Below are positions 1-64,000 of a stretch of 64,000 nucleotides of DNA, in pieces. The stretch's first letter is position 1. Every line of letters starts with the position of its first letter. Position numbers and translations under genes: made by a program. This DNA comes from Vibrio sp. 10N.286.49.B1 (GTDB lineage Bacteria > Pseudomonadota > Gammaproteobacteria > Enterobacterales > Vibrionaceae). Location: assembly GCF_002873335.1 (NCBI RefSeq), contig NZ_MCUW01000012.1, positions 248,001 through 312,000 of the forward strand. The letters are read 5' to 3'. The notes under the pieces are model-generated. The model was not told the DNA's origin and ran no database searches. It was given only the letters and a program-made list of their open reading frames with translations.

Positions 1-217
1 CTTGTTTATTTTGGGATACCAAGTGGATCCAATTGGTATAAAGCAATATGCGTACCAACTACAATGTCCCCAAATTATTGACATTCTTTTCAGTAAAAGT
101 AGGTAAGTTGCACCGTTCTAATGCGAAATGTTAATCTTTAGTGCAAATATTGGTTGAATAGCTACTGACTTGATAGACGCCTTTTAGTTAGACAAAATAA
201 CTAACCAAGAGGTACTT

Positions 218-480
218 ATGAATATTAAAATGTATCGTGAAGAATTTAAATTAAAGCCATTAAGCAGATGACTGAAAAAGGTCGCAGTATAGTTGGAGTT
301 GCCGCTTCTACTCATCGTCTCTATGACTGGATCAAACGGTATGCCCAGACTCCTCTCTTCATCAAATCAAGTCCGAAGAAAACACAGAGGTCCGTCGACT
401 CAAAAAAATTGCAACGGATGACTGAAGATCGTGACATTCTAAATAAAGCCGCGGTGTACTTAACACGTCAGTCTGATTGA
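218..480 (+). pseudogene. decayed IS3-family transposase OrfA
   Basis: Remnant of the small first ORF of an IS3-type element. An ATG at 218 preceded by AAGAGG opens a reading frame that stops at 269, but the protein continues one frame over from about 253 (KAIKQMTEKGRS, then STHRLYDWIKRY and a terminal EDRDILNKAAVYL). This matches the OrfA helix-turn-helix and leucine-zipper layout. A single-base deletion near 253 explains the shift. The region between the helix-turn-helix turn and STHRLYDW also looks shortened. No OrfB follows, so the element is dead. The family call rests on remembered OrfA sequence, not on a search. Confidence 0.75.
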
Positions 481-507
481 TTGAGGTATACCTTTATCAA
501 AACCAAT

Positions 508-731
508 ATGCCTATCTGGGCTGTACGAGCCTATCTACCATCATGGGCTCTAAGCGACTGAATATAGAGGAAGTCGTTCGTGAATCGGGAACAAATAGGA
601 ATACCATTACTCGCTTGTACCATGAAACGAATAACCGTATAGATCTTGAAAATTTGGAGAAGTTATGTCAGTACTTAGAATGCTAAGTAAGTGACCTTCT
701 TGAGTATGTAGGTGAAGATCAGGCGATATAA
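508..731 (+). pseudogene. decayed small XRE-type HTH regulator
   Basis: A short Cro/C1-type DNA-binding protein, recognisable from SKRLNIEEVVRESGTNRNTI followed by TRLYHE and DLENLEKLCQYLEC. It appears broken twice. The natural start MPIWAVRAYL at 508 is in another frame from STIMGSKRL, which fits loss of four bases around 531. An in-frame TAA at 684-686 then cuts off a readable tail (VSDLLEYVGEDQAI) that ends at 731. The uninterrupted part (about 543-686) could still make a 47-residue protein. Such regulators are common passengers on integrated elements, which fits the transposase remnant just upstream. Confidence 0.6.
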
Positions 732-819
732 AGTATATTTGGGATAAAAAGTTCTAATGTTGGGCTGGGAATTTAGAAAAGTTAGGATGAAAATTAAATT
801 CAACACTCGAGTTTTTATG

Positions 820-842
820 TTGGTCCCAATCTGGTCCCCAAA
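820..842. repeat. paired TGGTCCC motif near tRNA 3' end
   Basis: Two closely spaced copies of TGGTCCC (TTGGTCCCAAT and CTGGTCCCCAAA) lie about 110 bp outside the 3' end of the tRNA-Gly gene. Repeats of this kind next to a tRNA can be arm-type sites for a tyrosine integrase, but no integrase gene is present here. The repeat is seen directly; the role is a guess. Confidence 0.3.
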
Positions 843-951
843 GAAATTTATCGCTTATAATTTTTAGGTAATGAGTATTACAGACACACAAAAACGCGCA
901 AGGAGCGCTTTATTTTCAATATTTTGAAATTGCATAACATGAAGAAGAGAT

Positions 952-1026
<75 letters not shown>

Positions 1027-1242
1027 ACATCGTTGGTACGAGGTAGATAATGCCACATTCGCTCAGAATGGAAAGCGTTATTTTGCACTTAAGTGTTTGT
1101 TTGCGCATTTTTTATTCTTAATGCTTAGTGTTTGTTCACCGCCTGTTGTCTTCAAAATAAAAACCGTGATGAATCGCACAGTTTGGTAGTCAAACTCATC
1201 GCCCACCACGGTATGTTTCTTAAACAGCTATATCAACGGTAA

Positions 1243-2586
1243 TCAACAATCTCGAAAAATATCGAGCGTTTGCGGCGTTACGCCCCCAGCCTGTGGGTCA
1301 AGTGCGGGAAACAAAAGGCTGATCCCTGACTCTCGTAACCCCAACCATTTCATCATAGTGGCGTGTACTTGGTCACTTGATGTGGTTGGTATCACTCGAC
1401 CACGCGACAGTAGCAGATCACTGCCTTCTGAAATGTCAGGGTACTCACCTAGAATGCGCGACCCTTTCACTGCGCCCCCCATCACAAACGAGTGACTGCC
1501 CCACCCATGGTCGGTACCAGCAGTACCATTTGGAATTAATGTTCGGCCGAACTCAGAATGTGTGAATGAGGTAACGTGCTCATCAAGTCCTTCTGCTTCC
1601 ATTGCTTGATGAAACACATCAAGCGCTTCGGCTAAATCAAACAATAGTGCTGCTTGTTTCTCAGATTGCCCAGAATGGGTATCAAAGCCTCCCAATTTGC
1701 AACTAAAATACTGTAGGCCATGGTTAAACTTGTCTCGGTTAACGATAAGCTTAAACACCGTCGCCAATTGTTGGCCGATGCCTGTTTCTGGGAATGGGTG
1801 CCCCGTCTCCATTTCCAAGATGTCAGCAAATTCCGAGTATAAATCGGTCGATTCTGTTGCTAGCGTTGCGTAGTGGCGCTCAAAGACATTATTGTAGTTT
1901 TCTTGGGTATGTAGGGCGTCAAACAACTGCCGATCTCGACCAGAGGGATCATTAAATAGATCATGGGGTGGTTTCACCCCCACAGAGTTCGATTGCTCAA
2001 CAATCGCATTCGTCCAAATCTGTGTGCCACCAATATCAAACAAGGGCGACATCCCATCAATTCTGTGTGCTTCGTCACCCAAAATATTCGAGGTGAGTGC
2101 GCCAAACCCTTGCTTGGACATTATGGTGCTAGCATGAGTTTGCACCATCGCAGATTGATGTGAATGGCTAAACAAATGGACAGGAAGCACCTCTGAGCTG
2201 TTACTGGTACCATTTTGTACCAGTGGCCCAACATTGGCGATCGGCAATAATCGTCCCGCTTTCCACGCCTCTGTTAACGGGCTTAATGATGGATGCATTT
2301 TTAGTTGACTCGTGTCACCTTCAGCGTTTAGCGCAACACACTCTTCATAATCCAGTGCTAGCTCACCTCTCAGTAAGTGATACTGAGGATAAATGTCTTC
2401 CGCCGACGGTATCAGCATGTTGTAACCATCATTACCACCGGCAAGGTCAATTCCCACTAGCGCCTTATAGTCCGTGCTGCATTGGGTCCCTTGACTGGCC
2501 AAAGCACCAAATGAAGATAAACTTAGTGCCGATACGCCCATAGACGCGGCAGAGGTTTGCAGAAAATGTCTACGTGATACTTTCAT
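1243..2586 (-). CDS. DUF1501 family Tat-exported protein
   Basis: 447 residues. The N-terminus is a twin-arginine signal (SRRHFLQTSAASMG, then a hydrophobic stretch ending near ALASQ), so the protein is probably exported folded. The rest matches the DUF1501 family: VGIDLAGGNDGYNML near the start, FSHSHQSAMVQ, and THSEFGRTL with GTDHGWGS towards the end. These give the Asp/His-rich pattern that relates the family to sulfatase/alkaline-phosphatase folds. The biochemical role is not established. It lies 4 bp downstream of a DUF1800 gene on the same strand and is surely co-transcribed. The ATG at 2586 is chosen because it begins the Tat signal. Confidence 0.85.
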   Translation of the reverse strand: MKVSRRHFLQTSAASMGVSALSLSSFGALASQGTQCSTDYKALVGIDLAGGNDGYNMLIPSAEDIYPQYHLLRGELALDYEECVALNAEGDTSQLKMHPSLSPLTEAWKAGRLLPIANVGPLVQNGTSNSSEVLPVHLFSHSHQSAMVQTHASTIMSKQGFGALTSNILGDEAHRIDGMSPLFDIGGTQIWTNAIVEQSNSVGVKPPHDLFNDPSGRDRQLFDALHTQENYNNVFERHYATLATESTDLYSEFADILEMETGHPFPETGIGQQLATVFKLIVNRDKFNHGLQYFSCKLGGFDTHSGQSEKQAALLFDLAEALDVFHQAMEAEGLDEHVTSFTHSEFGRTLIPNGTAGTDHGWGSHSFVMGGAVKGSRILGEYPDISEGSDLLLSRGRVIPTTSSDQVHATMMKWLGLRESGISLLFPALDPQAGGVTPQTLDIFRDC

Positions 2587-2590
2587 GTCT

Positions 2591-4099
2591 TTATCCTTGT
2601 ACTATGAATTTAGGCGACAACAATGCGTGCACAATGAGGTTTTTAATCTCTCGGTACCAGTCGGAGCGCCGGCCAGTGCAACTGGCTAAATACGTGAGGT
2701 AATGCGCCTTTTCCTCGTCGGATAACTGCCCATGAAATAAATGCGTATCCAAATAGTCAACAACAGGTTGGTTATCCCAATCACTGTCATCGTCCAATCT
2801 CGTTAGGAACAACTCAAACAGATCAGGAGCCATAAACCATTCTCTACCTTCATTTTCTTGTCTCGCGATGAGCTCTTTAAAATGGTGGCCGTAATCATAA
2901 ATATCTTGCCATTGATAAACAGCGAATTCCGGTGCGGTAAGGTTGGAAAAATCAGGTGCATTCGGTGCATCGTCGGGCTGATAATAATAGAAGACGGATG
3001 GCGCTGACATTGGCAGCAGTCTGTCGTACCAGTTAAACTGTTTCGGCCACATTGAGATCCCGACCCTACGTTTGACACCTAAGGCTCTCATTGCATGCGT
3101 AAATACGCACATAGGATCACGAACTTTACCCACTTCGTCGCCGTAGTTATCCGCAGTTCTATCGGTCAAAATAGCCTCAATAAGTGTCGCCATATCCCCA
3201 TCTGAGTTTTTGAAGGCATTGCGAACACGCCTAACATAGGCGGGTTTGGGGTTGCTCGTTACCATCTTTGTGATAAAGAATTTTGCAACATACGTATAAA
3301 GGTTGGCTTGTGACATGAGTAGATCAATGACCTGTTCTAAGTCTTCTTCAGCGCTTTGATGCGCCGAGAATCGCTGACCCAATACGGTTTTCTCCGTCGC
3401 GTCGTGCTTATCCGAGTCAATCACCATCGCATACGCGTATTTCTCGGCACCTGACGCATTAGCAAACGTCCAACCGGTAAAGACTCTCGCCAGGTTTTCA
3501 ATATCAGACTGTTGATACGATGGAACTGGTTGGCCTAAGTCATCGGTGACTGTCGAACCATCGCCATGCAGTTTTACCGGACCAAGAGTAAACAACTGCA
3601 GTAGCTCTCTCGCGTAATTTTCATCGGCTTGAGTCGATTCATTCGCCACATTATTGACAAAAGTCAGGTACTCGCCCATAACTGGAGACGTTGACACCCA
3701 ACGCAAAATATCTCGAAAATTCCCAAGCCCATTTCGTGCCAAGCCATCATAATAATTGCACATATATTTGCGTCTAGCGGTTGCTCTAAACGCAGGATCT
3801 ACAACGCTGACGACAAAAAGCTCAGACAAAATATAAGCGATTCTCTGGCGCAAGGCATCTGGCTTCTCTACCGTCATCTGTGTCCAACTGCTGGCATAGT
3901 ACAACCCATGACCAAGGCCTGAATGGCTTTCTTCCAATGACTCAAACAGCGCTAGCCAACTCGTGGCAGGGTAGGATTTTTGTGTTTCAATCCAGCGACT
4001 TGTCTCCCCTTCACGAATGAATGCTTCTATATCTTGTACCGATGGACCAAACGTACACTGTGTCAGTGTTCTTGCGGCGTCCCTATATTCACTTTGCAT
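2591..4099 (-). CDS. DUF1800 family protein
   Basis: 502 residues, DUF1800 family. Recognisable features are the opening AARTLTQCTFGPSVQDIEAF, the mid-region ENYARELLQLFTLG, and VFTGWTF. It is first of a two-gene operon with the DUF1501 gene; the two families are usual partners across bacteria. No clear signal peptide is seen (the N-terminus MQSEYRDAARTL goes straight into the domain), in contrast to its Tat-exported partner. Function is unknown, and a role in handling exported proteins or polysaccharide is only speculation. The ATG start is plausible, with a GTTGAT-containing leader and no strong ribosome binding site. Confidence 0.85.
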   Translation of the reverse strand: MQSEYRDAARTLTQCTFGPSVQDIEAFIREGETSRWIETQKSYPATSWLALFESLEESHSGLGHGLYYASSWTQMTVEKPDALRQRIAYILSELFVVSVVDPAFRATARRKYMCNYYDGLARNGLGNFRDILRWVSTSPVMGEYLTFVNNVANESTQADENYARELLQLFTLGPVKLHGDGSTVTDDLGQPVPSYQQSDIENLARVFTGWTFANASGAEKYAYAMVIDSDKHDATEKTVLGQRFSAHQSAEEDLEQVIDLLMSQANLYTYVAKFFITKMVTSNPKPAYVRRVRNAFKNSDGDMATLIEAILTDRTADNYGDEVGKVRDPMCVFTHAMRALGVKRRVGISMWPKQFNWYDRLLPMSAPSVFYYYQPDDAPNAPDFSNLTAPEFAVYQWQDIYDYGHHFKELIARQENEGREWFMAPDLFELFLTRLDDDSDWDNQPVVDYLDTHLFHGQLSDEEKAHYLTYLASCTGRRSDWYREIKNLIVHALLSPKFIVQG

Positions 4100-4514
4100 C
4101 TATCAACTCCACTGCTTTACTAAACTCATAACATGCTAGTAAAACAGAAAGCCGATGAATGTTAACGAATGTAAAACCAAGATTCTTATGCAACTAATTG
4201 TTTTTAATTACACAGGTTGCAACACGTTATACAGATAGAAAAAGCCGCCATAACGCGGCGTTTAAGAGGAAAAGAGATATGAAAGGTGATGTTCACAATC
4301 ACTGTGTTCGTTAGTTTGAGCTGACTTACTTAAGTTTTCGCTTACTGAGCGTTATTATTTGTGATGTAAGCGATGTCGTTAAGTGTCGCTGATTACCTCA
4401 ATATCGAACATAGACAGTTACCCTATTCGCTTGTACTTTTCGTTGTTTCCTCGACATAGAGCACCACGCCCCAAATAAAGTGACTGATCGGCTTCTTACT
4501 TGGCCATACGTAAA
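4100..4514. other. intergenic region between DUF1800 gene and OMP gene
   Basis: 415 bases, AT-rich, with no convincing open frame on either strand. It must hold the promoter of the DUF1800-DUF1501 operon near its left end. It also holds a GC-rich hairpin at 4244-4259 that probably ends transcripts of the outer-membrane gene to the right. Confidence 0.6.
4244..4259 (-). terminator. putative intrinsic terminator
   Basis: GCCGC, six-base loop, GCGGC. On the minus strand the hairpin is followed by CTTTTTC. It lies about 250 bp beyond the stop of the outer-membrane gene at 4515. The stem is short, so the call is modest. Confidence 0.45.
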
Positions 4515-5177
4515 CTAGAACTGATAGTGAATCCCCACCATCAATAACCCAATGTCGGCATTACCCAATTCAACGCCGCTACCATGATTGAACGTTGGCA
4601 TCATATACGTATAGTCCAGACGCATATTGACACTGTTGTTCATCGCAATATTAACCCCTACACCCGCATGCGTCCCTACACCGTAAGAGTAATCATTAAC
4701 GCTTTCTTGATTTGGGTTACTGTCCCAGTTCATCAAAAATCCAGACAGCCCAACCTTGGTATACACTGCAACATTATCGTTAAAATAATAAGAAAACTTA
4801 GGGGATACTGATAACACACCCGTCACTGAATCTAGCCCTGAAATCGAAGTATCCGAACCTAATAATTGCCCTTCTAAACCAAACCAATCTGTAAAGTGAT
4901 ACCCCGCATAAACCGCAATAGCAGGGCTGGAGTGATTATACCGCGCGCCTTCGATATTGTTCTCGACAGAATACGTCTGCATATTACCCAGTGCCCCTCC
5001 AACAAATGCACCTTGTTTGTCGGCGGCCTGAAGGCTAAGTGGCAACAACATGCTCATTGCCAATATGGACTTTAGGGCTATTTTAACGAATGCGATTGGT
5101 TGCCTTGTGAAAAAAAGTTGTTTTGCGAAAAAAGGTTGTAGTGCTAAAAGTGATGGTCTTGCAAAAAATAGCTTCAA
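4515..5177 (-). CDS. outer-membrane beta-barrel protein (OmpA-N/OMP_b-brl type)
   Basis: 220 residues, probably a small eight-stranded outer-membrane barrel. It shows GAFVGGALGN after the signal, alternating aromatic strands such as IAVYAGYHFTDWFGLEGQ and VGLLMVGIHYQF-like ends, and a C-terminal phenylalanine recognised by BAM. The start is uncertain. The frame opens at a TTG (5177) and gives an unusually long, basic and aromatic leader (three runs like LFFA-R-Q) before a normal signal core ending LSLQAA. No ATG gives a usable signal peptide. No strong ribosome binding site is seen. Single gene; ligand and role unknown. Confidence 0.75.
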   Translation of the reverse strand: MKLFFARPSLLALQPFFAKQLFFTRQPIAFVKIALKSILAMSMLLPLSLQAADKQGAFVGGALGNMQTYSVENNIEGARYNHSSPAIAVYAGYHFTDWFGLEGQLLGSDTSISGLDSVTGVLSVSPKFSYYFNDNVAVYTKVGLSGFLMNWDSNPNQESVNDYSYGVGTHAGVGVNIAMNNSVNMRLDYTYMMPTFNHGSGVELGNADIGLLMVGIHYQF

Positions 5178-5437
5178 AGTGTCCGCCTGTTATTAATGAC
5201 TATGATGAATTGAGAACAGTCTATTAATTGCAATAATCGCACGCTTAGCCATGCGACGAACGACGCTATCTACTGATGAAATGCCTTATGCTGTGACGAT
5301 TGGTATTGGTAAAACTCAACCACATCCAATCACCAACAAAAAACCCATCGTTTGTATTAATAGCACTCGTCAAAACAGGCAAGCTCTGCTACCTTTACGC
5401 CACTTAAAGACAGTGACAACTTGAACTAGACGGACCT

Positions 5438-6601
5438 ATGCCTTCACCTCAAACCATAAACAAAATCGTCCAAATTGGTGATACGTTACATCGTAGCGGT
5501 TGCGCACCTTATAAAGTGGAAAAATACGCTCAGTTTTATGCGCAAAAGCACGGCATTGATGTGATGGTTCAAGCCACACCCACCGCTATCAATTATCAGT
5601 TTCCAGATAAAAACAATACCGTGGTATTAAAGCGGCTCAAGCCCGCCTCAATTAACCTCGGCTTATTGGCAAATACGATTATTCGCATTAATCAACCGAG
5701 TAATGAACCGGTGCCAGAACCTGTTGGTTATCCGAAATGGATTGTTGCACTTGCCAACATGGGCATACCGCCCGCTTATCTTATGTTGGTTGGTAGTACG
5801 CTTGAAGCCGTCGGTTACTCGGTGATTCTTGGACTGATCGTTTGGCTAACTCAATTAGTAGTTAAAGGACGTAACTCCATCGCAGTTGAGTTCGTTGCTG
5901 CTTTATTAACCGGCATATTCGTTGCGTTTATTGCAAGCACCGGTGCGGCAATACCAGTTTGGGCCCTTTGTATTGCGACCGTCGTGCTTTTTGTTCCCGG
6001 ACTTTCAATTGCCAACTCGTTGGAGTGTTTAGCTTTTAACGACTTGGTCTCAGGAACAGCCTTATTGGGGCAAAGCGCATTAACGTTAATAAAGCTATTC
6101 ATCGGCGTTATTATGGGCTTAAACATTGGAGAAGCTTGGTGGGGACAAGCTGAGTCCTTGTCTTATACGAATGAAGTGCCGCTCTGGTTACACTGCTTTG
6201 GCTTGCTACTGATTTCATCGTCTATTGGCGTTATTTTTAATGCGCGACCAAAAGACATTTTACTTGGGTTACCTGTTGCAGTACTCGGGATGTGGGGACC
6301 ATTTTATCTTGGCTTCAGTAGCGGCTGGATCGTAGGCACCTGGATCACAACGGTCTTGATTACCTTGTATGGTACTTGGGTCGCTAAGCGTCTCGATCTC
6401 ACCGGATCCATTTATATTGTCCAAGGCATTATTATTTTAGTACCCGGGAGCCGAGTGTTAGTCAGTGCCAGTCAGTCCGTTTTCGAGCAATCGATTTTAC
6501 CGATACCTAATATCGGTTTATCCGCATTATTCATGTTTTCGGCAATCGTAGCGGGTCAAATTACCGCCTACTCTTTGTACTCACCGAAAATAGACCGCTA
6601 A
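5438..6601 (+). CDS. ThrE-type threonine/serine exporter family protein
   Basis: 387 residues. The N-terminal third (residues 1-90) is the soluble part of the DUF1212 domain, with the typical GDTLHRSGCAPYKVEKYA. It is followed by about ten hydrophobic helices covering the rest of DUF1212 and the DUF3815 half. In Escherichia coli the two halves are separate proteins (YjjP and YjjB); here they are fused as in Corynebacterium ThrE. The predicted role is inner-membrane export of threonine or serine. VPGLSIANSL-type and LVPGSRVLVS-type motifs mark the two repeats. Monocistronic, with a terminator right after it. Confidence 0.85.
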   Translation: MPSPQTINKIVQIGDTLHRSGCAPYKVEKYAQFYAQKHGIDVMVQATPTAINYQFPDKNNTVVLKRLKPASINLGLLANTIIRINQPSNEPVPEPVGYPKWIVALANMGIPPAYLMLVGSTLEAVGYSVILGLIVWLTQLVVKGRNSIAVEFVAALLTGIFVAFIASTGAAIPVWALCIATVVLFVPGLSIANSLECLAFNDLVSGTALLGQSALTLIKLFIGVIMGLNIGEAWWGQAESLSYTNEVPLWLHCFGLLLISSSIGVIFNARPKDILLGLPVAVLGMWGPFYLGFSSGWIVGTWITTVLITLYGTWVAKRLDLTGSIYIVQGIIILVPGSRVLVSASQSVFEQSILPIPNIGLSALFMFSAIVAGQITAYSLYSPKIDR

Positions 6602-6604
6602 CCA

Positions 6605-6640
6605 AATAACAGGGTGTCTTAATTAGAGCACCCTGTTATT
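6605..6640 (+). terminator. hairpin terminator after exporter gene
   Basis: AATAACAGGGTG and its complement CACCCTGTTATT flank a 12-base spacer just after the exporter stop codon. The stem is perfect and strong, but the T tract after it is weak. Confidence 0.65.
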
Positions 6641-6846
6641 CATACCATTATATTTTCCGTTTTCTTTACGAATTTATTAATTTTAGTTTAAAAATTATTC
6701 TTTCATATCAAAAGGTTAAATATTTGTTTCTTATCTGCTACATACTTTCTAATTAGCCAGATTGTCAGAGAAATGAAATGTCATGTAATTGAAATCAAAA
6801 AACGAGCTTAAGTTCAAATATTCTACACAAGCTTTACTGAGAATCG

Positions 6847-6874
6847 TTGACTTAACTTCGCAGTGGCTTATATT
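6847..6874 (+). promoter_or_regulatory. putative sigma-70 promoter of cold-shock gene
   Basis: TTGACT and TATATT separated by 16 bases. Transcription from here would give a leader of about 150 bases before the start codon at 7034. That is close to the length of the temperature-sensing leader known for cspA genes. Boxes are seen; usage is inferred. Confidence 0.5.
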
Positions 6875-7033
6875 AATTTCTAGCTTGAAATGAAGTTACT
6901 TTGTTTACAAAAGACATTTACCGAATTTACTCAATTCTTTGTCGTGTTGTACGCAATAGCAATTTACGTTTTCGCGCTATAGCTGCCGAATCGGCAAAAC
7001 AAAAAAGAAAATATTGAATTTTAGGATTACATT

Positions 7034-7243
7034 ATGTCTAACACAGTAACTGGCACCGTTAAATGGTTTAACGAAACTAAAGGCTTTGGCTTCATTCAAC
7101 AAGAAAATGGTCCTGACGTGTTCGCTCACTTCAGCAACATCAAAGCAGACGGTTTCCGCACTTTAGCAGAAGGCCAAAAAGTTGAGTTTAAAGTAACTCA
7201 AGGTCAAAAAGGCCCTCAAGCTGAAGAGATCATGCCAGTTTAA
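7034..7243 (+). CDS. CspA-family cold-shock protein
   Basis: 69 residues, the normal length of a single cold-shock domain. Both nucleic-acid binding motifs are present: KGFGFI (RNP1) and VFAHF (RNP2), after the usual [12 protein letters not shown] opening. The protein binds single-stranded RNA or DNA in the cytoplasm and acts as an RNA chaperone. The long leader suggests post-transcriptional cold induction. A strong terminator follows 27 bases later. In Vibrio cholerae the gene next to hmpA is remembered as the cold-shock gene cspV, so this may be its ortholog. Confidence 0.93.
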
Positions 7244-7269
7244 TTACTGTTGATACTCCAGATACTATT

Positions 7270-7295
7270 AGCCAGCGTAAGCTGGCTATTTTTTT
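7270..7295 (+). terminator. intrinsic terminator after cold-shock gene
   Basis: AGCCAGC, loop GTAA, GCTGGCT, then a run of seven T after an A. A textbook Rho-independent terminator. Confidence 0.9.
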
Positions 7296-7390
7296 GCCAT
7301 TTAATCCATTAACTTACCAATTCTGTACCAATTTGCAGTTAAGCTACGTAAGATACCCTGTCTTCTAATTTACTGCGTTGTAACCTACCT

Positions 7391-7927
7391 ATGGCTATCA
7401 AACCAACCATCTACAAATTCCGTGTTGCCCTGACTGACATGAATCGTGACTATTATGATTCATTGAATCTAACCGTTGCACTGCATCCATCGGAAACTCA
7501 TTCAAGAATGATGGCGCGCCTGATGGCATTTTGCTTGAATGCGTCACCTGAGCTCCAGTTCACTAAAGGGCTATCCGATGTTGAAGAGCCTGACATTTGG
7601 CAAAAATCTCTCGATGACCAAACTGAAATGTGGATAGAGATCGGTGAACCTGACGTCGAAAGAGTGAAAAAAGCCACTCGTTTGTCTAAAGCGACCAAGG
7701 TCTACAGCTTCAATACTAAGAGCGATGTATGGTGGAAACAAAACCAAGGTAAGTTTGGCTTTCTCAATGCCAGTGTTTATCGCTTCAATAATGAATCCAT
7801 TGAAGCACTGACCGGACTTGTCGCTCGTACAATGGATCTCTCTGTCATGATTACGGGGACATCGTTGTTCGTGGACGGTGAAAGTGGCTCTGTAGAAGTA
7901 CTAGTAGAGGAACTGCAAGAGAAATGA
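7391..7927 (+). CDS. yaeQ: YaeQ family protein
   Basis: 178 residues, the family length. It starts with the diagnostic MAIKPTIYKFRVALTDMNR and keeps TVALHPSET, MARLMAF and the DLWQ-like EPDIWQKS. It ends with a beta-strand section. YaeQ has a PD-(D/E)XK nuclease-like fold; it was once proposed to suppress rfaH loss, but its cellular role is unsettled. It overlaps the next gene by four bases (ATGA), so the two are translationally coupled. Confidence 0.9.
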   Translation: MAIKPTIYKFRVALTDMNRDYYDSLNLTVALHPSETHSRMMARLMAFCLNASPELQFTKGLSDVEEPDIWQKSLDDQTEMWIEIGEPDVERVKKATRLSKATKVYSFNTKSDVWWKQNQGKFGFLNASVYRFNNESIEALTGLVARTMDLSVMITGTSLFVDGESGSVEVLVEELQEK

Positions 7928-8463
7928 GTACGCTAGAGACGCATCTGCAAACCTTCAACGTTGCACAGATGTCTGTCGTTGCCGATCAAGCTGCGCTTTT
8001 TTCTGAGCTTTGCGCTCGGGAAAATGCGCTATTCGAGCGTGCTCAAACCAACAAACCTGACACACCAATACTCGGTCTTCTATTAGGGTTGTTCACCAAG
8101 CTCAACGTTGAGTCGATTGCGTCATTGCAAACGTATTCAAATCAAGTCCTCGCGATGCGAAAAAGCTTTGAAGATGAACTGGGCAAAGATGAAGCACAAG
8201 TGTTTAAGCTGCCTGTACTTGAAGAACTCGTGCTGGTGACCCACGTCTGGTTATACATACAAGGCTGCTTGGGCATGGATTACAGCTTAGCCAATGACCA
8301 CGCAGACCAGACTAGCCAGGTAATTGCAGGGTTTAACGGTAACAATGTCGATGAAACCCGTATCGCATTCACTAAAAGTTACTACCTAGGCTTTCGTTAT
8401 TTTGAAGCAAACAAACCACCAGCAACCGGATGGAAGCGGTGGTTTGAAAAATGGTTTAACTAA
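7924..8463 (+). CDS. conserved-looking hypothetical protein coupled to yaeQ
   Basis: 179 residues, not recognised. Mostly predicted helix, cytoplasmic, no signal peptide or membrane segment. It ends in a Trp-rich amphipathic tail (GWKRWFEKWFN) that could touch a membrane. The start overlaps the yaeQ stop (ATGA). The coupling suggests joint function or stoichiometric synthesis with YaeQ. No catalytic motif is visible. Confidence 0.7.
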   Translation: MSTLETHLQTFNVAQMSVVADQAALFSELCARENALFERAQTNKPDTPILGLLLGLFTKLNVESIASLQTYSNQVLAMRKSFEDELGKDEAQVFKLPVLEELVLVTHVWLYIQGCLGMDYSLANDHADQTSQVIAGFNGNNVDETRIAFTKSYYLGFRYFEANKPPATGWKRWFEKWFN

Positions 8464-8486
8464 GGCTTCCGCTCGATCATCAAGTA

Positions 8487-8522
8487 AATTGGCATCAAGT
8501 AAGACAGCAGCAGATGCCAATT
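8487..8522. repeat. inverted repeat after yaeQ operon
   Basis: AATTGGCATC and GATGCCAATT form a perfect 10-bp stem with a 16-base loop, 24 bases after the operon's last stop. No T run follows, so it is either a processing hairpin or a weak terminator. Confidence 0.5.
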
Positions 8523-8580
8523 GTCATTATATTTCCGCTCTATCGCTTTAATGAAGCCATCGAACGCATTACTTAATTGA

Positions 8581-8682
8581 CGCGTTGCTTAGCTAATTAA
8601 CGCGTCGCTTAACGAATTTTAACGCGTTGCTTAACTAATTTTAACGCGTTGCTTAACTAATTTTAACGCGTTGCTTAACTAA
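8581..8682. repeat. 22-bp tandem repeat running into the hmp stop codon
   Basis: Five head-to-tail copies of a unit like CGCGTTGCTTAACTAATTTT plus AA. Units three and four are identical, the first two are diverged, and the last is shortened. The final copy supplies the TAG stop of the hmp gene (8679-8681). There are no unique spacers, so this is not a CRISPR array. Confidence 0.9.
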
Positions 8683-9875
8683 AGATAAGCATGAGGTCCA
8701 AAGACTTCGTAGTGGATGTTATCACGCGCTACGCCAAGTGCTTCCAGCTGTTTAACGACGCTTTCCATGAACACCACTGGCCCACAAATATAGAAATCGC
8801 CATCATCAAGAGGCAGTTGCTCTGCAATGTTGTTGAGATCCATCAGCCCTTCATGGTCGCTGGTATTGTTAAGCGCAAGTGTTGGCTTGTTGTACCATAT
8901 CTGGCTAGCCCAACCATTGCCTGCCACCAACGTATCCGTCTCGTCTAAGAATGAATGTTGCGCGTGATTTTCACAGGCGTGTAGATAGGTTACGTGCTCT
9001 TTTTTTCCTGCTTTAGAGAGCTGCTGCAGTATAGCTTGCATTGGTGTGCACCCTACACCAGCAGAGATCAACACAACAGGTTTTTGCTTTTCTACATAAA
9101 AGAAATCGCCTGCCGGTGGCATAAGGTTCACTTTGTCACCAATGCTCACTTCATCGTGTAAATAATGCGAAACTAAACCAAGTTGAGAGGCGCTGCCTTC
9201 TTTTTTCACTGAAATACGATAATTTTCACCGTTTGGTGCTTGTGATAATGAGTACTGACGAATCTCTAGATTCTCGCCTTTAGACGGTGTCACCTCGATA
9301 CCTAAGTATTGACCAGCGTTGTATCCGATAACCGGCTGACCGTCTTCTGGCGTTAACACGAAGCTCGTTACGATGTCTGATTGCTTCACTTTATCAGACA
9401 CAATAAACGAACGTGCGCCAGCCCAACCACCTACGGCTGCTTCGCTTGCAGAGTACAGTGCCGATTCGCGGTCGATAAATATCTGTGCTAAGAATAGATA
9501 AGCGGCCGTCCACGCTTCTTCCACATCTGGAGTAAACGCATCGGGTGCCAATTCTCTCAGTGTTTCGATCAGGTGTAGACCAACAATTTGATAGTGTTCT
9601 GCTTTAATATTAAAACTAGTGTGTTTATGAGCGATACGCTCCACCGCGGAACTTAAAGCCGCTAAGTTTTCAATGTTTTTCGCATACGCGGCAATGGCTT
9701 CAAACAAGGCGACACTTTGACGGCCTGTTTGTTGGTGAGTCATATTGAAAATATCTTTGAGTTCAGGGTTGTGAGAAAACATTCTTTGGTAAAAATGTTG
9801 TGTAAGCGCGGGACCCGCAGATTCTAGTAGTGGAATAGTGCTTTTAACGATGTCAATGTGTTGGTTGGTTAGCAT
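8679..9875 (-). CDS. hmp: flavohemoglobin, nitric oxide dioxygenase
   Basis: 398 residues, the full Hmp length. Residues 1-138 are the globin domain, with the proximal-histidine segment ERIAHKH. About 150-260 is the FAD-binding domain (RQYSLSQ). The rest is the NAD(P)H reductase domain (ISAGVGCTPM, FYICGPVVFM). The enzyme converts nitric oxide and oxygen to nitrate in the cytoplasm. The start ATG follows AAGGGAG. It is transcribed away from norR across a shared 350-bp region with NorR-like sites, so nitric-oxide control through NorR is likely. Confidence 0.96.
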   Translation of the reverse strand: MLTNQHIDIVKSTIPLLESAGPALTQHFYQRMFSHNPELKDIFNMTHQQTGRQSVALFEAIAAYAKNIENLAALSSAVERIAHKHTSFNIKAEHYQIVGLHLIETLRELAPDAFTPDVEEAWTAAYLFLAQIFIDRESALYSASEAAVGGWAGARSFIVSDKVKQSDIVTSFVLTPEDGQPVIGYNAGQYLGIEVTPSKGENLEIRQYSLSQAPNGENYRISVKKEGSASQLGLVSHYLHDEVSIGDKVNLMPPAGDFFYVEKQKPVVLISAGVGCTPMQAILQQLSKAGKKEHVTYLHACENHAQHSFLDETDTLVAGNGWASQIWYNKPTLALNNTSDHEGLMDLNNIAEQLPLDDGDFYICGPVVFMESVVKQLEALGVARDNIHYEVFGPHAYL

Positions 9876-10007
9876 ATGAGCTCCCTTAAAGGCGATAATG
9901 GCTTACTTAAAATGATGAACTTACTTTACATATTGAGTTTTTGACTGTGTCCTCTGAGTGAATCAAAATAGACAATTCAGGCACCAGTACTGTTTATAAT
10001 TATGTGT

Positions 10008-10018
10008 GTCACTGTCAC
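10008..10018. promoter_or_regulatory. possible NorR site upstream of hmp
   Basis: GTCACTGTCAC fits the NorR core GT-N7-AC. It lies about 133 bases upstream of the hmp start. On its own this short pattern could occur by chance. Confidence 0.35.
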
Positions 10019-10150
10019 CGAACGATGACGGTTATGAGTTGAGAATCATACGTATTTGTCTTTCGGATATTATAGGTAAAGCACAGACCATGCCAATTCG
10101 TCAATTGCTTGCTATATCATGATTCTTAACGCTATTTACTTATTTATTAT

Positions 10151-10161
10151 GTCTAAATGAC
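10151..10161. promoter_or_regulatory. putative NorR site 1 at the norR promoter
   Basis: GTCTAAATGAC matches GT-N7-AC and is extended to GTC-N5-GAC. It lies just upstream of the norR -35 box. It differs by only one base from the reverse complement of the next site, which argues for real paired operators. Confidence 0.55.
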
Positions 10162-10164
10162 TAC

Positions 10165-10193
10165 TTCCAAATAAGTCAATTAGACTCTATAAT
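10165..10193 (+). promoter_or_regulatory. putative norR promoter
   Basis: TTCCAA, 17 bases, then a perfect TATAAT. A transcript would begin near 10200, after the ATG at 10192 but before the ATG at 10225, which is why the second start is preferred for norR. The site at 10175-10185 lies inside this promoter, suggesting autorepression. Confidence 0.55.
10175..10185. promoter_or_regulatory. putative NorR site 2 inside the norR promoter
   Basis: GTCAATTAGAC fits GT-N7-AC and GTC-N5-GAC. It sits between the -35 and -10 boxes, so binding should block norR transcription while possibly activating hmp from a distance. Confidence 0.55.
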
Positions 10194-10224
10194 GCGATTT
10201 GTACTCTCTTTAGGCGAACGCCCC

Positions 10225-11808
10225 ATGCAAGATTTTTCTCCTTCCAATCTCGTTGAACTAACGATAGGGCTTGCGAGCAGCAGCAATGATCAACAGCGTT
10301 TTGATACTTTGCTTAATACCATACGCAAAACTGTCCACTGTGATTCTGTAGCGTTACTCTCACAGCAAGGCAACACATTAGTCCCTTTAGCAATGCAAGG
10401 GTTGGCACGCGACACCATGGGCCGACGCTTTGTTATCGCCGAGCACCCACGTTTTTCTCAAATTTGCTCGTCACTCTCTCCAGTCATATTCGACGCGGAC
10501 AGTGACTTGCCCGACCCATTTGATGGGCTTCTTATGGATCATCACGGCGATCTTCCAATGCACTCTTGTATGGGGCTGCCATTAATATTTGGCGACAAAA
10601 TGCTAGGCGTCTTAACATTGGATAGTTTATCTACCAAAGCTTTTAACGATATTCCACAACGAAGCCTCGAGGTATTATCCGCGATCGCTGCTTCCACATT
10701 AAAAATGGCCATGACATTCTCACAGCTAGAATACCAAGCCAAGCAGTCCAAGCAGTTACTCGAAGAGCTAAACGTTGAGTCATGGGAGCGTGATGGTGGG
10801 GAGATGATTGGTAATAGCGCACCAATGCAAGCGATGAAATCCGATATCGAGATTGTCGCGCCTTCCGATTTTAATATATTGATCCACGGCGAAACGGGCG
10901 TAGGAAAAGAGCTCGTTGCTCGTACCCTGCATCATCAATCCACCCGCAGGCAGAACCCATTAGTGTATGTGAACTGCGCTGCCATTCCAGAAAGCCTCAT
11001 TGAAAGTGAGTTATTTGGTCATATTAAAGGGGCTTTTACGGGTGCTGATCGTGATCGTATGGGCAAATTTGCTTTAGCCGACGGCGGTACATTGTTTCTA
11101 GATGAAATCGGCGAGTTGCCTTTAGCCGCGCAAAGTAAATTATTACGAGCATTGCAAAACAATGAAATCCAACCCGTTGGGCGCGATGAAATACAAAAAA
11201 TCAATGTACGCGTGTTAGCCGCCACCAATCGAGAATTAAAAGAAGAAGTGGAGCAAGGCAAGTTTAGGGCCGATCTATATCATCGATTAACCGTTTACCC
11301 CATTTTCGTTCCCCCATTACGTGAACGAAATGGTGATATTGAATTATTGACGGGTTTCTTCCTTGAACAGGCACGTCGAAAACTTGGGATTGCTCAGTTG
11401 AAGCTGAGCCCAAACGTGAGTGCTTACCTAAATCGTTACAACTGGCCGGGCAATGTACGCGAGCTCGAGCATGTGATTAATAGGGCAACTCTAAAAGCAA
11501 AAGCACGCATGTTTGACAAAAAAGTGATTGCGGTGAGCATCGAAGACTGCGGACAATTTGATGATGAGCCCGCACCAAGGACAATCGCATCCGCGTCAAC
11601 AGCCCCTTTAAATATTGAGCTCAATCGCGGACTTAGGGAAGTCACTGAAGAATTTCAACGCAGTATTATCTCCGATGCGTTAATTCAAGCCGATTACAAC
11701 TGGGCTCAAGCAAGCCGAGTACTAAAAACTGATCGTGCGAACCTCATTCGACTCGCGAAACGCTTAGGTATTACCGTATCGAAAAATCCACAAATCAACC
11801 GAGATTAA
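10225..11808 (+). CDS. norR: NorR, nitric-oxide-responsive sigma-54 activator
   Basis: 527 residues from the chosen start. Domains in order: an N-terminal GAF domain (the iron nitric-oxide sensor), an AAA+ domain and a C-terminal Fis-type helix-turn-helix (WAQASRVLKTDRANLIRLAK). The AAA+ domain has Walker A GETGVGKE, the sigma-54 contact loop GAFTGA, Walker B LFLDEIGE and the R-finger region. It activates sigma-54 promoters of nitric-oxide detoxification genes, here most likely hmp. An ATG at 10192 would add 11 residues but overlaps the TATAAT box. The hmp-norR arrangement matches what is remembered for Vibrio cholerae. Confidence 0.93.
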   Translation: MQDFSPSNLVELTIGLASSSNDQQRFDTLLNTIRKTVHCDSVALLSQQGNTLVPLAMQGLARDTMGRRFVIAEHPRFSQICSSLSPVIFDADSDLPDPFDGLLMDHHGDLPMHSCMGLPLIFGDKMLGVLTLDSLSTKAFNDIPQRSLEVLSAIAASTLKMAMTFSQLEYQAKQSKQLLEELNVESWERDGGEMIGNSAPMQAMKSDIEIVAPSDFNILIHGETGVGKELVARTLHHQSTRRQNPLVYVNCAAIPESLIESELFGHIKGAFTGADRDRMGKFALADGGTLFLDEIGELPLAAQSKLLRALQNNEIQPVGRDEIQKINVRVLAATNRELKEEVEQGKFRADLYHRLTVYPIFVPPLRERNGDIELLTGFFLEQARRKLGIAQLKLSPNVSAYLNRYNWPGNVRELEHVINRATLKAKARMFDKKVIAVSIEDCGQFDDEPAPRTIASASTAPLNIELNRGLREVTEEFQRSIISDALIQADYNWAQASRVLKTDRANLIRLAKRLGITVSKNPQINRD

Positions 11809-11898
11809 CGTGTTGTAAGCGCGGTAAAGAGATGTCTGAGGCGTAAATAAAATGTTAACATCCAGGTCACAATAAAAAATTGCTCAAATAAGGTCGTT

Positions 11899-12258
11899 AT
11901 GAAGTTCATTCGTATAATTCTTGGAAAAATCATTCTCGTACTTAATTTCGTATTTAGCCCACGTGGTGTAAAACGCACAGCCGAAGCACAAAATCAGGCC
12001 AACGAGAAAGCCAAAACGCTTTCATTGTACCAATTTGAGGCTTGCCCTTTTTGCGTGAAAGTGCGCCGTGAGATGAAGCGCCAGTCTGTCAATATTACTC
12101 TGAAAGATGCGAAAAATGACGATGTCGCGCGTGAACAACTTTTAGAAGGTGGCGGTCGAGTAAAAGTACCTTGTCTAAAAATTGAAAAAAATGGCCAAGT
12201 GGAATGGATGTACGAATCAGGAGATATCGTCAACTACCTGCAAAAAGAATTCGCATAG
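11899..12258 (+). CDS. membrane-anchored glutaredoxin-like protein
   Basis: 119 residues. Residues 4-20 form a hydrophobic segment (RIILGKIILVLNFVF) without a cleavage site, so the protein is probably tethered to the inner membrane. The rest is a glutaredoxin fold, with the redox motif C49-P-F-C52 in FEACPFCVKV, the cis-Pro strand RVKVPCLKI and the GSH-binding ESGDIVNYL end. It should reduce disulfides or glutathione adducts. The orientation of the active site is not certain, but the positive charges after the segment (RGVKR) favour the cytoplasm. It lies 90 bases after norR. Confidence 0.85.
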   Translation: MKFIRIILGKIILVLNFVFSPRGVKRTAEAQNQANEKAKTLSLYQFEACPFCVKVRREMKRQSVNITLKDAKNDDVAREQLLEGGGRVKVPCLKIEKNGQVEWMYESGDIVNYLQKEFA

Positions 12259-12460
12259 CTGTAAAGTTATAACGTTATAAAGTTATGCGCTTGGCGTGAG
12301 TACAAACACCGTGTAAATCACAACACTGAGTTTGTACTCATCTCTCCCTTATCTCATTTGCTCTATCCACTCGCGTCAGTACTCGCTTATAGTGAGTACT
12401 CCGCAATAATCATCACTCCGTTGCAGTCATCATTCCGCTATAGTCATCAACGATAACTTA

Positions 12461-13204
12461 TTAACTCGTCATTTCATCGATAGGATCGGCCTGACGCTTC
12501 TGGCTACCTAACACAAAGAATGCGTCGATCCAGTGCAACACGAGGACAGAGTCTTGCGGCTTATCTATTTGCTTAAAAGCATCTTTATAATGTTGAGGTG
12601 TGATTAAGTGCTTTCTATTCTCTAGGAGCTCAGTCGTAAACTCACCGCTGAATTCGGGGTGCCCTTGAACGGTCAATACATGGTTATCTTTTACCAGCAT
12701 AAAGTTGGGGCAAAACGCATTGCTAGCAACCACTTTCATTCCTTTAGGGACAATGGTCACTTGATCTTGATGACTCACTAGAAGACGAATGGAATCCATA
12801 GAAAGGTTCATCCATTTCTTTTGAGCCGTCACATGCACATCATAACTGCCTATGCCCCACCCTTTGGGCGATTTCTCTACGGTACCGCCTAATGCACGAG
12901 CAATCACTTGATGCCCGAAACAAATACCCACTAAAGGTTTTCGTCTCGCCTCACAAGCACGAATCCAATCCATTAGATCGAGAATCCAAGGAAGATCATC
13001 GTAAGCATTGTGGACGCTCCCCGTCACAATAAAACCGTGAAATTCGTCGATACATGGCCGCTCGCCTTGCCGCACGTCAAAGTTCACGAACTCGCAGGCA
13101 CTGTTGACTTCTGATAATGACCGTTTGATCATGTCGGCATACTGTCCATACACCTCAGACAGTGGCAAATTTACTTGTCCGCACGTTAAAATCCCTATCT
13201 TCAT
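12461..13204 (-). CDS. class I glutamine amidotransferase-like protein
   Basis: 247 residues. One type 1 amidotransferase domain with a complete triad: nucleophile C95 in VGICFGHQ, then H182 and E184 in VQGHPEFS. The wider sequence resembles GuaA-like stand-alone proteins (GFIVTGSVHNAYDDLPWI, GGTVEKSPKGWGIG). Such proteins can act as gamma-glutamyl hydrolases, but no substrate can be assigned here. Cytoplasmic, single gene, ATG start. Confidence 0.88.
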   Translation of the reverse strand: MKIGILTCGQVNLPLSEVYGQYADMIKRSLSEVNSACEFVNFDVRQGERPCIDEFHGFIVTGSVHNAYDDLPWILDLMDWIRACEARRKPLVGICFGHQVIARALGGTVEKSPKGWGIGSYDVHVTAQKKWMNLSMDSIRLLVSHQDQVTIVPKGMKVVASNAFCPNFMLVKDNHVLTVQGHPEFSGEFTTELLENRKHLITPQHYKDAFKQIDKPQDSVLVLHWIDAFFVLGSQKRQADPIDEMTS

Positions 13205-13532
13205 CAGCCACCCATTCTTGTTTGATTACTCGTTGTTTGATTACGCACGATGAATCTTATGCTTGTACTTAGACGGTCGGTGCCGTTAACTGCTGATATC
13301 AAAGCTCGCTTAGTAAATCCGGTTACTATTCAACATCTTTACAAACAAATATTCATGCTTACTTTGATTATAGAACTGTTCTATACCAATGCCATTCAAC
13401 ACCCATCACATTGGTAAGATTTGTTCTTCAGCCGCTCTGTCCAAACAATTCTTTAAATAATGCGACTATTTTGTGACTCTTGCCGAGTTCTTGTTAGAAT
13501 GCGCGCAGCTATTATTAGAGTAGAACCCAAAC
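13205..13532. other. intergenic region before roxA
   Basis: 328 bases between two divergent genes. It is AT-rich and must contain both promoters, but no box is clear enough to call. No gene or strong hairpin is seen. Confidence 0.5.
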
Positions 13533-14660
13533 ATGTATCAATTAACTTTCTCGCTTCAAGAATTTCTTGCCACATACTGGCAAAAAAAACCAACCATCAT
13601 TAAAGGTGGTTTTGCCAACTTTCAGGATCCAATTTCTCCAGAAGAGCTGGCTGGACTGACCATGGAAGAGGAGGTCGACTCTCGATTTGTCTCTAATCTC
13701 AATGATGAATGGCAAGCGGAACATGGTCCATTTGACGATGAGAAGTTTGCTTCACTCGGTGAAAGTAATTGGTCATTCATTGTTCAAGCTGCCAACCATT
13801 GGCATGATGACGCCGCGCAACTGGTTAAGCCGTTCAAAGGCATGCCGCAATGGTTGTTCGATGATTTAATGATCAGTTATTCCGTGAAAGACGGCGGAGT
13901 GGGTCCTCATATTGATCAATATGATGTCTTTATTATTCAAGGTATGGGCAAACGTCACTGGCGTGTCGGTGCAAAAGATGTCGGTCAATATAAAGAAACT
14001 TGTCGCCACGAGGCACTGCGTCAGATTGAATCATTTGATGCTGAGATTGACCAAGTATTAGAGCCAGGCGACATTCTCTACATCCCACCCGGTTTCCCAC
14101 ACGATGGCTACGCACTTGAACCATCAATGAGTTACTCGGTTGGCTTCCGCTCTCCAAAAGAACAAGAACTCGTGAGTAACTTTGCCGATTATGTTTTGGC
14201 ACACGATTATGGAGACGTACATCTGCATAAGCCTGAACTCACCACTCAAGAAAACCACGGAGCAATCAGCGCATCAGATCTCGAATCACTGACGCAAATG
14301 TTGAAATCAAAACTTGATGATCCGCTCATCGTAAAAGATTTCATGGCTGCCATGCTCAGCCAATCCCGTCATCATTTAAACATCATTGCGCCTGACCCTA
14401 AATGGACGCAAGAAGAGATGGCTCAGCACTTAGCTAGTGGCAGTGAATTGTTTAAAGTGTCGGGTTTACGTGCCCTACACCATGAAGACGAACCTACGAT
14501 GCTTTACGTCAACGGCGAAACCCTAAAGGTTCCAGAAGACCTCGCGCCTTTAGTTAGCGCGCTTTGTCATAGCAGCGTAATTCAGCTTCCTAATCCTTCA
14601 ACCAGTGCCGTTTCGTTCCTTACTGAACTGGTGAACAAAGGGTATTGGTTCGCTGAATAG
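13533..14660 (+). CDS. roxA: RoxA-type ribosomal protein L16 arginine hydroxylase
   Basis: 375 residues. A JmjC/cupin 2-oxoglutarate oxygenase of the YcfD (RoxA) type. Iron ligands are visible: H126 and D128 in GPHIDQYDVF, and H190 in IPPGFPHDGYA. The 2-oxoglutarate-binding region is YSVGFRSP, and the C-terminal winged-helix dimer domain follows. In Escherichia coli the enzyme hydroxylates an arginine of ribosomal protein L16. Single gene ended by a strong terminator. Confidence 0.92.
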   Translation: MYQLTFSLQEFLATYWQKKPTIIKGGFANFQDPISPEELAGLTMEEEVDSRFVSNLNDEWQAEHGPFDDEKFASLGESNWSFIVQAANHWHDDAAQLVKPFKGMPQWLFDDLMISYSVKDGGVGPHIDQYDVFIIQGMGKRHWRVGAKDVGQYKETCRHEALRQIESFDAEIDQVLEPGDILYIPPGFPHDGYALEPSMSYSVGFRSPKEQELVSNFADYVLAHDYGDVHLHKPELTTQENHGAISASDLESLTQMLKSKLDDPLIVKDFMAAMLSQSRHHLNIIAPDPKWTQEEMAQHLASGSELFKVSGLRALHHEDEPTMLYVNGETLKVPEDLAPLVSALCHSSVIQLPNPSTSAVSFLTELVNKGYWFAE

Positions 14661-14705
14661 CTTATAAAACTATTGATTCAGAACAGCTCAGTCATGAGCA
14701 GAAAA

Positions 14706-14728
14706 AGAGCGCCTAGGCGCTCTTTTTA
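14706..14728 (+). terminator. intrinsic terminator after roxA
   Basis: AGAGCGCCTAGGCGCTCT hairpin flanked by A and T runs, so it could also stop transcripts arriving from the glucan locus on the other strand. Confidence 0.88.
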
Positions 14729-14784
14729 ATGGCTAATTTTTCGCTATTCGCTATTCGCTAATTATCGACATCTCACATTTTCAA

Positions 14785-16905
14785 TCAATAAAAATAGAGA
14801 TTATCGAGATAAACACTATCGCTAGTCGTTCCCCATAACGCCATACCTAATTGCGTCATTTTTGTTTTGTCATACTGGCTAACTGCGCCTAATGCATCAA
14901 ATGATAGTTCAACGGATATCCATTCCTCTGTGGTGATGTTTTCCATCATAAGCAACAGCGGACCACTTTCAGACAGTAACTGGAACTGAGCTTGCGTCAC
15001 GCCAGAAGTCGCATAAAAATCGAACCGCAGCCCTGTCATTTGCGATGCGTCAACTGGGCTGGCCGGTTCAACACCGTACTGAATACCTGTTGTTCCGCCC
15101 GCCACACCATCTGGCGTAATTTGGAATTTCGACGTTTGATTCCCCAAAATTGAGATCATTGAATGAACTGGCGGGTTCCACCACGCATCTGACCAATAAG
15201 TAACGTAGTGAGGGCTAGACAGTGAGTCACTAAATAGCGCAATGACATCTTCATTGGCAACCGTCGGTATAGGGGCTGCCATATTAGGCTGCGATGCCAA
15301 TGGAGTAAGCGAAAGCGTCAGGTCATTCACACTACCAATGACAGTGAGTACTTGTGTAATACCGTATCCATCCGCCAATGCTTTAATTTTTTGAGTACCT
15401 TGCGTTAACGTCAGAACTGCGATGCCGCTATCACTTGTTTTTACTGTATAGGGTTCATCAAAGTCACCACTAACGCCGACCAACACGTCAGCACTCGCTA
15501 AAGGAAGCCCTTGCTCATCCTTCACCAACACATTGATATCATATTGATTAGATGTGCCTGAAAAGTAAAAATTATCAACAAATATTGCTTTTGTTTCTGC
15601 TCCCCAAAGTTGAATGCCTGCCATCTGCAATTGTGCCGTGTTCAACGCTGCATTACCGTTAAGCGTCATATCTGAAAATGGAATCGCAAGCGACAACCAT
15701 TGTCCTGTCTGAGGATTATCCAATGCGTATGTTGCCGAACCATCCGTCGAAACTAATTGCAGCACCACCTTGCTAATACCTGATTCTATGTAGAGATCAA
15801 CATTCCACGTATCATGATGTGATACATCAACGCTGCCGTATTCAATACCAAATTGAATACCTGTCACGCCACCTTGGGAGCCTTCTCCTACAATTTCATA
15901 ACGTGCGTAATGGTCACCATTCATGCTTTCTTCAGAGTAAAATGGCGCATTCCACCAGTTCTCATTCCAGAGTGAGACAAATTTGTCTTCATTTAGGCTG
16001 TCGCTATAAATTGAAAAAACATCAGCATCAGAAACAGTCGGGGTTGGCGCAGAAACCGATGGTTCACTCTTTTGTACGGTTTTATTTATCAACGAAATAT
16101 CACTGATTAACACTGATGCCTCTACCTCACTAGGGAAGGTTAAAGCAAACCAACGAAGTTGAGTCGTAGCAGGTATCGCCACTTCAAACTGCTTCCAACC
16201 ATCCGCCAATGCCGTGCCAGAACTGGTAAGTAGAGTAATACTAAAATTAGGAATATTGAAGCCTTGAACATGGACTTCAACCTTCTCAAATCCATTGGAT
16301 TTTAAGTTAAAACGTGCGTAATTATACATCGAGGCATCAATGCTATTTGCTTGCTCATTGCCCCAAGCAATACCCGCGCCTTTGCCCCAATTAGTCCCAC
16401 TACTTAATTCAAGTACTTTACTAAAGTTTTCATCAACGACTTGGTTCGAAATTGTCGCCCCCGAACCCCAATCATCCCCCCAAAACTCCATATAATAGGA
16501 GTCATCGTGCTCTGAGTGGAACACATACATTTCTTCTGGTACAGGCTCATCAACATCTTGTTCTAGAGCTATTGAAACCGTCTGGTCACTTTCTCCAAGT
16601 TCGACTGATTTTTGTTCAGAGACATACCCCGACTTTGTCGCTAATACGATGTAAGTACCTGGCTCCAAATCATAATAAGCAGAGCCTTGAGCGTTAGTCG
16701 TCCTTGATTCACCTGAAATCATCAATGACACACCGTTGATCGGCACCTGACTGTTAGCGTCGGTTAATTGTAAGGTTAATCGCTGTGTTGTTTCTTCTTG
16801 CGGTGGTGTTGTTCCACTTGGGCCGCTCTCCGTTCCGTCACCTCCACCGCCACAACCGAACAATATTGTGCATAACAGCATCGCGCCTAATTTTTTCCAC
16901 ATCAT
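14785..16905 (-). CDS. multi-domain glycan-binding lipoprotein (no catalytic domain)
   Basis: 706 residues. Lipobox LFGC with the lipidated cysteine at residue 18 and a Gly-rich linker. Then come a carboxypeptidase-regulatory/CnaB-like domain (about 43-112), a beta-sandwich CBM-like domain (126-275), a second of the ExoP galactose-binding type (294-448), another CnaB-like domain (455-533) and a third CBM-like domain (552-706). The second and third CBM-like domains are clear duplicates (SDSL-x-WWN-P, GIQ-GxE, WG, VDNxYF). No glycosidase motif occurs. It is last in the GH17-GH16 gene series (28 bp after GH16), so a surface laminarin-capturing role is inferred. Confidence 0.78.
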   Translation of the reverse strand: MMWKKLGAMLLCTILFGCGGGGDGTESGPSGTTPPQEETTQRLTLQLTDANSQVPINGVSLMISGESRTTNAQGSAYYDLEPGTYIVLATKSGYVSEQKSVELGESDQTVSIALEQDVDEPVPEEMYVFHSEHDDSYYMEFWGDDWGSGATISNQVVDENFSKVLELSSGTNWGKGAGIAWGNEQANSIDASMYNYARFNLKSNGFEKVEVHVQGFNIPNFSITLLTSSGTALADGWKQFEVAIPATTQLRWFALTFPSEVEASVLISDISLINKTVQKSEPSVSAPTPTVSDADVFSIYSDSLNEDKFVSLWNENWWNAPFYSEESMNGDHYARYEIVGEGSQGGVTGIQFGIEYGSVDVSHHDTWNVDLYIESGISKVVLQLVSTDGSATYALDNPQTGQWLSLAIPFSDMTLNGNAALNTAQLQMAGIQLWGAETKAIFVDNFYFSGTSNQYDINVLVKDEQGLPLASADVLVGVSGDFDEPYTVKTSDSGIAVLTLTQGTQKIKALADGYGITQVLTVIGSVNDLTLSLTPLASQPNMAAPIPTVANEDVIALFSDSLSSPHYVTYWSDAWWNPPVHSMISILGNQTSKFQITPDGVAGGTTGIQYGVEPASPVDASQMTGLRFDFYATSGVTQAQFQLLSESGPLLLMMENITTEEWISVELSFDALGAVSQYDKTKMTQLGMALWGTTSDSVYLDNLYFY

Positions 16906-16933
16906 ACTCGAGTTCCTTCTAATTACATTTAAA

Positions 16934-18232
16934 TTAACGACGACGCTGCCTTAGTAAGGCACATCCAAATAGGCTTAATAAAATGAATAAACCGCTGCTT
17001 CCACCCGATGAGTCAGACGAACCATGAGGCGTCGGCTCAATATCTCCAGCGGTCATCACTTGGAATTCAATGTCATCTTGATCAAACAATGCTGAATTTG
17101 AGTTGTGGCGAAGCGCCACTTCGACACGGTAAGTCCCATCGGTCATTGAAGATGGGTCAAAAACGAGGGTGTTATAGCGAGTTTCAGGGCTAGGAAGTGT
17201 TTGAGACTGCCAAATGAGGGAATAGTCTTCTTCTGTACCATCCGCTAACTCAAGGTTTGCAATTAACGTCACTATGCCGTTTTCTGGGTCAACAAGAGAC
17301 GTTGCTTTGCCATCTTGTTGCATCGTCAAGTGAACATTCGGAAGGGAAGAGTCTGGCGATGTATTATCCGAGACCGGTGTTTGCTCATTACAATATTCAG
17401 CGCTACTGGTTTCACTCTTTTGGCAATGAGCAACGTAATCGATTTCCAACTTGGCGGTGCTTAAATCAGGGTCGATATTTCCACCTAGGTTGCCACCCAT
17501 TGCCAGGTTGAGTAACACAAACATGGGTTCCTTATATTGCGGGCACTGACTGACATCGTGAGCGGCAACTAAGGTATCGTTCACAAAGAAACGAATATCG
17601 TCATGTGTCCACTCCATCGCATATTGGTGCCATTCTTTGACTTGTAGCCGGCCATTAGGGTAAGGGTAGCGGACTTCATGGCCGCAACCATTCGCATTGT
17701 AGAAATTGGTAATGTAAACGTCTGGCTGATTAGCAAACCACTCCCACACATCAATTTCTCCCGCACCGGCCAAGGGCCAGTTCACACTATCGCCATCGCC
17801 TTTAATCGGTTGTTCGAAAATACGATTTTCCAACATCCAGAAAGCCGGCCACGTCCCAGCTTCTAGATTGTGAAATCGAATTCGAGCTTCCACACGGCCG
17901 TATAAAAACTCCTGCTTATCTTTGGTGTTGATGCGACCAGAAGTCCACGTCCGTTGCTGCCCACCAAGCGTCATACAATTATGGGTTTTCTTGCGTGAAA
18001 TGATCTTCAGGGTACCGTCTGATACTTCGTAATTTCGCAAATCAGAATAATCATCGGAGGTATAACATTGTACCTCGTTGTTATAGTTGGCTTTGGTTTG
18101 TGGTGTCCATGTGCTCCAATCCACCCCATTTCCATCGAATCGGTCAATCCATTGAACCTCCCACCCGGCGTAAGCAGGCTGAGCGAACCCCATCATTATT
18201 CCCGCCAGTAATATCATTCTGTACAACATCAT
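16934..18232 (-). CDS. GH16 endo-beta-1,3-glucanase with GlyGly-CTERM tail
   Basis: 432 residues from the chosen ATG. The order is a cleaved signal peptide (ending PAYA), then a GH16 domain with catalytic motif GEIDVWEW, whose two glutamates are about residues 159 and 164. An Ig-like region follows (about 300-400), then a C-terminal GGSSGLFILLSL plus LRQRRR tail. That tail matches GlyGly-CTERM sorting signals, which are handled by rhombosortase in bacteria with type II secretion. The predicted action is cutting laminarin outside the cell, with the enzyme held at the surface. A TTG start at 18253 is possible, but GAGG lies only five bases before the first ATG pair. Confidence 0.9.
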   Translation of the reverse strand: MMLYRMILLAGIMMGFAQPAYAGWEVQWIDRFDGNGVDWSTWTPQTKANYNNEVQCYTSDDYSDLRNYEVSDGTLKIISRKKTHNCMTLGGQQRTWTSGRINTKDKQEFLYGRVEARIRFHNLEAGTWPAFWMLENRIFEQPIKGDGDSVNWPLAGAGEIDVWEWFANQPDVYITNFYNANGCGHEVRYPYPNGRLQVKEWHQYAMEWTHDDIRFFVNDTLVAAHDVSQCPQYKEPMFVLLNLAMGGNLGGNIDPDLSTAKLEIDYVAHCQKSETSSAEYCNEQTPVSDNTSPDSSLPNVHLTMQQDGKATSLVDPENGIVTLIANLELADGTEEDYSLIWQSQTLPSPETRYNTLVFDPSSMTDGTYRVEVALRHNSNSALFDQDDIEFQVMTAGDIEPTPHGSSDSSGGSSGLFILLSLFGCALLRQRRR

Positions 18233-18309
18233 CGCCTCAACTTTTTCAGACAAAGTTCACCCGCACGATGGCAAATCGCCCTCATGGAAATAAACAATAT
18301 TAGATAGCG

Positions 18310-18335
18310 GCGATAGCCAAGGATTCAGCTATCGC
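18310..18335. repeat. inverted repeat between GH17 and GH16 genes
   Basis: GCGATAGC and GCTATCGC with a 10-base loop in the short gap between two co-directional glucanase genes. No T run follows, so it more likely affects mRNA processing or stability than termination. Confidence 0.5.
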
Positions 18336-18377
18336 ACATTTGAACGCGCCCTTCAGCGCATGAAAGAATCGCCTACG

Positions 18378-20291
18378 CTACTCTAACCAAGAGATATTCC
18401 TGATTTCTATATCGCTACGAGTCGGTGCACTACCACCAGATTCTGAATAGACATCTCCAATAGTAAACGGAGAGTTAACAACGCTTAGATCAGCATTGGC
18501 TGCATTAGAGAAGTCGCTAAGGTCAATCGTATATTTGACCCAGTCCGTTGTCAGGGTGTAACCCTGTCCAGCGTTAAATCTTACCCAGTGATTCGACCCA
18601 CCAGAAGCCGTTGTTTGGTAGCCCAAATCAAACCCGAATCGAGCCAAGACACTTTCTCCGCCGTCAACGCCACGGATCTCAAACGTCATTTTCGTTGACT
18701 GGGTTAAGTTACTGGTCTGGTTGTTAGTGCCAACACCAGCGCCCCACCCCCAATCTTTCGCCGTTGCCGGGTTAGCCGCGATAGTCAATACACCAGTGTC
18801 AGCATCCACCCCCGCCCATGCCGTGGCTGGATTATCCCAACCATAGGCAATAGCACCGTCATAAAGAACGCTTCCTAATACTCTAAACTCGCCATCTTGT
18901 GGCGGCGCCGTCACTGGCGCATACGGGGGAGGCAGCACCGAATCCATCAACGTCAGTTCATCCCCACCAAAACTGGCACTAAATGAAGACACAGCGCCAC
19001 GGGTCAACCCAAGATCATTGAGCGTATCAACCTTATCCCATGCCAAGTACTTGACGTTGCCATCAATATCAATCAATCCAAAATGTTTTTCAGAGTGGGT
19101 TGGATTGTTTGCATCACCTTTCCAAGGCTCATCAAATGCTTGGAAATAGAACAGAGACGCACCAAATTCATTGGTAAAATCGCGCATATCGTCATAGAAG
19201 ATTTTCTGTTTATATTCATCCGCCGCTTGTGTTCCGCCAGCGCCAAACATTTCTGAAGACACGGAAGACCAACCCGTTTCCCCTATGTGAATAGGCAGGC
19301 TTGAATCAATGTTATGAACGAAAGTTTGCACGTCGGCAAATTGATCGAGGGTACGGTCAAACGCTTTATCCATTGACGCATCGATTTGCTCTTTCAGCGT
19401 TGAACTCTGAAGGCTTTCTGGGACTTTCCATTGTTCAGAGAATGTTGGATCATAATAGGTGTCGTGGTGGGCATAAGAGTGCATTGATACATAATCAACG
19501 GTTTCTATTAAGGCCTTTAGGTTCGCTTGATCACCAGTATTACCGCTTGGATCCGTACCCGCCCACACCGCATAGTTGTCCGAAGAGGTAACCCAGATAC
19601 GAGAGGTACTTTGATCATCAAATTTCCAGCTTTGTAAATCCGTCACATGATCCAAAATAATTTTAGGCACCACATGGTACTCAGCCCAGTTGACCATTGC
19701 TTCATTACCCACAGCAATCACTTTGACAATTTCCGGATAGGCTAACGCCAGCTCTTTCGCTTTTGCTATTTCCAACGCATTTTTAGGGCTTTCTTGGTCA
19801 TGAATGACCGGCTGATCGGTCCAAGAGTTTAGCGCTTCAATCCAAACCCCCAACATTACATACATTTCAAAGCTGCTGTCTTCGGCTTTCAACTCACTAA
19901 TCGCTTGTAAGAGATTTTCTGTATTACTCTTACCATCTAACCCGATAAAACCTCGCGTGTTATACGTTCGCAGCACCTTAATTCCCATTGCTGCCAAAAT
20001 TTTCATGTCTTCTTTTTGTTGGTCGACAGTGGGCACGTTGGCACCGGACTCACGAACCGTCGTGCGCCATGCTCCATAAGATATAGCAAGATAATCAGGG
20101 TTACCCAATAAAGCATCACCGTTAGCCGCGGTAGGTTGAATAAGCGGGATTGGCTGAGGAGTTAACTCCGTAGAATCAGACCCACCTCCACCGGGCGTTG
20201 AAGGCGTGGCGGTGAGTTGTTCATCGCCACATCCCGACATCGCAAGCGTTAAACCGACTAGCATTGCTGCTTTTAAACTGCATTTTTTCAT
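18378..20291 (-). CDS. GH17-type beta-1,3-glucanase lipoprotein with C-terminal CBM-like domain
   Basis: 637 residues from the chosen start. Lipobox AMSGC, a Pro/Thr linker, then a (beta/alpha)8 domain of the GH17 kind. It has LRTYNTRGF, the acid/base glutamate (about 197) in AVGNEA and the nucleophile (about 338) in HIGETGWSS, with FYFQAFDEPWK closing the barrel. Residues about 465-637 form a beta-sandwich CBM-like domain. It should hydrolyse laminarin or transfer glucosyl units at the cell surface. AAGGAAG precedes the ATG at 20291; an upstream start at 20309 would spoil the signal. A terminator lies just before it, so expression may depend on read-through. Confidence 0.87.
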   Translation of the reverse strand: MKKCSLKAAMLVGLTLAMSGCGDEQLTATPSTPGGGGSDSTELTPQPIPLIQPTAANGDALLGNPDYLAISYGAWRTTVRESGANVPTVDQQKEDMKILAAMGIKVLRTYNTRGFIGLDGKSNTENLLQAISELKAEDSSFEMYVMLGVWIEALNSWTDQPVIHDQESPKNALEIAKAKELALAYPEIVKVIAVGNEAMVNWAEYHVVPKIILDHVTDLQSWKFDDQSTSRIWVTSSDNYAVWAGTDPSGNTGDQANLKALIETVDYVSMHSYAHHDTYYDPTFSEQWKVPESLQSSTLKEQIDASMDKAFDRTLDQFADVQTFVHNIDSSLPIHIGETGWSSVSSEMFGAGGTQAADEYKQKIFYDDMRDFTNEFGASLFYFQAFDEPWKGDANNPTHSEKHFGLIDIDGNVKYLAWDKVDTLNDLGLTRGAVSSFSASFGGDELTLMDSVLPPPYAPVTAPPQDGEFRVLGSVLYDGAIAYGWDNPATAWAGVDADTGVLTIAANPATAKDWGWGAGVGTNNQTSNLTQSTKMTFEIRGVDGGESVLARFGFDLGYQTTASGGSNHWVRFNAGQGYTLTTDWVKYTIDLSDFSNAANADLSVVNSPFTIGDVYSESGGSAPTRSDIEIRNISWLE

Positions 20292-20350
20292 TGCTTCTTC
20301 CTTGCACACTTTTATTTTTATGTCTATCGCGACTCATTCCATCAATTAAA

Positions 20351-20382
20351 AAGGCCCCTAGAACATCAGCTCCAGAGACCTT
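20351..20382 (-). terminator. intrinsic terminator between binding-protein gene and GH17 gene
   Basis: On the minus strand a 14-bp stem with several G-T pairs and loop TGAT is followed by TTTTTAATT. It sits 9 bases after the 752-residue lipoprotein gene and about 60 bases before the GH17 start. It probably ends most transcripts and lets some through. Confidence 0.75.
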
Positions 20383-20391
20383 AAGGCAGTA

Positions 20392-22650
20392 TTAATTTGC
20401 AGTGATAGAAACGTTATCGAAATACGCCGTCACTTCGCATCCTGCGACCGCGCCACACACCGGCTGTAGCAGCATAGAGACGCCCCATTCAACATCAGAT
20501 CCAGTAGTCACATCGAAGCTATGACTTACCCAATCATCGGTAGGCATAATAGATAGTAATGGGTCTGTCTTAGAAACCCCTGCCGATCCTTCGGAGAACA
20601 GTAGTGCATTAACAACGCCTCCATCACTCGCCGAGCCCTTCAAATCAAAAGATACAGTTAAACTTTGACCAGCCGTGATCACGCCTTCTCCAATTCGATC
20701 TTGTTTAATGAATGGGTTTTGCGCCTCCGGTGCGACTAACTTGGCCAAATACGTTCCACCGGTATCTTGTTCAACAGTCATATGCGCGCCTTCCACCGCC
20801 CAGCCTTCAAAACTGCCCAGTTCAAACCCACCATTCACGACTAAACCCGTATCACCAATATCCCCTACACCGTCAGTCGGCCCGTCCGGCACGGCTGGCA
20901 CATCCGGCTCTTGCGTGGCGCCAGTAGCGAAGAAATTGACGTTATCGATATGGAACACAGCACCATTGCCTGTTCCCCATGCTGGAAATACCATCACCAA
21001 GTCTATGGCACTTAGATTCACGCCTTGTTTGGCGAAATCTGCCAGATTGAAGCTAAAGTGCTGCCAATCGGACGTCGGGGCACTAGGCAAATCAACCTCA
21101 AGCGGTACACCTTCTACACTTTCAATTTTTAACTTCCAGGCTGCGGCGCCATCCGTTGGCGGAGTCACGAGTTTAAGGTCAAGCTCTAATGTCCCTGTCT
21201 CTGCAAGCGCGCTTGCGTCATAAGGCACACCATCCACTGCGGTATGGCCAGTATCTTGAGCATCGCTTCGAGTCGTAAATCCGAGTACGGTTGCACCCAC
21301 TACTTCAAATTTCGTGACGTTACCGTATTCGCCATCCTCAACAATAGAAGGGGTTGTGCCACCACAGCAGTCCCACGCCGCCCATTTAGGGTTGGCTAAA
21401 TCAGAATAAATGGTAAAAGCAAGTGTCTTTTCATCGACAGGCGGTTCCACAGGCGGCTCTACGGGTGGCGTCACTTCATCATCCGCCTCAACAAACGTCA
21501 CATCATCCCAATAGAAAGTTTTGTCTTCATTGGCATCAACTAAGAAATCAAAGAAAATCGATTTTTTGTCAAAAATGTCGCTGTCATTAATTGAGCCGCT
21601 ATTTAAGTCGGTAAAATCAAACGTCAGTTTTTCCCAAGATTGTGCAACCGTGGTATGCACTAATACTTCTGCAAACTGACTATCATCGGCTTGATTTTCG
21701 ACCTTAAGTAAAACTGGCACGCTCGTTTCTGGTGAATAAACCCACACGGATACTTTGCTACGATCAGCATTCAAGTTCAGGCGAGTCGTGTCACCCAGCG
21801 TTGTACCCGCCCAATCTTCAGCAGACGCCGGTTTGTCGGTTTTAATCACGGTATTATTACTACTTGCGGGCGCGACATCGGTATAGATTGGATTGGTTGC
21901 ATTTAGTACTGTCGTCGCTCCACCAAAATCTATCATCGCACTTGTGATGTCTAATTTATCACCGGCATCGGCGTCAGGGTTTGGTTGCGGATCCGTTGGG
22001 GTCGAGGAATTACCATCTGAGGTAAACTCAACATTATCGACACGATACACAGCGCCAGCCCCCTCTCCCCATTTAGGGAATATAAGAACGTTGTCAATGC
22101 TCGACAGATCCAAGCCGCTATTAGCAAGGTCAGCGAGTGTGACGGTGACATGCTGCCAGTTTTCTGTTGGTGTAGTCAGCTCAACCTCAACCGCTTCACC
22201 TTGATTGCCATTTTCTGGCCCACCATTACTTTCTAGTTTCACCGCCCAAGTTGTCTCTCCAGGGCTGGTCATCAGCTTGATATCAAACTCTAGCGTACCC
22301 TCTAGTTCATAAGCACTCGCATCTAACGCGCCACGAGATTCAGCTCGAACAAAACCCAATACTGCGGGTGTATCCCCTACTCGAAACTCGGTTACCGTTC
22401 CATACTCATTTAGTTCTTCTGGATTAGTAGGCGTTGTCCCGCCACAGCAATCCCATGTCGGCCAATAGCTATTTAGCGAGTCTTTAAACACAACGAAATC
22501 GTTACCGGTTTCTGGTACTTCAGGTACATCTGGTGTTTGAGGGTTTTCATTCACCGCCAAACTATCATCCCCACAACCCACCATTGCCGCTGACAACGCT
22601 GCCACAAGTGCAACATTCGCCAGTTTAAAACTTCTATTTGATGTTCTCAT
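20392..22650 (-). CDS. four-domain CBM-only surface glycan-binding lipoprotein
   Basis: 752 residues. Lipobox MVGC (cysteine 26). Four beta-sandwich domains are joined by Pro/Asp/Thr linkers: A (51-210), B (232-388), C (410-575) and D (601-752). A and C are duplicates, each starting with a W-x-x-WDCCGGTTP motif and ending VDNVxF. D opens VVNGGFELGSFEGW like CBM4/9 domains. There is no catalytic domain. The gene is first in the glucan locus, is preceded by palindromic operator sites and is followed by its own terminator. By analogy with SusE/SusF-like proteins it would hold laminarin at the cell surface; this is inference. Confidence 0.8.
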   Translation of the reverse strand: MRTSNRSFKLANVALVAALSAAMVGCGDDSLAVNENPQTPDVPEVPETGNDFVVFKDSLNSYWPTWDCCGGTTPTNPEELNEYGTVTEFRVGDTPAVLGFVRAESRGALDASAYELEGTLEFDIKLMTSPGETTWAVKLESNGGPENGNQGEAVEVELTTPTENWQHVTVTLADLANSGLDLSSIDNVLIFPKWGEGAGAVYRVDNVEFTSDGNSSTPTDPQPNPDADAGDKLDITSAMIDFGGATTVLNATNPIYTDVAPASSNNTVIKTDKPASAEDWAGTTLGDTTRLNLNADRSKVSVWVYSPETSVPVLLKVENQADDSQFAEVLVHTTVAQSWEKLTFDFTDLNSGSINDSDIFDKKSIFFDFLVDANEDKTFYWDDVTFVEADDEVTPPVEPPVEPPVDEKTLAFTIYSDLANPKWAAWDCCGGTTPSIVEDGEYGNVTKFEVVGATVLGFTTRSDAQDTGHTAVDGVPYDASALAETGTLELDLKLVTPPTDGAAAWKLKIESVEGVPLEVDLPSAPTSDWQHFSFNLADFAKQGVNLSAIDLVMVFPAWGTGNGAVFHIDNVNFFATGATQEPDVPAVPDGPTDGVGDIGDTGLVVNGGFELGSFEGWAVEGAHMTVEQDTGGTYLAKLVAPEAQNPFIKQDRIGEGVITAGQSLTVSFDLKGSASDGGVVNALLFSEGSAGVSKTDPLLSIMPTDDWVSHSFDVTTGSDVEWGVSMLLQPVCGAVAGCEVTAYFDNVSITAN

Positions 22651-22710
22651 TCCACATATCCTTGGTAGTCAATAACGTCATGTTTACGTGCTGCTAATCT
22701 ACACCACAAT

Positions 22711-22722
22711 GAAAGCGCTTTC
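22711..22722. promoter_or_regulatory. LacI-type operator, glucan locus 1, proximal
   Basis: Perfect 12-bp palindrome GAAAGCGCTTTC with a central CG, the form bound by many LacI-family repressors. It lies about 60 bases upstream of the 752-residue lipoprotein start, a position fit for repression. Confidence 0.7.
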
Positions 22723-22872
22723 TTTATGACTTATGAAGCCATTTAAGTTTTGCCTTCTCATTGCAAGTTTAAAATCCATTAAAAGCCTAATTACAACTTT
22801 AAATCCCCGTTATTCATACAGACGCGGCGCTAATCTTCTAGATTCACTAATAGTAGCTCACCTAACACAAAA

Positions 22873-22884
22873 GAAAGCGCTTTC
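22873..22884. promoter_or_regulatory. LacI-type operator, glucan locus 1, distal
   Basis: Second perfect GAAAGCGCTTTC, 162 bases from the proximal copy. Two spaced operators allow repression by looping. Confidence 0.68.
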
Positions 22885-23073
22885 CTAAGGGATCATAATA
22901 GCTCAGCTCTTTGAAAATTATTCTAGCCAACCTGACTTATAAAATCTGCCTTATCCGTTAAAAACGTGCATTAAACCATCATATATTGCTAATGAACGAT
23001 GAAAATCGTGAGCAAAATCGAAATTATCAATAATTGAATTAAAATGAATAACAATTGCACAAAAACCAGACTA

Positions 23074-23085
23074 GCAAGCGCTTTC
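23074..23085. promoter_or_regulatory. imperfect LacI-type operator
   Basis: GCAAGCGCTTTC, one mismatch from the perfect palindrome. It lies between the glucan locus and the methyltransferase gene, an auxiliary site at best. Confidence 0.5.
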
Positions 23086-23250
23086 TATAACTAACACGAT
23101 GCAGTAGATATCAATAGCAAGAATTGACGACCTAAAACATTGCCTATCACACCGATCCCCCCACTCTTTTTACTTTTTTTAAATTCAACGCTTATCAATG
23201 AGTGATTTCTCGGTATACTCCTGAGCCTAACTGTTTAGAGGAATCCGTTT

Positions 23251-23757
23251 GTGGCAAATGAAATGTCTGTTGTTATTGGTCTAGTGAACCCAAAGAGCCC
23301 TACCAACGTAGGGGCGGTTATGCGCGCGGCTGGTTGTTATCAAGCATCGGAAGTTCGTTATAATGGTGAACGATTTGCTCGTGCTGCTAAATTTCAAACC
23401 GACACGAAAAATGTTCACCAAACGATTCCTCTTGTGGCTGCACAAGATCTTATTGGTAACTTAGCGCCTAATAGCGAGATTGTATGTGTTGAATTGGCGG
23501 AAGGTGCTACCCCGCTTCCTGAGTTTATTCACCCAGAAAATGCTATGTATGTCTTCGGGCCAGAAGATGGCTCAATACCACAAGAGATTGTCGATAAAGC
23601 GAGTCATGTGGTCTATGTGCCCACTATCGGTTGCATGAATCTTGCCGCAACGGTAAATGTCTTGCTTTATGATCGATTAGCCAAATCAACTCAAGCTATT
23701 GATCATGCTGAGCGAATTAAGAGCAGTCGCGATAAGAATAATCGCCTGAAGGCGTAA
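23251..23757 (+). CDS. TrmH/SpoU-family RNA methyltransferase
   Basis: 168 residues. A SPOUT (trefoil-knot) methyltransferase, with motif 1 NPKSPTNVGAVMRAAG, motif 2 YVFGPEDGSIPQEI and motif 3 VPTIGCMNLAATVNVLLYDR, all three SpoU motifs. It should 2'-O-methylate a ribose in tRNA or rRNA using S-adenosylmethionine; the exact site cannot be told. GTG start with AGAGGA eight bases upstream. The short length shows a catalytic domain with no extra RNA-binding domain. Confidence 0.9.
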   Translation: MANEMSVVIGLVNPKSPTNVGAVMRAAGCYQASEVRYNGERFARAAKFQTDTKNVHQTIPLVAAQDLIGNLAPNSEIVCVELAEGATPLPEFIHPENAMYVFGPEDGSIPQEIVDKASHVVYVPTIGCMNLAATVNVLLYDRLAKSTQAIDHAERIKSSRDKNNRLKA

Positions 23758-24247
23758 TCAAGCCCAGGTCTTTTATCTGACGCAAAGTTAGGGCAAAGGC
23801 CTGCTATTCAATGCAAGTATCAACGCCACTCATCCATCACTCTAATTACCTGGTTTACCCATACATGTTGGTTGCCATAATTTTAATTGTCGGTTGCCCC
23901 AACTTTAAATGTCGGTTGCCCCAATTTTTCCCCATCCGTTTAACGCTAAATAAATCGGTTTCAAATCTCACGCTGTGACGAACTAAAAGAAGTGAGCTCT
24001 GTTATGTCCTAACAACGAAAGCCGCTCATTATCAATAGAAACTAAAAACTGATTCGCTCTTTACCAATATTATCTTTTCAATCAATAGTGTTAGGCTTAA
24101 CTACATCGGCCGAAAGCGTCATCACCGTCGTATTACTGACTACACTAAATAGTAGTCCGTGAATAATAGGTTACGGATTACGGATTAATTATAAGGGATG
24201 TAGACTTTTCCAAGATGAACCCGTTTTTTCAATAAGAGAGCTCTAAC
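23758..24247. other. intergenic region with 22-bp repeats
   Basis: 490 bases between two co-directional genes. They hold three tandem 22-bp units (23866-23929) and otherwise AT-rich sequence. A 55-codon frame from 23811 was judged spurious. Confidence 0.5.
23866..23929. repeat. three-copy 22-bp tandem repeat
   Basis: Units of the form TGTCGGTTGCCCCAACTTTA plus AA. The first copy is diverged (TGTTGGTTGCCATAATTTTA) and the last is shortened. The period is the same as that of the repeat next to hmp, but the unit sequence differs. Confidence 0.8.
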
Positions 24248-25051
24248 ATGCAAAAATCTATTCTAGTAACAGGCGCGACCGATGGTATCGGTTTGGAAAC
24301 CGTTAAGATGCTTGTTACAAAGGGACATCATGTCATCGTCCATGGCCGCAGTGCAGACAAAGTACAGCACGTAAAAGAACAGCTCATCGCACTCGATTCT
24401 GCAGCGCGCGTCGATACCATCATTGCCGATTTATCGGTAATGTCGTCCATCGACACAATGGTTACAGAGGTCTCGAATAGATTTTCTTCCCTTGATGTTC
24501 TAATCAATAATGCGGGGGTATTCAACACGGCATCGATCGTTACCGCTAACAATCTTGATGTACGCTTTGCAGTGAACACTCTCGCCCCTTATATACTGAC
24601 ATCAAAATTAATACCATTAATGGCACCATTAGGACGTATCGTCAATCTGTCTTCAGCCGCCCAATCCACCGTCAACCTTGACGCACTTGTTGGCAACAAG
24701 TCGCTATCACATGGCGAAGCGTATGCGCAAAGCAAGCTCGCACTGACAATGTGGTCACGTGTATTAGGACTGCGTAATAAGGTGCAAGGGCCAATGATTG
24801 TATCCGTTAACCCAAAATCGCTACTGGGGAGTAAAATGGTCCAAGATGCCTATGGGATTGCAGGCAGTGATTTAAGCGTCGGTGCAGATATCTTAGTGCG
24901 AGCAGCGCTTTCTGATGAATTCGCTCAAGCACACGGTCAATATTATGATAACGACATCGAAGCCTTCGCTCCGCCGCATCGTGATGCGCTTGACGATACG
25001 AAGGCCCAAGAGGTAATAAACGCGCTTGATACCCTTTGGGCCGATCGCTAA
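24248..25051 (+). CDS. short-chain dehydrogenase/reductase
   Basis: 267 residues, a classical SDR. It shows the TGATDGIG cofactor loop, NNAG, NLSSAA with the catalytic serine, and AYAQSK carrying the Tyr-Lys pair. HGRSADK after the second strand suggests NADPH. The substrate is unknown; WW-domain oxidoreductase or retinol dehydrogenase-like relatives are the nearest in feel. AAGAGAGC precedes the ATG. The LysR gene downstream points the other way (convergent), so no operon is implied. Confidence 0.9.
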   Translation: MQKSILVTGATDGIGLETVKMLVTKGHHVIVHGRSADKVQHVKEQLIALDSAARVDTIIADLSVMSSIDTMVTEVSNRFSSLDVLINNAGVFNTASIVTANNLDVRFAVNTLAPYILTSKLIPLMAPLGRIVNLSSAAQSTVNLDALVGNKSLSHGEAYAQSKLALTMWSRVLGLRNKVQGPMIVSVNPKSLLGSKMVQDAYGIAGSDLSVGADILVRAALSDEFAQAHGQYYDNDIEAFAPPHRDALDDTKAQEVINALDTLWADR

Positions 25052-25070
25052 CGTCTCGTGAACCGATTTG

Positions 25071-25110
25071 ACTAATTGACTAATTGACTAATTGACTAAT
25101 TGACTAATTA
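25071..25110. repeat. 8-bp simple tandem repeat
   Basis: Four copies of ACTAATTG and one ACTAATTA, trailing into ACTAAC, between the SDR stop and the convergent LysR gene. A slippage-prone satellite outside any gene. Confidence 0.9.
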
Positions 25111-25167
25111 ACTAACTAACAGGTATCACGTGGCAATCATGACCACGTATATACGATCTAATCAGCC

Positions 25168-26079
25168 CTATTGGTTTCCTTGTTGTAGGACATCCCAATA
25201 GGGCGGTTGCCCAAAATAGTCGGCAAAGTAATCAATAAATGCGCGAACTTTTGGCGCAATAAGTCGCGAGCTTGGGTATACAGCCCAAAGTGCTGTCTCT
25301 TGCACGAGAGGCGAATCTTGTAAAATTTCAACTAATTGACCGCTTGCTAACCCCTGATACGCACTCCACGTTGAGTTTATTGAGATCCCTAACCCGTCGA
25401 TTGTTGCTTCACGTATCGCATCACCATTATCTGTACGTATGCACCCATGTGTCTTTACCGTGACCATCCCACTCGATGTATTAAAATTCCATGAGTCTAG
25501 TCCTGCAAGGTTAATGCATCGGTGCTTCACTAAATCTTGGGGCGTCTGTGGCTCTCCATATTGTTCAAGGTAGTCTGGTGAGGCACAGACTATTCGGTGA
25601 TCAGGCGCCAGCTTTCGCGCCACCAGCGTTGAATTTTTCAACTCAGCGTTTCGTATAGCGATGTCAAATCCCCCTTCTACCAGATCAATCATGGTGTCGG
25701 AAAAGCGTAGGTCCATCGTCAAGTCGGGATATTGCAGCAAAAAACCTTTCAAGGCGGGGATAAGGTGCATACGCCCAAACGACGCGGGGGCAGTAATTCG
25801 TAATGTCCCTGACGGTGAAGTATGACCTGCGCCGACAGAACCACGAGCCGCCTCAACACTGGCAAGCACTTCTTCAGCATGGGGTAAAAATGATTCGCCC
25901 TCTTCTGTTAGGGATACTTTGCGCGTTGTACGATGAACCAAGCGTACACCTAAACTTTGCTCTAGTTTACTGATATGTGCACTTGCCACTGCAGGCGATA
26001 AGCCCAGCTCCTGGCCAGCCAAACTAATATTATGAGTAGAGGCAATGCGAACCAGTAGTTTCAAATGTTCAATATTCAT
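25168..26079 (-). CDS. LysR-family transcriptional regulator
   Basis: 303 residues from the chosen ATG. N-terminal winged helix (NIEHLKLLVRIASTHNISLA, LGLSPAVASAHISKLEQSLG, RTTRKVSLTEEG) followed by a type 2 periplasmic-binding-like effector domain (about 90-300). The effector domain's LRITAPASFGR start is typical of the CrgA/DsdC-like group of LysR proteins. A TTG at 26094 would add five residues. Effector and targets are unknown; it faces the SDR gene convergently rather than divergently, so the SDR is not an obvious target. Confidence 0.92.
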   Translation of the reverse strand: MNIEHLKLLVRIASTHNISLAGQELGLSPAVASAHISKLEQSLGVRLVHRTTRKVSLTEEGESFLPHAEEVLASVEAARGSVGAGHTSPSGTLRITAPASFGRMHLIPALKGFLLQYPDLTMDLRFSDTMIDLVEGGFDIAIRNAELKNSTLVARKLAPDHRIVCASPDYLEQYGEPQTPQDLVKHRCINLAGLDSWNFNTSSGMVTVKTHGCIRTDNGDAIREATIDGLGISINSTWSAYQGLASGQLVEILQDSPLVQETALWAVYPSSRLIAPKVRAFIDYFADYFGQPPYWDVLQQGNQ

Positions 26080-26189
26080 GGCGATTTTCAACAAGATCTT
26101 AAAAGTAATATTAAAATCTATCTAATTATCAGGGTAATCGCCAGTAAAGCAGAAAAATAACCGTCAATTGACTATTTCAGCATGACCAA

Positions 26190-26223
26190 AAAACTAGGCG
26201 CTCATTCATGAGCGCCTAGTTTT
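26190..26223 (-). terminator. intrinsic terminator of the chemoreceptor gene
   Basis: AAAACTAGGCGCTCAT and its complement with a two-base loop, flanked by A and T runs, 29 bases beyond the chemoreceptor stop. The symmetry allows action in both directions. Confidence 0.88.
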
Positions 26224-26251
26224 CATTCAAATATAAAACGTGGTCGAACTG

Positions 26252-28249
26252 CTAGCATTTAAATTGAGCAACCTGCTCATTGAGTTGTTTGACCCGTGTT
26301 GTTACATCATCGGTCACAGTGTTAGCATCGCGTGATTGCTGAGCCACCACTTTTAATGATTCATTGATTTCATTGACCAAGATTGATATCGACTGCGTAG
26401 CTGAAGCTTGCTGTTCGGCGGTGGCCGCGAGTGCGCTCATCTGATCATTGACGTTTTCAACTTGCTCACCTGTCGACTTAATTCTTTGAGCGGCGTTATT
26501 AGTATGCTCAACCGCTTGATTTGCGATGTGAGTACCAATGCTGATCTGCTCTGCTACTTTCCCCGTTGACGACTGTATCGCTTGAATGATGCCATTAATC
26601 TCACCGGTTGATTCCGTCGTCCTACTCGCCAGAAGTCGAACCTCATCGGCGACGACAGCAAAACCACGCCCTTGCTCTCCGGCTCTTGCGGCCTCAATCG
26701 CGGCATTTAACGCCAGAAGATTGGTCTGCTCGGCCAACCCTTCAATCACCTCGGTTACTTTACCGATCGCTTGACTCTCTTGGCTCAAGGTTTCAACCAA
26801 TCGTTGTGTTTTCTCTATGGCTTCAGATAACGAGATCATACTGTCTTGATTAGCCCTTAGAGCGAGCTCACCATTTTGAAGCTCGGCCTTGGAGTCAAAT
26901 AAGGTCGTTGATGAATCTTGGACTTGTTGCGCCGTTTGCTCTGCGCCAACGGCGACTTCTGACAATGAATGTCCAATCTCATCTACGTGCTGTGATTGAC
27001 GCTCCATACGTTGCAAACCGTCCTGACTCGATTGTATCAACTGTGTCATTCTTTCTTGCACTGATGTGGCATTCTCCGTCACGCCACCGACAAGATTCGC
27101 CAAGGACAGGTTCATTGTGTTTACCGAGCGAGTCAACTCTGACAATTCATCACTCCCTTTAATGACCAGAGCTGGATTTGACACATCCCCTGCCGCGATT
27201 TGTTGTGCTCGACCGGCGATGGTTCGAATACGCGCCCCTATATGTTGTCCCATCACACTCGAGACAACCAATGCAGATAACAGCGCGATACCACAACTCG
27301 CCATCAGGATCACCACAACAGTCGCAATGCTAGTTGCAATGTTTCGTTCCGTGTTGGACGCATTAGTTTGTTGTTCAGACACAATGGTATCTAAGCGAGT
27401 TTGCATGTTATCGACAGCAGGAATTAATGAGGCGGTCATCAAATAACTCGCTTGGTCCCAATCAGAAGATTGACGAATTTTGATCACTTGGTCTGCAAGT
27501 GGAAAATAGAGAGCTTTCATCTCATTAAACAACGACCACAAACTTTGGTCACTCGCACTAAGCAACGCTGTTTTGCTCGCGATTTCGTTCACAACCTGTT
27601 TATGGTATTTCATCAAATCATTGTACTTTTCAAGATAGTCTTGCTGTCCATACTGCAAGTAATCACGCAATGCTGCTAACGCATTAGCAAGCGAGGTATA
27701 TCCGTCAGCATACAGCTTGAACAAGCGTTTTCGCTCGCCACCCTCAGATCGACCCGCTTCATCGTTAATCAAACCTTGCAACTGATCGAGGGCAACTTCG
27801 GCAATCGGAGCGGCTTCATTCATGAACATAGAGTGAGCAGGAAGATTGTCGTCACTGTGGCTCAACGTTAGAATTTCTTGAGCCGTACTTTTTATCTCAT
27901 TCCAAGACTCATCGAGCCCGTTATAATGCGGAACTGAAATTAATGACTCTAAACTGATCAGTTGAATATCGGTCGTATCAAAGGCATTTAATACGAGTTG
28001 CTGGCCACTTTCACGTTCTGCGTCAGAACTATTTAGTAGCATGTAACCTCGTAATAGAGACACCGTAGCCTGAAGAGATTGTCCAACTTGACGGCTCGCA
28101 TCAACCGTTGGGAGATCATACTGCAACAAAGAGCGAGTTTGGTCTTGCACCTGCGTAATACTTCGATAAACAAATAACGAAGAGACGATAAACAGTACAC
28201 CAAGCGCTAGAAAACTCATCCTGAGCTTACCCGATATCGAAAGCGTCAT
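26252..28249 (-). CDS. methyl-accepting chemotaxis protein
   Basis: 665 residues. First membrane helix about 10-30, a long helical periplasmic sensor of about 280 residues (tandem four-helix-bundle type), second membrane helix about 310-335, a HAMP domain, then the cytoplasmic signalling hairpin. The hairpin tip [20 protein letters not shown] is fully conserved. There is no C-terminal NWETF-like CheR tether. The ligand is unknown. It is placed between two LysR genes and ended by its own terminator. It could steer cells to an algal or dissolved nutrient, but nothing in the sequence says which. Confidence 0.93.
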
Positions 28250-28403
28250 TCTTAAATCCTTTTATAAATCCTTTATCCTCAGTCACTATATCGGCAGTCG
28301 TAACAAAATCTACATAATTTATTGTAATTATTGTTAATAACCCTTTACGCCCCATAACATTTATTCTTACTATGAATAGGTCACCTGTCGTTAAGGATAC
28401 CGT

Positions 28404-29324
28404 ATGGCTAAAGATCTCTTTTCTAATCTCGACCTCAATTTATTGCGTACGTTTCTTATTTTGAATCAAGAACGCAATATGAGAAAAGCCTCCGAACGCT
28501 TGTTTGTCTCTCAACCGGCAGTGAGTAAAGCCTTACAACGCTTAAGAGACCACTTTGATGATGAACTCTTTGTCAAAACTCATCATGGCTTACGAGCGAC
28601 AGAGAAAGCCAACATTCTCGCAGAGTCGCTCTCCCCTATATTAGATGAGCTATCCAATGCCGTGAATCATTCATCAGAATTTGATCCAAGTGCATTAGAT
28701 GGCACCATCAAGATTGCAATGTCACCGTTTTTCTTATCTAGCACCGCAAGTAAATTGTTTCGCTCAATAAGAGAAGAAGCGCCGAACACACAGATTCAGC
28801 TATTAAACTGGGGTAAGACAACGCTACAAGATATCGTTAATGATGATGTTCAACTCGGTCTCAACTATTCAATCGCACACGCCCCCAAAGAGTTGGTTCA
28901 AACGCGCCTAACCACCGATACGTTCAAAGCTTATGTTAGAAAAGGTCACCCTTACGACAAAGATGTCATTCAGATGCAAGATGCTGGGAATTTTGAAGTG
29001 GCGACATTAATCGCTGCAGATTGGAACTCAAACTTATCTAACACAGAAAAAGTCTTAAAAGTTAAGGGGATCGAACCCAACGTTGTATTCCGATCCGAGT
29101 TGCCATCGGCAGTTATCGATGTAGTTAAAAACTCCGACATTCTCTTTCCAGGCTCCATGTATCTGAACCTTGACGACCATGCAGGATTGCGTTCAATTAA
29201 CATTCAATTTGGGAACTCTGCCATTAACACCGACATTAACAGTTACTATCACTACAAAAACAGAAACAATGCGACCACTCAATGGCTGAGAAAGAAACTT
29301 CGTCTAAGCCTTGAACTAGAGTAA
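28404..29324 (+). CDS. LysR-family regulator (LeuO/NodD-like group)
   Basis: 306 residues. The N-terminal DLNLLRTFLILNQERNMRKA, then SERLFVSQPAVSKALQRLR and FDDELFVKTHHGLRATEKA form the winged helix in the style of the LeuO/NodD subgroup. The effector domain follows (about 95-300). It is divergent from the chemoreceptor gene (154-bp gap) and upstream of the repeat lipoprotein gene on the same strand, either of which might be its target. GTTAAGGA precedes the ATG. Confidence 0.92.
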   Translation: MAKDLFSNLDLNLLRTFLILNQERNMRKASERLFVSQPAVSKALQRLRDHFDDELFVKTHHGLRATEKANILAESLSPILDELSNAVNHSSEFDPSALDGTIKIAMSPFFLSSTASKLFRSIREEAPNTQIQLLNWGKTTLQDIVNDDVQLGLNYSIAHAPKELVQTRLTTDTFKAYVRKGHPYDKDVIQMQDAGNFEVATLIAADWNSNLSNTEKVLKVKGIEPNVVFRSELPSAVIDVVKNSDILFPGSMYLNLDDHAGLRSINIQFGNSAINTDINSYYHYKNRNNATTQWLRKKLRLSLELE

Positions 29325-29548
29325 GCCCCTCACACTCCCCGCAAGAACTTGCCGTATCAATGCTTGATAACCAGGGGTTATCAAGCTCATTTCTATTATT
29401 TATTAATAACTTAGTATTATTTGTATGATAAAAGCGTTTCATTAGAGCACGTTCTTCTCAGTCCCTATACTTCTCTCATCGGCTAGGAACGCCACTTCAC
29501 AAGCATGAAGCACATTTGTATGTTCCAACACACTTTTGAGAGAAAACA

Positions 29549-30781
29549 ATGAAACTTAAACTTATCAGCACACTTATCGCCGCGTCTTTTTTAGCTGGCT
29601 GTTCTTCTAGCGGTTCAAGTAATGGCGGCGAGTCTGGTCCTGCTCCTCAAGATGGGTTTGCAGATGTCACAACCTATGAAGGTGATATTTTCAACGCAGC
29701 GCTTATTCAAGGTGATGAAGGTGAGCACAATGCTCTTGTCGCTGTTGATAACGAAGGAAGTGGTTACATCCACTTAAATGGCGAGACTTACTTTGTTAAG
29801 AACGGTGATGTTACCGATAAGAATGGTGATGCTGTCGGCAGTATTCAAGGACAAGACGATGGCTACATCTTTCATGGTAACAACGGTGGTGAAATAACTC
29901 TGACAAATGTTGATGGCCGTTTAGTTATTTCAGACTACCATCCTCCTCGCCCTGATAATGAATTACCGATCATCGACCCTGACTTTGATGGTGGAACTCT
30001 TCCGACTTACGGAGATATATTAGAGGTGGGTGGCGCTATCATAATCCAAGGTGATGATAACAACAATGCGATCATTCGTACCGATGGCGATGGTAACGCT
30101 ATCATCGCCATTAACGACTACGACAACATGTACGTAGTAAAAGACGGTGCATTGATTAACGATAAAGGTGAAACCGTTGGACATATCCAACAAGATAATG
30201 GGCAATATACAGTCCGTCTTGACGATGGTACCGAGGTAGTGTTTAGAAATGAAAATGGCCGTTTGTTCGCTGCAGTCATTGCTAGACCAAATCCCGACAA
30301 TGACCTTCCTATCATTGACCCTGAGTTTGATGGTGGAACCCTACCAACTTACGGCGATATTTTAGAAATAGGTGGGGCTGTTGTTATCCATGGTGACGGC
30401 GATAATAATGCAATCATTCGAACTGATGGTGACGGTAACGCTATAATAGCAGTCAATGATTACGACAATATGTATATCGTCAATGATGGCGCACTCATCG
30501 ATGACCAAGGCAATACCATTGGACACATACAGAATGAAAACGGTCAATATACTGTTCGCCTTGATAATGGTACAGAAGTTGTTTTTAGAAACGAAAATGG
30601 CCGACTATTCGCCGCTGTAATCAATCAACCAAGCCCAGAAAGCACCAACAACCAAGGACAGCGCATTAATTCTGTATCCCAAGAAACTATTAATGATGTG
30701 AAAAATAAGCTACGCAATTTATCTCAAGAGCAACGTCAGCAAATCAAACAGGCTGTAAAAGATAGAGTTAGCCGCTCGTAA
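29549..30781 (+). CDS. repeat-built lipoprotein of unknown function
   Basis: 410 residues, not recognised. Signal with lipobox FLAGC (C18) and a Ser/Gly linker. A diverged N-terminal module follows (about 36-130), then two 114-residue repeats (137-250 and 251-364) that are nearly identical in protein. Each contains a PIIDPxFDGGTLPTYGDIL hinge, an Asp/Asn/Gly-rich part (NNAIIRTDGDGNAII) and a DGTEVVFRNENGRLFAAVI strand set. A short basic helix (VKNKLRNLSQEQRQQIKQA) ends the protein. The acidic turns could bind calcium. ATG preceded by GAGAG; terminator directly after. Surface or periplasmic location is inferred. Confidence 0.8.
   Translation: MKLKLISTLIAASFLAGCSSSGSSNGGESGPAPQDGFADVTTYEGDIFNAALIQGDEGEHNALVAVDNEGSGYIHLNGETYFVKNGDVTDKNGDAVGSIQGQDDGYIFHGNNGGEITLTNVDGRLVISDYHPPRPDNELPIIDPDFDGGTLPTYGDILEVGGAIIIQGDDNNNAIIRTDGDGNAIIAINDYDNMYVVKDGALINDKGETVGHIQQDNGQYTVRLDDGTEVVFRNENGRLFAAVIARPNPDNDLPIIDPEFDGGTLPTYGDILEIGGAVVIHGDGDNNAIIRTDGDGNAIIAVNDYDNMYIVNDGALIDDQGNTIGHIQNENGQYTVRLDNGTEVVFRNENGRLFAAVINQPSPESTNNQGQRINSVSQETINDVKNKLRNLSQEQRQQIKQAVKDRVSRS
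29957..30640 (+). repeat. two 342-bp in-frame repeats
   Basis: Two adjacent coding units of 342 bp within the lipoprotein gene. The proteins match almost throughout while many third codon positions differ, so the duplication is old and has been kept by selection on the protein. Confidence 0.85.
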
Positions 30782-30807
30782 TACAAACTAATAATAATTA
30801 AAAAATC

Positions 30808-30836
30808 AAAGGAGCCGATTTAATCGGCTCCTTTTT
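30808..30836 (+). terminator. intrinsic terminator after repeat lipoprotein
   Basis: GGAGCCGA and TCGGCTCC stem with flanking A run and CTTTTT. Strong Rho-independent signal. Confidence 0.9.
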
Positions 30837-30852
30837 ATTTGAGTAAATACCA

Positions 30853-31518
30853 ATGAAAAAACTATGCATATTGCTCTTACTGCCTCTTCATCTCTATGCT
30901 GATCATCACGAGCTCGCGTATTACGAGCCAACGATGAGTGTGCAGACCTCTAAAGTCGGGGATTCTTGGGTTGGCACGGTTTCCGGCACCGTCCAGGCCA
31001 CAGAAGAAATCAACCTTGGTTTCGAGGTTGATACCACGGGGTACCTAGAACTGGGTACCGGATATGGCATGTTGCTCGGCGAAACTTACACCGAAGCGTT
31101 TGCCACATATGGCCGAGCTGATATTGTCGACATCTATAACGTCGGCTTATTCGCCGGGAACATGCTAGCGGACGATGTGCTTATTTTCGGTTCTAGCGCT
31201 TATGAATGGCGAAAGAACGTCATTGGTAAAATATTAGAAACAGGCGCAAGCGCTGATCAAGAATGGAAAAACAGTATTGGGGTCAGTTATACCCCGATTA
31301 ACTGGTTGAATTTTAGTTATTCATTACATCATGAGCGCATAATGTCTGATACGGACTTAGAACCAAACATATTACACGCTGATTTTACCCTGACCTTCAA
31401 ACCAAGATACATCGAACCCTATGTGAAATATCGCTATGGACAGCACAGAGTCCGTCCAGGTGAACCTCGGACCACCGAAGGGACCTACGAGTTTGGATTT
31501 AATTTAAATTTTAAGTAG
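30853..31518 (+). CDS. small outer-membrane beta-barrel protein
   Basis: 221 residues, not assigned to a family. A short signal peptide (KKLCILLLLPLHLYA) is followed by alternating strand patterns: YLELGTGYGMLLGETYTEAF, WLNFSYSLHHERI, YVKYRYGQHR and the final YEFGFNLNF-K. The end is one residue past the usual aromatic. A small porin-like or enzyme barrel is likely. It lies 71 bases after the repeat lipoprotein stop, but with a terminator between, so the two are probably not one unit. The ATG at 30853 is chosen for its signal peptide. Confidence 0.7.
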   Translation: MKKLCILLLLPLHLYADHHELAYYEPTMSVQTSKVGDSWVGTVSGTVQATEEINLGFEVDTTGYLELGTGYGMLLGETYTEAFATYGRADIVDIYNVGLFAGNMLADDVLIFGSSAYEWRKNVIGKILETGASADQEWKNSIGVSYTPINWLNFSYSLHHERIMSDTDLEPNILHADFTLTFKPRYIEPYVKYRYGQHRVRPGEPRTTEGTYEFGFNLNFK

Positions 31519-31626
31519 AAGTATTCGCTTGATTATCAACATATTCATTTTAACCGTTTTTACTTTAGTACTTGCCGAATTACTGATTCTAATTAGTTGA
31601 TTTCCCCGAGTTTCATTGGGTACTCT

Positions 31627-31660
31627 CCCCTCTAGCACTTCCTTGGCTAGAGGGATTTTT
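31627..31660 (+). terminator. intrinsic terminator after barrel gene
   Basis: CCCCTCTAGC and GGCTAGAGGG stem with an eight-base loop, followed by ATTTTT. Confidence 0.85.
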
Positions 31661-31693
31661 AAACACTAAGGTATTATTAAAACGAAGATAACG

Positions 31694-33346
31694 TTAAAAC
31701 GAAGACAACGACACTAACGTCTTTGTATAGTCATGTTGCGGAGAGGCAAACATCTCCTGTGTGTTCCCTTGCTCTACAATCTCCCCATTGCGCATTACTA
31801 TCGTGTAATGACACAACGATTTCACCACGTTAAGATCATGGCTGATGAAGAGATACGTCAACGCATGTTTCGTTTGCAATGACTTGAGCAAGTCGAGGAC
31901 CTGCGCTTGTACTGTCCGATCTAGTGATGACGTGGGTTCATCTAGTAGAATAAACTCGGGTTTTAAAATCAATGCCCGCGCAATCGCAATACGCTGACGT
32001 TGGCCACCAGAAAATTCATTGGGGTAACGATGCCGAGTATCAGGGTCAAGATCGACCTCTGTCATCACCTCACAAATCATCTTATCTAATGTGTCGTCAT
32101 CATGTGCAAAGTGGACCTGTAGCCCCTCACCAATCACCTGAGCCACCGACATTCTTGGATTCAACGCAGAAAAGGGGTCTTGGAATACAACCTGCATACG
32201 ACTACGATATGGCAGCATGCCTTTCCTATCTAAGGTTTGAATATCATGACCATCGAACTCAATTAAGCCTTCGCTTTGAACCAATTTGAGAATAGCCATT
32301 CCTGTTGTGGATTTACCTGACCCACTTTCTCCCACCAGCCCTATGGAGTGCCCGCGTTTTAGTTCAAACTGCATCTTTGTCACGGCTTTAACGTGATCAA
32401 CCACCTTTTTAAAGATCCCACCTTTGATTGGAAACCAAACTTTGAGATCATTTACAGTCAGCAATGCCTTGGCGTTCTCTTCAACGTCAACAGGTAAGCC
32501 ACGAGGGTCAGAGTCGATTAGCTTTTTAGTGTAAGGATGAGAAGGGTTGCTAAAGACTTGTTGGCATTGACCGATTTCAACAAGCTCACCTTGTTTCATT
32601 ACTGCCACACGATCCGCAATGCGGCGCACGATACTGAGATCATGGGTAATAAACAACATTGCCATACCAAGTTCTTGTTGTAACGCTTTCAGCAGATCCA
32701 AAATTTGAGCTTGTACTGAAACGTCGAGGGCGGTCGTCGGCTCATCGGCAATCAAGAGCTCTGGTTCATTAATCAGCGCCATTGCAATCATAACGCGTTG
32801 CCTTTCTCCACCTGATAATTCATGTGGATACGCGGTTATTTTTTGTTCCGGTGAACGAATACCGACTTTTTTTAACCAAGAAATCGCCAATTGTTCCGCT
32901 TTGTTGCTACGCATGCCACGATGAATGGCTAAGGTTTCAACGAGCTGTCTGCCTACTTTATGTAGCGGGTTGAGCGATACCATCGGCTCTTGGAAAATCA
33001 TACCAATGCGACCGCCTCGAATGCCTCGCAGTTGTCGGTTACTGCACGACAGCATATCGATACCATCAAAGGTGATCTTGCCGTTCAAATAATGGCTTGA
33101 TCCTTTCGGTAGTAATTTGAGCACAGAGTTAGCTGTCACTGATTTACCAGAACCACTTTCCCCTACAAGCGCGAGCGTTTCGCCCTTTTCAATGCTTAGA
33201 CTGACCTCGTGCGTCACCGTTTCGATATTGTCTCCGCGACCAAATCCAACCGATAGGTTGTCGATGCTAAGCACCTTATCCACGCTATCGCCTTTTTGAC
33301 GTTCCTGTTTTGTCTGTTGCGTCACTGACTGTTGCATCATTGCCAT
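31694..33346 (-). CDS. yejF: YejF-type ABC transporter ATPase (fused double domain)
   Basis: 550 residues. Two complete ABC domains in one chain, each with Walker A GESGSGKS, a signature (LSGGERQRV and FSGGQRQRI) and Walker B plus oligopeptide-transporter C-terminal extensions. It powers the Yej importer, known in Escherichia coli to take up microcin C and peptides. It is last gene of the yejA-B-E-F operon, 9 bases after yejE. The Met-Ala-Met-Met start leaves a 25-residue Gln-rich tail before the first domain, so a later start is possible. Confidence 0.92.
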
Positions 33347-33355
33347 CTCTCAATA

Positions 33356-34378
33356 TCAACCTTGTTGGTGCGGGTCAAACGCATCTCGAACCGCCTCACC
33401 TGCAAAAACCAGCAGAGTCAGCATGATGGAAAGCACGGCAAATGCCGATAAGCCTAGCCATGGGGCTTGCAGGTTAGCCTTACCTTGGGCAAGCAGTTCA
33501 CCCAATGACGGTGAACCCGCCGGTAATCCAAACCCTAGAAAATCCAATGACGTTAATGTCGTTACCGAGCCAGACAGGATGAAAGGCATCATCGTTAAGG
33601 AAGCCACCATCGCATTGGGAAGCATATGCCTTAACATGATGCGCTTGTCGCTGACACCCATCGCATGCGCCGCTTTCACGTAATCAAAATTACGACAACG
33701 TAGAAATTCAGCCCTCACAACACCAACGAGGCTCATCCAGCTAAAGAGCACCATAATGCCTAATAACCACCAAAAGTTTGGTTCTACGAAACTCGACAAG
33801 ATGATCAGCAAAAATAATGTCGGCATACCGGACCACACTTCAATAAAACGCTGGCCGATAAGGTCAATCCAGCCACCGTAGTAACCTTGTGTGGCCCCTA
33901 CCGCAACCCCAACAATGCTCGATACGATCGTTAAAATCACACCAAATAACACGGAAATACGAAAGCCATAAATAATTCGAGCTAAAACATCTCGCCCCTT
34001 ATCATCGGTACCTAACCAATTCGCAGAGTCCGGAGCTGAAGGGACTGACGCGACAATGTCATAATTAATCGTATCGTAGCTAAATCGAATAAGGGGCCAA
34101 ATAATGTAGCCATTTTCTTCGATAAGGTCACTGACATATGGATCCGTGTAATCAGCTTCCGTCTCAAACTCTCCGCCAAACTCTGTTTCTGCATATTGCG
34201 AGAAAATTGGGTAATACCATTGAGAGTCGTATTCCACTAATAACGGCTTGTCGTTGGCGATAAACTCCGCAAACAAACTTAAAAAGAATAAGAGACAAAA
34301 TATCCACGTTGACCAAAAGCCTCGTTTATTGGCCTTAAAGCGCTGCCATCGCGCTTGAGTAAGCGGGTTCGTCGCCAT
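33356..34378 (-). CDS. yejE: YejE-type ABC transporter permease
   Basis: 340 residues. One N-terminal membrane helix (about 20-42), a periplasmic part and then a BPD_transp_1 permease core with five helices. The EAA loop is VKAAHAMGVSDKRIMLRHMLPNA. The insert LVEYDSQWYYPIFSQY after the first helix is characteristic of YejE. The start ATG directly abuts the yejB stop codon (TAGATG), showing tight coupling. Confidence 0.92.
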   Translation of the reverse strand: MATNPLTQARWQRFKANKRGFWSTWIFCLLFFLSLFAEFIANDKPLLVEYDSQWYYPIFSQYAETEFGGEFETEADYTDPYVSDLIEENGYIIWPLIRFSYDTINYDIVASVPSAPDSANWLGTDDKGRDVLARIIYGFRISVLFGVILTIVSSIVGVAVGATQGYYGGWIDLIGQRFIEVWSGMPTLFLLIILSSFVEPNFWWLLGIMVLFSWMSLVGVVRAEFLRCRNFDYVKAAHAMGVSDKRIMLRHMLPNAMVASLTMMPFILSGSVTTLTSLDFLGFGLPAGSPSLGELLAQGKANLQAPWLGLSAFAVLSIMLTLLVFAGEAVRDAFDPHQQG

Positions 34379-35467
34379 CTATCGCGCCTCAAAATCGATA
34401 CGCGGATCAACCCACATATACGTCAAATCAGAAATAATACTCAAGACTAAACCTAGTAACGTCATGATATACAAAGAACTAAATACAACGGGATAGTCTC
34501 GTTGAATGGTAGACTCAAAACCCAAAAGCCCGATCCCTTCCAAAGAGAACATCACTTCAATCAGCATAGAACCGGTAAAGAATATACTGATAAAGGCACT
34601 CGGAAATCCGGCGATAATAATTAACATGGCATTTCGAAACACATGCTTGTAAAGGATGTTGTTTTCGTCTAACCCCTTGGCACGCGCCGTCACCACATAC
34701 TGTTTGTTAATTTCATCTAAAAACGAGTTCTTTGTCAGCATACTCAAGGTGGCAAAACCGCCAATTACCATGGCCAGTATTGGCAGGGTTAAATGCCAAA
34801 AGTAATCAATGATCTGCTGATACCAAGTCAGCTGGTCAAAATTACTCGACACCAACCCGCGCAACGGGAACCAACTAAAATAATTACCGCTAGCAAACAA
34901 GATGATCAGAATAATGGCGAACAAGAATCCGGGAATCGCATAGCCAATGATAATCATCGCACTCGACCAGATATCGAAACGAGAGCCATGATGGATTGCT
35001 TTGAATATCCCTAGAGGAATAGAGATAAGATAGATGATCAATGTGCTCCACAGACCCAGAGAGATCGAGACCGGTAGCCGTTCCTTGATCAGGTCTATGA
35101 CATTACCACCTCGAAACAAACTTTCGCCAAAATTAAACATGGCGTAATTCTTGAGCATGTCGAAGTAACGTTCATGGATAGGTTTATCAAAGCCAAACTG
35201 TTTTCGAATGGCTTCCACGACCTCAGGATCAAGCCCACGAGAGCCCTTATAACCCGTTGATACATCATCTGAGCTCGTATCGAGCTCTACTTCTTTTCCA
35301 CCACCGCTAAAACGCTCCATCACACCGGAGTTAAGCCCTTGCATTTGAGCAATCGCTTGCTCAACAGGACCACCAGGTGCAACCTGAATGATAAAGAAGT
35401 TAATGGTAATAATTGCCCAAAGTGTTGGGATGACCAGCAATAATCGCCGGAATATATAAGCCGCCAT
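34379..35467 (-). CDS. yejB: YejB-type ABC transporter permease
   Basis: 362 residues. It begins [22 protein letters not shown] like oligopeptide permeases and has the YejB-style insert [14 protein letters not shown]. The EAA loop is [23 protein letters not shown], and about six membrane helices are seen. Inner-membrane partner of YejE. Start 9 bases after yejA. Confidence 0.92.
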
Positions 35468-35476
35468 TAATCCCTC

Positions 35477-37312
35477 TTATCGACGTTTTACAGGAAGCTT
35501 CTGCGCTTTCTCTTTAGACACCCACCAGGTATCAATACCTAGGTCATAAGTAGGTAAGACATCAGGGCGTTCAAATTTATCCCACGTTGCCACTCGATAT
35601 TTTTTGATGTACCACTGAGGAATAGCAAAATAATTCCACTGCAAAACGCGATCGAGAGATCGACCGAGTGCAAGTAACTTTTCAGGATTGTCTTGATTGT
35701 CGGCAATTTCATCCGTCAACGCATCAATCACTGGGTTCATCACACCGGCAGTATTATAGGTAGAATCAATAAACTTCGAGTTCCAGACTATTTTCAGGTC
35801 TGAATTTGGGTAAGGGTTTGCAAAGTAAGACGAGGACACCATGTCAAAGTCACGATCCCTAAGTCGCTTAGTATACTGCGTTGTGTCGATAGTACGAATT
35901 CGCATATCAATGCCCATTGCACGCATATTCTTTTGGATTGGAATGGCGTATCGCTCTGTCGTCGGACTGTAAATAAGCAGCTCAAAGCTCATTTTTTCAC
36001 CCGTTTTGACGTTCGTCATCGCTTTATTCTTAAGTTCCCATCCGGCTTCTTTAAATAGTGCAAAGGCTTTACGCATTTGCGGGCGAATTCGGCCTGAGCC
36101 ATCGGTAACAGGAGGATTGTACTCCTCAGTAAAAATTCGAGCAGGTATCTGATCTTTGTACTTGTTTAGCACTTCTAACTCAGCATCGCTTGGCAACCCT
36201 TTCGCTTCGTAGTCTGTATTTTGAAAATAGCTGCGTGTTCGAGTGTATTGGTTATAGAACATGTTCTTGTTCATCCACTCAAAATCCATCGCGTAATTCA
36301 GAGCTTCTCGTACTTTAGGGTCACTAAAGACAGGCTGTTGGATGTTAAATACGAAAGCTTGCGTCGCCATCGGCTTGTGGTGTTCAATCTCTTCTTTCTT
36401 GATGAATCCCTTGTCAAAGTTCACACCCGTGTATGAGCTCGCCCAAAATTTCGCACTAGATTCTTGCCTGAAGTCAAACTCACCCGCTTTGAAAGCTTCA
36501 AGCATCACAGTATCATCACGATAATAATCGTATTGAACGGTTGCGAAATTATTACGACCAACGTTAACGGGTAAGTCCTTCGCCCAATAATTCTCATCGA
36601 GCTTATAGGTCACGCTTTGACCTAGCTTGAAACTGGAGATCTTGTATGCCCCACTGCCAACCGGCGGCTCGGTGAGGGGCTCCGCAAAGTCTTTGTCTTT
36701 CCAAAAGTGTTCAGGGAGTACACGAGTGCTTTGCGCTAACCCAAACAATTTCTCTTTGTTTGGCGTTTCCATTTCAATTCTAACCGTCAGTTCGCTGATC
36801 GCTTTTACTGACTTTACGTCTTTGTAATAAGCACGATACTGCGGCACCCCTTCTGTCATGAACTTATCAAACGTAAATTCGACATCTTTTGCCGTAATAG
36901 GCACCCCATCATTGAATCGAGCTTTAGGGTTGATGTCGATTTCCATCCACGAATAATCATCAGAGTACCTAACGCGCTCTGTAATTAATGGGTAATAGGC
37001 GTTAATTTCGTCACTAGGAGAAAACATTAAGGTGTCATAAAGGGTACCTGAGGCCGCTGCCGCGACACCGCGAGAGGCAAAACGGTTAAAGTTGTCGTAG
37101 GTGCCATTTTGACCGTAGGTTACCTTGCCATATTTGGGGGCGTCTGGATTGACATAATCAAAGTGAGTAAAATTTTCAGGATATTTGGCAGTGCCAAAGC
37201 CAACGAGTGTTGTGCTCTCTATGGTTTTAGCCATCACCGTATTGATACTGAACACCGTTACGGCTAACAAGCCAAGCTTAAGACCGAATGAAACTTTTCT
37301 CATTGCTGTCAT
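35477..37312 (-). CDS. yejA: YejA-type periplasmic peptide-binding protein
   Basis: 611 residues. Signal peptide (ending NTVMAK) then an SBP_bac_5 family binding protein. Stretches such as NFTHFDYVNPDAPKYGKVTY, GTYDNFNRFASRG, RYSDDYSWMEIDINPKARF and VEFTFDKFMTEGVPQ agree closely with remembered Escherichia coli YejA. It captures peptides or microcin-like ligands in the periplasm. First gene of yejABEF. AGGGAG lies six bases before the ATG. Despite sitting between two glucan loci, the family and the lack of the shared operator argue for peptide rather than sugar uptake. Confidence 0.92.
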   Translation of the reverse strand: MTAMRKVSFGLKLGLLAVTVFSINTVMAKTIESTTLVGFGTAKYPENFTHFDYVNPDAPKYGKVTYGQNGTYDNFNRFASRGVAAAASGTLYDTLMFSPSDEINAYYPLITERVRYSDDYSWMEIDINPKARFNDGVPITAKDVEFTFDKFMTEGVPQYRAYYKDVKSVKAISELTVRIEMETPNKEKLFGLAQSTRVLPEHFWKDKDFAEPLTEPPVGSGAYKISSFKLGQSVTYKLDENYWAKDLPVNVGRNNFATVQYDYYRDDTVMLEAFKAGEFDFRQESSAKFWASSYTGVNFDKGFIKKEEIEHHKPMATQAFVFNIQQPVFSDPKVREALNYAMDFEWMNKNMFYNQYTRTRSYFQNTDYEAKGLPSDAELEVLNKYKDQIPARIFTEEYNPPVTDGSGRIRPQMRKAFALFKEAGWELKNKAMTNVKTGEKMSFELLIYSPTTERYAIPIQKNMRAMGIDMRIRTIDTTQYTKRLRDRDFDMVSSSYFANPYPNSDLKIVWNSKFIDSTYNTAGVMNPVIDALTDEIADNQDNPEKLLALGRSLDRVLQWNYFAIPQWYIKKYRVATWDKFERPDVLPTYDLGIDTWWVSKEKAQKLPVKRR

Positions 37313-37332
37313 CCCTTTCTCCCTAAAATAGA

Positions 37333-37358
37333 AAAAGGGCGTCTTGAGGCGTCCTTTT
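37333..37358 (-). terminator. hairpin terminator after the GGDEF gene
   Basis: AAAAGG-GCGTC, loop TTGA, GGCGT-CCTTTT with two G-T pairs. On the minus strand it is followed by more T. It separates the diguanylate cyclase gene from yejA. Confidence 0.7.
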
Positions 37359-37469
37359 CCTAGTAATCTGACAATTATTTAAATTTGCTTATACTGTTAT
37401 AAATAGCTGTATTTGACAGGGTTTTCAAGGGTTCGAGGGGATTGTTGGAATAATTAACGTTAAAGTTTG

Positions 37470-38438
37470 CTACAACCCAGCCATGCTGCTGGATTCTTGT
37501 TCGCATAAGTCACAAGTGAGGATACCCGGAGCATCTGAGCAATAAACATGGACACGCCCACTGCAGCCTTTTTTGGAGACATAAAGCGCTTTATCTGCTC
37601 GCTCAATAATACTACCTTCTCGCGCTGAGTGGGTGGCAACACCGATTGAACAAGACACACTAAACTTCTTGCCACTGCTACTGGTAAAGGTCAATGCCTC
37701 GATCTTTTTAGCAAGGCGAGACGCCAACGAATACGCTTTTTGAATATGACCACCGGGTAAAATCAACACAAACTCGTCACCACCGTAACGACACAATAAA
37801 TCTTCTTCTCGAGTACTTCGATTGATCGTCTTCACGATATCGACCAACACTCGATCACCAATCGAATGACCATACTTGTCATTAATCGGCTTAAAGCGGT
37901 CAACATCAATAATGAGCACCGAGTACTGAGTCCCGTCTTCTATGTACCTATTGTGTTGCTCTTCTAGTGCTAAGTGCAAATATCGACGGTTATAACACCC
38001 AGTCAAACCATCAGTATTAGCTTCTTCGAGCAGTATCTGCCTTTCTTCCATATCTTTGGATATATCGACCGCGAATCCAATAACACCAAGCACCTTACCA
38101 TTTTTGACTATCGGTGAAGAGACCATAAGGTGATACAACTCTTGCCCATCAATGGCAAAAGGGATTTTATGCTGTGTCGGTTTACTGGTCGTAATGACTC
38201 GCTTGTCGCTGGCTCTCATCAACTTAGCGGTATTATAGTCAAACAGCTGCCAATCCGACTTGCCACGAATACCGTCTAATCCAACGCCAAACGTCTCGAC
38301 CGCTTTTTTATTCACGTACTGGTAATGCCCATTGCTATCTTTAATAAATATATACGCGTCAACAGCGTCAAAGACTTCTGATAAGCCTAATAACTCCTCT
38401 GGTGAACCTTGGTGAGTTGATAGTATGAGCTCTAGCAT
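37470..38438 (-). CDS. PAS-GGDEF diguanylate cyclase
   Basis: 322 residues. A PAS domain (about 22-130: DAYIFIKDSNGHYQYVNKKA, VIGFAVDISKDM) and a GGDEF domain (about 135-300) with intact active-site motif RYGGDEF. A product-inhibition I-site of RxxD form (REED) lies five residues before it. It should make cyclic di-GMP in the cytoplasm in response to a small ligand or redox cue. No membrane segment. A Cys-rich tail (LTCDLCEQES) is unusual and might bind metal with C-x-x-C. Monocistronic by the flanking terminators. Confidence 0.92.
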   Translation of the reverse strand: MLELILSTHQGSPEELLGLSEVFDAVDAYIFIKDSNGHYQYVNKKAVETFGVGLDGIRGKSDWQLFDYNTAKLMRASDKRVITTSKPTQHKIPFAIDGQELYHLMVSSPIVKNGKVLGVIGFAVDISKDMEERQILLEEANTDGLTGCYNRRYLHLALEEQHNRYIEDGTQYSVLIIDVDRFKPINDKYGHSIGDRVLVDIVKTINRSTREEDLLCRYGGDEFVLILPGGHIQKAYSLASRLAKKIEALTFTSSSGKKFSVSCSIGVATHSAREGSIIERADKALYVSKKGCSGRVHVYCSDAPGILTCDLCEQESSSMAGL

Positions 38439-38585
38439 ATACTCGCTTTTATAAATGCATGGTGTTGAATATATTGAATGCTAGAGTTTAAACCCTAGTT
38501 TGTAATTTTTCCTGTATAAACGCAGGTTTACTAAAGCGAAAGTTTAGTTTTGATATGTAGACCACATTTTTTGAATTAAGATCAC

Positions 38586-38612
38586 AAAAAGGCCACTAAA
38601 TGCAGCCTTTTT
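38586..38612 (-). terminator. intrinsic terminator after the LamB-type porin gene
   Basis: On the minus strand AAAAAGGCTGC, loop ATTTA, GTGGCCTTTTT with G-T pairs allowed. It lies about 50 bases after the porin stop. Confidence 0.8.
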
Positions 38613-38663
38613 GATTGTTTTTTAGACAGTGTAAAGCGCTATTTTCGGCGCACTTTTCCTACA

Positions 38664-40016
38664 TTACCACCAAACATCAGCCTGGAAACCCACAATAAAA
38701 TCTTTATCCGCATTGCCTTGCCCATCCAAATTTGTCCATGATTCTGGTAAATACGTGGCCAGCAACCTGATTTCCGGTGCGACACCCAATGAGGTGGGTA
38801 GAATGAACGTAGGGGCAATGGTGAATTTAGACTGTTTCCACGAGTTACCATTCCAATTGTTATAAACATAGCCTACTTCACCTTGCATATAGAAGTGCTG
38901 ACTGACTGGAATGGTTGGTCTAACCATCGCCGACGCCCAGTAATTATAACCGCCTTCAGTACGAGCATCACCGGTAGCCATATCATTGTATTGCGCTTGT
39001 ATTGAAGGGAATAAACTCACCCCGTTTTCAAAGGTATACCCACCCCACATTAAAACGCGAGCCGAGGTATCGTCATCCTCTAATTGAGTGACTAAGTATG
39101 ATGCTTCTCCTGCTGGTCCCCAGTCATTATGTTGACCCTGCGCGAGTGAGCCAGGATGATAAGCGTTGTAGTCCGTAATGGTTCCACCAAGTAAGTTTCC
39201 GGCTCCCAATCCTTTACCACCTTGTACAATGATTTTTGAAAAGCCATTACCAGGAATCGCAAAGAAGCTATTAAGGTTATAAGTTGCGGTCAGGTCGTAA
39301 CCTGTTTCTGCCCATTCTTTGCCTTGAACATCCCAGTTATCTGGCATGGCTTTAAGCAAGGCGGACAATTTTAGATTGCCGAAAGTAGATGAAATATTTA
39401 AAGCATGCATAAGGTTGTTTAGGTTAGTCGCATTGTTGCCGATTTCCGCAGGTGCCGTCGCCCAGCGATCAACATCTTCATTGACCCGGTCACTCGCGAT
39501 ATAGGCTAAATCGACCATCGAATCACCTAATTCGTAGCCTTGAATGCCAATACCCGTACCAGACATATCGGTGTAGAAAAAGTCCGTCATGAAGATGTAG
39601 TTATCCGCCTTGCCGTACTCCCTTCGACCAGCCCAAAATGTGCCCGATGGCGTAATACCGTTAAGTTCGATAAACGCATTGGAAATACCCGCATCAATCG
39701 CATCCGAGCTTGACGTTAACGCAGATTCCTTCCCAGACTTGCCAATCCCAAAGTGAATTTTGAAACTTCGATCATCTTCAAACGCCCATGTACTTGCGAA
39801 GTTGGCTTTGTAATCATTGTCGGCTTCAATCCCTAGACGCCCCAATGTTTCCTTTTGCCCTGCATAGTTAGAACGTTTAAAGTCGTTCTCGGCACTGGTA
39901 ATCACCCCCGTTCGAAAATAACCGTGAAATTCAAATCCTTCTGTTTCTTGTGCGAAAACCCCAGACTGCATGCTTAATGCGGCGACAACACCTAATGCTA
40001 ATTTTGATACTTTCAT
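38664..40016 (-). CDS. LamB-type (maltoporin family) carbohydrate porin
   Basis: 450 residues. Signal peptide ending GVFAQ, then a LamB-family barrel. It shows FEFHGYFRTGV at the start, ETLGRLGIEADNDYKANF, FWAGRREYGKADNYIFMTDFFYTDMSGTGIGIQ in the greasy-slide/L3 region and a terminal FIVGFQADVWW with aromatic end. It should let oligosaccharides diffuse through the outer membrane. Its operator matches those of the laminarin locus rather than a maltose system, so laminari-oligosaccharides are the inferred cargo. It is downstream of a GH16 gene and has its own terminator. Confidence 0.9.
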   Translation of the reverse strand: MKVSKLALGVVAALSMQSGVFAQETEGFEFHGYFRTGVITSAENDFKRSNYAGQKETLGRLGIEADNDYKANFASTWAFEDDRSFKIHFGIGKSGKESALTSSSDAIDAGISNAFIELNGITPSGTFWAGRREYGKADNYIFMTDFFYTDMSGTGIGIQGYELGDSMVDLAYIASDRVNEDVDRWATAPAEIGNNATNLNNLMHALNISSTFGNLKLSALLKAMPDNWDVQGKEWAETGYDLTATYNLNSFFAIPGNGFSKIIVQGGKGLGAGNLLGGTITDYNAYHPGSLAQGQHNDWGPAGEASYLVTQLEDDDTSARVLMWGGYTFENGVSLFPSIQAQYNDMATGDARTEGGYNYWASAMVRPTIPVSQHFYMQGEVGYVYNNWNGNSWKQSKFTIAPTFILPTSLGVAPEIRLLATYLPESWTNLDGQGNADKDFIVGFQADVWW

Positions 40017-40039
40017 GTAAATGTAACTCCATTTATTTT

Positions 40040-40051
40040 GTAAGCGCTTTC
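40040..40051. promoter_or_regulatory. LacI-type operator upstream of LamB-type porin
   Basis: GTAAGCGCTTTC followed by TTTAG, 24 bases upstream of the porin start. Seventeen bases including flank are the same as the site at 42894, supporting one regulator. Confidence 0.65.
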
Positions 40052-40157
40052 TTTAGAGTTGCTAGTAATGTTGTTAAAACGCTCTACCACTGCTATGTAA
40101 AACTAACCAAATATCATTTTGTAAGTTCGTAATGTACCCAAAGCAATTTCAATCTCA

Positions 40158-41723
40158 CTATCGAACGAGTCGAATGTTATCTAATTGCACAGTAAGTGAT
40201 GCTTGAGGCTCCAATACGAGGATGTTCTTTATTTTAGAAAGGTCGACAGTGCTGCCTTTAGAGAAACGGTTACCGTTGCTGACAATCTCCGACAGTGGGA
40301 TTCGGATTTCCTGCCAACCTGTGGCAGCACTTAGCGGCACCTCATAATCTCCGGCGAGAGGCCAACCACTGTCCATTTTAATCAGTAACTGAGAGTCTTC
40401 TTTAATATCAACGGTCTTCATGTCAAACACCAATTCACCGTCGCTTGCCCATCCACTTAAATCCAACTCAGGAGTAATGAAATACGCATTGCCCACCTTA
40501 CCTTTCTTTGTGAGTTCAATGACTTTTCCACGCCCAGGTTCATCAAGGTATGTAACACTGACTCTCCCATCAGGATCGTATCCACTCGCGACAAGGTGTT
40601 TATTGAGTGCATCATCAAAAATGGTCAGTTCTTTGCCTTTGCCATAATCTTTATCGGCAATAATAATAGCGGGGGCGGCGTTACCTTTTACTAACTTTGC
40701 TTCTGGTGAGACCGTTGCACAACCTTTGCCAGTTTCTCTATCAAGGCTGCATTCAAAGACTCGTACATAATCCACGGCAAGTGTCTGTGGAAAGATATCG
40801 CTATCAATTCCGCCTTCATTTCGATTTGCAGACCAAGACCCACCCACCGCTAGGTTTAACAACAGATGAAAACGTTCATTGAAAGGGGCACTTTCATCGG
40901 CGGTCATCAATGTGCCATTCTTTTTATATTGGCTGTACCACCCTTCTTTTCGTTGTGTAGCAAAGTGATGGTTATCTACATACCATCGAATTTCGCCTTC
41001 CTCCCATTCAACGGCGTAAGTATGGAAGCCATCCGCTGGGTTAATATTATCTGGTAGGTGGTAATCGGTTCCGGAGCTGACATTTTCTGGCCACTGACGA
41101 CCATAATGTAAGGTGCCATAGACCCGGCTTTCTAATTCACCCTTTGGCGCATCTTCGATATCCGTTTGAACTTGCAGGTTTACGGCCTCCATGATGTCGA
41201 TTTCGCCAGACGCCGCCCATGTTCCATACTTCTGGTCTGTCGGCAGCATCCAAATCGCTGGCCAAGTCCCTTGACCGTGTGGCAACATCGCTCGAATTTC
41301 GAAGCGACCATACTTCCAGTCACCTTTATTCAGAGTGCGTAAACGCGCCGAAGTAAACGGCAGCGTCGCTTTCGAACGCATGTCTCCGGTATTATTATTA
41401 GCGCCAGTAAAACTGCCTTCTTTTGCGACAATATGGAGCACACCATTGTCGACGAAAGAGTTTACGCTGCGCTTGGTGTAACACTGCTGTTCATTATTGC
41501 CGCCGCCCCAACAGTTCTCTTCATGACTCCATTTAGATTTATCAATTTCATCGCCTTGAAATTCATCATTCCAAATCATGGTCCAAACCGGATCTGGGCT
41601 CCCTGTTGGATCATTGAGTTGCTCTTGTGTAAATGCGATAGGCTCACTGGTCGACGTACAACCGACCAAAGCCAGCACTACGGCGGATGAGAGGATGGAA
41701 CGAGTCGATACTTTCGTATTCAT
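40158..41723 (-). CDS. GH16 beta-1,3-glucanase lipoprotein with CBM-like domain
   Basis: 521 residues. Lipobox ALVGC (C22). The GH16 domain (about 45-325) has catalytic motif GEIDIMEA (glutamates 174 and 179), the HGQGTWPAIWMLP strand and NLAVGGSW, as in bacterial laminarinases. A C-terminal beta-sandwich (about 375-521, ending VQLDNIRLV) resembles the ExoP-type carbohydrate-binding domains found in locus 1. Outer-membrane anchored; cuts laminarin close to the porin. AGGGAA precedes the ATG. It differs from the GH16 of locus 1 in having no GlyGly-CTERM tail. Confidence 0.92.
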   Translation of the reverse strand: MNTKVSTRSILSSAVVLALVGCTSTSEPIAFTQEQLNDPTGSPDPVWTMIWNDEFQGDEIDKSKWSHEENCWGGGNNEQQCYTKRSVNSFVDNGVLHIVAKEGSFTGANNNTGDMRSKATLPFTSARLRTLNKGDWKYGRFEIRAMLPHGQGTWPAIWMLPTDQKYGTWAASGEIDIMEAVNLQVQTDIEDAPKGELESRVYGTLHYGRQWPENVSSGTDYHLPDNINPADGFHTYAVEWEEGEIRWYVDNHHFATQRKEGWYSQYKKNGTLMTADESAPFNERFHLLLNLAVGGSWSANRNEGGIDSDIFPQTLAVDYVRVFECSLDRETGKGCATVSPEAKLVKGNAAPAIIIADKDYGKGKELTIFDDALNKHLVASGYDPDGRVSVTYLDEPGRGKVIELTKKGKVGNAYFITPELDLSGWASDGELVFDMKTVDIKEDSQLLIKMDSGWPLAGDYEVPLSAATGWQEIRIPLSEIVSNGNRFSKGSTVDLSKIKNILVLEPQASLTVQLDNIRLVR

Positions 41724-41835
41724 ATTATTTTATTCCCTGTACAACTGTACCCTCTCTAAAAATACGAAAAGAGTCAGTCTGAACTTGTGATATAAATAGC
41801 TTGCGATTAAATGTGTGTTCTTCGGTTTATTGAGG

Positions 41836-42675
41836 TTATGGTTTTAGTTTTACTGACATGGTGAATATGCCTTTTGCAATATCAGGGTTCGCGGCTTTAT
41901 TAGTGAATGCCAATGCTTTTTCTAAATCTCCACGCTCCACCAATTCGATGATCTCTACACCAAAGTTGTCCCGCTCTTTTTGCGTTAGGTTTCGCTTATA
42001 GCGCTCTAACGAATCCAGGGTATTGGCTTTTATGGTCGGACTTGCCACGACTGCATTTGGTGCGCTTTTTTCCATTGAAAGCGTTAATGTGCCAATAGCG
42101 CTATGGACACCAAATGGCTCCATCATGTATTTTTGTAGTGCCATCGTTTGCCCAGTCTCTGCCATTGCTGAAACATCGGCTTTGCGCGGAGTCGACTCTC
42201 CCAACAACTGGAAGTCTGTATAGATAATGAGGTATCGAGGCGACGGTTCATGGTCAAAGGAGAGAGTAAGTCGGTATCGCTCTGGATGAAAGGCTGTCTG
42301 TGATTCTCGGACGATATCTTGTGCGTCAGAGTTAAAGACAACCGTAAAGTTTTCGTCTAATAACTGCGCCTGTGGTACAAATAAATCCGCATCTATTTCT
42401 GAGTATATATTGAGTTTCCGTATATCCTGATGAGCCGAAATTTCAAGCGCAGATATGAATGATTTCCCTGTATCGAACATCAATGAAGGTGATCGGGAGG
42501 TTATCTCAATAGTCTGTTTCTTTTCATTAAGTAACGTTTGAAATTCAAGCGCTCTTATGGATTCACAACAAACGTTACTGTCAGACAAGGCGGCTAATCC
42601 ATAAGCATCAACCGCTGTTGACGACTGACTGCACCCTGTTATCAGCAATACCATTATCCATAACGAAAATCTCAT
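41836..42675 (-). CDS. MalM-like periplasmic lipoprotein
   Basis: 279 residues. Signal with lipobox LLITGC (C15). The body is a MalM-family pattern: paired strands, SLMFDTGKSFISALEI and YRLTLSFDHEPSPRYLIIYTD. The end is the MalM helix with the VERGDLEKALAFTNKAANPDI motif. MalM of Escherichia coli follows lamB in the maltose regulon and binds sugar weakly, but its role is unsettled. Here it precedes a GH16 gene and a LamB-type porin, so a glucan version of the LamB-MalM pair is inferred. AGGAGC precedes the ATG. Confidence 0.8.
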   Translation of the reverse strand: MRFSLWIMVLLITGCSQSSTAVDAYGLAALSDSNVCCESIRALEFQTLLNEKKQTIEITSRSPSLMFDTGKSFISALEISAHQDIRKLNIYSEIDADLFVPQAQLLDENFTVVFNSDAQDIVRESQTAFHPERYRLTLSFDHEPSPRYLIIYTDFQLLGESTPRKADVSAMAETGQTMALQKYMMEPFGVHSAIGTLTLSMEKSAPNAVVASPTIKANTLDSLERYKRNLTQKERDNFGVEIIELVERGDLEKALAFTNKAANPDIAKGIFTMSVKLKP

Positions 42676-42893
42676 TTTCTAGCTCCTAGTGTTCATCCGT
42701 GATACCGCGGCTCATCTAACACACGCTCGCCAGCAATCAACAGGCCATTGCTTCAAAAAAAATCGGGATAATTAAGTTCACATACCCCCATATGCTCCCT
42801 TCCCTAAACATCATCCCGACAAAAGCCCTTTCTTGACGAAGAATCCAACCGTCTCCAGCTATTGCGTAAGCTCTCTTTTCATAACACTAAAAA

Positions 42894-42905
42894 GTAAGCG
42901 CTTTC
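42894..42905. promoter_or_regulatory. LacI-type operator, glucan locus 2
   Basis: GTAAGCGCTTTC then TTTAG, about 219 bases upstream of the MalM-like gene start. It has the same 12-base sequence as the porin operator. Confidence 0.65.
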
Positions 42906-43075
42906 TTTAGGTTTCAAAAAAACTTGCTTTAAAAGATAAATACCAGCAACATTCTACGTGAAAACAATCATATTATTACCGTCTTTTGGTTGATTATAAG
43001 CGTAATAAAAAACTAGAGCTGTGTACACGTACAAAATACCGCCATATCGTAAACTTTGAGCACTATCACTATTAA

Positions 43076-43087
43076 GAAAGCGCTTAC
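43076..43087. promoter_or_regulatory. LacI-type operator, glucan locus 2, second copy
   Basis: GAAAGCGCTTAC, the reverse complement of the site at 42894. 182 bases separate the two start points, and the regulator gene starts about 220 bases to the right. Fits autoregulation and looping. Confidence 0.65.
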
Positions 43088-43305
43088 AAAAATAATTGAG
43101 CCTCCGGTCACTAAAATGATGCCTAGCGACAATAAGGGCAAATTGACCGCCTGCTTAGCTGCCTAGATCACATTTTTTCGTCTTAAGGAATTCAAGCTCG
43201 ACATCAATCCAATGAATAATGATGATTGTGTTGTATAATTAAATAACGTCATGTCTATGAAATCGTGAGTGATTTCAGCGAAATTGAAGCATAGGAATTG
43301 AAGAT

Positions 43306-44313
43306 TTGATTACAATAAAAGAAGTCGCTGAACTTGCTCAAGTCTCGCAAGCCACTGTATCAAGAACCTTAAATGGTCACGCTTCAGTGAAAGAAGCGAA
43401 CAAAACACGAGTGTATGCAGCCATAGAAGAACTTGGCTACAAGCCCAATGCTTTTGCTCAAGCACTGGCTTCTAATCGTTCGTGTAGTATAGGCATGTTG
43501 GTTGGTACGCTTGATGGCCCATTCTATGGACCTATGATGCATGAGGTTGAAAAAGTAGTAAGAAAAGAGAACTATCATCTCATTATTACTAGCGGACATG
43601 AGAAATACGATGAGGAGTTGGAATCCATTCGCTTCCTTCGTTCAAAAAAAGTGGATGGTCTCGTACTGACCGTCGACACACTTCCAGACAGTGAGTTACT
43701 CGATATTACCAAAGAAGTCGAAGCTACTGTGCTTATTAACCGATACATCCCAGAAATTTCGGACCGCTGCATCTGGATTGATAACGAGCGAGGGGGTTTT
43801 TTGGCGACGGAGCACCTCATTCAGCAAGGGCATAAACATATCGGTTGTGTCACAGGTCAATTAAGTAAAGTCGACAGTCGTGACCGCTTGCAGGGTTTTC
43901 GAAATGCATTGAATCAGTATGGGGTCGAATACAATCCTAATGCTGTCGTAGAAGGTCGATTTGACCACAAGTGCAATCAACAAGCTATCCGTCGTCTACT
44001 CGACCGAGATGTTCCGCTCACTGCTATTTTTTGCATGAATGATAACATCGCAATGACGGCTTACAGTTTGTGTGTTGAACGAGGTTTAACCATTGGCGAG
44101 GATATTTCCATTATCGGTTTCGATAATGTCTCGTTTGGTCAACACATGACACCAGGTCTCACTACCGTTGACTTTCCGATTCAACAGATGGCAAGCGAAG
44201 CAGCGAAAAAGGTCATGGCTATCGTTCAAGGAAAAGGCAATGCCAAGCACACCAGCGAACCGATTGTACCTAGCGTTATTGTAAGAGGTTCAGTGAAAGA
44301 TCTCACCGTCTGA
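43306..44313 (+). CDS. LacI-family regulator of the glucan regulon
   Basis: 335 residues. N-terminal LacI helix-turn-helix (TIKEVAELAQVSQATVSRTL) with the hinge helix region KPNAFAQAL, then a periplasmic-binding-like ligand domain (about 60-330: SIGMLVGTLDGPFYGPMM, CIWIDNERGGFLATEHLI, FCMNDNIAMTAY, SIIGFDNVSFG). TTG start with AGGAATTG upstream; no ATG would keep the DNA-binding helix. It is divergent from the MalM-GH16-porin genes. Its operators (GAAAGCGCTTTC type) also occur at glucan locus 1, so it is the best candidate for the regulator of both. The inducer is not shown by the sequence. Confidence 0.92.
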   Translation: MITIKEVAELAQVSQATVSRTLNGHASVKEANKTRVYAAIEELGYKPNAFAQALASNRSCSIGMLVGTLDGPFYGPMMHEVEKVVRKENYHLIITSGHEKYDEELESIRFLRSKKVDGLVLTVDTLPDSELLDITKEVEATVLINRYIPEISDRCIWIDNERGGFLATEHLIQQGHKHIGCVTGQLSKVDSRDRLQGFRNALNQYGVEYNPNAVVEGRFDHKCNQQAIRRLLDRDVPLTAIFCMNDNIAMTAYSLCVERGLTIGEDISIIGFDNVSFGQHMTPGLTTVDFPIQQMASEAAKKVMAIVQGKGNAKHTSEPIVPSVIVRGSVKDLTV

Positions 44314-44314
44314 A

Positions 44315-44363
44315 CAATAAGCAATAAGCAATAAGCAATAAGCAATAAGCAATAAGCAATAAT
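44315..44363. repeat. 7-bp simple tandem repeat
   Basis: Six copies of CAATAAG and a final CAATAAT, starting just after the LacI-type gene stop and ending just before its terminator. A slippage-prone tract in the 3' untranslated region. Confidence 0.95.
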
Positions 44364-44367
44364 AATC

Positions 44368-44397
44368 AAAAAGGGTAACGAACGCGTTACCCTTTTT
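44368..44397. terminator. bidirectional intrinsic terminator
   Basis: AAAAAGGGTAACG, loop AACG, CGTTACCCTTTTT. A perfect hairpin with A and T runs on both sides, serving the LacI-type gene from the left and secF from the right. Confidence 0.92.
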
Positions 44398-44444
44398 GAT
44401 TTACCCGCATAATAAAAACCACTTATGCTTTTTAAATGCCTGTG

Positions 44445-45347
44445 TTAAGGCGCTGAGTCAATCTCAATAGGTTGATAATGTTTGCCGTCTAATTTCAGCC
44501 ACTCAGGCAAGACGGTGCCCATGGAGATCGACGACCACGTCCCAGAAAAAATGCCAATGAACATGGCAGTAGCAAACCCTTGCAACGCATCGCCCCCTAA
44601 AAACCATAAAGATCCTACCGTCATTAACGTAGTACCTGATGTCACCATAGTACGTGCAAATGTCCCTAGCACCGCTTGATCGCTGACCAGGGCTGTCTCT
44701 TCATGGGGTTTAAACTTGAGGATTTCTCGGATTCTATCCGCGATAATAATGGAGTCATTCAATGAGTATCCAAGTATCGCCAATATGGCGGCAAACACCG
44801 TTAGATTAAACTCCATCTGCGTCAACGCAAAGAAGCCTAAAACCAACACAACATCGTGCAACAATGCCGCAAGCGCGCCACTAGCTAAACGCCATTCGAA
44901 ACGAAAACTCAGATAACCGAGAATACACAACAGAGAAACCAACAACGCAAGGCCGCCTTGGTCATAGAGGTCTTGCCCAACCTGCGCACCGACGATGCTG
45001 TCACTAACAATACTTGAATCTGGGTAAGCTGCCATCAATACTTGCTTGAACTCTTGATGAACCTCGGAACCTCGGTCGCCAGCATAGCGGATAGACCAGC
45101 GCCCTTCATCACCAGACTTCGTGACAGAAATGCCATCACCTAATACCGGGCTCAGTGCATCTCGCAACTCTGTTTGAGTGGTCGGCTGTACAAGCTGAAC
45201 TTCTGATACTACACCACCGGTAAAATCTAATCCTAGATTCAACCCCTTAACACCTACGGCAATAACGGACATGACGACCAGTGCGATAGACAGCATATTG
45301 GTCATATAGCGAATAGAACGGATATGGTTCGTAAGATAATTTTTCAT
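44445..45347 (-). CDS. secF: SecF protein-export subunit
   Basis: 300 residues. Six membrane helices with the SecF signatures GLNLGLDFTGG after helix one and GYSLNDSIIIADRIRE in helix five. It works with SecD to use the ion gradient for the late step of Sec export; Vibrio SecDF is known to use sodium. It starts two bases after the secD stop. The product is somewhat shorter than Escherichia coli SecF. Confidence 0.95.
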   Translation of the reverse strand: MKNYLTNHIRSIRYMTNMLSIALVVMSVIAVGVKGLNLGLDFTGGVVSEVQLVQPTTQTELRDALSPVLGDGISVTKSGDEGRWSIRYAGDRGSEVHQEFKQVLMAAYPDSSIVSDSIVGAQVGQDLYDQGGLALLVSLLCILGYLSFRFEWRLASGALAALLHDVVLVLGFFALTQMEFNLTVFAAILAILGYSLNDSIIIADRIREILKFKPHEETALVSDQAVLGTFARTMVTSGTTLMTVGSLWFLGGDALQGFATAMFIGIFSGTWSSISMGTVLPEWLKLDGKHYQPIEIDSAP

Positions 45348-45349
45348 GG

Positions 45350-47176
45350 TTATACCCTTACTTCTCTACGGGCGTCTTTTCCCCATACAAGATTGATGAT
45401 GGCACGAGAAACAAAAATGCCCGTGAACATGCTGGTTAATAGACCTAAGCCTAGTGTCAATGCGAACCCTTGAATGGGACCATTACCCATTGAATACAAA
45501 ATAACAGCAGTGATCATGGTCGTAATATTGGCATCCAAGATAGTGGCGACTGCCGAATTGAACCCTTGGTCAATCGCCTGGGCAAAGCTTCGCCCTTCTG
45601 CCAGCTTGTCACGTATCCGTTCAAAAATTAGAACATTGGTATCCACCGCCATGCCCACGGTCAACACTAGACCCGCGATACCAGGTAGGGTCAGTACCGC
45701 TCCCGGTACCAGAGCGATAAGACCAAGCAGACAACTCATATTGAGTATCAAAGCAGCATTCGCGACCCACCCCAAGCGTCGATACCACAGCGCCATAAAG
45801 GTTAGCGTTAATCCGAGTCCGAGCGCGAGTGCAGCAAAACCGTTTTGAATGTTTTCAGCCCCGAGTGAAGCACCAATAGTGCGTTCTTCGACAATGGTGA
45901 CCGGCGCGGTTAACGAACCTGCACGTAGCAACAGCGCTAATTGCTGTGCTTCTTCCATATCACCAGAACCTGTGATCCTAAATTGGCTACCCAGTTGTGA
46001 TTGGATTGTCGCTACGCTGATCACTTTTTCACTTCTCTGAGTTTCCCCACGGGCATTCACACCATATTCACGATAAACGGTGGCCATGGGTTTACCAATA
46101 TGGCTAGCAGAAAAGTCACTCATGATTTTTCCGCCGAGATGATCGATTGAGATATCAACCTCAGGACGGTGCATTTGGTCAAATCCAACTCGAGCGTTAA
46201 CAATGTGCTCGCCAGTAAGTACTGGTTTCTTCACCAATACCACCATGCTACCTTGCTCGTCTTTTACTCTTAGTGTTGAACTTGCCGCATCTCCGGGCGT
46301 TTTCACCTCATAAAAAGCTAAACTCGCTGTCGCACCGATGACTCGCTTGGCCAATGAAGGGTCTTGAACACCAGGTAACTCGATACGAATACCTGTCTCA
46401 CCTTGGCGCTGGACCAAAGCCTCAGTAATACCGAGCTCTTCAATACGTTGACGCATTATTTTCAAGTTTTGTTGCATCGTTAAATTAAGGAACTCGGCAC
46501 TATTTTGCTCGCGTAAACTTATCTGGAGACCTTGGCTATTTCCTTTTGCTAACCATTCTGGGTATTGCTTATTGATAAACTGGCGAATCGTCAGCTGATC
46601 ACTTTCGTTTTTGGTTGTCACCAACATGCCGTTGCTATTTCTAGGGCTAATGGTGACACCAAAGATTCGCTCTTCACGCAGTGCTTGTTTGATTTCATCA
46701 ACCACCGCGTCACGCTGCTCTGAGACGGCTTGGTCAACGTCAACATTAAGAAGAAATTGAACACCGCCACGCAAATCTAACCCCAGTTTTATCGGGGACA
46801 GGCCCATATCCTTTAGCCAAGCAGGTGCGATCGAGGTATACGAGTATGAGAGGCTGTCTTTCTCATTGATCGCGCCGTTAAGTACATTTCTCGCTCGTGT
46901 CTGTATGGCTTCATCAGCAAACACTAACATGGCCTTGTTATCAGACAGTTCAATCGACTCTGCTTGAACGCCTTTGCTCTCCAGTAGTGTCTGAATTTTA
47001 AAAGGACTATCGAGTTGACTGCTTGCCTCTGAGAGTTTCAATTCAATGGCTGGTTTTTCACCATACCAAGACGGCAACGCGCTGAGCGTCAGCAGCAAAC
47101 ACGCTGCAATTAATACAATATACTTCCACTTTGAGTAGTGATTAAGTCGTTTTAATGGTTTGTTTTTTATACGCAT
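45350..47176 (-). CDS. secD: SecD protein-export subunit
   Basis: 608 residues. A first membrane helix (about 18-36), a large periplasmic P1 region (GLDLRGGVQFLLNVDV and the later LPGVQDPSLAKRVIG), then five helices with GMAVDTNVLIFERIRDKL. First gene of secDF, with no yajC in front, unlike the main secDF operon of Gammaproteobacteria. This suggests a second copy; from memory Vibrio species carry two sets, one per chromosome, and they are differently regulated. Confidence 0.95.
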   Translation of the reverse strand: MRIKNKPLKRLNHYSKWKYIVLIAACLLLTLSALPSWYGEKPAIELKLSEASSQLDSPFKIQTLLESKGVQAESIELSDNKAMLVFADEAIQTRARNVLNGAINEKDSLSYSYTSIAPAWLKDMGLSPIKLGLDLRGGVQFLLNVDVDQAVSEQRDAVVDEIKQALREERIFGVTISPRNSNGMLVTTKNESDQLTIRQFINKQYPEWLAKGNSQGLQISLREQNSAEFLNLTMQQNLKIMRQRIEELGITEALVQRQGETGIRIELPGVQDPSLAKRVIGATASLAFYEVKTPGDAASSTLRVKDEQGSMVVLVKKPVLTGEHIVNARVGFDQMHRPEVDISIDHLGGKIMSDFSASHIGKPMATVYREYGVNARGETQRSEKVISVATIQSQLGSQFRITGSGDMEEAQQLALLLRAGSLTAPVTIVEERTIGASLGAENIQNGFAALALGLGLTLTFMALWYRRLGWVANAALILNMSCLLGLIALVPGAVLTLPGIAGLVLTVGMAVDTNVLIFERIRDKLAEGRSFAQAIDQGFNSAVATILDANITTMITAVILYSMGNGPIQGFALTLGLGLLTSMFTGIFVSRAIINLVWGKDARREVRV

Positions 47177-47298
47177 AACAGTTCCTCAGCCAATGGCTGA
47201 TAGATAAAATTGAGCAATAAGAATCAACGCAAATAGATCGTTCGTTTAAGATCGTCTTCGCAGTACGTTATCGTTGCAGGTTACTTTATAAAGAAGGG

Positions 47299-47880
47299 TT
47301 ATACGTATTGGCTATTGAGGGCAACATAGAAGGTATTACTGTCTTTCCAACCATTAACGCGATGTTCACTGGTGTGAAAAAGAAAGTAACTTAAGTAAAC
47401 AAGCGGGGCATCGGTGTTAAGCCCAATTTTGAAACAGCACGGTGAGTCACCAACTTCTGTAATCAATCCAAAATTAGCAGACTCGAATTCACTCGTTTCA
47501 TTACCACTACTGATCCAGCGTAAGTTCGACAAAATCGCTTTAATGCGACTTTCGTCAGGTCGAGTAGAGGTAGGTCGCTTTGAGGTATCGGCCAGTGCCG
47601 GAACATGAGCATCAGCGCTGAAAGCGTGGCGTTTTTCTTGATGTGGTGCGCTTACACTAAGGTGTTCAACCGTATTGCGTTCAAAAGCAATGTCGCGATC
47701 AAAAACAATGTCGCGATCAAAAGAAATATCACGCTCAGAAACCATATCACGGTCAAAATAGGTACCCTCTATGGCGTACGGCTCGACTAAGCCCTCGCTA
47801 TTTTCAGACGCTGTTACTCCGAAGGACGTAAATAATACGACACAGATCGAAACAACAAATGACCACCAAGATTTTGACAA
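47299..47880 (-). CDS. hypothetical exported protein with hexapeptide repeat
   Basis: 193 residues from the chosen TTG, not recognised. The start at 47880 has GAGG seven bases upstream and gives a clean signal or anchor (SKSWWSFVVSICVVLFTSFG); the upstream TTG at 47937 would add 19 residues and bury it. After the signal come five six-residue units of the form FDRDIV (FDRDMV, SERDIS, FDRDIV, FDRDIA, FERNTV). A second part follows with two adjacent cysteines (DSPCCFKIGL) and hydrophobic strands. Upstream of secD in the same direction (about 120 bp gap). Periplasmic or membrane-anchored. Confidence 0.6.
   Translation of the reverse strand: MSKSWWSFVVSICVVLFTSFGVTASENSEGLVEPYAIEGTYFDRDMVSERDISFDRDIVFDRDIAFERNTVEHLSVSAPHQEKRHAFSADAHVPALADTSKRPTSTRPDESRIKAILSNLRWISSGNETSEFESANFGLITEVGDSPCCFKIGLNTDAPLVYLSYFLFHTSEHRVNGWKDSNTFYVALNSQYV
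47668..47757 (-). repeat. 18-bp in-frame repeats
   Basis: Five 18-bp units encode the FDRDxx hexapeptides of the exported hypothetical protein. Two neighbouring units are almost the same in DNA, so copy number may vary between strains. Confidence 0.75.
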
Positions 47881-48039
47881 AGCTTCAGCCTCAATAAATT
47901 CTGTTGTTATTATTCGCCTATCTGCGCTTAAAGACAAATAAAAAAGTCTAAATTCTATTATTCAATTTCATTCAGTCATCTTGAGGTAACAAAAACTGAC
48001 AACTATAGTAACAAGTATGTGGTTAAATAAGGACACCCT

Positions 48040-48441
48040 ATGGATTTGTCGCAAAATGAACGACTCACTTTGGTTAAATATGCACTCAATATTCTTGACG
48101 GATGGGGGGCATCAAATCTTCAGGCAGAAGCGATACTTGAGCTCTCACCAGAACAACACGCCAGAATGAAAATTACACCAGCGACCGTCGCAGTAACCCC
48201 TACGACAATGGAAAGGATCCATATTTTAGTAGAGATAGATGGGCATTTACGAACCGCATTCGACAGTTCTCATTTCATCAATAACTTCATTAATGTCCGT
48301 AGTACATCGAATCAGTTTAATGGTTATGCACCTATTGAGCACATTGAACGTGGCGAAATCAGTGGACTACAGCGTTTGAAACAATGCGCAAAAGACTTAG
48401 CGGCGGCCGCAGAAAACGAATCTGATCATTCCACTTGGTAA
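48040..48441 (+). CDS. orphan Xre/MbcA/ParS-like small protein
   Basis: 133 residues. All-helical and cytoplasmic. The arrangement of a middle helix set (MERIHILVEIDGHLRTAF) and a C-terminal FNGYAPIEHIERGEISGLQRL block resembles the Xre/MbcA/ParS toxin-binding domain (DUF2384 group), in which the C-terminal motif contacts a RES-domain toxin. No RES toxin gene lies beside it, so if the assignment is right it is a solitary antitoxin relative. The family assignment is by eye. Confidence 0.6.
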   Translation: MDLSQNERLTLVKYALNILDGWGASNLQAEAILELSPEQHARMKITPATVAVTPTTMERIHILVEIDGHLRTAFDSSHFINNFINVRSTSNQFNGYAPIEHIERGEISGLQRLKQCAKDLAAAAENESDHSTW

Positions 48442-48627
48442 TCAACCACACAACACGTTTACTCCGCTACAACGGTACAAATCGCGTGCTGTTGTATTTC
48501 CGAAATACCACTATTCCAATATTTATCACTATATCCGCGTCATTCAGTCTTGATTCCAACCCAAATCAAGTTGACAATATCAATCACTAACTCTTTTGAT
48601 ACTATTTGTCGTTACTACTGGACCAGA

Positions 48628-49062
48628 ATGATGCCTAACCAAAAATCACTCGATAGCTTGTTTCACCTCATGCATGCTGTTAAACGTAATATGCACAATC
48701 ACATCGAACAGCTCGGATTGAGTATTGCCCCTATGCACGTCCGAGTTCTAAAAATAATTAATGCTAAAGACTCTTGTACTGCTCATGACATTGCAAGCTT
48801 ACTTGATCGCGATAAAGCGCAAGTAACACGACTACTGAATACCCTACTCGCAGAAGCGTTCATCGCGAAAGCGCCCAACCCAAAAGATAAACGTAGCCAA
48901 TGCCTACGAGTGACAGATAAAGGAAAAGAGATTGTAGAGAAGATTTCCGGTGTAGATAGCCACGTTTTAGTCAACCTAACAAAAGGACTATCTAAAGATG
49001 ACCTTGCCAAATTTCAGGAAATCGCCGAGAAGATGAAGCACAATATGACGTCTCAACCTTAA
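48628..49062 (+). CDS. MarR-family transcriptional regulator
   Basis: 144 residues from the chosen start. Winged helix typical of MarR (CTAHDIASLLDRDKAQVTRLLNTLLAEAFI, NPKDKRSQCLRVTDKGKEI) between dimerising helices. The upstream in-frame ATG at 48550 adds 26 unlikely residues and would overlap a possible promoter (TTGACA at 48570). The double ATG at 48628 is therefore preferred. Targets and ligand unknown. Confidence 0.88.
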   Translation: MMPNQKSLDSLFHLMHAVKRNMHNHIEQLGLSIAPMHVRVLKIINAKDSCTAHDIASLLDRDKAQVTRLLNTLLAEAFIAKAPNPKDKRSQCLRVTDKGKEIVEKISGVDSHVLVNLTKGLSKDDLAKFQEIAEKMKHNMTSQP

Positions 49063-49280
49063 GCATTAGCCGATGTGTTTACGTCCCCCCAATGACGACA
49101 AACTATCTCAAACTTAGTTTGTCTCTTCAGGACATACACAAAATCTATATAACTATTCATTATCGTTTCGACAAAATTCGCCATTTGATGTTGCTAAACG
49201 TCATCATTAGTATGCCTTTCAAATTAGAGGCGGCCTCCGCCCTTCTCGAACAATAGCATCAATGGCTTGGAGTGACGGTC

Positions 49281-49652
49281 GTGAATAGTTTCAAGAATAT
49301 CTGTCCTAATAAAATGCGCAAAGAACGCGTCAAGCGCGAGCATGATTTACTTATATTAAATTGTGTTAGCGAAAACGAATTTGAATCCAGAATGGCCATA
49401 TGGGATAGCCTAGCAAATAGCACCGCGCCACTAGCGGAAATAAAACACTTTATTCTCAATGCTTTCAATAAATTTGAACACAAAGTGCAAAAAGCACATA
49501 GTGAGCTAACTGTCAGCCAGCTAGAGTTCACTACGTTCGCGACAGAAGAAATCCAATACATCAAAAACAACGTCGTGAATCGTTCCACTCAAATTATTTG
49601 GTATGCGGTCATCGTCTTAACAATATCGGGCATATTGACCATCTGTTTGTAA
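49281..49652 (+). CDS. hypothetical tail-anchored membrane protein
   Basis: 123 residues, not recognised. A charged, helical cytoplasmic part (MRKERVKREHDLLIL and following, with coiled-coil character) ends in one membrane helix (IIWYAVIVLTISGILTICL) at the very C-terminus. The tail-anchored layout places the body in the cytoplasm. GTG start at 49281 with GGAG nine bases upstream; an earlier GTG at 49272 is too close to it. Single gene. Confidence 0.6.
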   Translation: MNSFKNICPNKMRKERVKREHDLLILNCVSENEFESRMAIWDSLANSTAPLAEIKHFILNAFNKFEHKVQKAHSELTVSQLEFTTFATEEIQYIKNNVVNRSTQIIWYAVIVLTISGILTICL

Positions 49653-49862
49653 GCCAATCATACCCATTACTTTAAAGCGTGAAGCGAGCGATAGCATCAC
49701 GCTTCTAGACCCCATTTCGCGTTATATAACCGCACGCTCAAAACCATTGAGCTAAAGCGTTGCCGTCCCCACACTACAACATGAGCCATTTACCTCGCCA
49801 ATAAATGCCGTTATGGTATTTCTATTCACGACATCATAAGTACAAAGGACAACCTGACTATT

Positions 49863-50585
49863 ATGAACCGTACAATAGAAACTATTCTTGATCATCGCTC
49901 CATTCGTCAATTCTCCCAGCAACCAATCAGTGCAGAGCAACTCGATATCATAATACAATCAGGCCTTGCGGCCTCATCTTCTAGCTTGCTGCAGGTTGTT
50001 TCCATCATTCGAGTTACTGATAAAACCAAACGAACGTTATTGGCCGAATACGCGGGTGGACAAGCTTACGTGGAAAGTGCCGCTGAGTTTTTAGTGTTTT
50101 GTATCGACTATCAGCGTCATGTGACCATCAATCCCGATGTCCAAGCGGACTTTACAGAGTTGACTTTAATTGGTGCAGTCGACTCAGGCATTATGGCGCA
50201 AAATTGCTTGCTGGCCGCTGAGTCATTAGGGTTGGGCGGGGTTTACATAGGTGGGTTACGAAATAGCGCAGAACAAGTCGACAAACTATTGGAATTACCC
50301 ACTAATACCGCGGTATTGTTCGGCTTGTGCTTAGGTCATCCTGAGCAAAAACCAGAGGTTAAGCCGCGCTTGCCCGCCCATGTCATCTTGCATGAAAACC
50401 ACTATCAAGCACTCGATATGACCGACATTCAAGCCTACGATGACACCATGCTTCAGTACTATGCTAGTCGCTCAAGCAATCAAAAACAAACCTCTTGGTC
50501 GCAACAGGTAACGGGGAAACTGTCCGGGGAATCTCGCCCTCACATTCTTCCGTATCTCAACAGCAAAGGGCTTGCAAAGCGTTAA
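49863..50585 (+). CDS. nfsA: NfsA-type NADPH-dependent flavin nitroreductase
   Basis: 240 residues, the family length. Nitroreductase fold with HRSIRQFSQQPIS (FMN contacts), AASSSSLLQVVSIIRV, a GxGGVYIGGLRN-type loop and the C-terminal KSWSQQ-like motif (TSWSQQVTGKLSGESRPHILPYLNSKG). An FMN-dependent oxidoreductase reducing nitro compounds or quinones by two electrons using NADPH. Often under oxidative-stress control. No SoxS box could be recognised. Confidence 0.92.
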   Translation: MNRTIETILDHRSIRQFSQQPISAEQLDIIIQSGLAASSSSLLQVVSIIRVTDKTKRTLLAEYAGGQAYVESAAEFLVFCIDYQRHVTINPDVQADFTELTLIGAVDSGIMAQNCLLAAESLGLGGVYIGGLRNSAEQVDKLLELPTNTAVLFGLCLGHPEQKPEVKPRLPAHVILHENHYQALDMTDIQAYDDTMLQYYASRSSNQKQTSWSQQVTGKLSGESRPHILPYLNSKGLAKR

Positions 50586-50857
50586 GAGTTCGGGGTTCTA
50601 CTGTTATCTCCGTGGTAGCGACACTTAAGGTTTCAACTGTCGCTACCTACAGCCCCACCACGCTGATGATTAACGGAGCACTGATTCCTATGGTGTACCC
50701 ATGGACGATTGAGGTTCCGAGCGTTTTCCCCAAGTTATTCGCTACGTTCAAAGCCAATAACGCTCTCGCTATGACCCGCAGCGCTTATATGACCTTACTG
50801 TCTAAACGTAATCCGCAGACCTTGAGGCCGATAATGATTTTGCGGAGACTGACAGCC

Positions 50858-51376
50858 TTAAAAAGACCAGCCGACCTTAAAACTAAACGCAGTCTCTGAG
50901 CGGTCAACGAGTGGTAATTGACTGACCCCTACACTCGCCGTCCACCCTTCATTTTCTACGATAAAATCGACGGCAGGAGTGAAACCCGTGTACGAGTGAT
51001 GGTCGACGTTATCTCGCCCAGCATAAAAATAACTGCGATCCATCGTTGATTGAACCACACCTAAACTTGGAACAATATAGATTTGATCCGTTACCCCATA
51101 GGTCACGGCAACCCTTGCTGCATAAAAGTTTGATTGAGTATAATAGCCACCGTCTGGGTTTTCATCGATACGCCCTCCTTCAATAACACCGCCGACTCCC
51201 CAACTTTCATCGCCATTTAATTGGTACACCCCGAGTGAATAGCCTTTACCAGCGTTGAGAAAAGATACCCCAGCTAATACGGCGATTTTCTCGTTAACAT
51301 CCTGGGCACAAACAGGTGCTATGGCTGTCGCCGTCAAGATAGCGAGCGACACTCGCTTAAAGTATGGTTTGTTCAT
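50858..51376 (-). CDS. small outer-membrane beta-barrel protein
   Basis: 172 residues from the chosen ATG (51376; a codon at 51388 adds MLTQ). Signal peptide ending PVCAQ, then alternating barrel strands (VGGVIEGGRI, YAARVAVTYGV, QIYIVPSLGVV, WTASVGVSQLP) and the BAM-type C-terminal motif FKVGWSF. Probably eight strands. No family recognised. Convergent with nfsA. Confidence 0.72.
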   Translation of the reverse strand: MNKPYFKRVSLAILTATAIAPVCAQDVNEKIAVLAGVSFLNAGKGYSLGVYQLNGDESWGVGGVIEGGRIDENPDGGYYTQSNFYAARVAVTYGVTDQIYIVPSLGVVQSTMDRSYFYAGRDNVDHHSYTGFTPAVDFIVENEGWTASVGVSQLPLVDRSETAFSFKVGWSF

Positions 51377-51598
51377 TTGAGTCAACACATCAACAGAAAG
51401 TGAGCCGCACTCTAGGCATCTCCGTTATCGGCGTCAAAGCAATCAAAGCACTTTAACCAAAATCTGACTTAACGCTTGGTCGCTTATAGGAATTGGCCGA
51501 TTTTTCACTCAATAAGAATTCCGAAATCAATAACTATTCCCTTTCTTATTGCATAGGAATATAAATTGCTTATCCGTTTTGAAAAGTAGATAACCAAC

Positions 51599-52333
51599 AT
51601 GGGCCATACACAGCGCTCCACGAATCAAGTCAATGAAAAGCCGCTTCAGCTTCTGATGCAGGTCGCGCTCTCCGAGATCCCAGTGTCAGCAAAAACCCTC
51701 AGTATACAAATGGGGGTACCACTAAGCAGCTTGTATCGTCATATCAAATTGCTAAAAGAATGGAATTTAATCGAAGAAAGCGTGCAAGACAAAACCTTAA
51801 TTGTTGGCCCTGCAGCCCTAATGTTGATGCACAGTTATCAATCTAATTCTCACAACTCTGAAGCGATAGAAAGCATTCTCAATCGCTTGCAAAAACAGAC
51901 CGGAGAAATGGCCGCCTACATGGTCCCAGTAGGCTACAGAGCGCTATGTGTTAGCTTGCAAGAAAGCGCTCAGGCAATTCGATGCAGTTATGTCCGCGGA
52001 CAAAGCCAACCGTTATTAAGGGGGGCATCTTCCAAGGCCATGTTAGCTTTTTTGCCAGAGATTCGTTGTGAAAAAATTCTTCGGTATTTTGGAGAGGAAG
52101 ACAACATGGATAGATGGATTGCTGAACTCACACTGATTCGACATCAAGGTTATGCCGTGAGTACATCAGAATTTGACCCAGGGGTAACCGGTATCAGTGC
52201 GCCCGTGATGAAAGGGACCAAACTACTGGGCGCGGTATCGATTATGGCTCCGGCATATCGAGTAGAAGCGAATAAAGATAGATTTATCCTACATGTTTTA
52301 CAAGCAGCCCGAGCACTGCCACCAGAAAGATAA
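51599..52333 (+). CDS. IclR-family transcriptional regulator
   Basis: 244 residues. N-terminal winged helix (ALSEIPVSAKTLSIQMGVPLSS, LYRHIKLLKEWNLIEE) and a C-terminal IclR effector domain (about 80-240) with YVRGQSQPLLRGASSKAMLA and the EFDPGVTGISAPVM segment. Such proteins sense small aromatic or carboxylic acids. It precedes the ureohydrolase-like gene on the same strand (113 bp gap), a possible target. Confidence 0.9.
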   Translation: MGHTQRSTNQVNEKPLQLLMQVALSEIPVSAKTLSIQMGVPLSSLYRHIKLLKEWNLIEESVQDKTLIVGPAALMLMHSYQSNSHNSEAIESILNRLQKQTGEMAAYMVPVGYRALCVSLQESAQAIRCSYVRGQSQPLLRGASSKAMLAFLPEIRCEKILRYFGEEDNMDRWIAELTLIRHQGYAVSTSEFDPGVTGISAPVMKGTKLLGAVSIMAPAYRVEANKDRFILHVLQAARALPPER

Positions 52334-52446
52334 CAGTATTGGGTTTGCGTTAGCGCGCCTCACTCAAACCCAATACTTGAGATTGAGCTTGTCATCAGGT
52401 TTATTTGCCTTCACTGAACCAGTATATTTCTGCAAGGTTATTAATT

Positions 52447-53310
52447 ATGTTATGTGTCTTCAAGCAGTTGTGGAAAAACCGATACCTCTCTGTACCTGAG
52501 AATAGGCTTCCGATATTCACCGTTTGTGAATCGATTAAACCAATTAGTCATATTCAGTTTGAAGACTCAGAGTCATTATTGGAGACCGCTTTTGAATGGT
52601 TAAATGGTTTCGAATGCTCTCACTCAATGAGAAACATGGGCCATTTCCCATTGCTTTCTACTTATCGGGCAGAGCGTCCTTTTTTTGAAAGCCCACGCGC
52701 TAATGTAGACCTTAATACACAGCTCATAGAACAGCTTGCCCATGGTGCAACCCCATTAGTTCTCACTAATTGCCATGAGACATTACTGACCTTATTACCT
52801 AGCCTGCTTATTGATTCTCAACAAGTCGGTGTGATTAACATCAATACCGAGTTTTTGATGGACCCTACATTAGAAATTAAAACCGGCTCGATGCTTCATT
52901 TTGCATTGAACCGTTATGATGAATGCCGTGCATTCCATATAGGCGTTGATCCAGTGCGGTCACATAAAAAACAATTGGATTATGCTGAGGATATGGGGTG
53001 TGACTGGGCAACACTAAATGAGCTTTGTTATCGGAATAGAGGCATGATTAAGTCGCAAGTTTCGCGTTTCATTCATCATTGCGACAAGATAATTGTCACC
53101 ATTGACCTTCCCTCAATATCGAAAACCACATCTAAACTCAAAGGCCAAAAGCTCGAAATTTCGATGGTACTTAGGGTATTGAGGCAGTGCATGTCCTCAA
53201 AGAAAGCAATCTTGATTCAACTTGTCGGCTCTGAAGAAGAGCATATTTATTCCAAGGCGACTCAGATGTTAATCGAGGAAACGAGCCAATTTTACTATTT
53301 CTCGCACTAG
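52447..53310 (+). CDS. ureohydrolase-like (arginase/HutG family) protein with altered metal site
   Basis: 287 residues from the chosen start; AAGG nine bases upstream of ATG 52447 supports it over 52405. The chain follows the arginase/formimidoglutamase fold: RxGHFPLLSTYR-like start, LVLTNCHETLL where the family has GGGHE, GVININTEFLMDP where it has DAHxDxR, and IIVTIDLPSISKTTS where it has the DLDxxDP motif. The histidine of NCHE is kept, but most metal-binding aspartates of the second and third motifs appear replaced (NINTEF, DLPS). It is therefore either catalytically dead or altered. It lies near the arginine transporter genes, 1 kb away. Confidence 0.72.
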   Translation: MLCVFKQLWKNRYLSVPENRLPIFTVCESIKPISHIQFEDSESLLETAFEWLNGFECSHSMRNMGHFPLLSTYRAERPFFESPRANVDLNTQLIEQLAHGATPLVLTNCHETLLTLLPSLLIDSQQVGVININTEFLMDPTLEIKTGSMLHFALNRYDECRAFHIGVDPVRSHKKQLDYAEDMGCDWATLNELCYRNRGMIKSQVSRFIHHCDKIIVTIDLPSISKTTSKLKGQKLEISMVLRVLRQCMSSKKAILIQLVGSEEEHIYSKATQMLIEETSQFYYFSH

Positions 53311-53427
53311 CTAGTTTTCGCACTAGCTGTTTTTCGCATGGCCTACTTTTCATATCAACTGTGTTTTAAATTGGCTTGTTGTCGTATTGACTGACGAGGC
53401 ACTCAGAGAGTGAAACCTCATCATATA

Positions 53428-53464
53428 AATCAATGGTGAAACGATATGAGCATCACCATTGATT
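53428..53464. repeat. perfect 12-bp inverted repeat
   Basis: AATCAATGGTGA and TCACCATTGATT with a 13-base loop, between convergent genes. No T run follows, so it may be a terminator of a different kind or an RNA-stabilising hairpin. Confidence 0.7.
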
Positions 53465-53556
53465 CATTGTAAGCAAGTCTCTACCGTCGATGTTCGATGA
53501 GTAGCAACCCATCACAGTGCTTAGCCCTCATCGCTTGTTCTTAAGGGTATTGTCTT

Positions 53557-53982
53557 CTAGTGTTTATATCTAAAGGTACGACTATCATCTAGAATTTCAA
53601 TCCTAACGGGTACTACGCCTTGCGTCGTGCTTCCCACTTTTTCAAATGCTATTTGCGAAAGGTCAATAACTCGCCCTTTAACATACGGTCCTCTATCATT
53701 GATTTTTACGTCAACACTCTTGTTATTTGAGGTGTTCACCACTCGGACCACGGTTCCGAATGGTAATGTTTTATGAGCAGCAGTGTACGCTCTCATGTTG
53801 TACTTTTCACCGCTCGCCGTCAGCCGACCATGAAATTGACTACCATACCAAGACGCTTGGCCCGTCAATTGGTGAGAGTTAGCATATTCTTTCGTTTTCG
53901 GTGATGCATTTGTTGCTGTCGATGAACAACCTCCTAGCAAAATTAATGCTAATACGGTTGGTACAATGTGTAATGGCTTCAT
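53557..53982 (-). CDS. RlpA-like lipoprotein
   Basis: 141 residues. Lipobox LLGGC (C19) and one double-psi beta-barrel domain with the RlpA signatures GQASWYGSQFHGRLTASGE, TAAHKTLPFGTVVRV and VKINDRGPYVKGRVIDLS. RlpA proteins cleave peptidoglycan without stem peptides during cell separation or bind it. The SPOR domain that targets classical RlpA to the septum is missing. Size fits minimal RlpA forms. The catalytic Asp and His (INDRGP and AAHKTL) are present. Confidence 0.9.
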   Translation of the reverse strand: MKPLHIVPTVLALILLGGCSSTATNASPKTKEYANSHQLTGQASWYGSQFHGRLTASGEKYNMRAYTAAHKTLPFGTVVRVVNTSNNKSVDVKINDRGPYVKGRVIDLSQIAFEKVGSTTQGVVPVRIEILDDSRTFRYKH

Positions 53983-54334
53983 GTTATTACAGAGTCACTT
54001 TTGCATAGGTGTGGTCCAATAGTATTAAGGCTAGTCGTTAAAGGGCCATCAATACAATGTCAGTAGTCGGTAATTTCACTCCAATTCCCACTTTCTAACC
54101 ATTTAACCAATATCAACAAGCTTAATCATGCCTTTTTTTGGCCAACAAAAAGCCATTTCCTCACTTCACTGGACTACCTTTCATCCTGATGAAGCCCTGG
54201 CAACATTCAAGCCCAAAAAAACACCCAAAAACAAAACAAAATAGTAACACTTGAGATTTTTATACATTTTTATTGCATAAAACATCATTTTTAGTAGTAT
54301 AGCCACCTAGTGACTATTAATGCAGTAAATCAGC
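53983..54334. other. intergenic region before artP
   Basis: 352 AT-rich bases between divergent genes. An arginine-repressor box could be expected upstream of artP, and the segment near 54259-54277 (TATACATTTTTATTGCATA) is loosely symmetrical, but the match to TGAATNNNNATTCA is too weak to call. Confidence 0.4.
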
Positions 54335-55063
54335 ATGAGAATTCAAGTTAAGCAAGTAAATAAATCCTATGGTGATATACAGGTTCTCCATGATGTCAGC
54401 TTCACCTGTGAACAAGGTGAGACATTAGTATTACTCGGCCCAAGTGGAGCAGGAAAAAGCTCACTTTTACGAGTGCTAAACCTATTGGAAACCGCCAATA
54501 ACGGCCAGCTCGAAATCGCCAACCAGGCCTACGACTTCTCTGCCACCATTACTGAAAAGCAAGGCCTCGCACTACGTAAAAAAGTAGGCATGGTCTTTCA
54601 GCAGTACAATTTATGGCCACACATGACCGTGATGGACAATTTGATCGAAGCACCCATAAAAGTATCAGGCCTTGCAAAAGAAGACGCCAAGAAAGAAGCA
54701 CTTGTCATCTTAAATACTTTACAGCTTGCCGACAAAGCCGATGCGTGGCCATTACAGTTATCAGGTGGACAACAACAGCGCGTGGCAATTGCTCGTGCAC
54801 TAATGATGAAACCTGATGTATTACTGTTTGATGAGCCCACCGCCGCGTTGGACCCAGAAATCACTACGCAAATTGTCAATATAATCAATGAACTAAGTAG
54901 CACAGGCATCACCCAAGTCGTCGTCACTCACGAAGTCGATTTTGCTAAAAAGATTGCCAGCCATGTTCTTTATTTAGAGCAGGGACGCATTGTAGAACAC
55001 GGCACTAACGCATCGTTTACCGAACCCAAAACCCAAGCGTTCGCAGACTATTTAACACACTAA
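54335..55063 (+). CDS. artP: ArtP-type arginine ABC transporter ATPase
   Basis: 242 residues. One ABC domain of the polar amino-acid uptake class: Walker [11 protein letters not shown]-loop [13 protein letters not shown], signature [16 protein letters not shown], Walker [16 protein letters not shown]-loop [24 protein letters not shown] at the start closely resembles Escherichia coli ArtP. Leads the artP-I-Q-M operon. Confidence 0.93.
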
Positions 55064-55118
55064 ATTAATTAATAAACAAAACCTGCCAGACATGGTGTGT
55101 TTTATTTGGAGAAGAATT

Positions 55119-55850
55119 ATGAAAAAAATCGTACTCGCATCAATCATCGGTCTTATGTCTGCTAACGTTGCCGCTCAACAAGAGATCAAGTTTGCAATGG
55201 AAGCCACCTACGCACCATTTGAATACGTTGATGAAAATAACCAAATTCAAGGCTTTGATGTTGATTTAGCGAATGCGCTCTGCCAGCAAATCGATGCAAA
55301 ATGCACCTTTCATAACCAATCATTTGATAGCCTTATTCCAGCATTAAAATTTAAGCGTTATGACGCGGCGATTTCAGGTATTGATATTACGGAAGCGCGT
55401 CAACAACAAGTCAGCTTTACCGCACCGTATTACGATAACACCGCGGCATTTGTCGCACTGGAAGGCAAAGTGGCGAGCCAAGCTGCTCTTGAAGGTAAAC
55501 GAGTTGGGGTCCAAAATGGCTCAACACATCAAAGCTACCTGTTAGAACAGATGTCGGATGTCACAGCCGTCCCTTATGCTAGCTACCAAGATGCATTTAT
55601 TGATATGCAAAATGGCCGTATTGATTCGGTATTCGGTGACACGGCCGTCGTAGCAGAATGGTTTGATAAAAATGATACTCTGACGTTTGTCGGTGAACAG
55701 ATTACCAATCAGCAGTATTTTGGTAATGGCTTCGGTATCGCCGTAAACAAAGGTAATACAGCGTTACTCGACCAACTTAACGCAGCATTGGCTAACGTGA
55801 AAGCAAACGGCGAATACCAAGTCATCTTTGATAAGTACTTTGGTAAGTAA
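55119..55850 (+). CDS. artI: ArtI/ArtJ-type arginine-binding protein
   Basis: 243 residues from the ATG at 55119, which has GGAGAAG just upstream; an earlier frame start at 55092 adds a spurious MVCFIWRRI. Signal peptide ending NVAAQ. The SBP_bac_3 family body has IKFAMEATYAPFEYVDENN, GFDVDLANALC, FDSLIPALKFKRYDAAISGIDIT and VFGDTAVVAEW. Two cysteines (ALCQQIDAKC) may pair. Binds L-arginine in the periplasm. Whether it is ArtI or ArtJ cannot be told from sequence. Confidence 0.9.
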   Translation: MKKIVLASIIGLMSANVAAQQEIKFAMEATYAPFEYVDENNQIQGFDVDLANALCQQIDAKCTFHNQSFDSLIPALKFKRYDAAISGIDITEARQQQVSFTAPYYDNTAAFVALEGKVASQAALEGKRVGVQNGSTHQSYLLEQMSDVTAVPYASYQDAFIDMQNGRIDSVFGDTAVVAEWFDKNDTLTFVGEQITNQQYFGNGFGIAVNKGNTALLDQLNAALANVKANGEYQVIFDKYFGK

Positions 55851-55851
55851 T

Positions 55852-56544
55852 ATGGGACTGACGGGTTATTCTGCGTCACTCGCTCAAGCAAGTTGGATAA
55901 CCATCCAGCTTGCTTTTGTCAGCCTGCTTGTTGGGCTGATCCTTGCCATCTTATTTGCGGCAGGTGAGATGTCGCGCCGCAAATTAATATCATGGCCAAC
56001 CACGGCTTTTGTCACGATCATCCGTGGCCTTCCAGAACTATTAGTCGTGTTGTTCATCTTCTTTGGTTCTACCCAAGTGTTATTTCTTATCACTGGGGAT
56101 TTTATCGAGGTAAGTCCATTCCTTTCTGGTGTGATCGCTTTATCGCTTATTTTTGCTTCCTACGCCGCGCAAACTATTCGTGGCGCGTTAAAAGCCGTCC
56201 CTAGCGGACAAAAAGAAGCGGCAAGAGCACTTGGCATGGGCCAGACACGAACCTTTATAAAGATTGTGTTACCTCAAGCCGTCAAACATGCACTGCCAGG
56301 CCTTACAAACCAGTGGCTCGTTTTGTTGAAAGATACTGCGTTAGTTTCTCTGATTGGCGTCACTGACCTGATGAAGCAAGCACAATTAACCTCAGCGGCT
56401 ACCCATGAAGCTTTTACCTGGTATGCAACGGCTGCGGCCATTTATCTCGTCATTACACTGCTTACTCAGCAAGTCGTTAAACGTATTGATAATAAATTTT
56501 CTGATAAACAAGTATCGACATCAGCGAAAGGGGTAACGGCATGA
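55852..56544 (+). CDS. artQ: ArtQ-type arginine ABC permease
   Basis: 230 residues. The ATG at 55852 lies just one base after the binding-protein stop. Five membrane helices with the HisM/ArtQ fold, RGLPELLVVLFIFFGS, and the EAA motif VPSGQKEAARALGMGQTRTFIKIVLPQAVKHALPG. Forms the transmembrane pair with ArtM. Confidence 0.92.
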   Translation: MGLTGYSASLAQASWITIQLAFVSLLVGLILAILFAAGEMSRRKLISWPTTAFVTIIRGLPELLVVLFIFFGSTQVLFLITGDFIEVSPFLSGVIALSLIFASYAAQTIRGALKAVPSGQKEAARALGMGQTRTFIKIVLPQAVKHALPGLTNQWLVLLKDTALVSLIGVTDLMKQAQLTSAATHEAFTWYATAAAIYLVITLLTQQVVKRIDNKFSDKQVSTSAKGVTA

Positions 56545-57212
56545 ATCAACAGCATATTTGGCAAATGTTTGATGGCCTCATTACGAGTCTCCAACTTACC
56601 GCCGCGTCTTTATTAGTCGGTTGTATTCTGGCGATCCTCATGACGCTAAGCCTTATTTTACGCACACCCGTTGTTCATTGGCTCAGCCGCGGTATTATTA
56701 CCCTCTTTACAGGCACACCGTTACTTATCCAGATTTTTCTTGTGTACTACGGTCCAGGTCAATTTGACGTAATTCGTGAAAGCATGGCATGGAATTGGCT
56801 AAGCCAACCTTGGTTTTGTGCAATGCTAGCTCTAGCGCTGAACACTGCAGCATACAGCACCCAGCTATTTAAAGGCGCGTTCAATGCTATTCCTGAGGGC
56901 CAATGGCAAGCATGTCGTGCATTAGGGATGGATATGAAAGCCACATTAAGTGTATTGCTGCCATTCGCAATTCGTCGCGCCATGCCCGCTTACTCAAATG
57001 AAGTCATTTTAGTTTTCAAAGGCACTTCACTGGCGAGTACAATAACGATAATGGATATTATGGGATATGCTCAGCGTATCAACGCTCAAACGTACGATAC
57101 ACTCACCGTGTTCGGTATCGCGGGCTTATTCTATCTTGGCGTCAATGGGTTACTTACCGTCGTGTTTAGACAGATTGAACGAAAAGCGCTGGCATTTGAA
57201 TCCGTCAGATAA
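56541..57212 (+). CDS. artM: ArtM-type arginine ABC permease
   Basis: 223 residues. Starts within the artQ stop (ATGA overlap). Permease helices with TGTPLLIQIFLVYYGPGQF, and EAA motif IPEGQWQACRALGMDMKATLSVLLPFAIRRAMP. Last gene of the operon, followed by an inverted repeat. Confidence 0.92.
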   Translation: MNQQHIWQMFDGLITSLQLTAASLLVGCILAILMTLSLILRTPVVHWLSRGIITLFTGTPLLIQIFLVYYGPGQFDVIRESMAWNWLSQPWFCAMLALALNTAAYSTQLFKGAFNAIPEGQWQACRALGMDMKATLSVLLPFAIRRAMPAYSNEVILVFKGTSLASTITIMDIMGYAQRINAQTYDTLTVFGIAGLFYLGVNGLLTVVFRQIERKALAFESVR

Positions 57213-57222
57213 CAACGCAACG

Positions 57223-57247
57223 AACCAGAGGAGACTCTCCTCTGGTT
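57223..57247 (+). terminator. hairpin after artM
   Basis: AACCAGAGGAG, loop ACT, CTCCTCTGGTT. Strong 11-bp stem ten bases after artM, though the following T run is short. Confidence 0.7.
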
Positions 57248-57307
57248 TAGGGCGGTAATCTAAGAGACTAAACTGTGCTTTAAAAGATTAACGAATACTT
57301 TAAGAAA

Positions 57308-57766
57308 TTAGACCATTAATTTGAGAGAAAAAACGAGAACGTCATTAAACAGCGCGGTTTCAAAACCAAAGTGCTTGTAATGCAGCGTCAACGTCGGCGC
57401 AAACACAGGGGTAATCCCTCCCACTTGCACTTTATTTTCATCTACAGTGTAGCCGCTGATACCACCGAGTCTAACGCCAACGCGTGCCCACGATGTCCAG
57501 TCATATTGAGGATGATACGACAGAATATACGAGCGATGCTCAAAACTGTTCACCAACGTAAATGCTTCAAACTGTTTATACCGAAAGCCCACTATATAGT
57601 TATCTTGATTTCTTCCTGAAGACGTTAGATGTTCTGACCAGCCAGCGTAAGTAAGATCAAAATTTCCTTTTAAAGCGTCGACTTCTTGAGGTGTTTCTTC
57701 TGCCGCATATGTCGCACCACTAGCACACAATAGCGCCGCAGCAAGTAACACTTTTACCTTGCTCAT
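57308..57766 (-). CDS. small exported beta-rich protein, probable outer-membrane barrel
   Basis: 152 residues, not recognised. Signal peptide ending TYAAE; barrel-like alternation (NYIVGFRYKQFEAFTLVNSF, SYILSYHPQ, WARVGVRLGGISGY, APTLTLHYKHFGFETALF), ending VFSLKLMV without a terminal aromatic. The general layout recalls small acyltransferase barrels such as PagP, but no catalytic residues could be matched. Role unknown. Convergent with artPIQM. Confidence 0.65.
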   Translation of the reverse strand: MSKVKVLLAAALLCASGATYAAEETPQEVDALKGNFDLTYAGWSEHLTSSGRNQDNYIVGFRYKQFEAFTLVNSFEHRSYILSYHPQYDWTSWARVGVRLGGISGYTVDENKVQVGGITPVFAPTLTLHYKHFGFETALFNDVLVFSLKLMV

Positions 57767-57850
57767 GAATCTCGTACCGTATCGTCAAACTGAGCTTCAT
57801 TTTACCGTACTAATAATTGTGAAGCCCGTCTCACTTTGTAGACAATTGTC

Positions 57851-58705
57851 TTAAAGTGGATGACATACTGGCGAAATCGCAATAATGAGTTCTTTACCCT
57901 GTTTATTTTTCCAAATAATACGCTCACTATCCATAAAGCAGGTAATCGTTTGTGGGAGCAAAATCGGTCGTTTAAAAGTAAATCGAATATTTTTATGGTC
58001 GCCTTGTTGCAACATTAAAAGATAAGTCTTAGCCACCATATGCATGCCATGGATGATCGGAGACCTGAAACCAAATAACCTCGATAATGTCTTAGAAAGG
58101 TGAATAGGGTTATAATCACCGGACAACTTAGCGTATGCCCTTGACGATGTTACCGTCAACGTCAGGGTATCTAAATGTCTTGTACTTTCATCAATAACAA
58201 CCGTAGTTTGTTGTGAGTCTGACGATGACCTACCTCGTGGCTGAGTCTTATTAGGAATAAGGTAGCCGGATTTATATGAAGCGACACAACACCCTTGAAA
58301 ATAAAACTCTCCGGTAACTTCAAACCACACCCCTCTATCCGTATGCCGTTGATCGCTTAAGTACAATCGAAATTCGTAACTGTCGTCTACGGCCAAAGGA
58401 CGTGTTTGATTAAACGCCACCTCTGTATGCACCAAGCCTAATGGCTTCACCACTACATTCGGATGAGTAAAGAGCATCAACTGTTCACTTTGTGTTGCCA
58501 CAAATAGAAACGGTAAAGGAACGGTCGTAGTATCAAAGCCAAAGTAAGTGCAATACTCTCGGTGTTGGCTTTTATTGAATCGGAACGTTGACCTTTTCAG
58601 AGAAAAAAATGGAATATCATCACCACTATCCAACTCTCCCCTTTTAAATAACGCCAACGTTAATAGCCGTAGATACGAAGTAGGTTCATCGACCTCAATG
58701 TGCAT
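57851..58705 (-). CDS. MaoC-family (hot-dog fold) hydratase-like protein
   Basis: 284 residues. Two hot-dog halves; the second (about 170-284) carries the hydratase-2 motif AYAKLSGDYNPIHLS with Asp and His, plus PIIHGMHM. The family hydrates enoyl-CoA or enoyl-ACP in fatty acid or polyhydroxyalkanoate metabolism. Whether it is active on CoA thioesters here is unknown. Single gene; no recognised neighbours in lipid metabolism nearer than the acyltransferase at 60 kb. Confidence 0.82.
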   Translation of the reverse strand: MHIEVDEPTSYLRLLTLALFKRGELDSGDDIPFFSLKRSTFRFNKSQHREYCTYFGFDTTTVPLPFLFVATQSEQLMLFTHPNVVVKPLGLVHTEVAFNQTRPLAVDDSYEFRLYLSDQRHTDRGVWFEVTGEFYFQGCCVASYKSGYLIPNKTQPRGRSSSDSQQTTVVIDESTRHLDTLTLTVTSSRAYAKLSGDYNPIHLSKTLSRLFGFRSPIIHGMHMVAKTYLLMLQQGDHKNIRFTFKRPILLPQTITCFMDSERIIWKNKQGKELIIAISPVCHPL

Positions 58706-58849
58706 GACTTAGATTCCTAAACAAACGAGGATTTGAGTGTAGCGAAGAAAAATAATTAATATCACCCATAAGAAGACAATTATCGGTAACAATGTCACGC
58801 TCAGTTAGATAAACTGACTCGATTAGGCTTATTCACAAGGAAAGTAACA

Positions 58850-59008
58850 ATGAAAAGAATCGCGCTAGCTATGATAATCGCAACATCATTAATGGCTTGT
58901 ACCGAGGTGGGCAGTGATGCATGGTGTAAAGAAATGAAAGAAAAGCCTAAAGGCGATTGGACCGCTAATGAGGCGAGTGATTACGCTAAGCATTGCATTT
59001 TTAAGTAA
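58850..59008 (+). CDS. DUF3012 small lipoprotein
   Basis: 52 residues. ATG preceded by AAGGAAAG. A lipoprotein signal ending LMAC is followed by a highly conserved small domain: EVGSDAWCKEMKEKPKGDWT and ANEASDYAKHCIF. This matches the DUF3012 family common in Vibrio and Shewanella relatives. The two remaining cysteines (WCK and HCI) probably form a disulfide. Function unknown. Confidence 0.88.
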   Translation: MKRIALAMIIATSLMACTEVGSDAWCKEMKEKPKGDWTANEASDYAKHCIFK

Positions 59009-59098
59009 CAACTTCACCCTATCGGTTTCAGGTGAACGAGCATGTGTTAACGTTCCCTGAAACGCGCTCATAGATCATCATTCAAACAGGTTGGTGGT

Positions 59099-59500
59099 TT
59101 ATTTAAAGTAATACCGACGAGTACGAAGCTTTCGGAGTATTAACCCTCCCCAGAGAGTAAATACCACTTCTGCGCCAAGGTAAAAAACCATCGTATCACT
59201 GGGGTTCTGATCCACAAGAAAGCCCATCGCTCGAGTTAATCCCATCAAAGCAGCAAGCCACATTGATGCCATTACCGCCGTTCTTAGTGTATCAGCATTA
59301 AGCGCTAGCCTTGCCAATACTAACCCGACTGCAACAGATAACCCACCATACGTGGCTCGCACATCAATCAGCGCGGAATTTGATAGCAATTCACTACCCG
59401 TCACTCGTTCAAACATGATGCCAGGCGACACCACAAACAAAGCGCCATAGATAACGAAGACAAAAACCGTAATCCAAACCATTAGTTTCGCTTGAAACAT
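59099..59500 (-). CDS. DUF4345 family membrane protein
   Basis: 133 residues. Four membrane helices with the pattern VFVIYGALFVVSPG, DVRATYGGLSVAVGLVLARLAL, MWLAALMGLTRAMGFLVDQ and FYLGAEVVFTLWGG. The RATYGG and GLTRAMG motifs are typical of the DUF4345 group. Cytoplasmic basic tail KLRTRRYY. Function unknown. Confidence 0.82.
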   Translation of the reverse strand: MFQAKLMVWITVFVFVIYGALFVVSPGIMFERVTGSELLSNSALIDVRATYGGLSVAVGLVLARLALNADTLRTAVMASMWLAALMGLTRAMGFLVDQNPSDTMVFYLGAEVVFTLWGGLILRKLRTRRYYFK

Positions 59501-59667
59501 ACACTAGTCCATTAACCATGATCTCATCGCTAAGCTTAATGCAAATCTCATATTCCGACAGGGAGATGCTGATAATGGGGGTTGTATTTCACCAGAATCA
59601 CCCATCTGACTCATTATTGAGTCAACTTAGGCTAGCAGGCGCGCCTCTATCATCGAACGTCTATAAA

Positions 59668-59832
59668 TCAGTGGACCCAAATGATGGCAAGGAGCATTAA
59701 AACTGAAAACGTTGCAAACGACATAATCGCGATAGTTGCAATCTCTGATGGTGTCGACGTAGACGATGTCGATGCCTTAACCCTTTCTTGTTTCTTATCA
59801 GGGTTGAGCATAGATAGAAGTGCTGAGTTCAT
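59668..59832 (-). CDS. small single-span membrane protein
   Basis: 54 residues. ATG preceded by AAAGGTG six bases upstream. A polar N-terminus rich in Lys and Ser/Thr (NPDKKQERVKASTSSTST) precedes one membrane helix (IATIAIMSFATFSVLMLLAI) ending WVH. Composition and ribosome binding site look like a real small protein. No family known; the opposite-strand frames in the same place are much less convincing. Confidence 0.55.
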   Translation of the reverse strand: MNSALLSMLNPDKKQERVKASTSSTSTPSEIATIAIMSFATFSVLMLLAIIWVH

Positions 59833-59987
59833 AGGTTCACCTTTACATCAAAACGGTTATTAATTGAGGATAGAATGCCACGTAAAGTGTGATGCACGTC
59901 AAACAAATTCGCAAGAAAAATGGCAATTTAATCCATCATTCCAAGTTTCATCAGGTGCAATGAATCAATTGTTTAATCTGATGACAG

Positions 59988-60017
59988 AAAAAAACCGCTC
60001 TAGTAAGAGCGGTTTTT
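59988..60017 (-). terminator. intrinsic terminator after PlsC-type gene
   Basis: AAAAAACCGCTC, loop TAGTA, GAGCGGTTTTTT-type hairpin with A and T runs, 19 bases beyond the acyltransferase stop and symmetrical enough to work in both directions. Confidence 0.9.
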
Positions 60018-60035
60018 TCAGATTGAGTCGCATGA

Positions 60036-61166
60036 TTATGCAGAAAGGGCTTCTCGCTCTTTCTCTACATTTTTTACTGGGTTTGCATAGCTATCAATAA
60101 GATATGAATGCGCACCAGGTGGTAAGGCATCCAGCTTGTTCTGCAAAGTATCTCGCGTACTTTGTGTAATCGACTCGTCATCACATCCAGCAGCCAGCTT
60201 GTTGATTGGAAACAACGTGTAGTTCTCATGTATCTGTCGATCGATTTCAGCCGCCAGCGCGTCTGGCGTTTCAAAGTCTTGGTCTATGACATCACCAAAA
60301 ACCACTTGAATGCGGTCTTTACGCCCAATAATACCCTGAACGATGCTCTCAATATCTTCGAACTCACCTTTTTCATAACTACCGTGCTCTGCTTTTTCAA
60401 ACAGTTCGTTCGCTTTTGCCGTATCACATGGGTCATTTTCATACGAAATAGACACAGGGACGATTTTAAGAGAACGAATGTATTCTGCGAACGGTGTTTT
60501 TTGTTTACGGCCTTCGACGTGGAACATTTTCAAGATAGCCGGGTCGGTATAGTCATTACCGTCTTTTGCTCGGCCTTCTTTTTGTGCAATCCAGATAGAA
60601 TTCCCCGTCTCCAAGGAATGTTTAATGTAAGACGACAACGTACCGAGTGCTTTCATCATTTCACGTGGTCCTTTCACCGAACGTTTTACGATAAAGCTCT
60701 TGTTAAGGCGCATCAATTCCGTCGCGCATGGCTTTTTAAGCAGATTATCACCTATCGCAATACGCACCGTTCTATGGTTGCTTTGGTGCAAACCGTAGTT
60801 GACCAATGCCGGATCCATCGCGATATCACGGTGATTGGAAACAAAAAGATAGGCAGTGTTTTTATCAAGATTATCCAAGCCCTTAAACGTGACTCCTTGA
60901 GTCGTCGACTTAAGTGTTTTGGTCAGATATTTTTTCACTTCCATCTGAATGGCTTCAACGCTATCGAACTTGGCCCACTTAAACTTCAAGTACACTTTTA
61001 GGATAGGGCTCATTAATGCCTTAAACCAAGGAGCGTGGTTAGAAAAACGGTGTTGCAAGATAGCATCAATAAACTCAGCGTCGTTGATCAAACGATCGAG
61101 AGCCGCTGGAATCTCTTCGTCATTGTAAGGACGAATCTCAATATATGGGTCAGTATTGTTAGTCAT
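60036..61166 (-). CDS. PlsC-type (1-acyl-glycerol-3-phosphate) acyltransferase-like protein
   Basis: 376 residues. The acyltransferase active-site motif HX4D is present in FVSNHRDIAMDPALVN, with following motifs (FIVKRSVKGPREMMKAL, IWIAQKEGRAKDG) as in the PlsC superfamily. The extended N- and C-terminal parts make it longer than PlsC. No membrane helix is obvious. It probably acylates a glycerol-phosphate-like lipid at the membrane surface. A FadR-like palindrome about 80 bases upstream suggests control by fatty-acid status. Its downstream side ends with a strong terminator. Confidence 0.85.
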   Translation of the reverse strand: MTNNTDPYIEIRPYNDEEIPAALDRLINDAEFIDAILQHRFSNHAPWFKALMSPILKVYLKFKWAKFDSVEAIQMEVKKYLTKTLKSTTQGVTFKGLDNLDKNTAYLFVSNHRDIAMDPALVNYGLHQSNHRTVRIAIGDNLLKKPCATELMRLNKSFIVKRSVKGPREMMKALGTLSSYIKHSLETGNSIWIAQKEGRAKDGNDYTDPAILKMFHVEGRKQKTPFAEYIRSLKIVPVSISYENDPCDTAKANELFEKAEHGSYEKGEFEDIESIVQGIIGRKDRIQVVFGDVIDQDFETPDALAAEIDRQIHENYTLFPINKLAAGCDDESITQSTRDTLQNKLDALPPGAHSYLIDSYANPVKNVEKEREALSA

Positions 61167-61245
61167 TTTGGTTACATCAAATTAAAAGCTGCACTATTCT
61201 ACGCTTAGAGTATAAAGACCGCAGCTATCTTAAGCCTTTTTTTGT

Positions 61246-61261
61246 TAAGGTCAGACCACAT
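61246..61261. promoter_or_regulatory. putative FadR site upstream of the acyltransferase gene
   Basis: The centre GGTCAGACCA matches the FadR core (TGGTCNGACCA) with one change at the outer base; the flanks are AT-rich. About 80 bases upstream of the acyltransferase ATG (61166). In Vibrio, FadR is a known activator or repressor of lipid genes. Confidence 0.5.
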
Positions 61262-61366
61262 TTTAACTCTAGTGTTCATTTTCAAACATATAAAACTGTG
61301 ATCTTTGGTTGGCATTACTAGGAACTCACGTTAATCTATGCGCAGTTTTGACCAGTGAAGTGCATC

Positions 61367-61984
61367 ATGAACCACGCCATTGAATTTCGATCCGCTCCTT
61401 ATGAGCTTTTGACTATTACACCACGTAAAAAGTCACTCCATAATCAATTAATCCGTGTTGAAGCAGGGAAAGTATTGCTCAAGCTTGGAAAGAATGAATA
61501 TGTTTATAATCAAGGCGATATCTTTTGGGTACCCTTTGACTGTTTATCTAGTCTCACTATTTTTCCTAGCACTCACCTATCAGTCACGACGCTATCGATT
61601 CGCTTGTTAACATCATTCCCAGTCAATGCTGGTCAAATAACGCCGACATCGTTGATGACCGCGATTTTAGACAAACTTCAGTCTGAGTTCATCCAACATG
61701 AGCAAAAACCTGGGTTCTTAAATGACCTACTGTCAGTATTAAAACACGAACTGGAGCAGATGCAGCCAAAACTTAGGTCATCTCAAGAGAGCCAATTGGT
61801 CACTCAATGGAAGCCCGAATCAACACAAATTTCTGGCGAATTAGCATTAATACTGAGAATACGCGAGGCAAGAAAACTAAAGCTGTCCGGGATCAAAACA
61901 GATAGAATAAGCGCAACGTTATTTGACGGTAATGAAGAACAATTCAAACAACTCTATCTATCACTACTTGGTGAACCGATCTAA
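61367..61984 (+). CDS. AraC-family relative lacking the first helix-turn-helix
   Basis: 205 residues from the ATG at 61367 (61355 adds four). N-terminal cupin-like domain (YELLTITPRKKSLHNQLIRVEAGKVLLKLG, YNQGDIFWVPFDCLS) typical of AraC sensor domains. The C-terminus (LILRIREARKLKLSG and FDGNEEQFKQLYLSLLGEPI) lines up with only the second helix-turn-helix of AraC proteins; the first, which contacts DNA, is absent. It may be a modulator that dimerises with a full AraC protein, or a decayed regulator. A terminator follows at once. Confidence 0.68.
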   Translation: MNHAIEFRSAPYELLTITPRKKSLHNQLIRVEAGKVLLKLGKNEYVYNQGDIFWVPFDCLSSLTIFPSTHLSVTTLSIRLLTSFPVNAGQITPTSLMTAILDKLQSEFIQHEQKPGFLNDLLSVLKHELEQMQPKLRSSQESQLVTQWKPESTQISGELALILRIREARKLKLSGIKTDRISATLFDGNEEQFKQLYLSLLGEPI

Positions 61985-62009
61985 AAAAGCGAGCTCATTG
62001 CTCGCTTTT
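61985..62009 (+). terminator. intrinsic terminator after AraC relative
   Basis: AAAAGCGAGC, loop TCATT, GCTCGCTTTT. Begins right at the gene end and may also serve the gene on the other strand. Confidence 0.88.
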
Positions 62010-62029
62010 ATTTATATTCATTTCTTTTA

Positions 62030-62524
62030 CTAGAATGGCACTTCAACCTGCATCATCATGTCACCCTGGTAGTCTTCATGCCAGCGGTAATCTAAACGTA
62101 GCCTCGGCTCCTTGCCTTTTTCTCCAAAACCGACACCAACATGCAACCCTTGTGACATGAGCCACTCTTGCATTGACATCTCATCCTTTTGGCGGGCAAT
62201 CTCTGCTGGAGCCCAAAGGCCGATACCAACAAAGCTGCTCTTATAGTTTCCGGTCAATACTGGCTCTGATTCTTGGTTTAATAACCACTCATCCCAATAC
62301 GAGTCTTGCAAGGCCGCTAACGGGTCTGTGGGTTCTAGAAGTCCGCCTAAAGTCACAACTTTAGTACCCAAGTAGCTAAATGGTTTTATCAATAAAGAGC
62401 ACAACGACTCTTCCTCCGTCACTTTAAGTACGACAGAGCGATTACTGTTGTCTTCGCAAAACGCGTGTGCATTAGGCACACTCACCACTGCTAACAAAGC
62501 AATACCACACAATGTTGCTTTCAT
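62030..62524 (-). CDS. hypothetical exported protein
   Basis: 164 residues, not recognised. Signal peptide ending NAHAF. The mature part has two cysteines (FCEDNSNR and SLCSLLIKPF) likely paired. It continues to a barrel-like end with GLHVGVGFGEKG, RLRLDYRW and a C-terminal VEVPF, which is suitable for the outer membrane. It lies 21 bases after the nadD-like gene on the same strand and could be co-transcribed with it. Confidence 0.65.
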   Translation of the reverse strand: MKATLCGIALLAVVSVPNAHAFCEDNSNRSVVLKVTEEESLCSLLIKPFSYLGTKVVTLGGLLEPTDPLAALQDSYWDEWLLNQESEPVLTGNYKSSFVGIGLWAPAEIARQKDEMSMQEWLMSQGLHVGVGFGEKGKEPRLRLDYRWHEDYQGDMMMQVEVPF

Positions 62525-62545
62525 TTTTATTAAAAATCCTTTTTA

Positions 62546-63067
62546 TTATCCTTTTAAATATAACGGAAAATTCAATAAATGTTTAGCAATCGATGGGGTT
62601 GTTAAGTGATCTATGTTCAAACCTTGCTGTAAATGCTCTCGAATCTGGGTCGAGCGAATGTTCACTTTTTCAGGACAGGCAAGAACAGACCACCTTTGTA
62701 CGATCTCTTCTGCTTTATAAAAACGACTAAAACTAAAAAAATTGTCAGGTCCTAGGACAAACGTCAAATCAGCGTGTGGATAGCGATGCTGAATCGCTTC
62801 AAGGACGGCGTACGTCGTTACCGATGTATCCGGTTCAACCAGTGTTTCTTCAATCGCCGAGCGTACAATATTGCCCTGTTCGATATCAGCGATAAATAAA
62901 TCCACTAGCTTACACCGCTCGTCATATTGAAGCATCGTTTTCCCCCAAGCGTGGGAAATACTTGGTACTAATAGCACTTGATCAAAATGACTGAGAGACT
63001 CAATCACACTCAAGTGGCCAAGGCTCGGTGGGTTAAAAGCACTGCCAAATATTGCAATCTTTGTCAT
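62546..63067 (-). CDS. NadD-like nicotinate/nicotinamide nucleotide adenylyltransferase
   Basis: 173 residues from the ATG at 63067, the second in-frame candidate; the longer frame from 63127 adds 20 non-family residues. Rossmann-like nucleotidyltransferase with the T/HxGH motif in GSAFNPPSLGHLSVI, a VLLVPS strand and the ISxxxxR-like RSTQIREHL. The family adenylates nicotinate mononucleotide in NAD synthesis. It is divergent from nadE, whose product makes NAD from the NadD product, a strong hint at function. Being short for NadD, it may be a paralog next to a main copy elsewhere. Confidence 0.83.
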   Translation of the reverse strand: MTKIAIFGSAFNPPSLGHLSVIESLSHFDQVLLVPSISHAWGKTMLQYDERCKLVDLFIADIEQGNIVRSAIEETLVEPDTSVTTYAVLEAIQHRYPHADLTFVLGPDNFFSFSRFYKAEEIVQRWSVLACPEKVNIRSTQIREHLQQGLNIDHLTTPSIAKHLLNFPLYLKG

Positions 63068-63184
63068 GAATGTCCTACTTGTTTGACTATCTTCGGTATT
63101 TTCAGGGCTACTGTAACTTTTTTTCATTAGTTTTCGTAGGTATCATAGAAACAATTCAATTTGCTTGCAGGAAAAGGAAATCTA

Positions 63185-64000
63185 ATGGAACAACTTATTC
63201 GTGACGAAATGCGTGTGCTGCCGTCTATTGACCCTCAATTCGAAATAGAACGTCGCGTCGAATTTATTAAAGCTAAACTACTCAGCTCTGGCTGTAAGTC
63301 ACTGGTTCTTGGTATCAGCGGCGGTGTTGATTCAACCACATGCGGCAGATTGGCTCAACTTGCAATCAATGCATTAAACCAACAAGCGAACTCTGCAGAT
63401 TATCAATTTATCGCAGTGCGCTTACCTTACGGCGAACAACAAGATGAGGATGAGGCTCAACTTGCGCTTTCTTTCATCGAACCAACACATTCTATTTCTG
63501 TGAATATTAAAGCCGGGGTTGATGGACTTCACGCCGCGTCGCACATTGCACTAGAAGGAACAGGTCTACTTCCAACCGATCGCGCTAAAATTGACTTCGT
63601 AAAAGGCAATGTGAAAGCGCGCGCTCGTATGGCTGCACAATACGAAGTCGCAGGGTATGTAGGTGGCCTCGTTCTGGGGACCGACCATTCCGCAGAAAAC
63701 ATCACTGGTTTCTATACAAAGTTTGGCGATGGCGCTTGTGATATGGCACCATTATTTGGGCTAAGTAAACGCCAAGTTCGTGAGGTAGCCGCGAGTTTAG
63801 GTGCGCCAGAACTTCTCGTGAAAAAGGTGCCCACTGCCGACTTGGAAGAACTTGCGCCGCAAAAAGCCGATGAAGATGCATTGAATTTATCTTATGACCA
63901 AATCGATGATTTCTTAGAAGGTAAAGCCGTCTCACAGGATGTCTCCGATCGACTGGTTGCGATCTACAAGGCAACACAACACAAACGTGAACCCATTCCA
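63185..64000 (+). CDS. nadE: NH3-dependent NAD synthetase (3' end outside window)
   Basis: 272 codons up to the window end with no stop; the protein is almost complete (about 275 residues usual). ATP-pyrophosphatase loop [13 protein letters not shown]. Further features are [46 protein letters not shown] and [13 protein letters not shown] [12 protein letters not shown]. It converts deamido-NAD to NAD with ammonia. ATG after GCAGGAAAAGG. Divergent from the nadD-like gene with a 117-base gap. Confidence 0.95.

Follow-up and report, generated by a model that had tools for sequence, protein, structure and literature searches.

Among the storage glucans of algae, laminarin is a major one, and it is degraded by Vibrio. 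In E. coli, the maltose regulon couples the regulator MalT with the outer-membrane pair LamB/MalM.

The closest described systems are the Type I GH149 clusters of Proteobacteria, including Vibrio. According to PMC5827456, these clusters come without an extracellular laminarinase or an outer-membrane transporter, and a role in small-oligosaccharide scavenging is suggested for them. Among the LacI-family sugar regulators treated in PMC4052901, CelR and AscG were predicted to sense cellobiose-6P. The V. vulnificus VvGH17 and the V. breoganii laminarinases come from an enzyme study whose main text does not contain the terms "gene cluster", "LacI", or "GH149" (PMC9026390).

Here we describe two beta-1,3-glucan loci of a Vibrio strain, designated locus A and locus B, together with the palindrome they share. 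The LacI-family protein encoded at 43306-44313 very probably acts as a local repressor for a regulon of beta-1,3-glucan (laminarin) use that is found in Vibrio and near relatives and is present in this species in a reduced form.

Predicted operators and adjacent genes

The window, i.e., the whole stretch of DNA that was analyzed, comprised 64,000 nt of Vibrio sp. 10N.286.49.B1 (GCF_002873335.1, NZ_MCUW01000012.1:248,001-312,000, forward strand). The draft assembly of 5,149,300 bp (5.15 Mb) in 89 contigs is listed as 100% complete. The features of both loci are presented in Table 1.

Table 1. Genes, predicted operators, and the lacI/secF junction (positions within the window).
Feature	Position	Strand	Basis and remarks
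Locus A predicted lipoprotein, 706 aa, CarboxypepD_reg domains	14785..16905	-	PF13620; lipobox by pattern
Locus A GH16 beta-1,3-glucanase, 439 aa, EIDVWE motif	16934..18253	-	PF00722
Locus A GH17 lipoprotein, 643 aa	18378..20309	-	PDB 6fcg GH17, E=6.3e-108; lipobox
Locus A lipoprotein, 752 aa, Exop_C + CBM_4_9	20392..22650	-	Pfam; lipobox; first gene past the sites
Predicted operator GAAAGCGCTTTC	22711..22722		exact; 61 bp ahead of the 20392-22650 gene; matrix score 29.4
Predicted operator GAAAGCGCTTTC	22873..22884		exact; matrix score 25.3
Predicted operator GCAAGCGCTTTC	23074..23085		one mismatch; matrix score 20.4
Locus B LamB-type porin, 450 aa	38664..40016	-	PF02264, 227 bits
Predicted operator GTAAGCGCTTTC	40040..40051		one mismatch; 24 bp ahead of the porin gene; matrix score 21.9
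Locus B GH16 laminarinase-like lipoprotein, 521 aa	40158..41723	-	PF00722, PF18559; EIDIME motif; lipobox
Locus B MalM-like lipoprotein, 279 aa	41836..42675	-	PF07148, 43.6 bits (cut-off 26); lipobox
Predicted operator GTAAGCGCTTTC	42894..42905		one mismatch; between the MalM-like gene and lacI; matrix score 28.6
Predicted operator GAAAGCGCTTAC	43076..43087		one mismatch; upstream of lacI; matrix score 20.4
LacI-family regulator, 335 aa, TTG start	43306..44313	+	PF00356, Peripla_BP_3
lacI/secF junction	44314..44444		synteny; 7-bp tandem repeat 44315-44362; terminator-like hairpin, seen by eye

Matches to Pfam and to PDB sequences bore out the identities that an earlier note had given to the GH16, GH17, LamB-type porin, MalM-like, and LacI-type genes. 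The top PDB match of the 439-aa GH16 enzyme was 4bq1, a GH16 endo-1,3-beta-glucanase, and that of the 521-aa GH16 lipoprotein, which ends in a carbohydrate-binding-like domain, was the laminarinase 3iln (E=1.6e-42). The 643-aa GH17 protein scored 28.1 bits with PF00332, marginally below the cut-off of 28.2, and PDB maltoporins matched the porin across ~148 N-terminal residues. To judge from its domains, the 706-aa lipoprotein is a probable surface glycan-binding protein.

The regulator exceeded the cut-offs for both PF00356 (the LacI HTH, 64 bits) and PF13377 (114 bits). It shows the hallmarks of the LacI/GalR family, namely an HTH with a periplasmic-binding-like domain and an even palindrome with a central CG at its own gene. 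None of the named NCBIfam equivalogs reached its cut-off, the top one being GalR (261 bits, cut-off 557). The regulator presumably binds all six sites, with autoregulation of lacI predicted via the site at 43076.

All six palindrome coordinates of the earlier note proved correct in the sequence, but 23074 is not the sole imperfect site as it had claimed: only two of the six are exact copies of GAAAGCGCTTTC, and those at 23074, 40040, 42894, and 43076 each deviate. Its further claim, that the genes between the loci lack such sites in their promoters, held as well, the sole near match (37582, TAAAGCGCTTTA) lying within the GGDEF ORF 37470-38438. The pattern GNAAGCGCTTNC is not spread at random over the genome. 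It occurs 11 times (four times when reversed), and six of these places are the sites of the two loci, which are at the same time the only intergenic ones (6/6); the remaining five fall within ORFs, as called mechanically with a minimum length of 100 aa. The probability of at least six of 11 lying within these 1,371 intergenic bp is ~1.6e-19 with uniform placement and ~5e-14 if all sites were confined to the intergenic 12% of the genome, both values referring to a pattern composed after the sites had been seen. When a weight matrix trained on the sites of relatives only was applied to the window, the six sites scored 20.4-29.4 and the next-best place 7.4.

Five places on other contigs with one or two mismatches (L110, L111, L112, L113, and L116) were considered as extra regulon members and rejected, all being inside ORFs. 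The L111 place is less sure, as its ORF set consists of small overlapping ORFs. With up to two mismatches, 286 matches were found genome-wide versus 221 for the reversed pattern; weaker operators may be present elsewhere in the genome, the two-mismatch places having been judged among the matches listed of these 286.

The paired sites are spaced by 162 and 182 bp here, and the spacings in relatives cluster at 160-190 bp, with 32/52 below 220 bp. Phasing of 10.5 bp was not significant over all unique spacings (P=0.13) and reached P=0.007 only within 120-200 bp, a range picked afterwards. DNA looping between paired operators is a lead. Scans for consensus promoters gave four hits (shuffles 1.8) and one hit (shuffles 2.0), hence no clear promoters.

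The operator in relatives

Orthologs of the regulator are present in other Vibrio, Photobacterium, Psychromonas, and Marinomonas, with both the HTH and the operators conserved. Of 35 ortholog loci representing four genera, 34 had the palindrome upstream of lacI at a distance of no more than 500 bp; the Marinomonas ortholog (L106, 53% identity) had no site upstream of lacI. Within the same distance, the operator preceded the binding-protein gene of an oligopeptide-type ABC transporter (29/30), the LamB gene (25/27, the other two missing it on both sides), and the gene of the GH149 beta-1,3-glucan phosphorylase (26/32), identified by PDB 6hq6 and NCBIfam NF058639. Six of the 32 GH149 genes and all 19 GH3 genes lacked an operator within 500 bp; some of the genes without one may lie within operons. 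Over the 35 loci, 180 sites were intergenic (93,866 bp) versus 17 coding (619,808 bp), and the reversed pattern gave none.

Most exact sites (62 of 70 in 14 regulator-bearing genomes) lie at most 25 kb from lacI or GH149. The operator already flags remote members in relatives: remote sites were found at a GH161 phosphorylase gene (G220), at a similar 1,079-aa gene adjoining a GPH symporter (G115), and at a GH3 gene (G004). Three of the eight remote exact sites were not located at glucan genes. Homologs of the 752-aa lipoprotein, searched for in 227 Vibrio genomes (E<=1e-40), occurred in 14 other genomes, each time at most 20 kb from the regulator ortholog.

The main proposal of the earlier note, that one palindrome and the neighboring LacI-type regulator join the two beta-1,3-glucan loci, is thus supported by the genome-wide specificity, by the sites upstream of the lacI orthologs, and by the position of the lipoprotein homologs. 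The membership that it listed does not make up a full regulon by itself; the two loci form a reduced version of a wider regulon, whose GH149-ABC core in relatives is absent here.

Loss of the ABC-GH149 block and transfer of locus A

In the close relatives G136 and G166, a 10.7-kb block with GH149 separates lacI from secF, and it includes the ABC operon as annotated in L072. Synteny showed that this species has lost the block by deletion between the two genes. A regulator of at least 53% identity is encoded in 63 Vibrio genomes, of which 62 carry GH149, the genome studied here being the sole exception. An ABC cassette of the COG0747/0601/1173/0444/4608 type was likewise not found: the best own-genome match of the binding protein was 38% identical and is located with GH9 and BadF-type kinase genes, in a cluster that we take to be chitobiose-type. 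The YejABEF-like cassette at 31694-37312 came fourth in the ABC search, with 28% identity over part of its length. One GH3 gene belongs to a cluster of xylan type that also contains XylR, GH43, and an MFS symporter, and a second (C10) has a PhoD-like gene two ORFs away. No convincing substitute importer was seen among the own-genome ABC binding proteins and at two of the three GH3 loci.

Locus A was acquired recently by transfer between species. Relative to V. methylphosphonaticus, its four genes have dS values of 0.14-0.59 versus 2.1, 2.3, or saturation for 11 neighboring genes, and the split of the regulon into two loci follows from this recent arrival. The alignment with the same species showed the site at 22711 conserved, the one at 22873 replaced by the one-base variant GAAAGCGGTTTC, and the 12-mer at 23074 unchanged. 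In locus B, the 12-mer at 40040 is the same in G166 and a one-base variant in G136, the position of 42894 carries the exact GAAAGCGCTTTC in both genomes, and the 12-mer at 43076 is identical in both. The LacI, LamB, and GH16 proteins are 92, 92, and 85% identical to those of G136, with synonymous sites saturated; since G136 retained the GH149-ABC block, this conservation does not date the loss of the block.

Proposed regulation, alternatives and known systems

In the proposed mechanism, the regulator would sit on GAAAGCGCTTTC operators with A-rich flanks and release them when a laminarin-derived sugar is present in the cytoplasm. The operator in relatives would control the regulator itself, LamB porins, GH16/GH17 laminarinases, and binding lipoproteins, as well as the oligopeptide-type ABC importer and the GH149 phosphorylase, so that the glucan would be cut outside and its fragments would pass the porin, be imported, and undergo phosphorolysis. 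In this species, with the block between lacI and secF gone, locus A (two binding lipoproteins, GH16, and GH17), which was gained with its own operators, would plug into the resident regulator. Binding, repression, the inducer, the substrate, and the present entry route of the products are all predictions from the sequence.

A possible, though doubtful, alternative is that the locus is a decaying remnant, laminarin use having gone with import and phosphorolysis, and the sites and genes persisting only because the loss is recent. The absence of the ABC-GH149 block would agree with this, as would the divergence of the MalM-like protein (38% identical to its G136 counterpart, neighbors 80-99%), but no gene in either locus is disrupted, each being an intact ORF, and the recent gain of locus A fits continuing beta-glucan use. 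We hold it improbable that one or more other LacI-type proteins of the genome bind the palindrome, leaving the 43306 gene to regulate locus B only. The statement of the earlier note that this is the only LacI-type gene applies to the window, where it gives the sole LacI HTH match, but not to the genome, with 17 such matches. Furthermore, the AglR motif of Rhizobiales has the same core, AAAGCGCTTT, so the motif alone is not diagnostic, and comparable cores have been published for other LacI regulators (PMC4052901). In some Vibrio, the regulator has a second copy in the vicinity, as in G004, whose copies are 70% and 57% identical. On the other hand, the nearest of 15 own-genome paralogs checked is 38% identical and has a different recognition helix, the sites accompany the orthologs of the 43306 gene, and the exact palindrome tracks the ortholog, with 76 occurrences in 15 regulator-bearing genomes (5 for the reversed control) versus two in a small set of five genomes without it (control 1). 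Still less credible is an assembly artefact behind the missing block: the genome is a draft, but lacI and secF lie inside a single 487-kb contig with conserved flanks, and GH149 was found nowhere in the assembly, whereas the same query detected it in 19/19 other genomes. That the palindromes are a chance or structural repeat unrelated to regulation is practically negligible, for although the loose pattern (up to two mismatches) by itself is weakly enriched in the window (nine matches versus 3.37 expected, with 3/100 shuffles reaching nine), the genome-wide placement and the conservation across genera refute it.

In a wider and rather speculative reading, Vibrio would use laminarin by means of a plug-in regulon with transferable operator-bearing outer modules and a droppable inner core, this species being a regulated "outside-only" degrader. 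The outer modules (glucanases, binding lipoproteins, and porins) would come at once under the resident conserved repressor; the species would cut the glucan at the surface and absorb or share small products by another route, and the repressor would sense the products. As a natural deletion that keeps the operator and the surface parts without the importer and the phosphorylase, it allows asking what the repressor senses and whether the strain feeds itself or its neighbors. A single operator readable by eye predicts membership of the response across Vibrio and neighboring genera.

The two loci differ from laminarin loci of the SusC/SusD or TonB type, as neither a TonB-dependent receptor nor SusD was found among the eight proteins scanned from them. 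The LamB-type porin and MalM-like lipoprotein genes are clustered as in the E. coli maltose regulon, but they are accompanied by a LacI-type regulator and GH16/GH17 beta-1,3-glucanases and by no MalT-type or alpha-glucan set. Local sugar regulons of the LacI family share the even palindrome with a central CG, the autoregulatory site, and sugar catabolic targets, and the main text of PMC4052901 holds no laminarin or glucan regulon. CelR and AscG likewise combine the LacI family with beta-glucoside themes (PMC4052901), and AscG (PDB 3brq) is among the PDB relatives of the regulator; unlike in their regulons, the predicted targets here belong to beta-1,3-glucan use, with no PTS among them. The Vibrio laminarinases of PMC9026390 belong to the same enzyme families and show the same GH16-GH17 adjacency. 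What forms the regulon core in relatives has been published as the Type I GH149 cluster: a LacI-type regulator is common to both, and relatives also share the GH149 phosphorylase and the ABC cassette, which is of the oligopeptide type and has five parts (PMC5827456). Of the Type I features, this genome has the regulator (LacI or AraC type) and lacks GH149 and the ABC cassette. Unlike in Type I clusters as described (PMC5827456), the operator links LamB porins and GH16/GH17 lipoproteins and so joins the GH149-ABC-LacI cluster to the surface and outer-membrane parts that it was thought to lack.

Operator palindromes in the window and in the genome

A pattern search of the window returned all six palindromes at the positions listed in the earlier note, although that note had described one of them as imperfect, whereas two proved exact and four carried one mismatch. 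With up to two mismatches allowed, nine matches were found in the window against 3.37 expected, a count just mildly raised. The discriminating test for the sites is the genome-wide count and not the two-mismatch window count. GNAAGCGCTTNC occurred at 11 places in the 5.15-Mb, 89-contig genome, six in the window (C12:248001-312000) and five elsewhere, the latter all within ORFs of at least 100 aa. A weight matrix built from relatives only (173 distinct sites, chosen by the same pattern, hence with the fixed positions imposed) scored the six sites at 20.4-29.4 and the rest of the window at 7.4 at most. The A-rich flank of the sites (A in 81% at -2 and 78% at -1) was not imposed by the site selection.

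Features of loci A and B and their surroundings (window coordinates)
Feature	Location	Coordinates	Match
Lipoprotein/GH16/GH17 genes	locus A	14785-22650	
CarboxypepD_reg lipoprotein	locus A		domain match
GH16 enzyme	locus A		near endo-1,3-beta-glucanases (PDB 4bq1)
GH17	locus A		near PDB 6fcg
Lipoprotein with carbohydrate-binding-type domains	locus A		
Secreted, internally repetitive lipoprotein-like ORF, function unassigned	between loci	29549-30781	weak DUF matches only
Porin/GH16/MalM-like/lacI genes	locus B	38664-44313	
LamB porin	locus B		
GH16 enzyme	locus B		closest to laminarinase 3iln
MalM-like lipoprotein	locus B	41836-42675	
LacI-type regulator (lacI)	locus B	43306-44313	
Perfect 7-bp tandem repeat CAATAAG, 6.9 copies	directly after lacI stop codon	44315-44362	
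Predicted operators		22711, 22873, 23074, 40040, 42894, 43076	

Between the two loci lie a probably YejABEF-like ABC system, with related Pfam/NCBIfam matches, a GGDEF gene and further genes, and relatives share this gene order. The MalM-like protein shares 38% identity with its V. methylphosphonaticus counterpart versus 80-99% for nearby proteins, which would reflect either fast evolution or replacement.

Operators beside regulator orthologs and at remote loci

Regulator orthologs (53-92% identity) made up 35 of the 38 loci found in named genomes; their hosts were Vibrio, a Vibrionaceae MAG, Photobacterium, Psychromonas and Marinomonas, and the closest orthologs were those of V. methylphosphonaticus (92%) and V. 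qingdaonensis (91%). These 35 loci contained 180 intergenic and 17 coding occurrences of GNAAGCGCTTNC, though coding DNA was 6.6 times longer, and no match to the reversed pattern. When genes inside operons were scored as misses, a site was present within 500 bp upstream of lacI in 34/35 cases, of the ABC binding-protein gene in 29/30, LamB in 25/27, GH149 (beta-1,3-glucan phosphorylase) in 26/32, GH16b-type genes in 11/23, MalM in 7/12, GH17 in 3/7, the locus-A lipoprotein type in 2/2, GH16a-type matches in 6/14 and GH3 in 0/19.

Across whole genomes, the exact palindrome was found 76 times in 15 chosen regulator-bearing genomes (reversed control, 5) and twice in five genomes without a regulator match at E<=1e-90 (reversed control, 1). 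In the 14 genomes with all sites recorded, 62 of 70 exact sites had lacI or GH149 no more than 25 kb away. The remaining eight comprised five at three glucan loci and three elsewhere. One of the glucan loci was a GH161 phosphorylase gene in G220 (L162:6079-9402; PDB 9qqk, E=5.2e-240), another a GH3 gene in V. gelatinilyticus. At the third, in G115 (L161:5998-9237), a similar 1,079-aa gene, a candidate phosphorylase, was followed by a GPH symporter, with one of two palindromes lying within the gene. The palindromes at these large genes (GH161 in L162, the candidate in L161) suggest that the regulator also controls a second beta-1,3-glucan branch. Elsewhere, in G231 one site (L166:7481-7492) preceded a c-di-GMP phosphodiesterase-like gene (EAL/GGDEF protein), and two further G115 sites were inside ORFs. 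In G115 palindromes precede a GGDEF protein gene (L164:10650-11007), and in many relatives a GGDEF gene adjoins locus B. The palindromes before c-di-GMP genes and this neighbourhood may connect glucan sensing with attachment.

Gain of locus A and absence of the GH149-ABC block

Locus A was 91.8% identical to V. methylphosphonaticus over 7.9 kb (94-96% across much of it), whereas the aligned flanking blocks showed 66-83% identity. Synonymous divergence from this species was 0.14-0.59 for four locus-A genes versus 2.1, 2.3 or saturation for 11 surrounding genes, including lacI and locus B, and V. qingdaonensis had no locus A at the corresponding place. Judged from these sequence contrasts, locus A is a recent arrival, which moved between species with its own promoter. 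V. methylphosphonaticus has identical 12-mers for two of the three locus-A operators and a one-base variant of the third. Homologs of the locus-A lipoprotein occurred in 14 other Vibrio genomes, some matching only part of the protein, and in 14/14 the gene shared a contig with a regulator ortholog at most 20 kb away.

Both V. methylphosphonaticus and V. qingdaonensis have 10.7 kb between lacI and secF. At the corresponding named locus L072 this block encodes a 1,151-aa GH149 phosphorylase (PDB 6hq6; NCBIfam NF058639, 1,699.6 bits, cut-off 1,150) together with an ABC operon of oligopeptide type. In the window, lacI is separated from the following secF by 131 bp. The CAATAAG repeat lies at this block junction and may mark a deletion or be phase-variable. 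A GH149 query found no match in the window's genome, while the same search matched 19/19 others, and the best match there to the ABC binding protein was just 38% identical. This genome also has an oligopeptide-type ABC cluster that includes a GH9 gene and lies next to a type I restriction system with an EcoAI-like R subunit and a Methylase_S protein (L124:13927-17530).

GH149 was present in 68 of 227 Vibrio genomes. It accompanied a regulator at least 53% identical in 62 of 63 genomes, the exception being the window's genome; at 50% identity the figure was 64 of 66, with G013 as the second exception, and four genomes had GH149 without a regulator at 50% identity. The block was probably lost late, to judge from the 62/63 co-occurrence and the intact genes. 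GH149 may have been lost repeatedly among relatives, since the G116 gene (G116:C3:1396015-1399452) has an in-frame stop and the matches in several others are split in two pieces.

Proposed regulation and relation to known systems

In the window's species, the predicted repressor would control the secreted and outer-membrane parts and be freed by a laminarin-derived sugar; in relatives, it would also govern the importer and the phosphorylase. The sugars bound by LacI-family proteins are cytoplasmic and the ABC system is missing here, so the inducer would have to enter by another route. What remains may be useful, with digestion at the surface and uptake of glucose or disaccharides by other means, or it may be decaying.

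Local sugar regulons of the LacI family with even palindromes form a large class (PMC4052901), and a GH149-ABC-LacI cluster has already been published (PMC5827456). Searches of the open-access literature found neither this operator nor this regulon described. The regulon falls within the known LacI-family class, with one unusual loss and one unusual gain. The AAAGCGCTTT core is known from AglR, an unrelated LacI-family member (PMC4052901). The published cluster differs in being described as having neither a laminarinase outside the cell nor a transporter in the outer membrane (PMC5827456).
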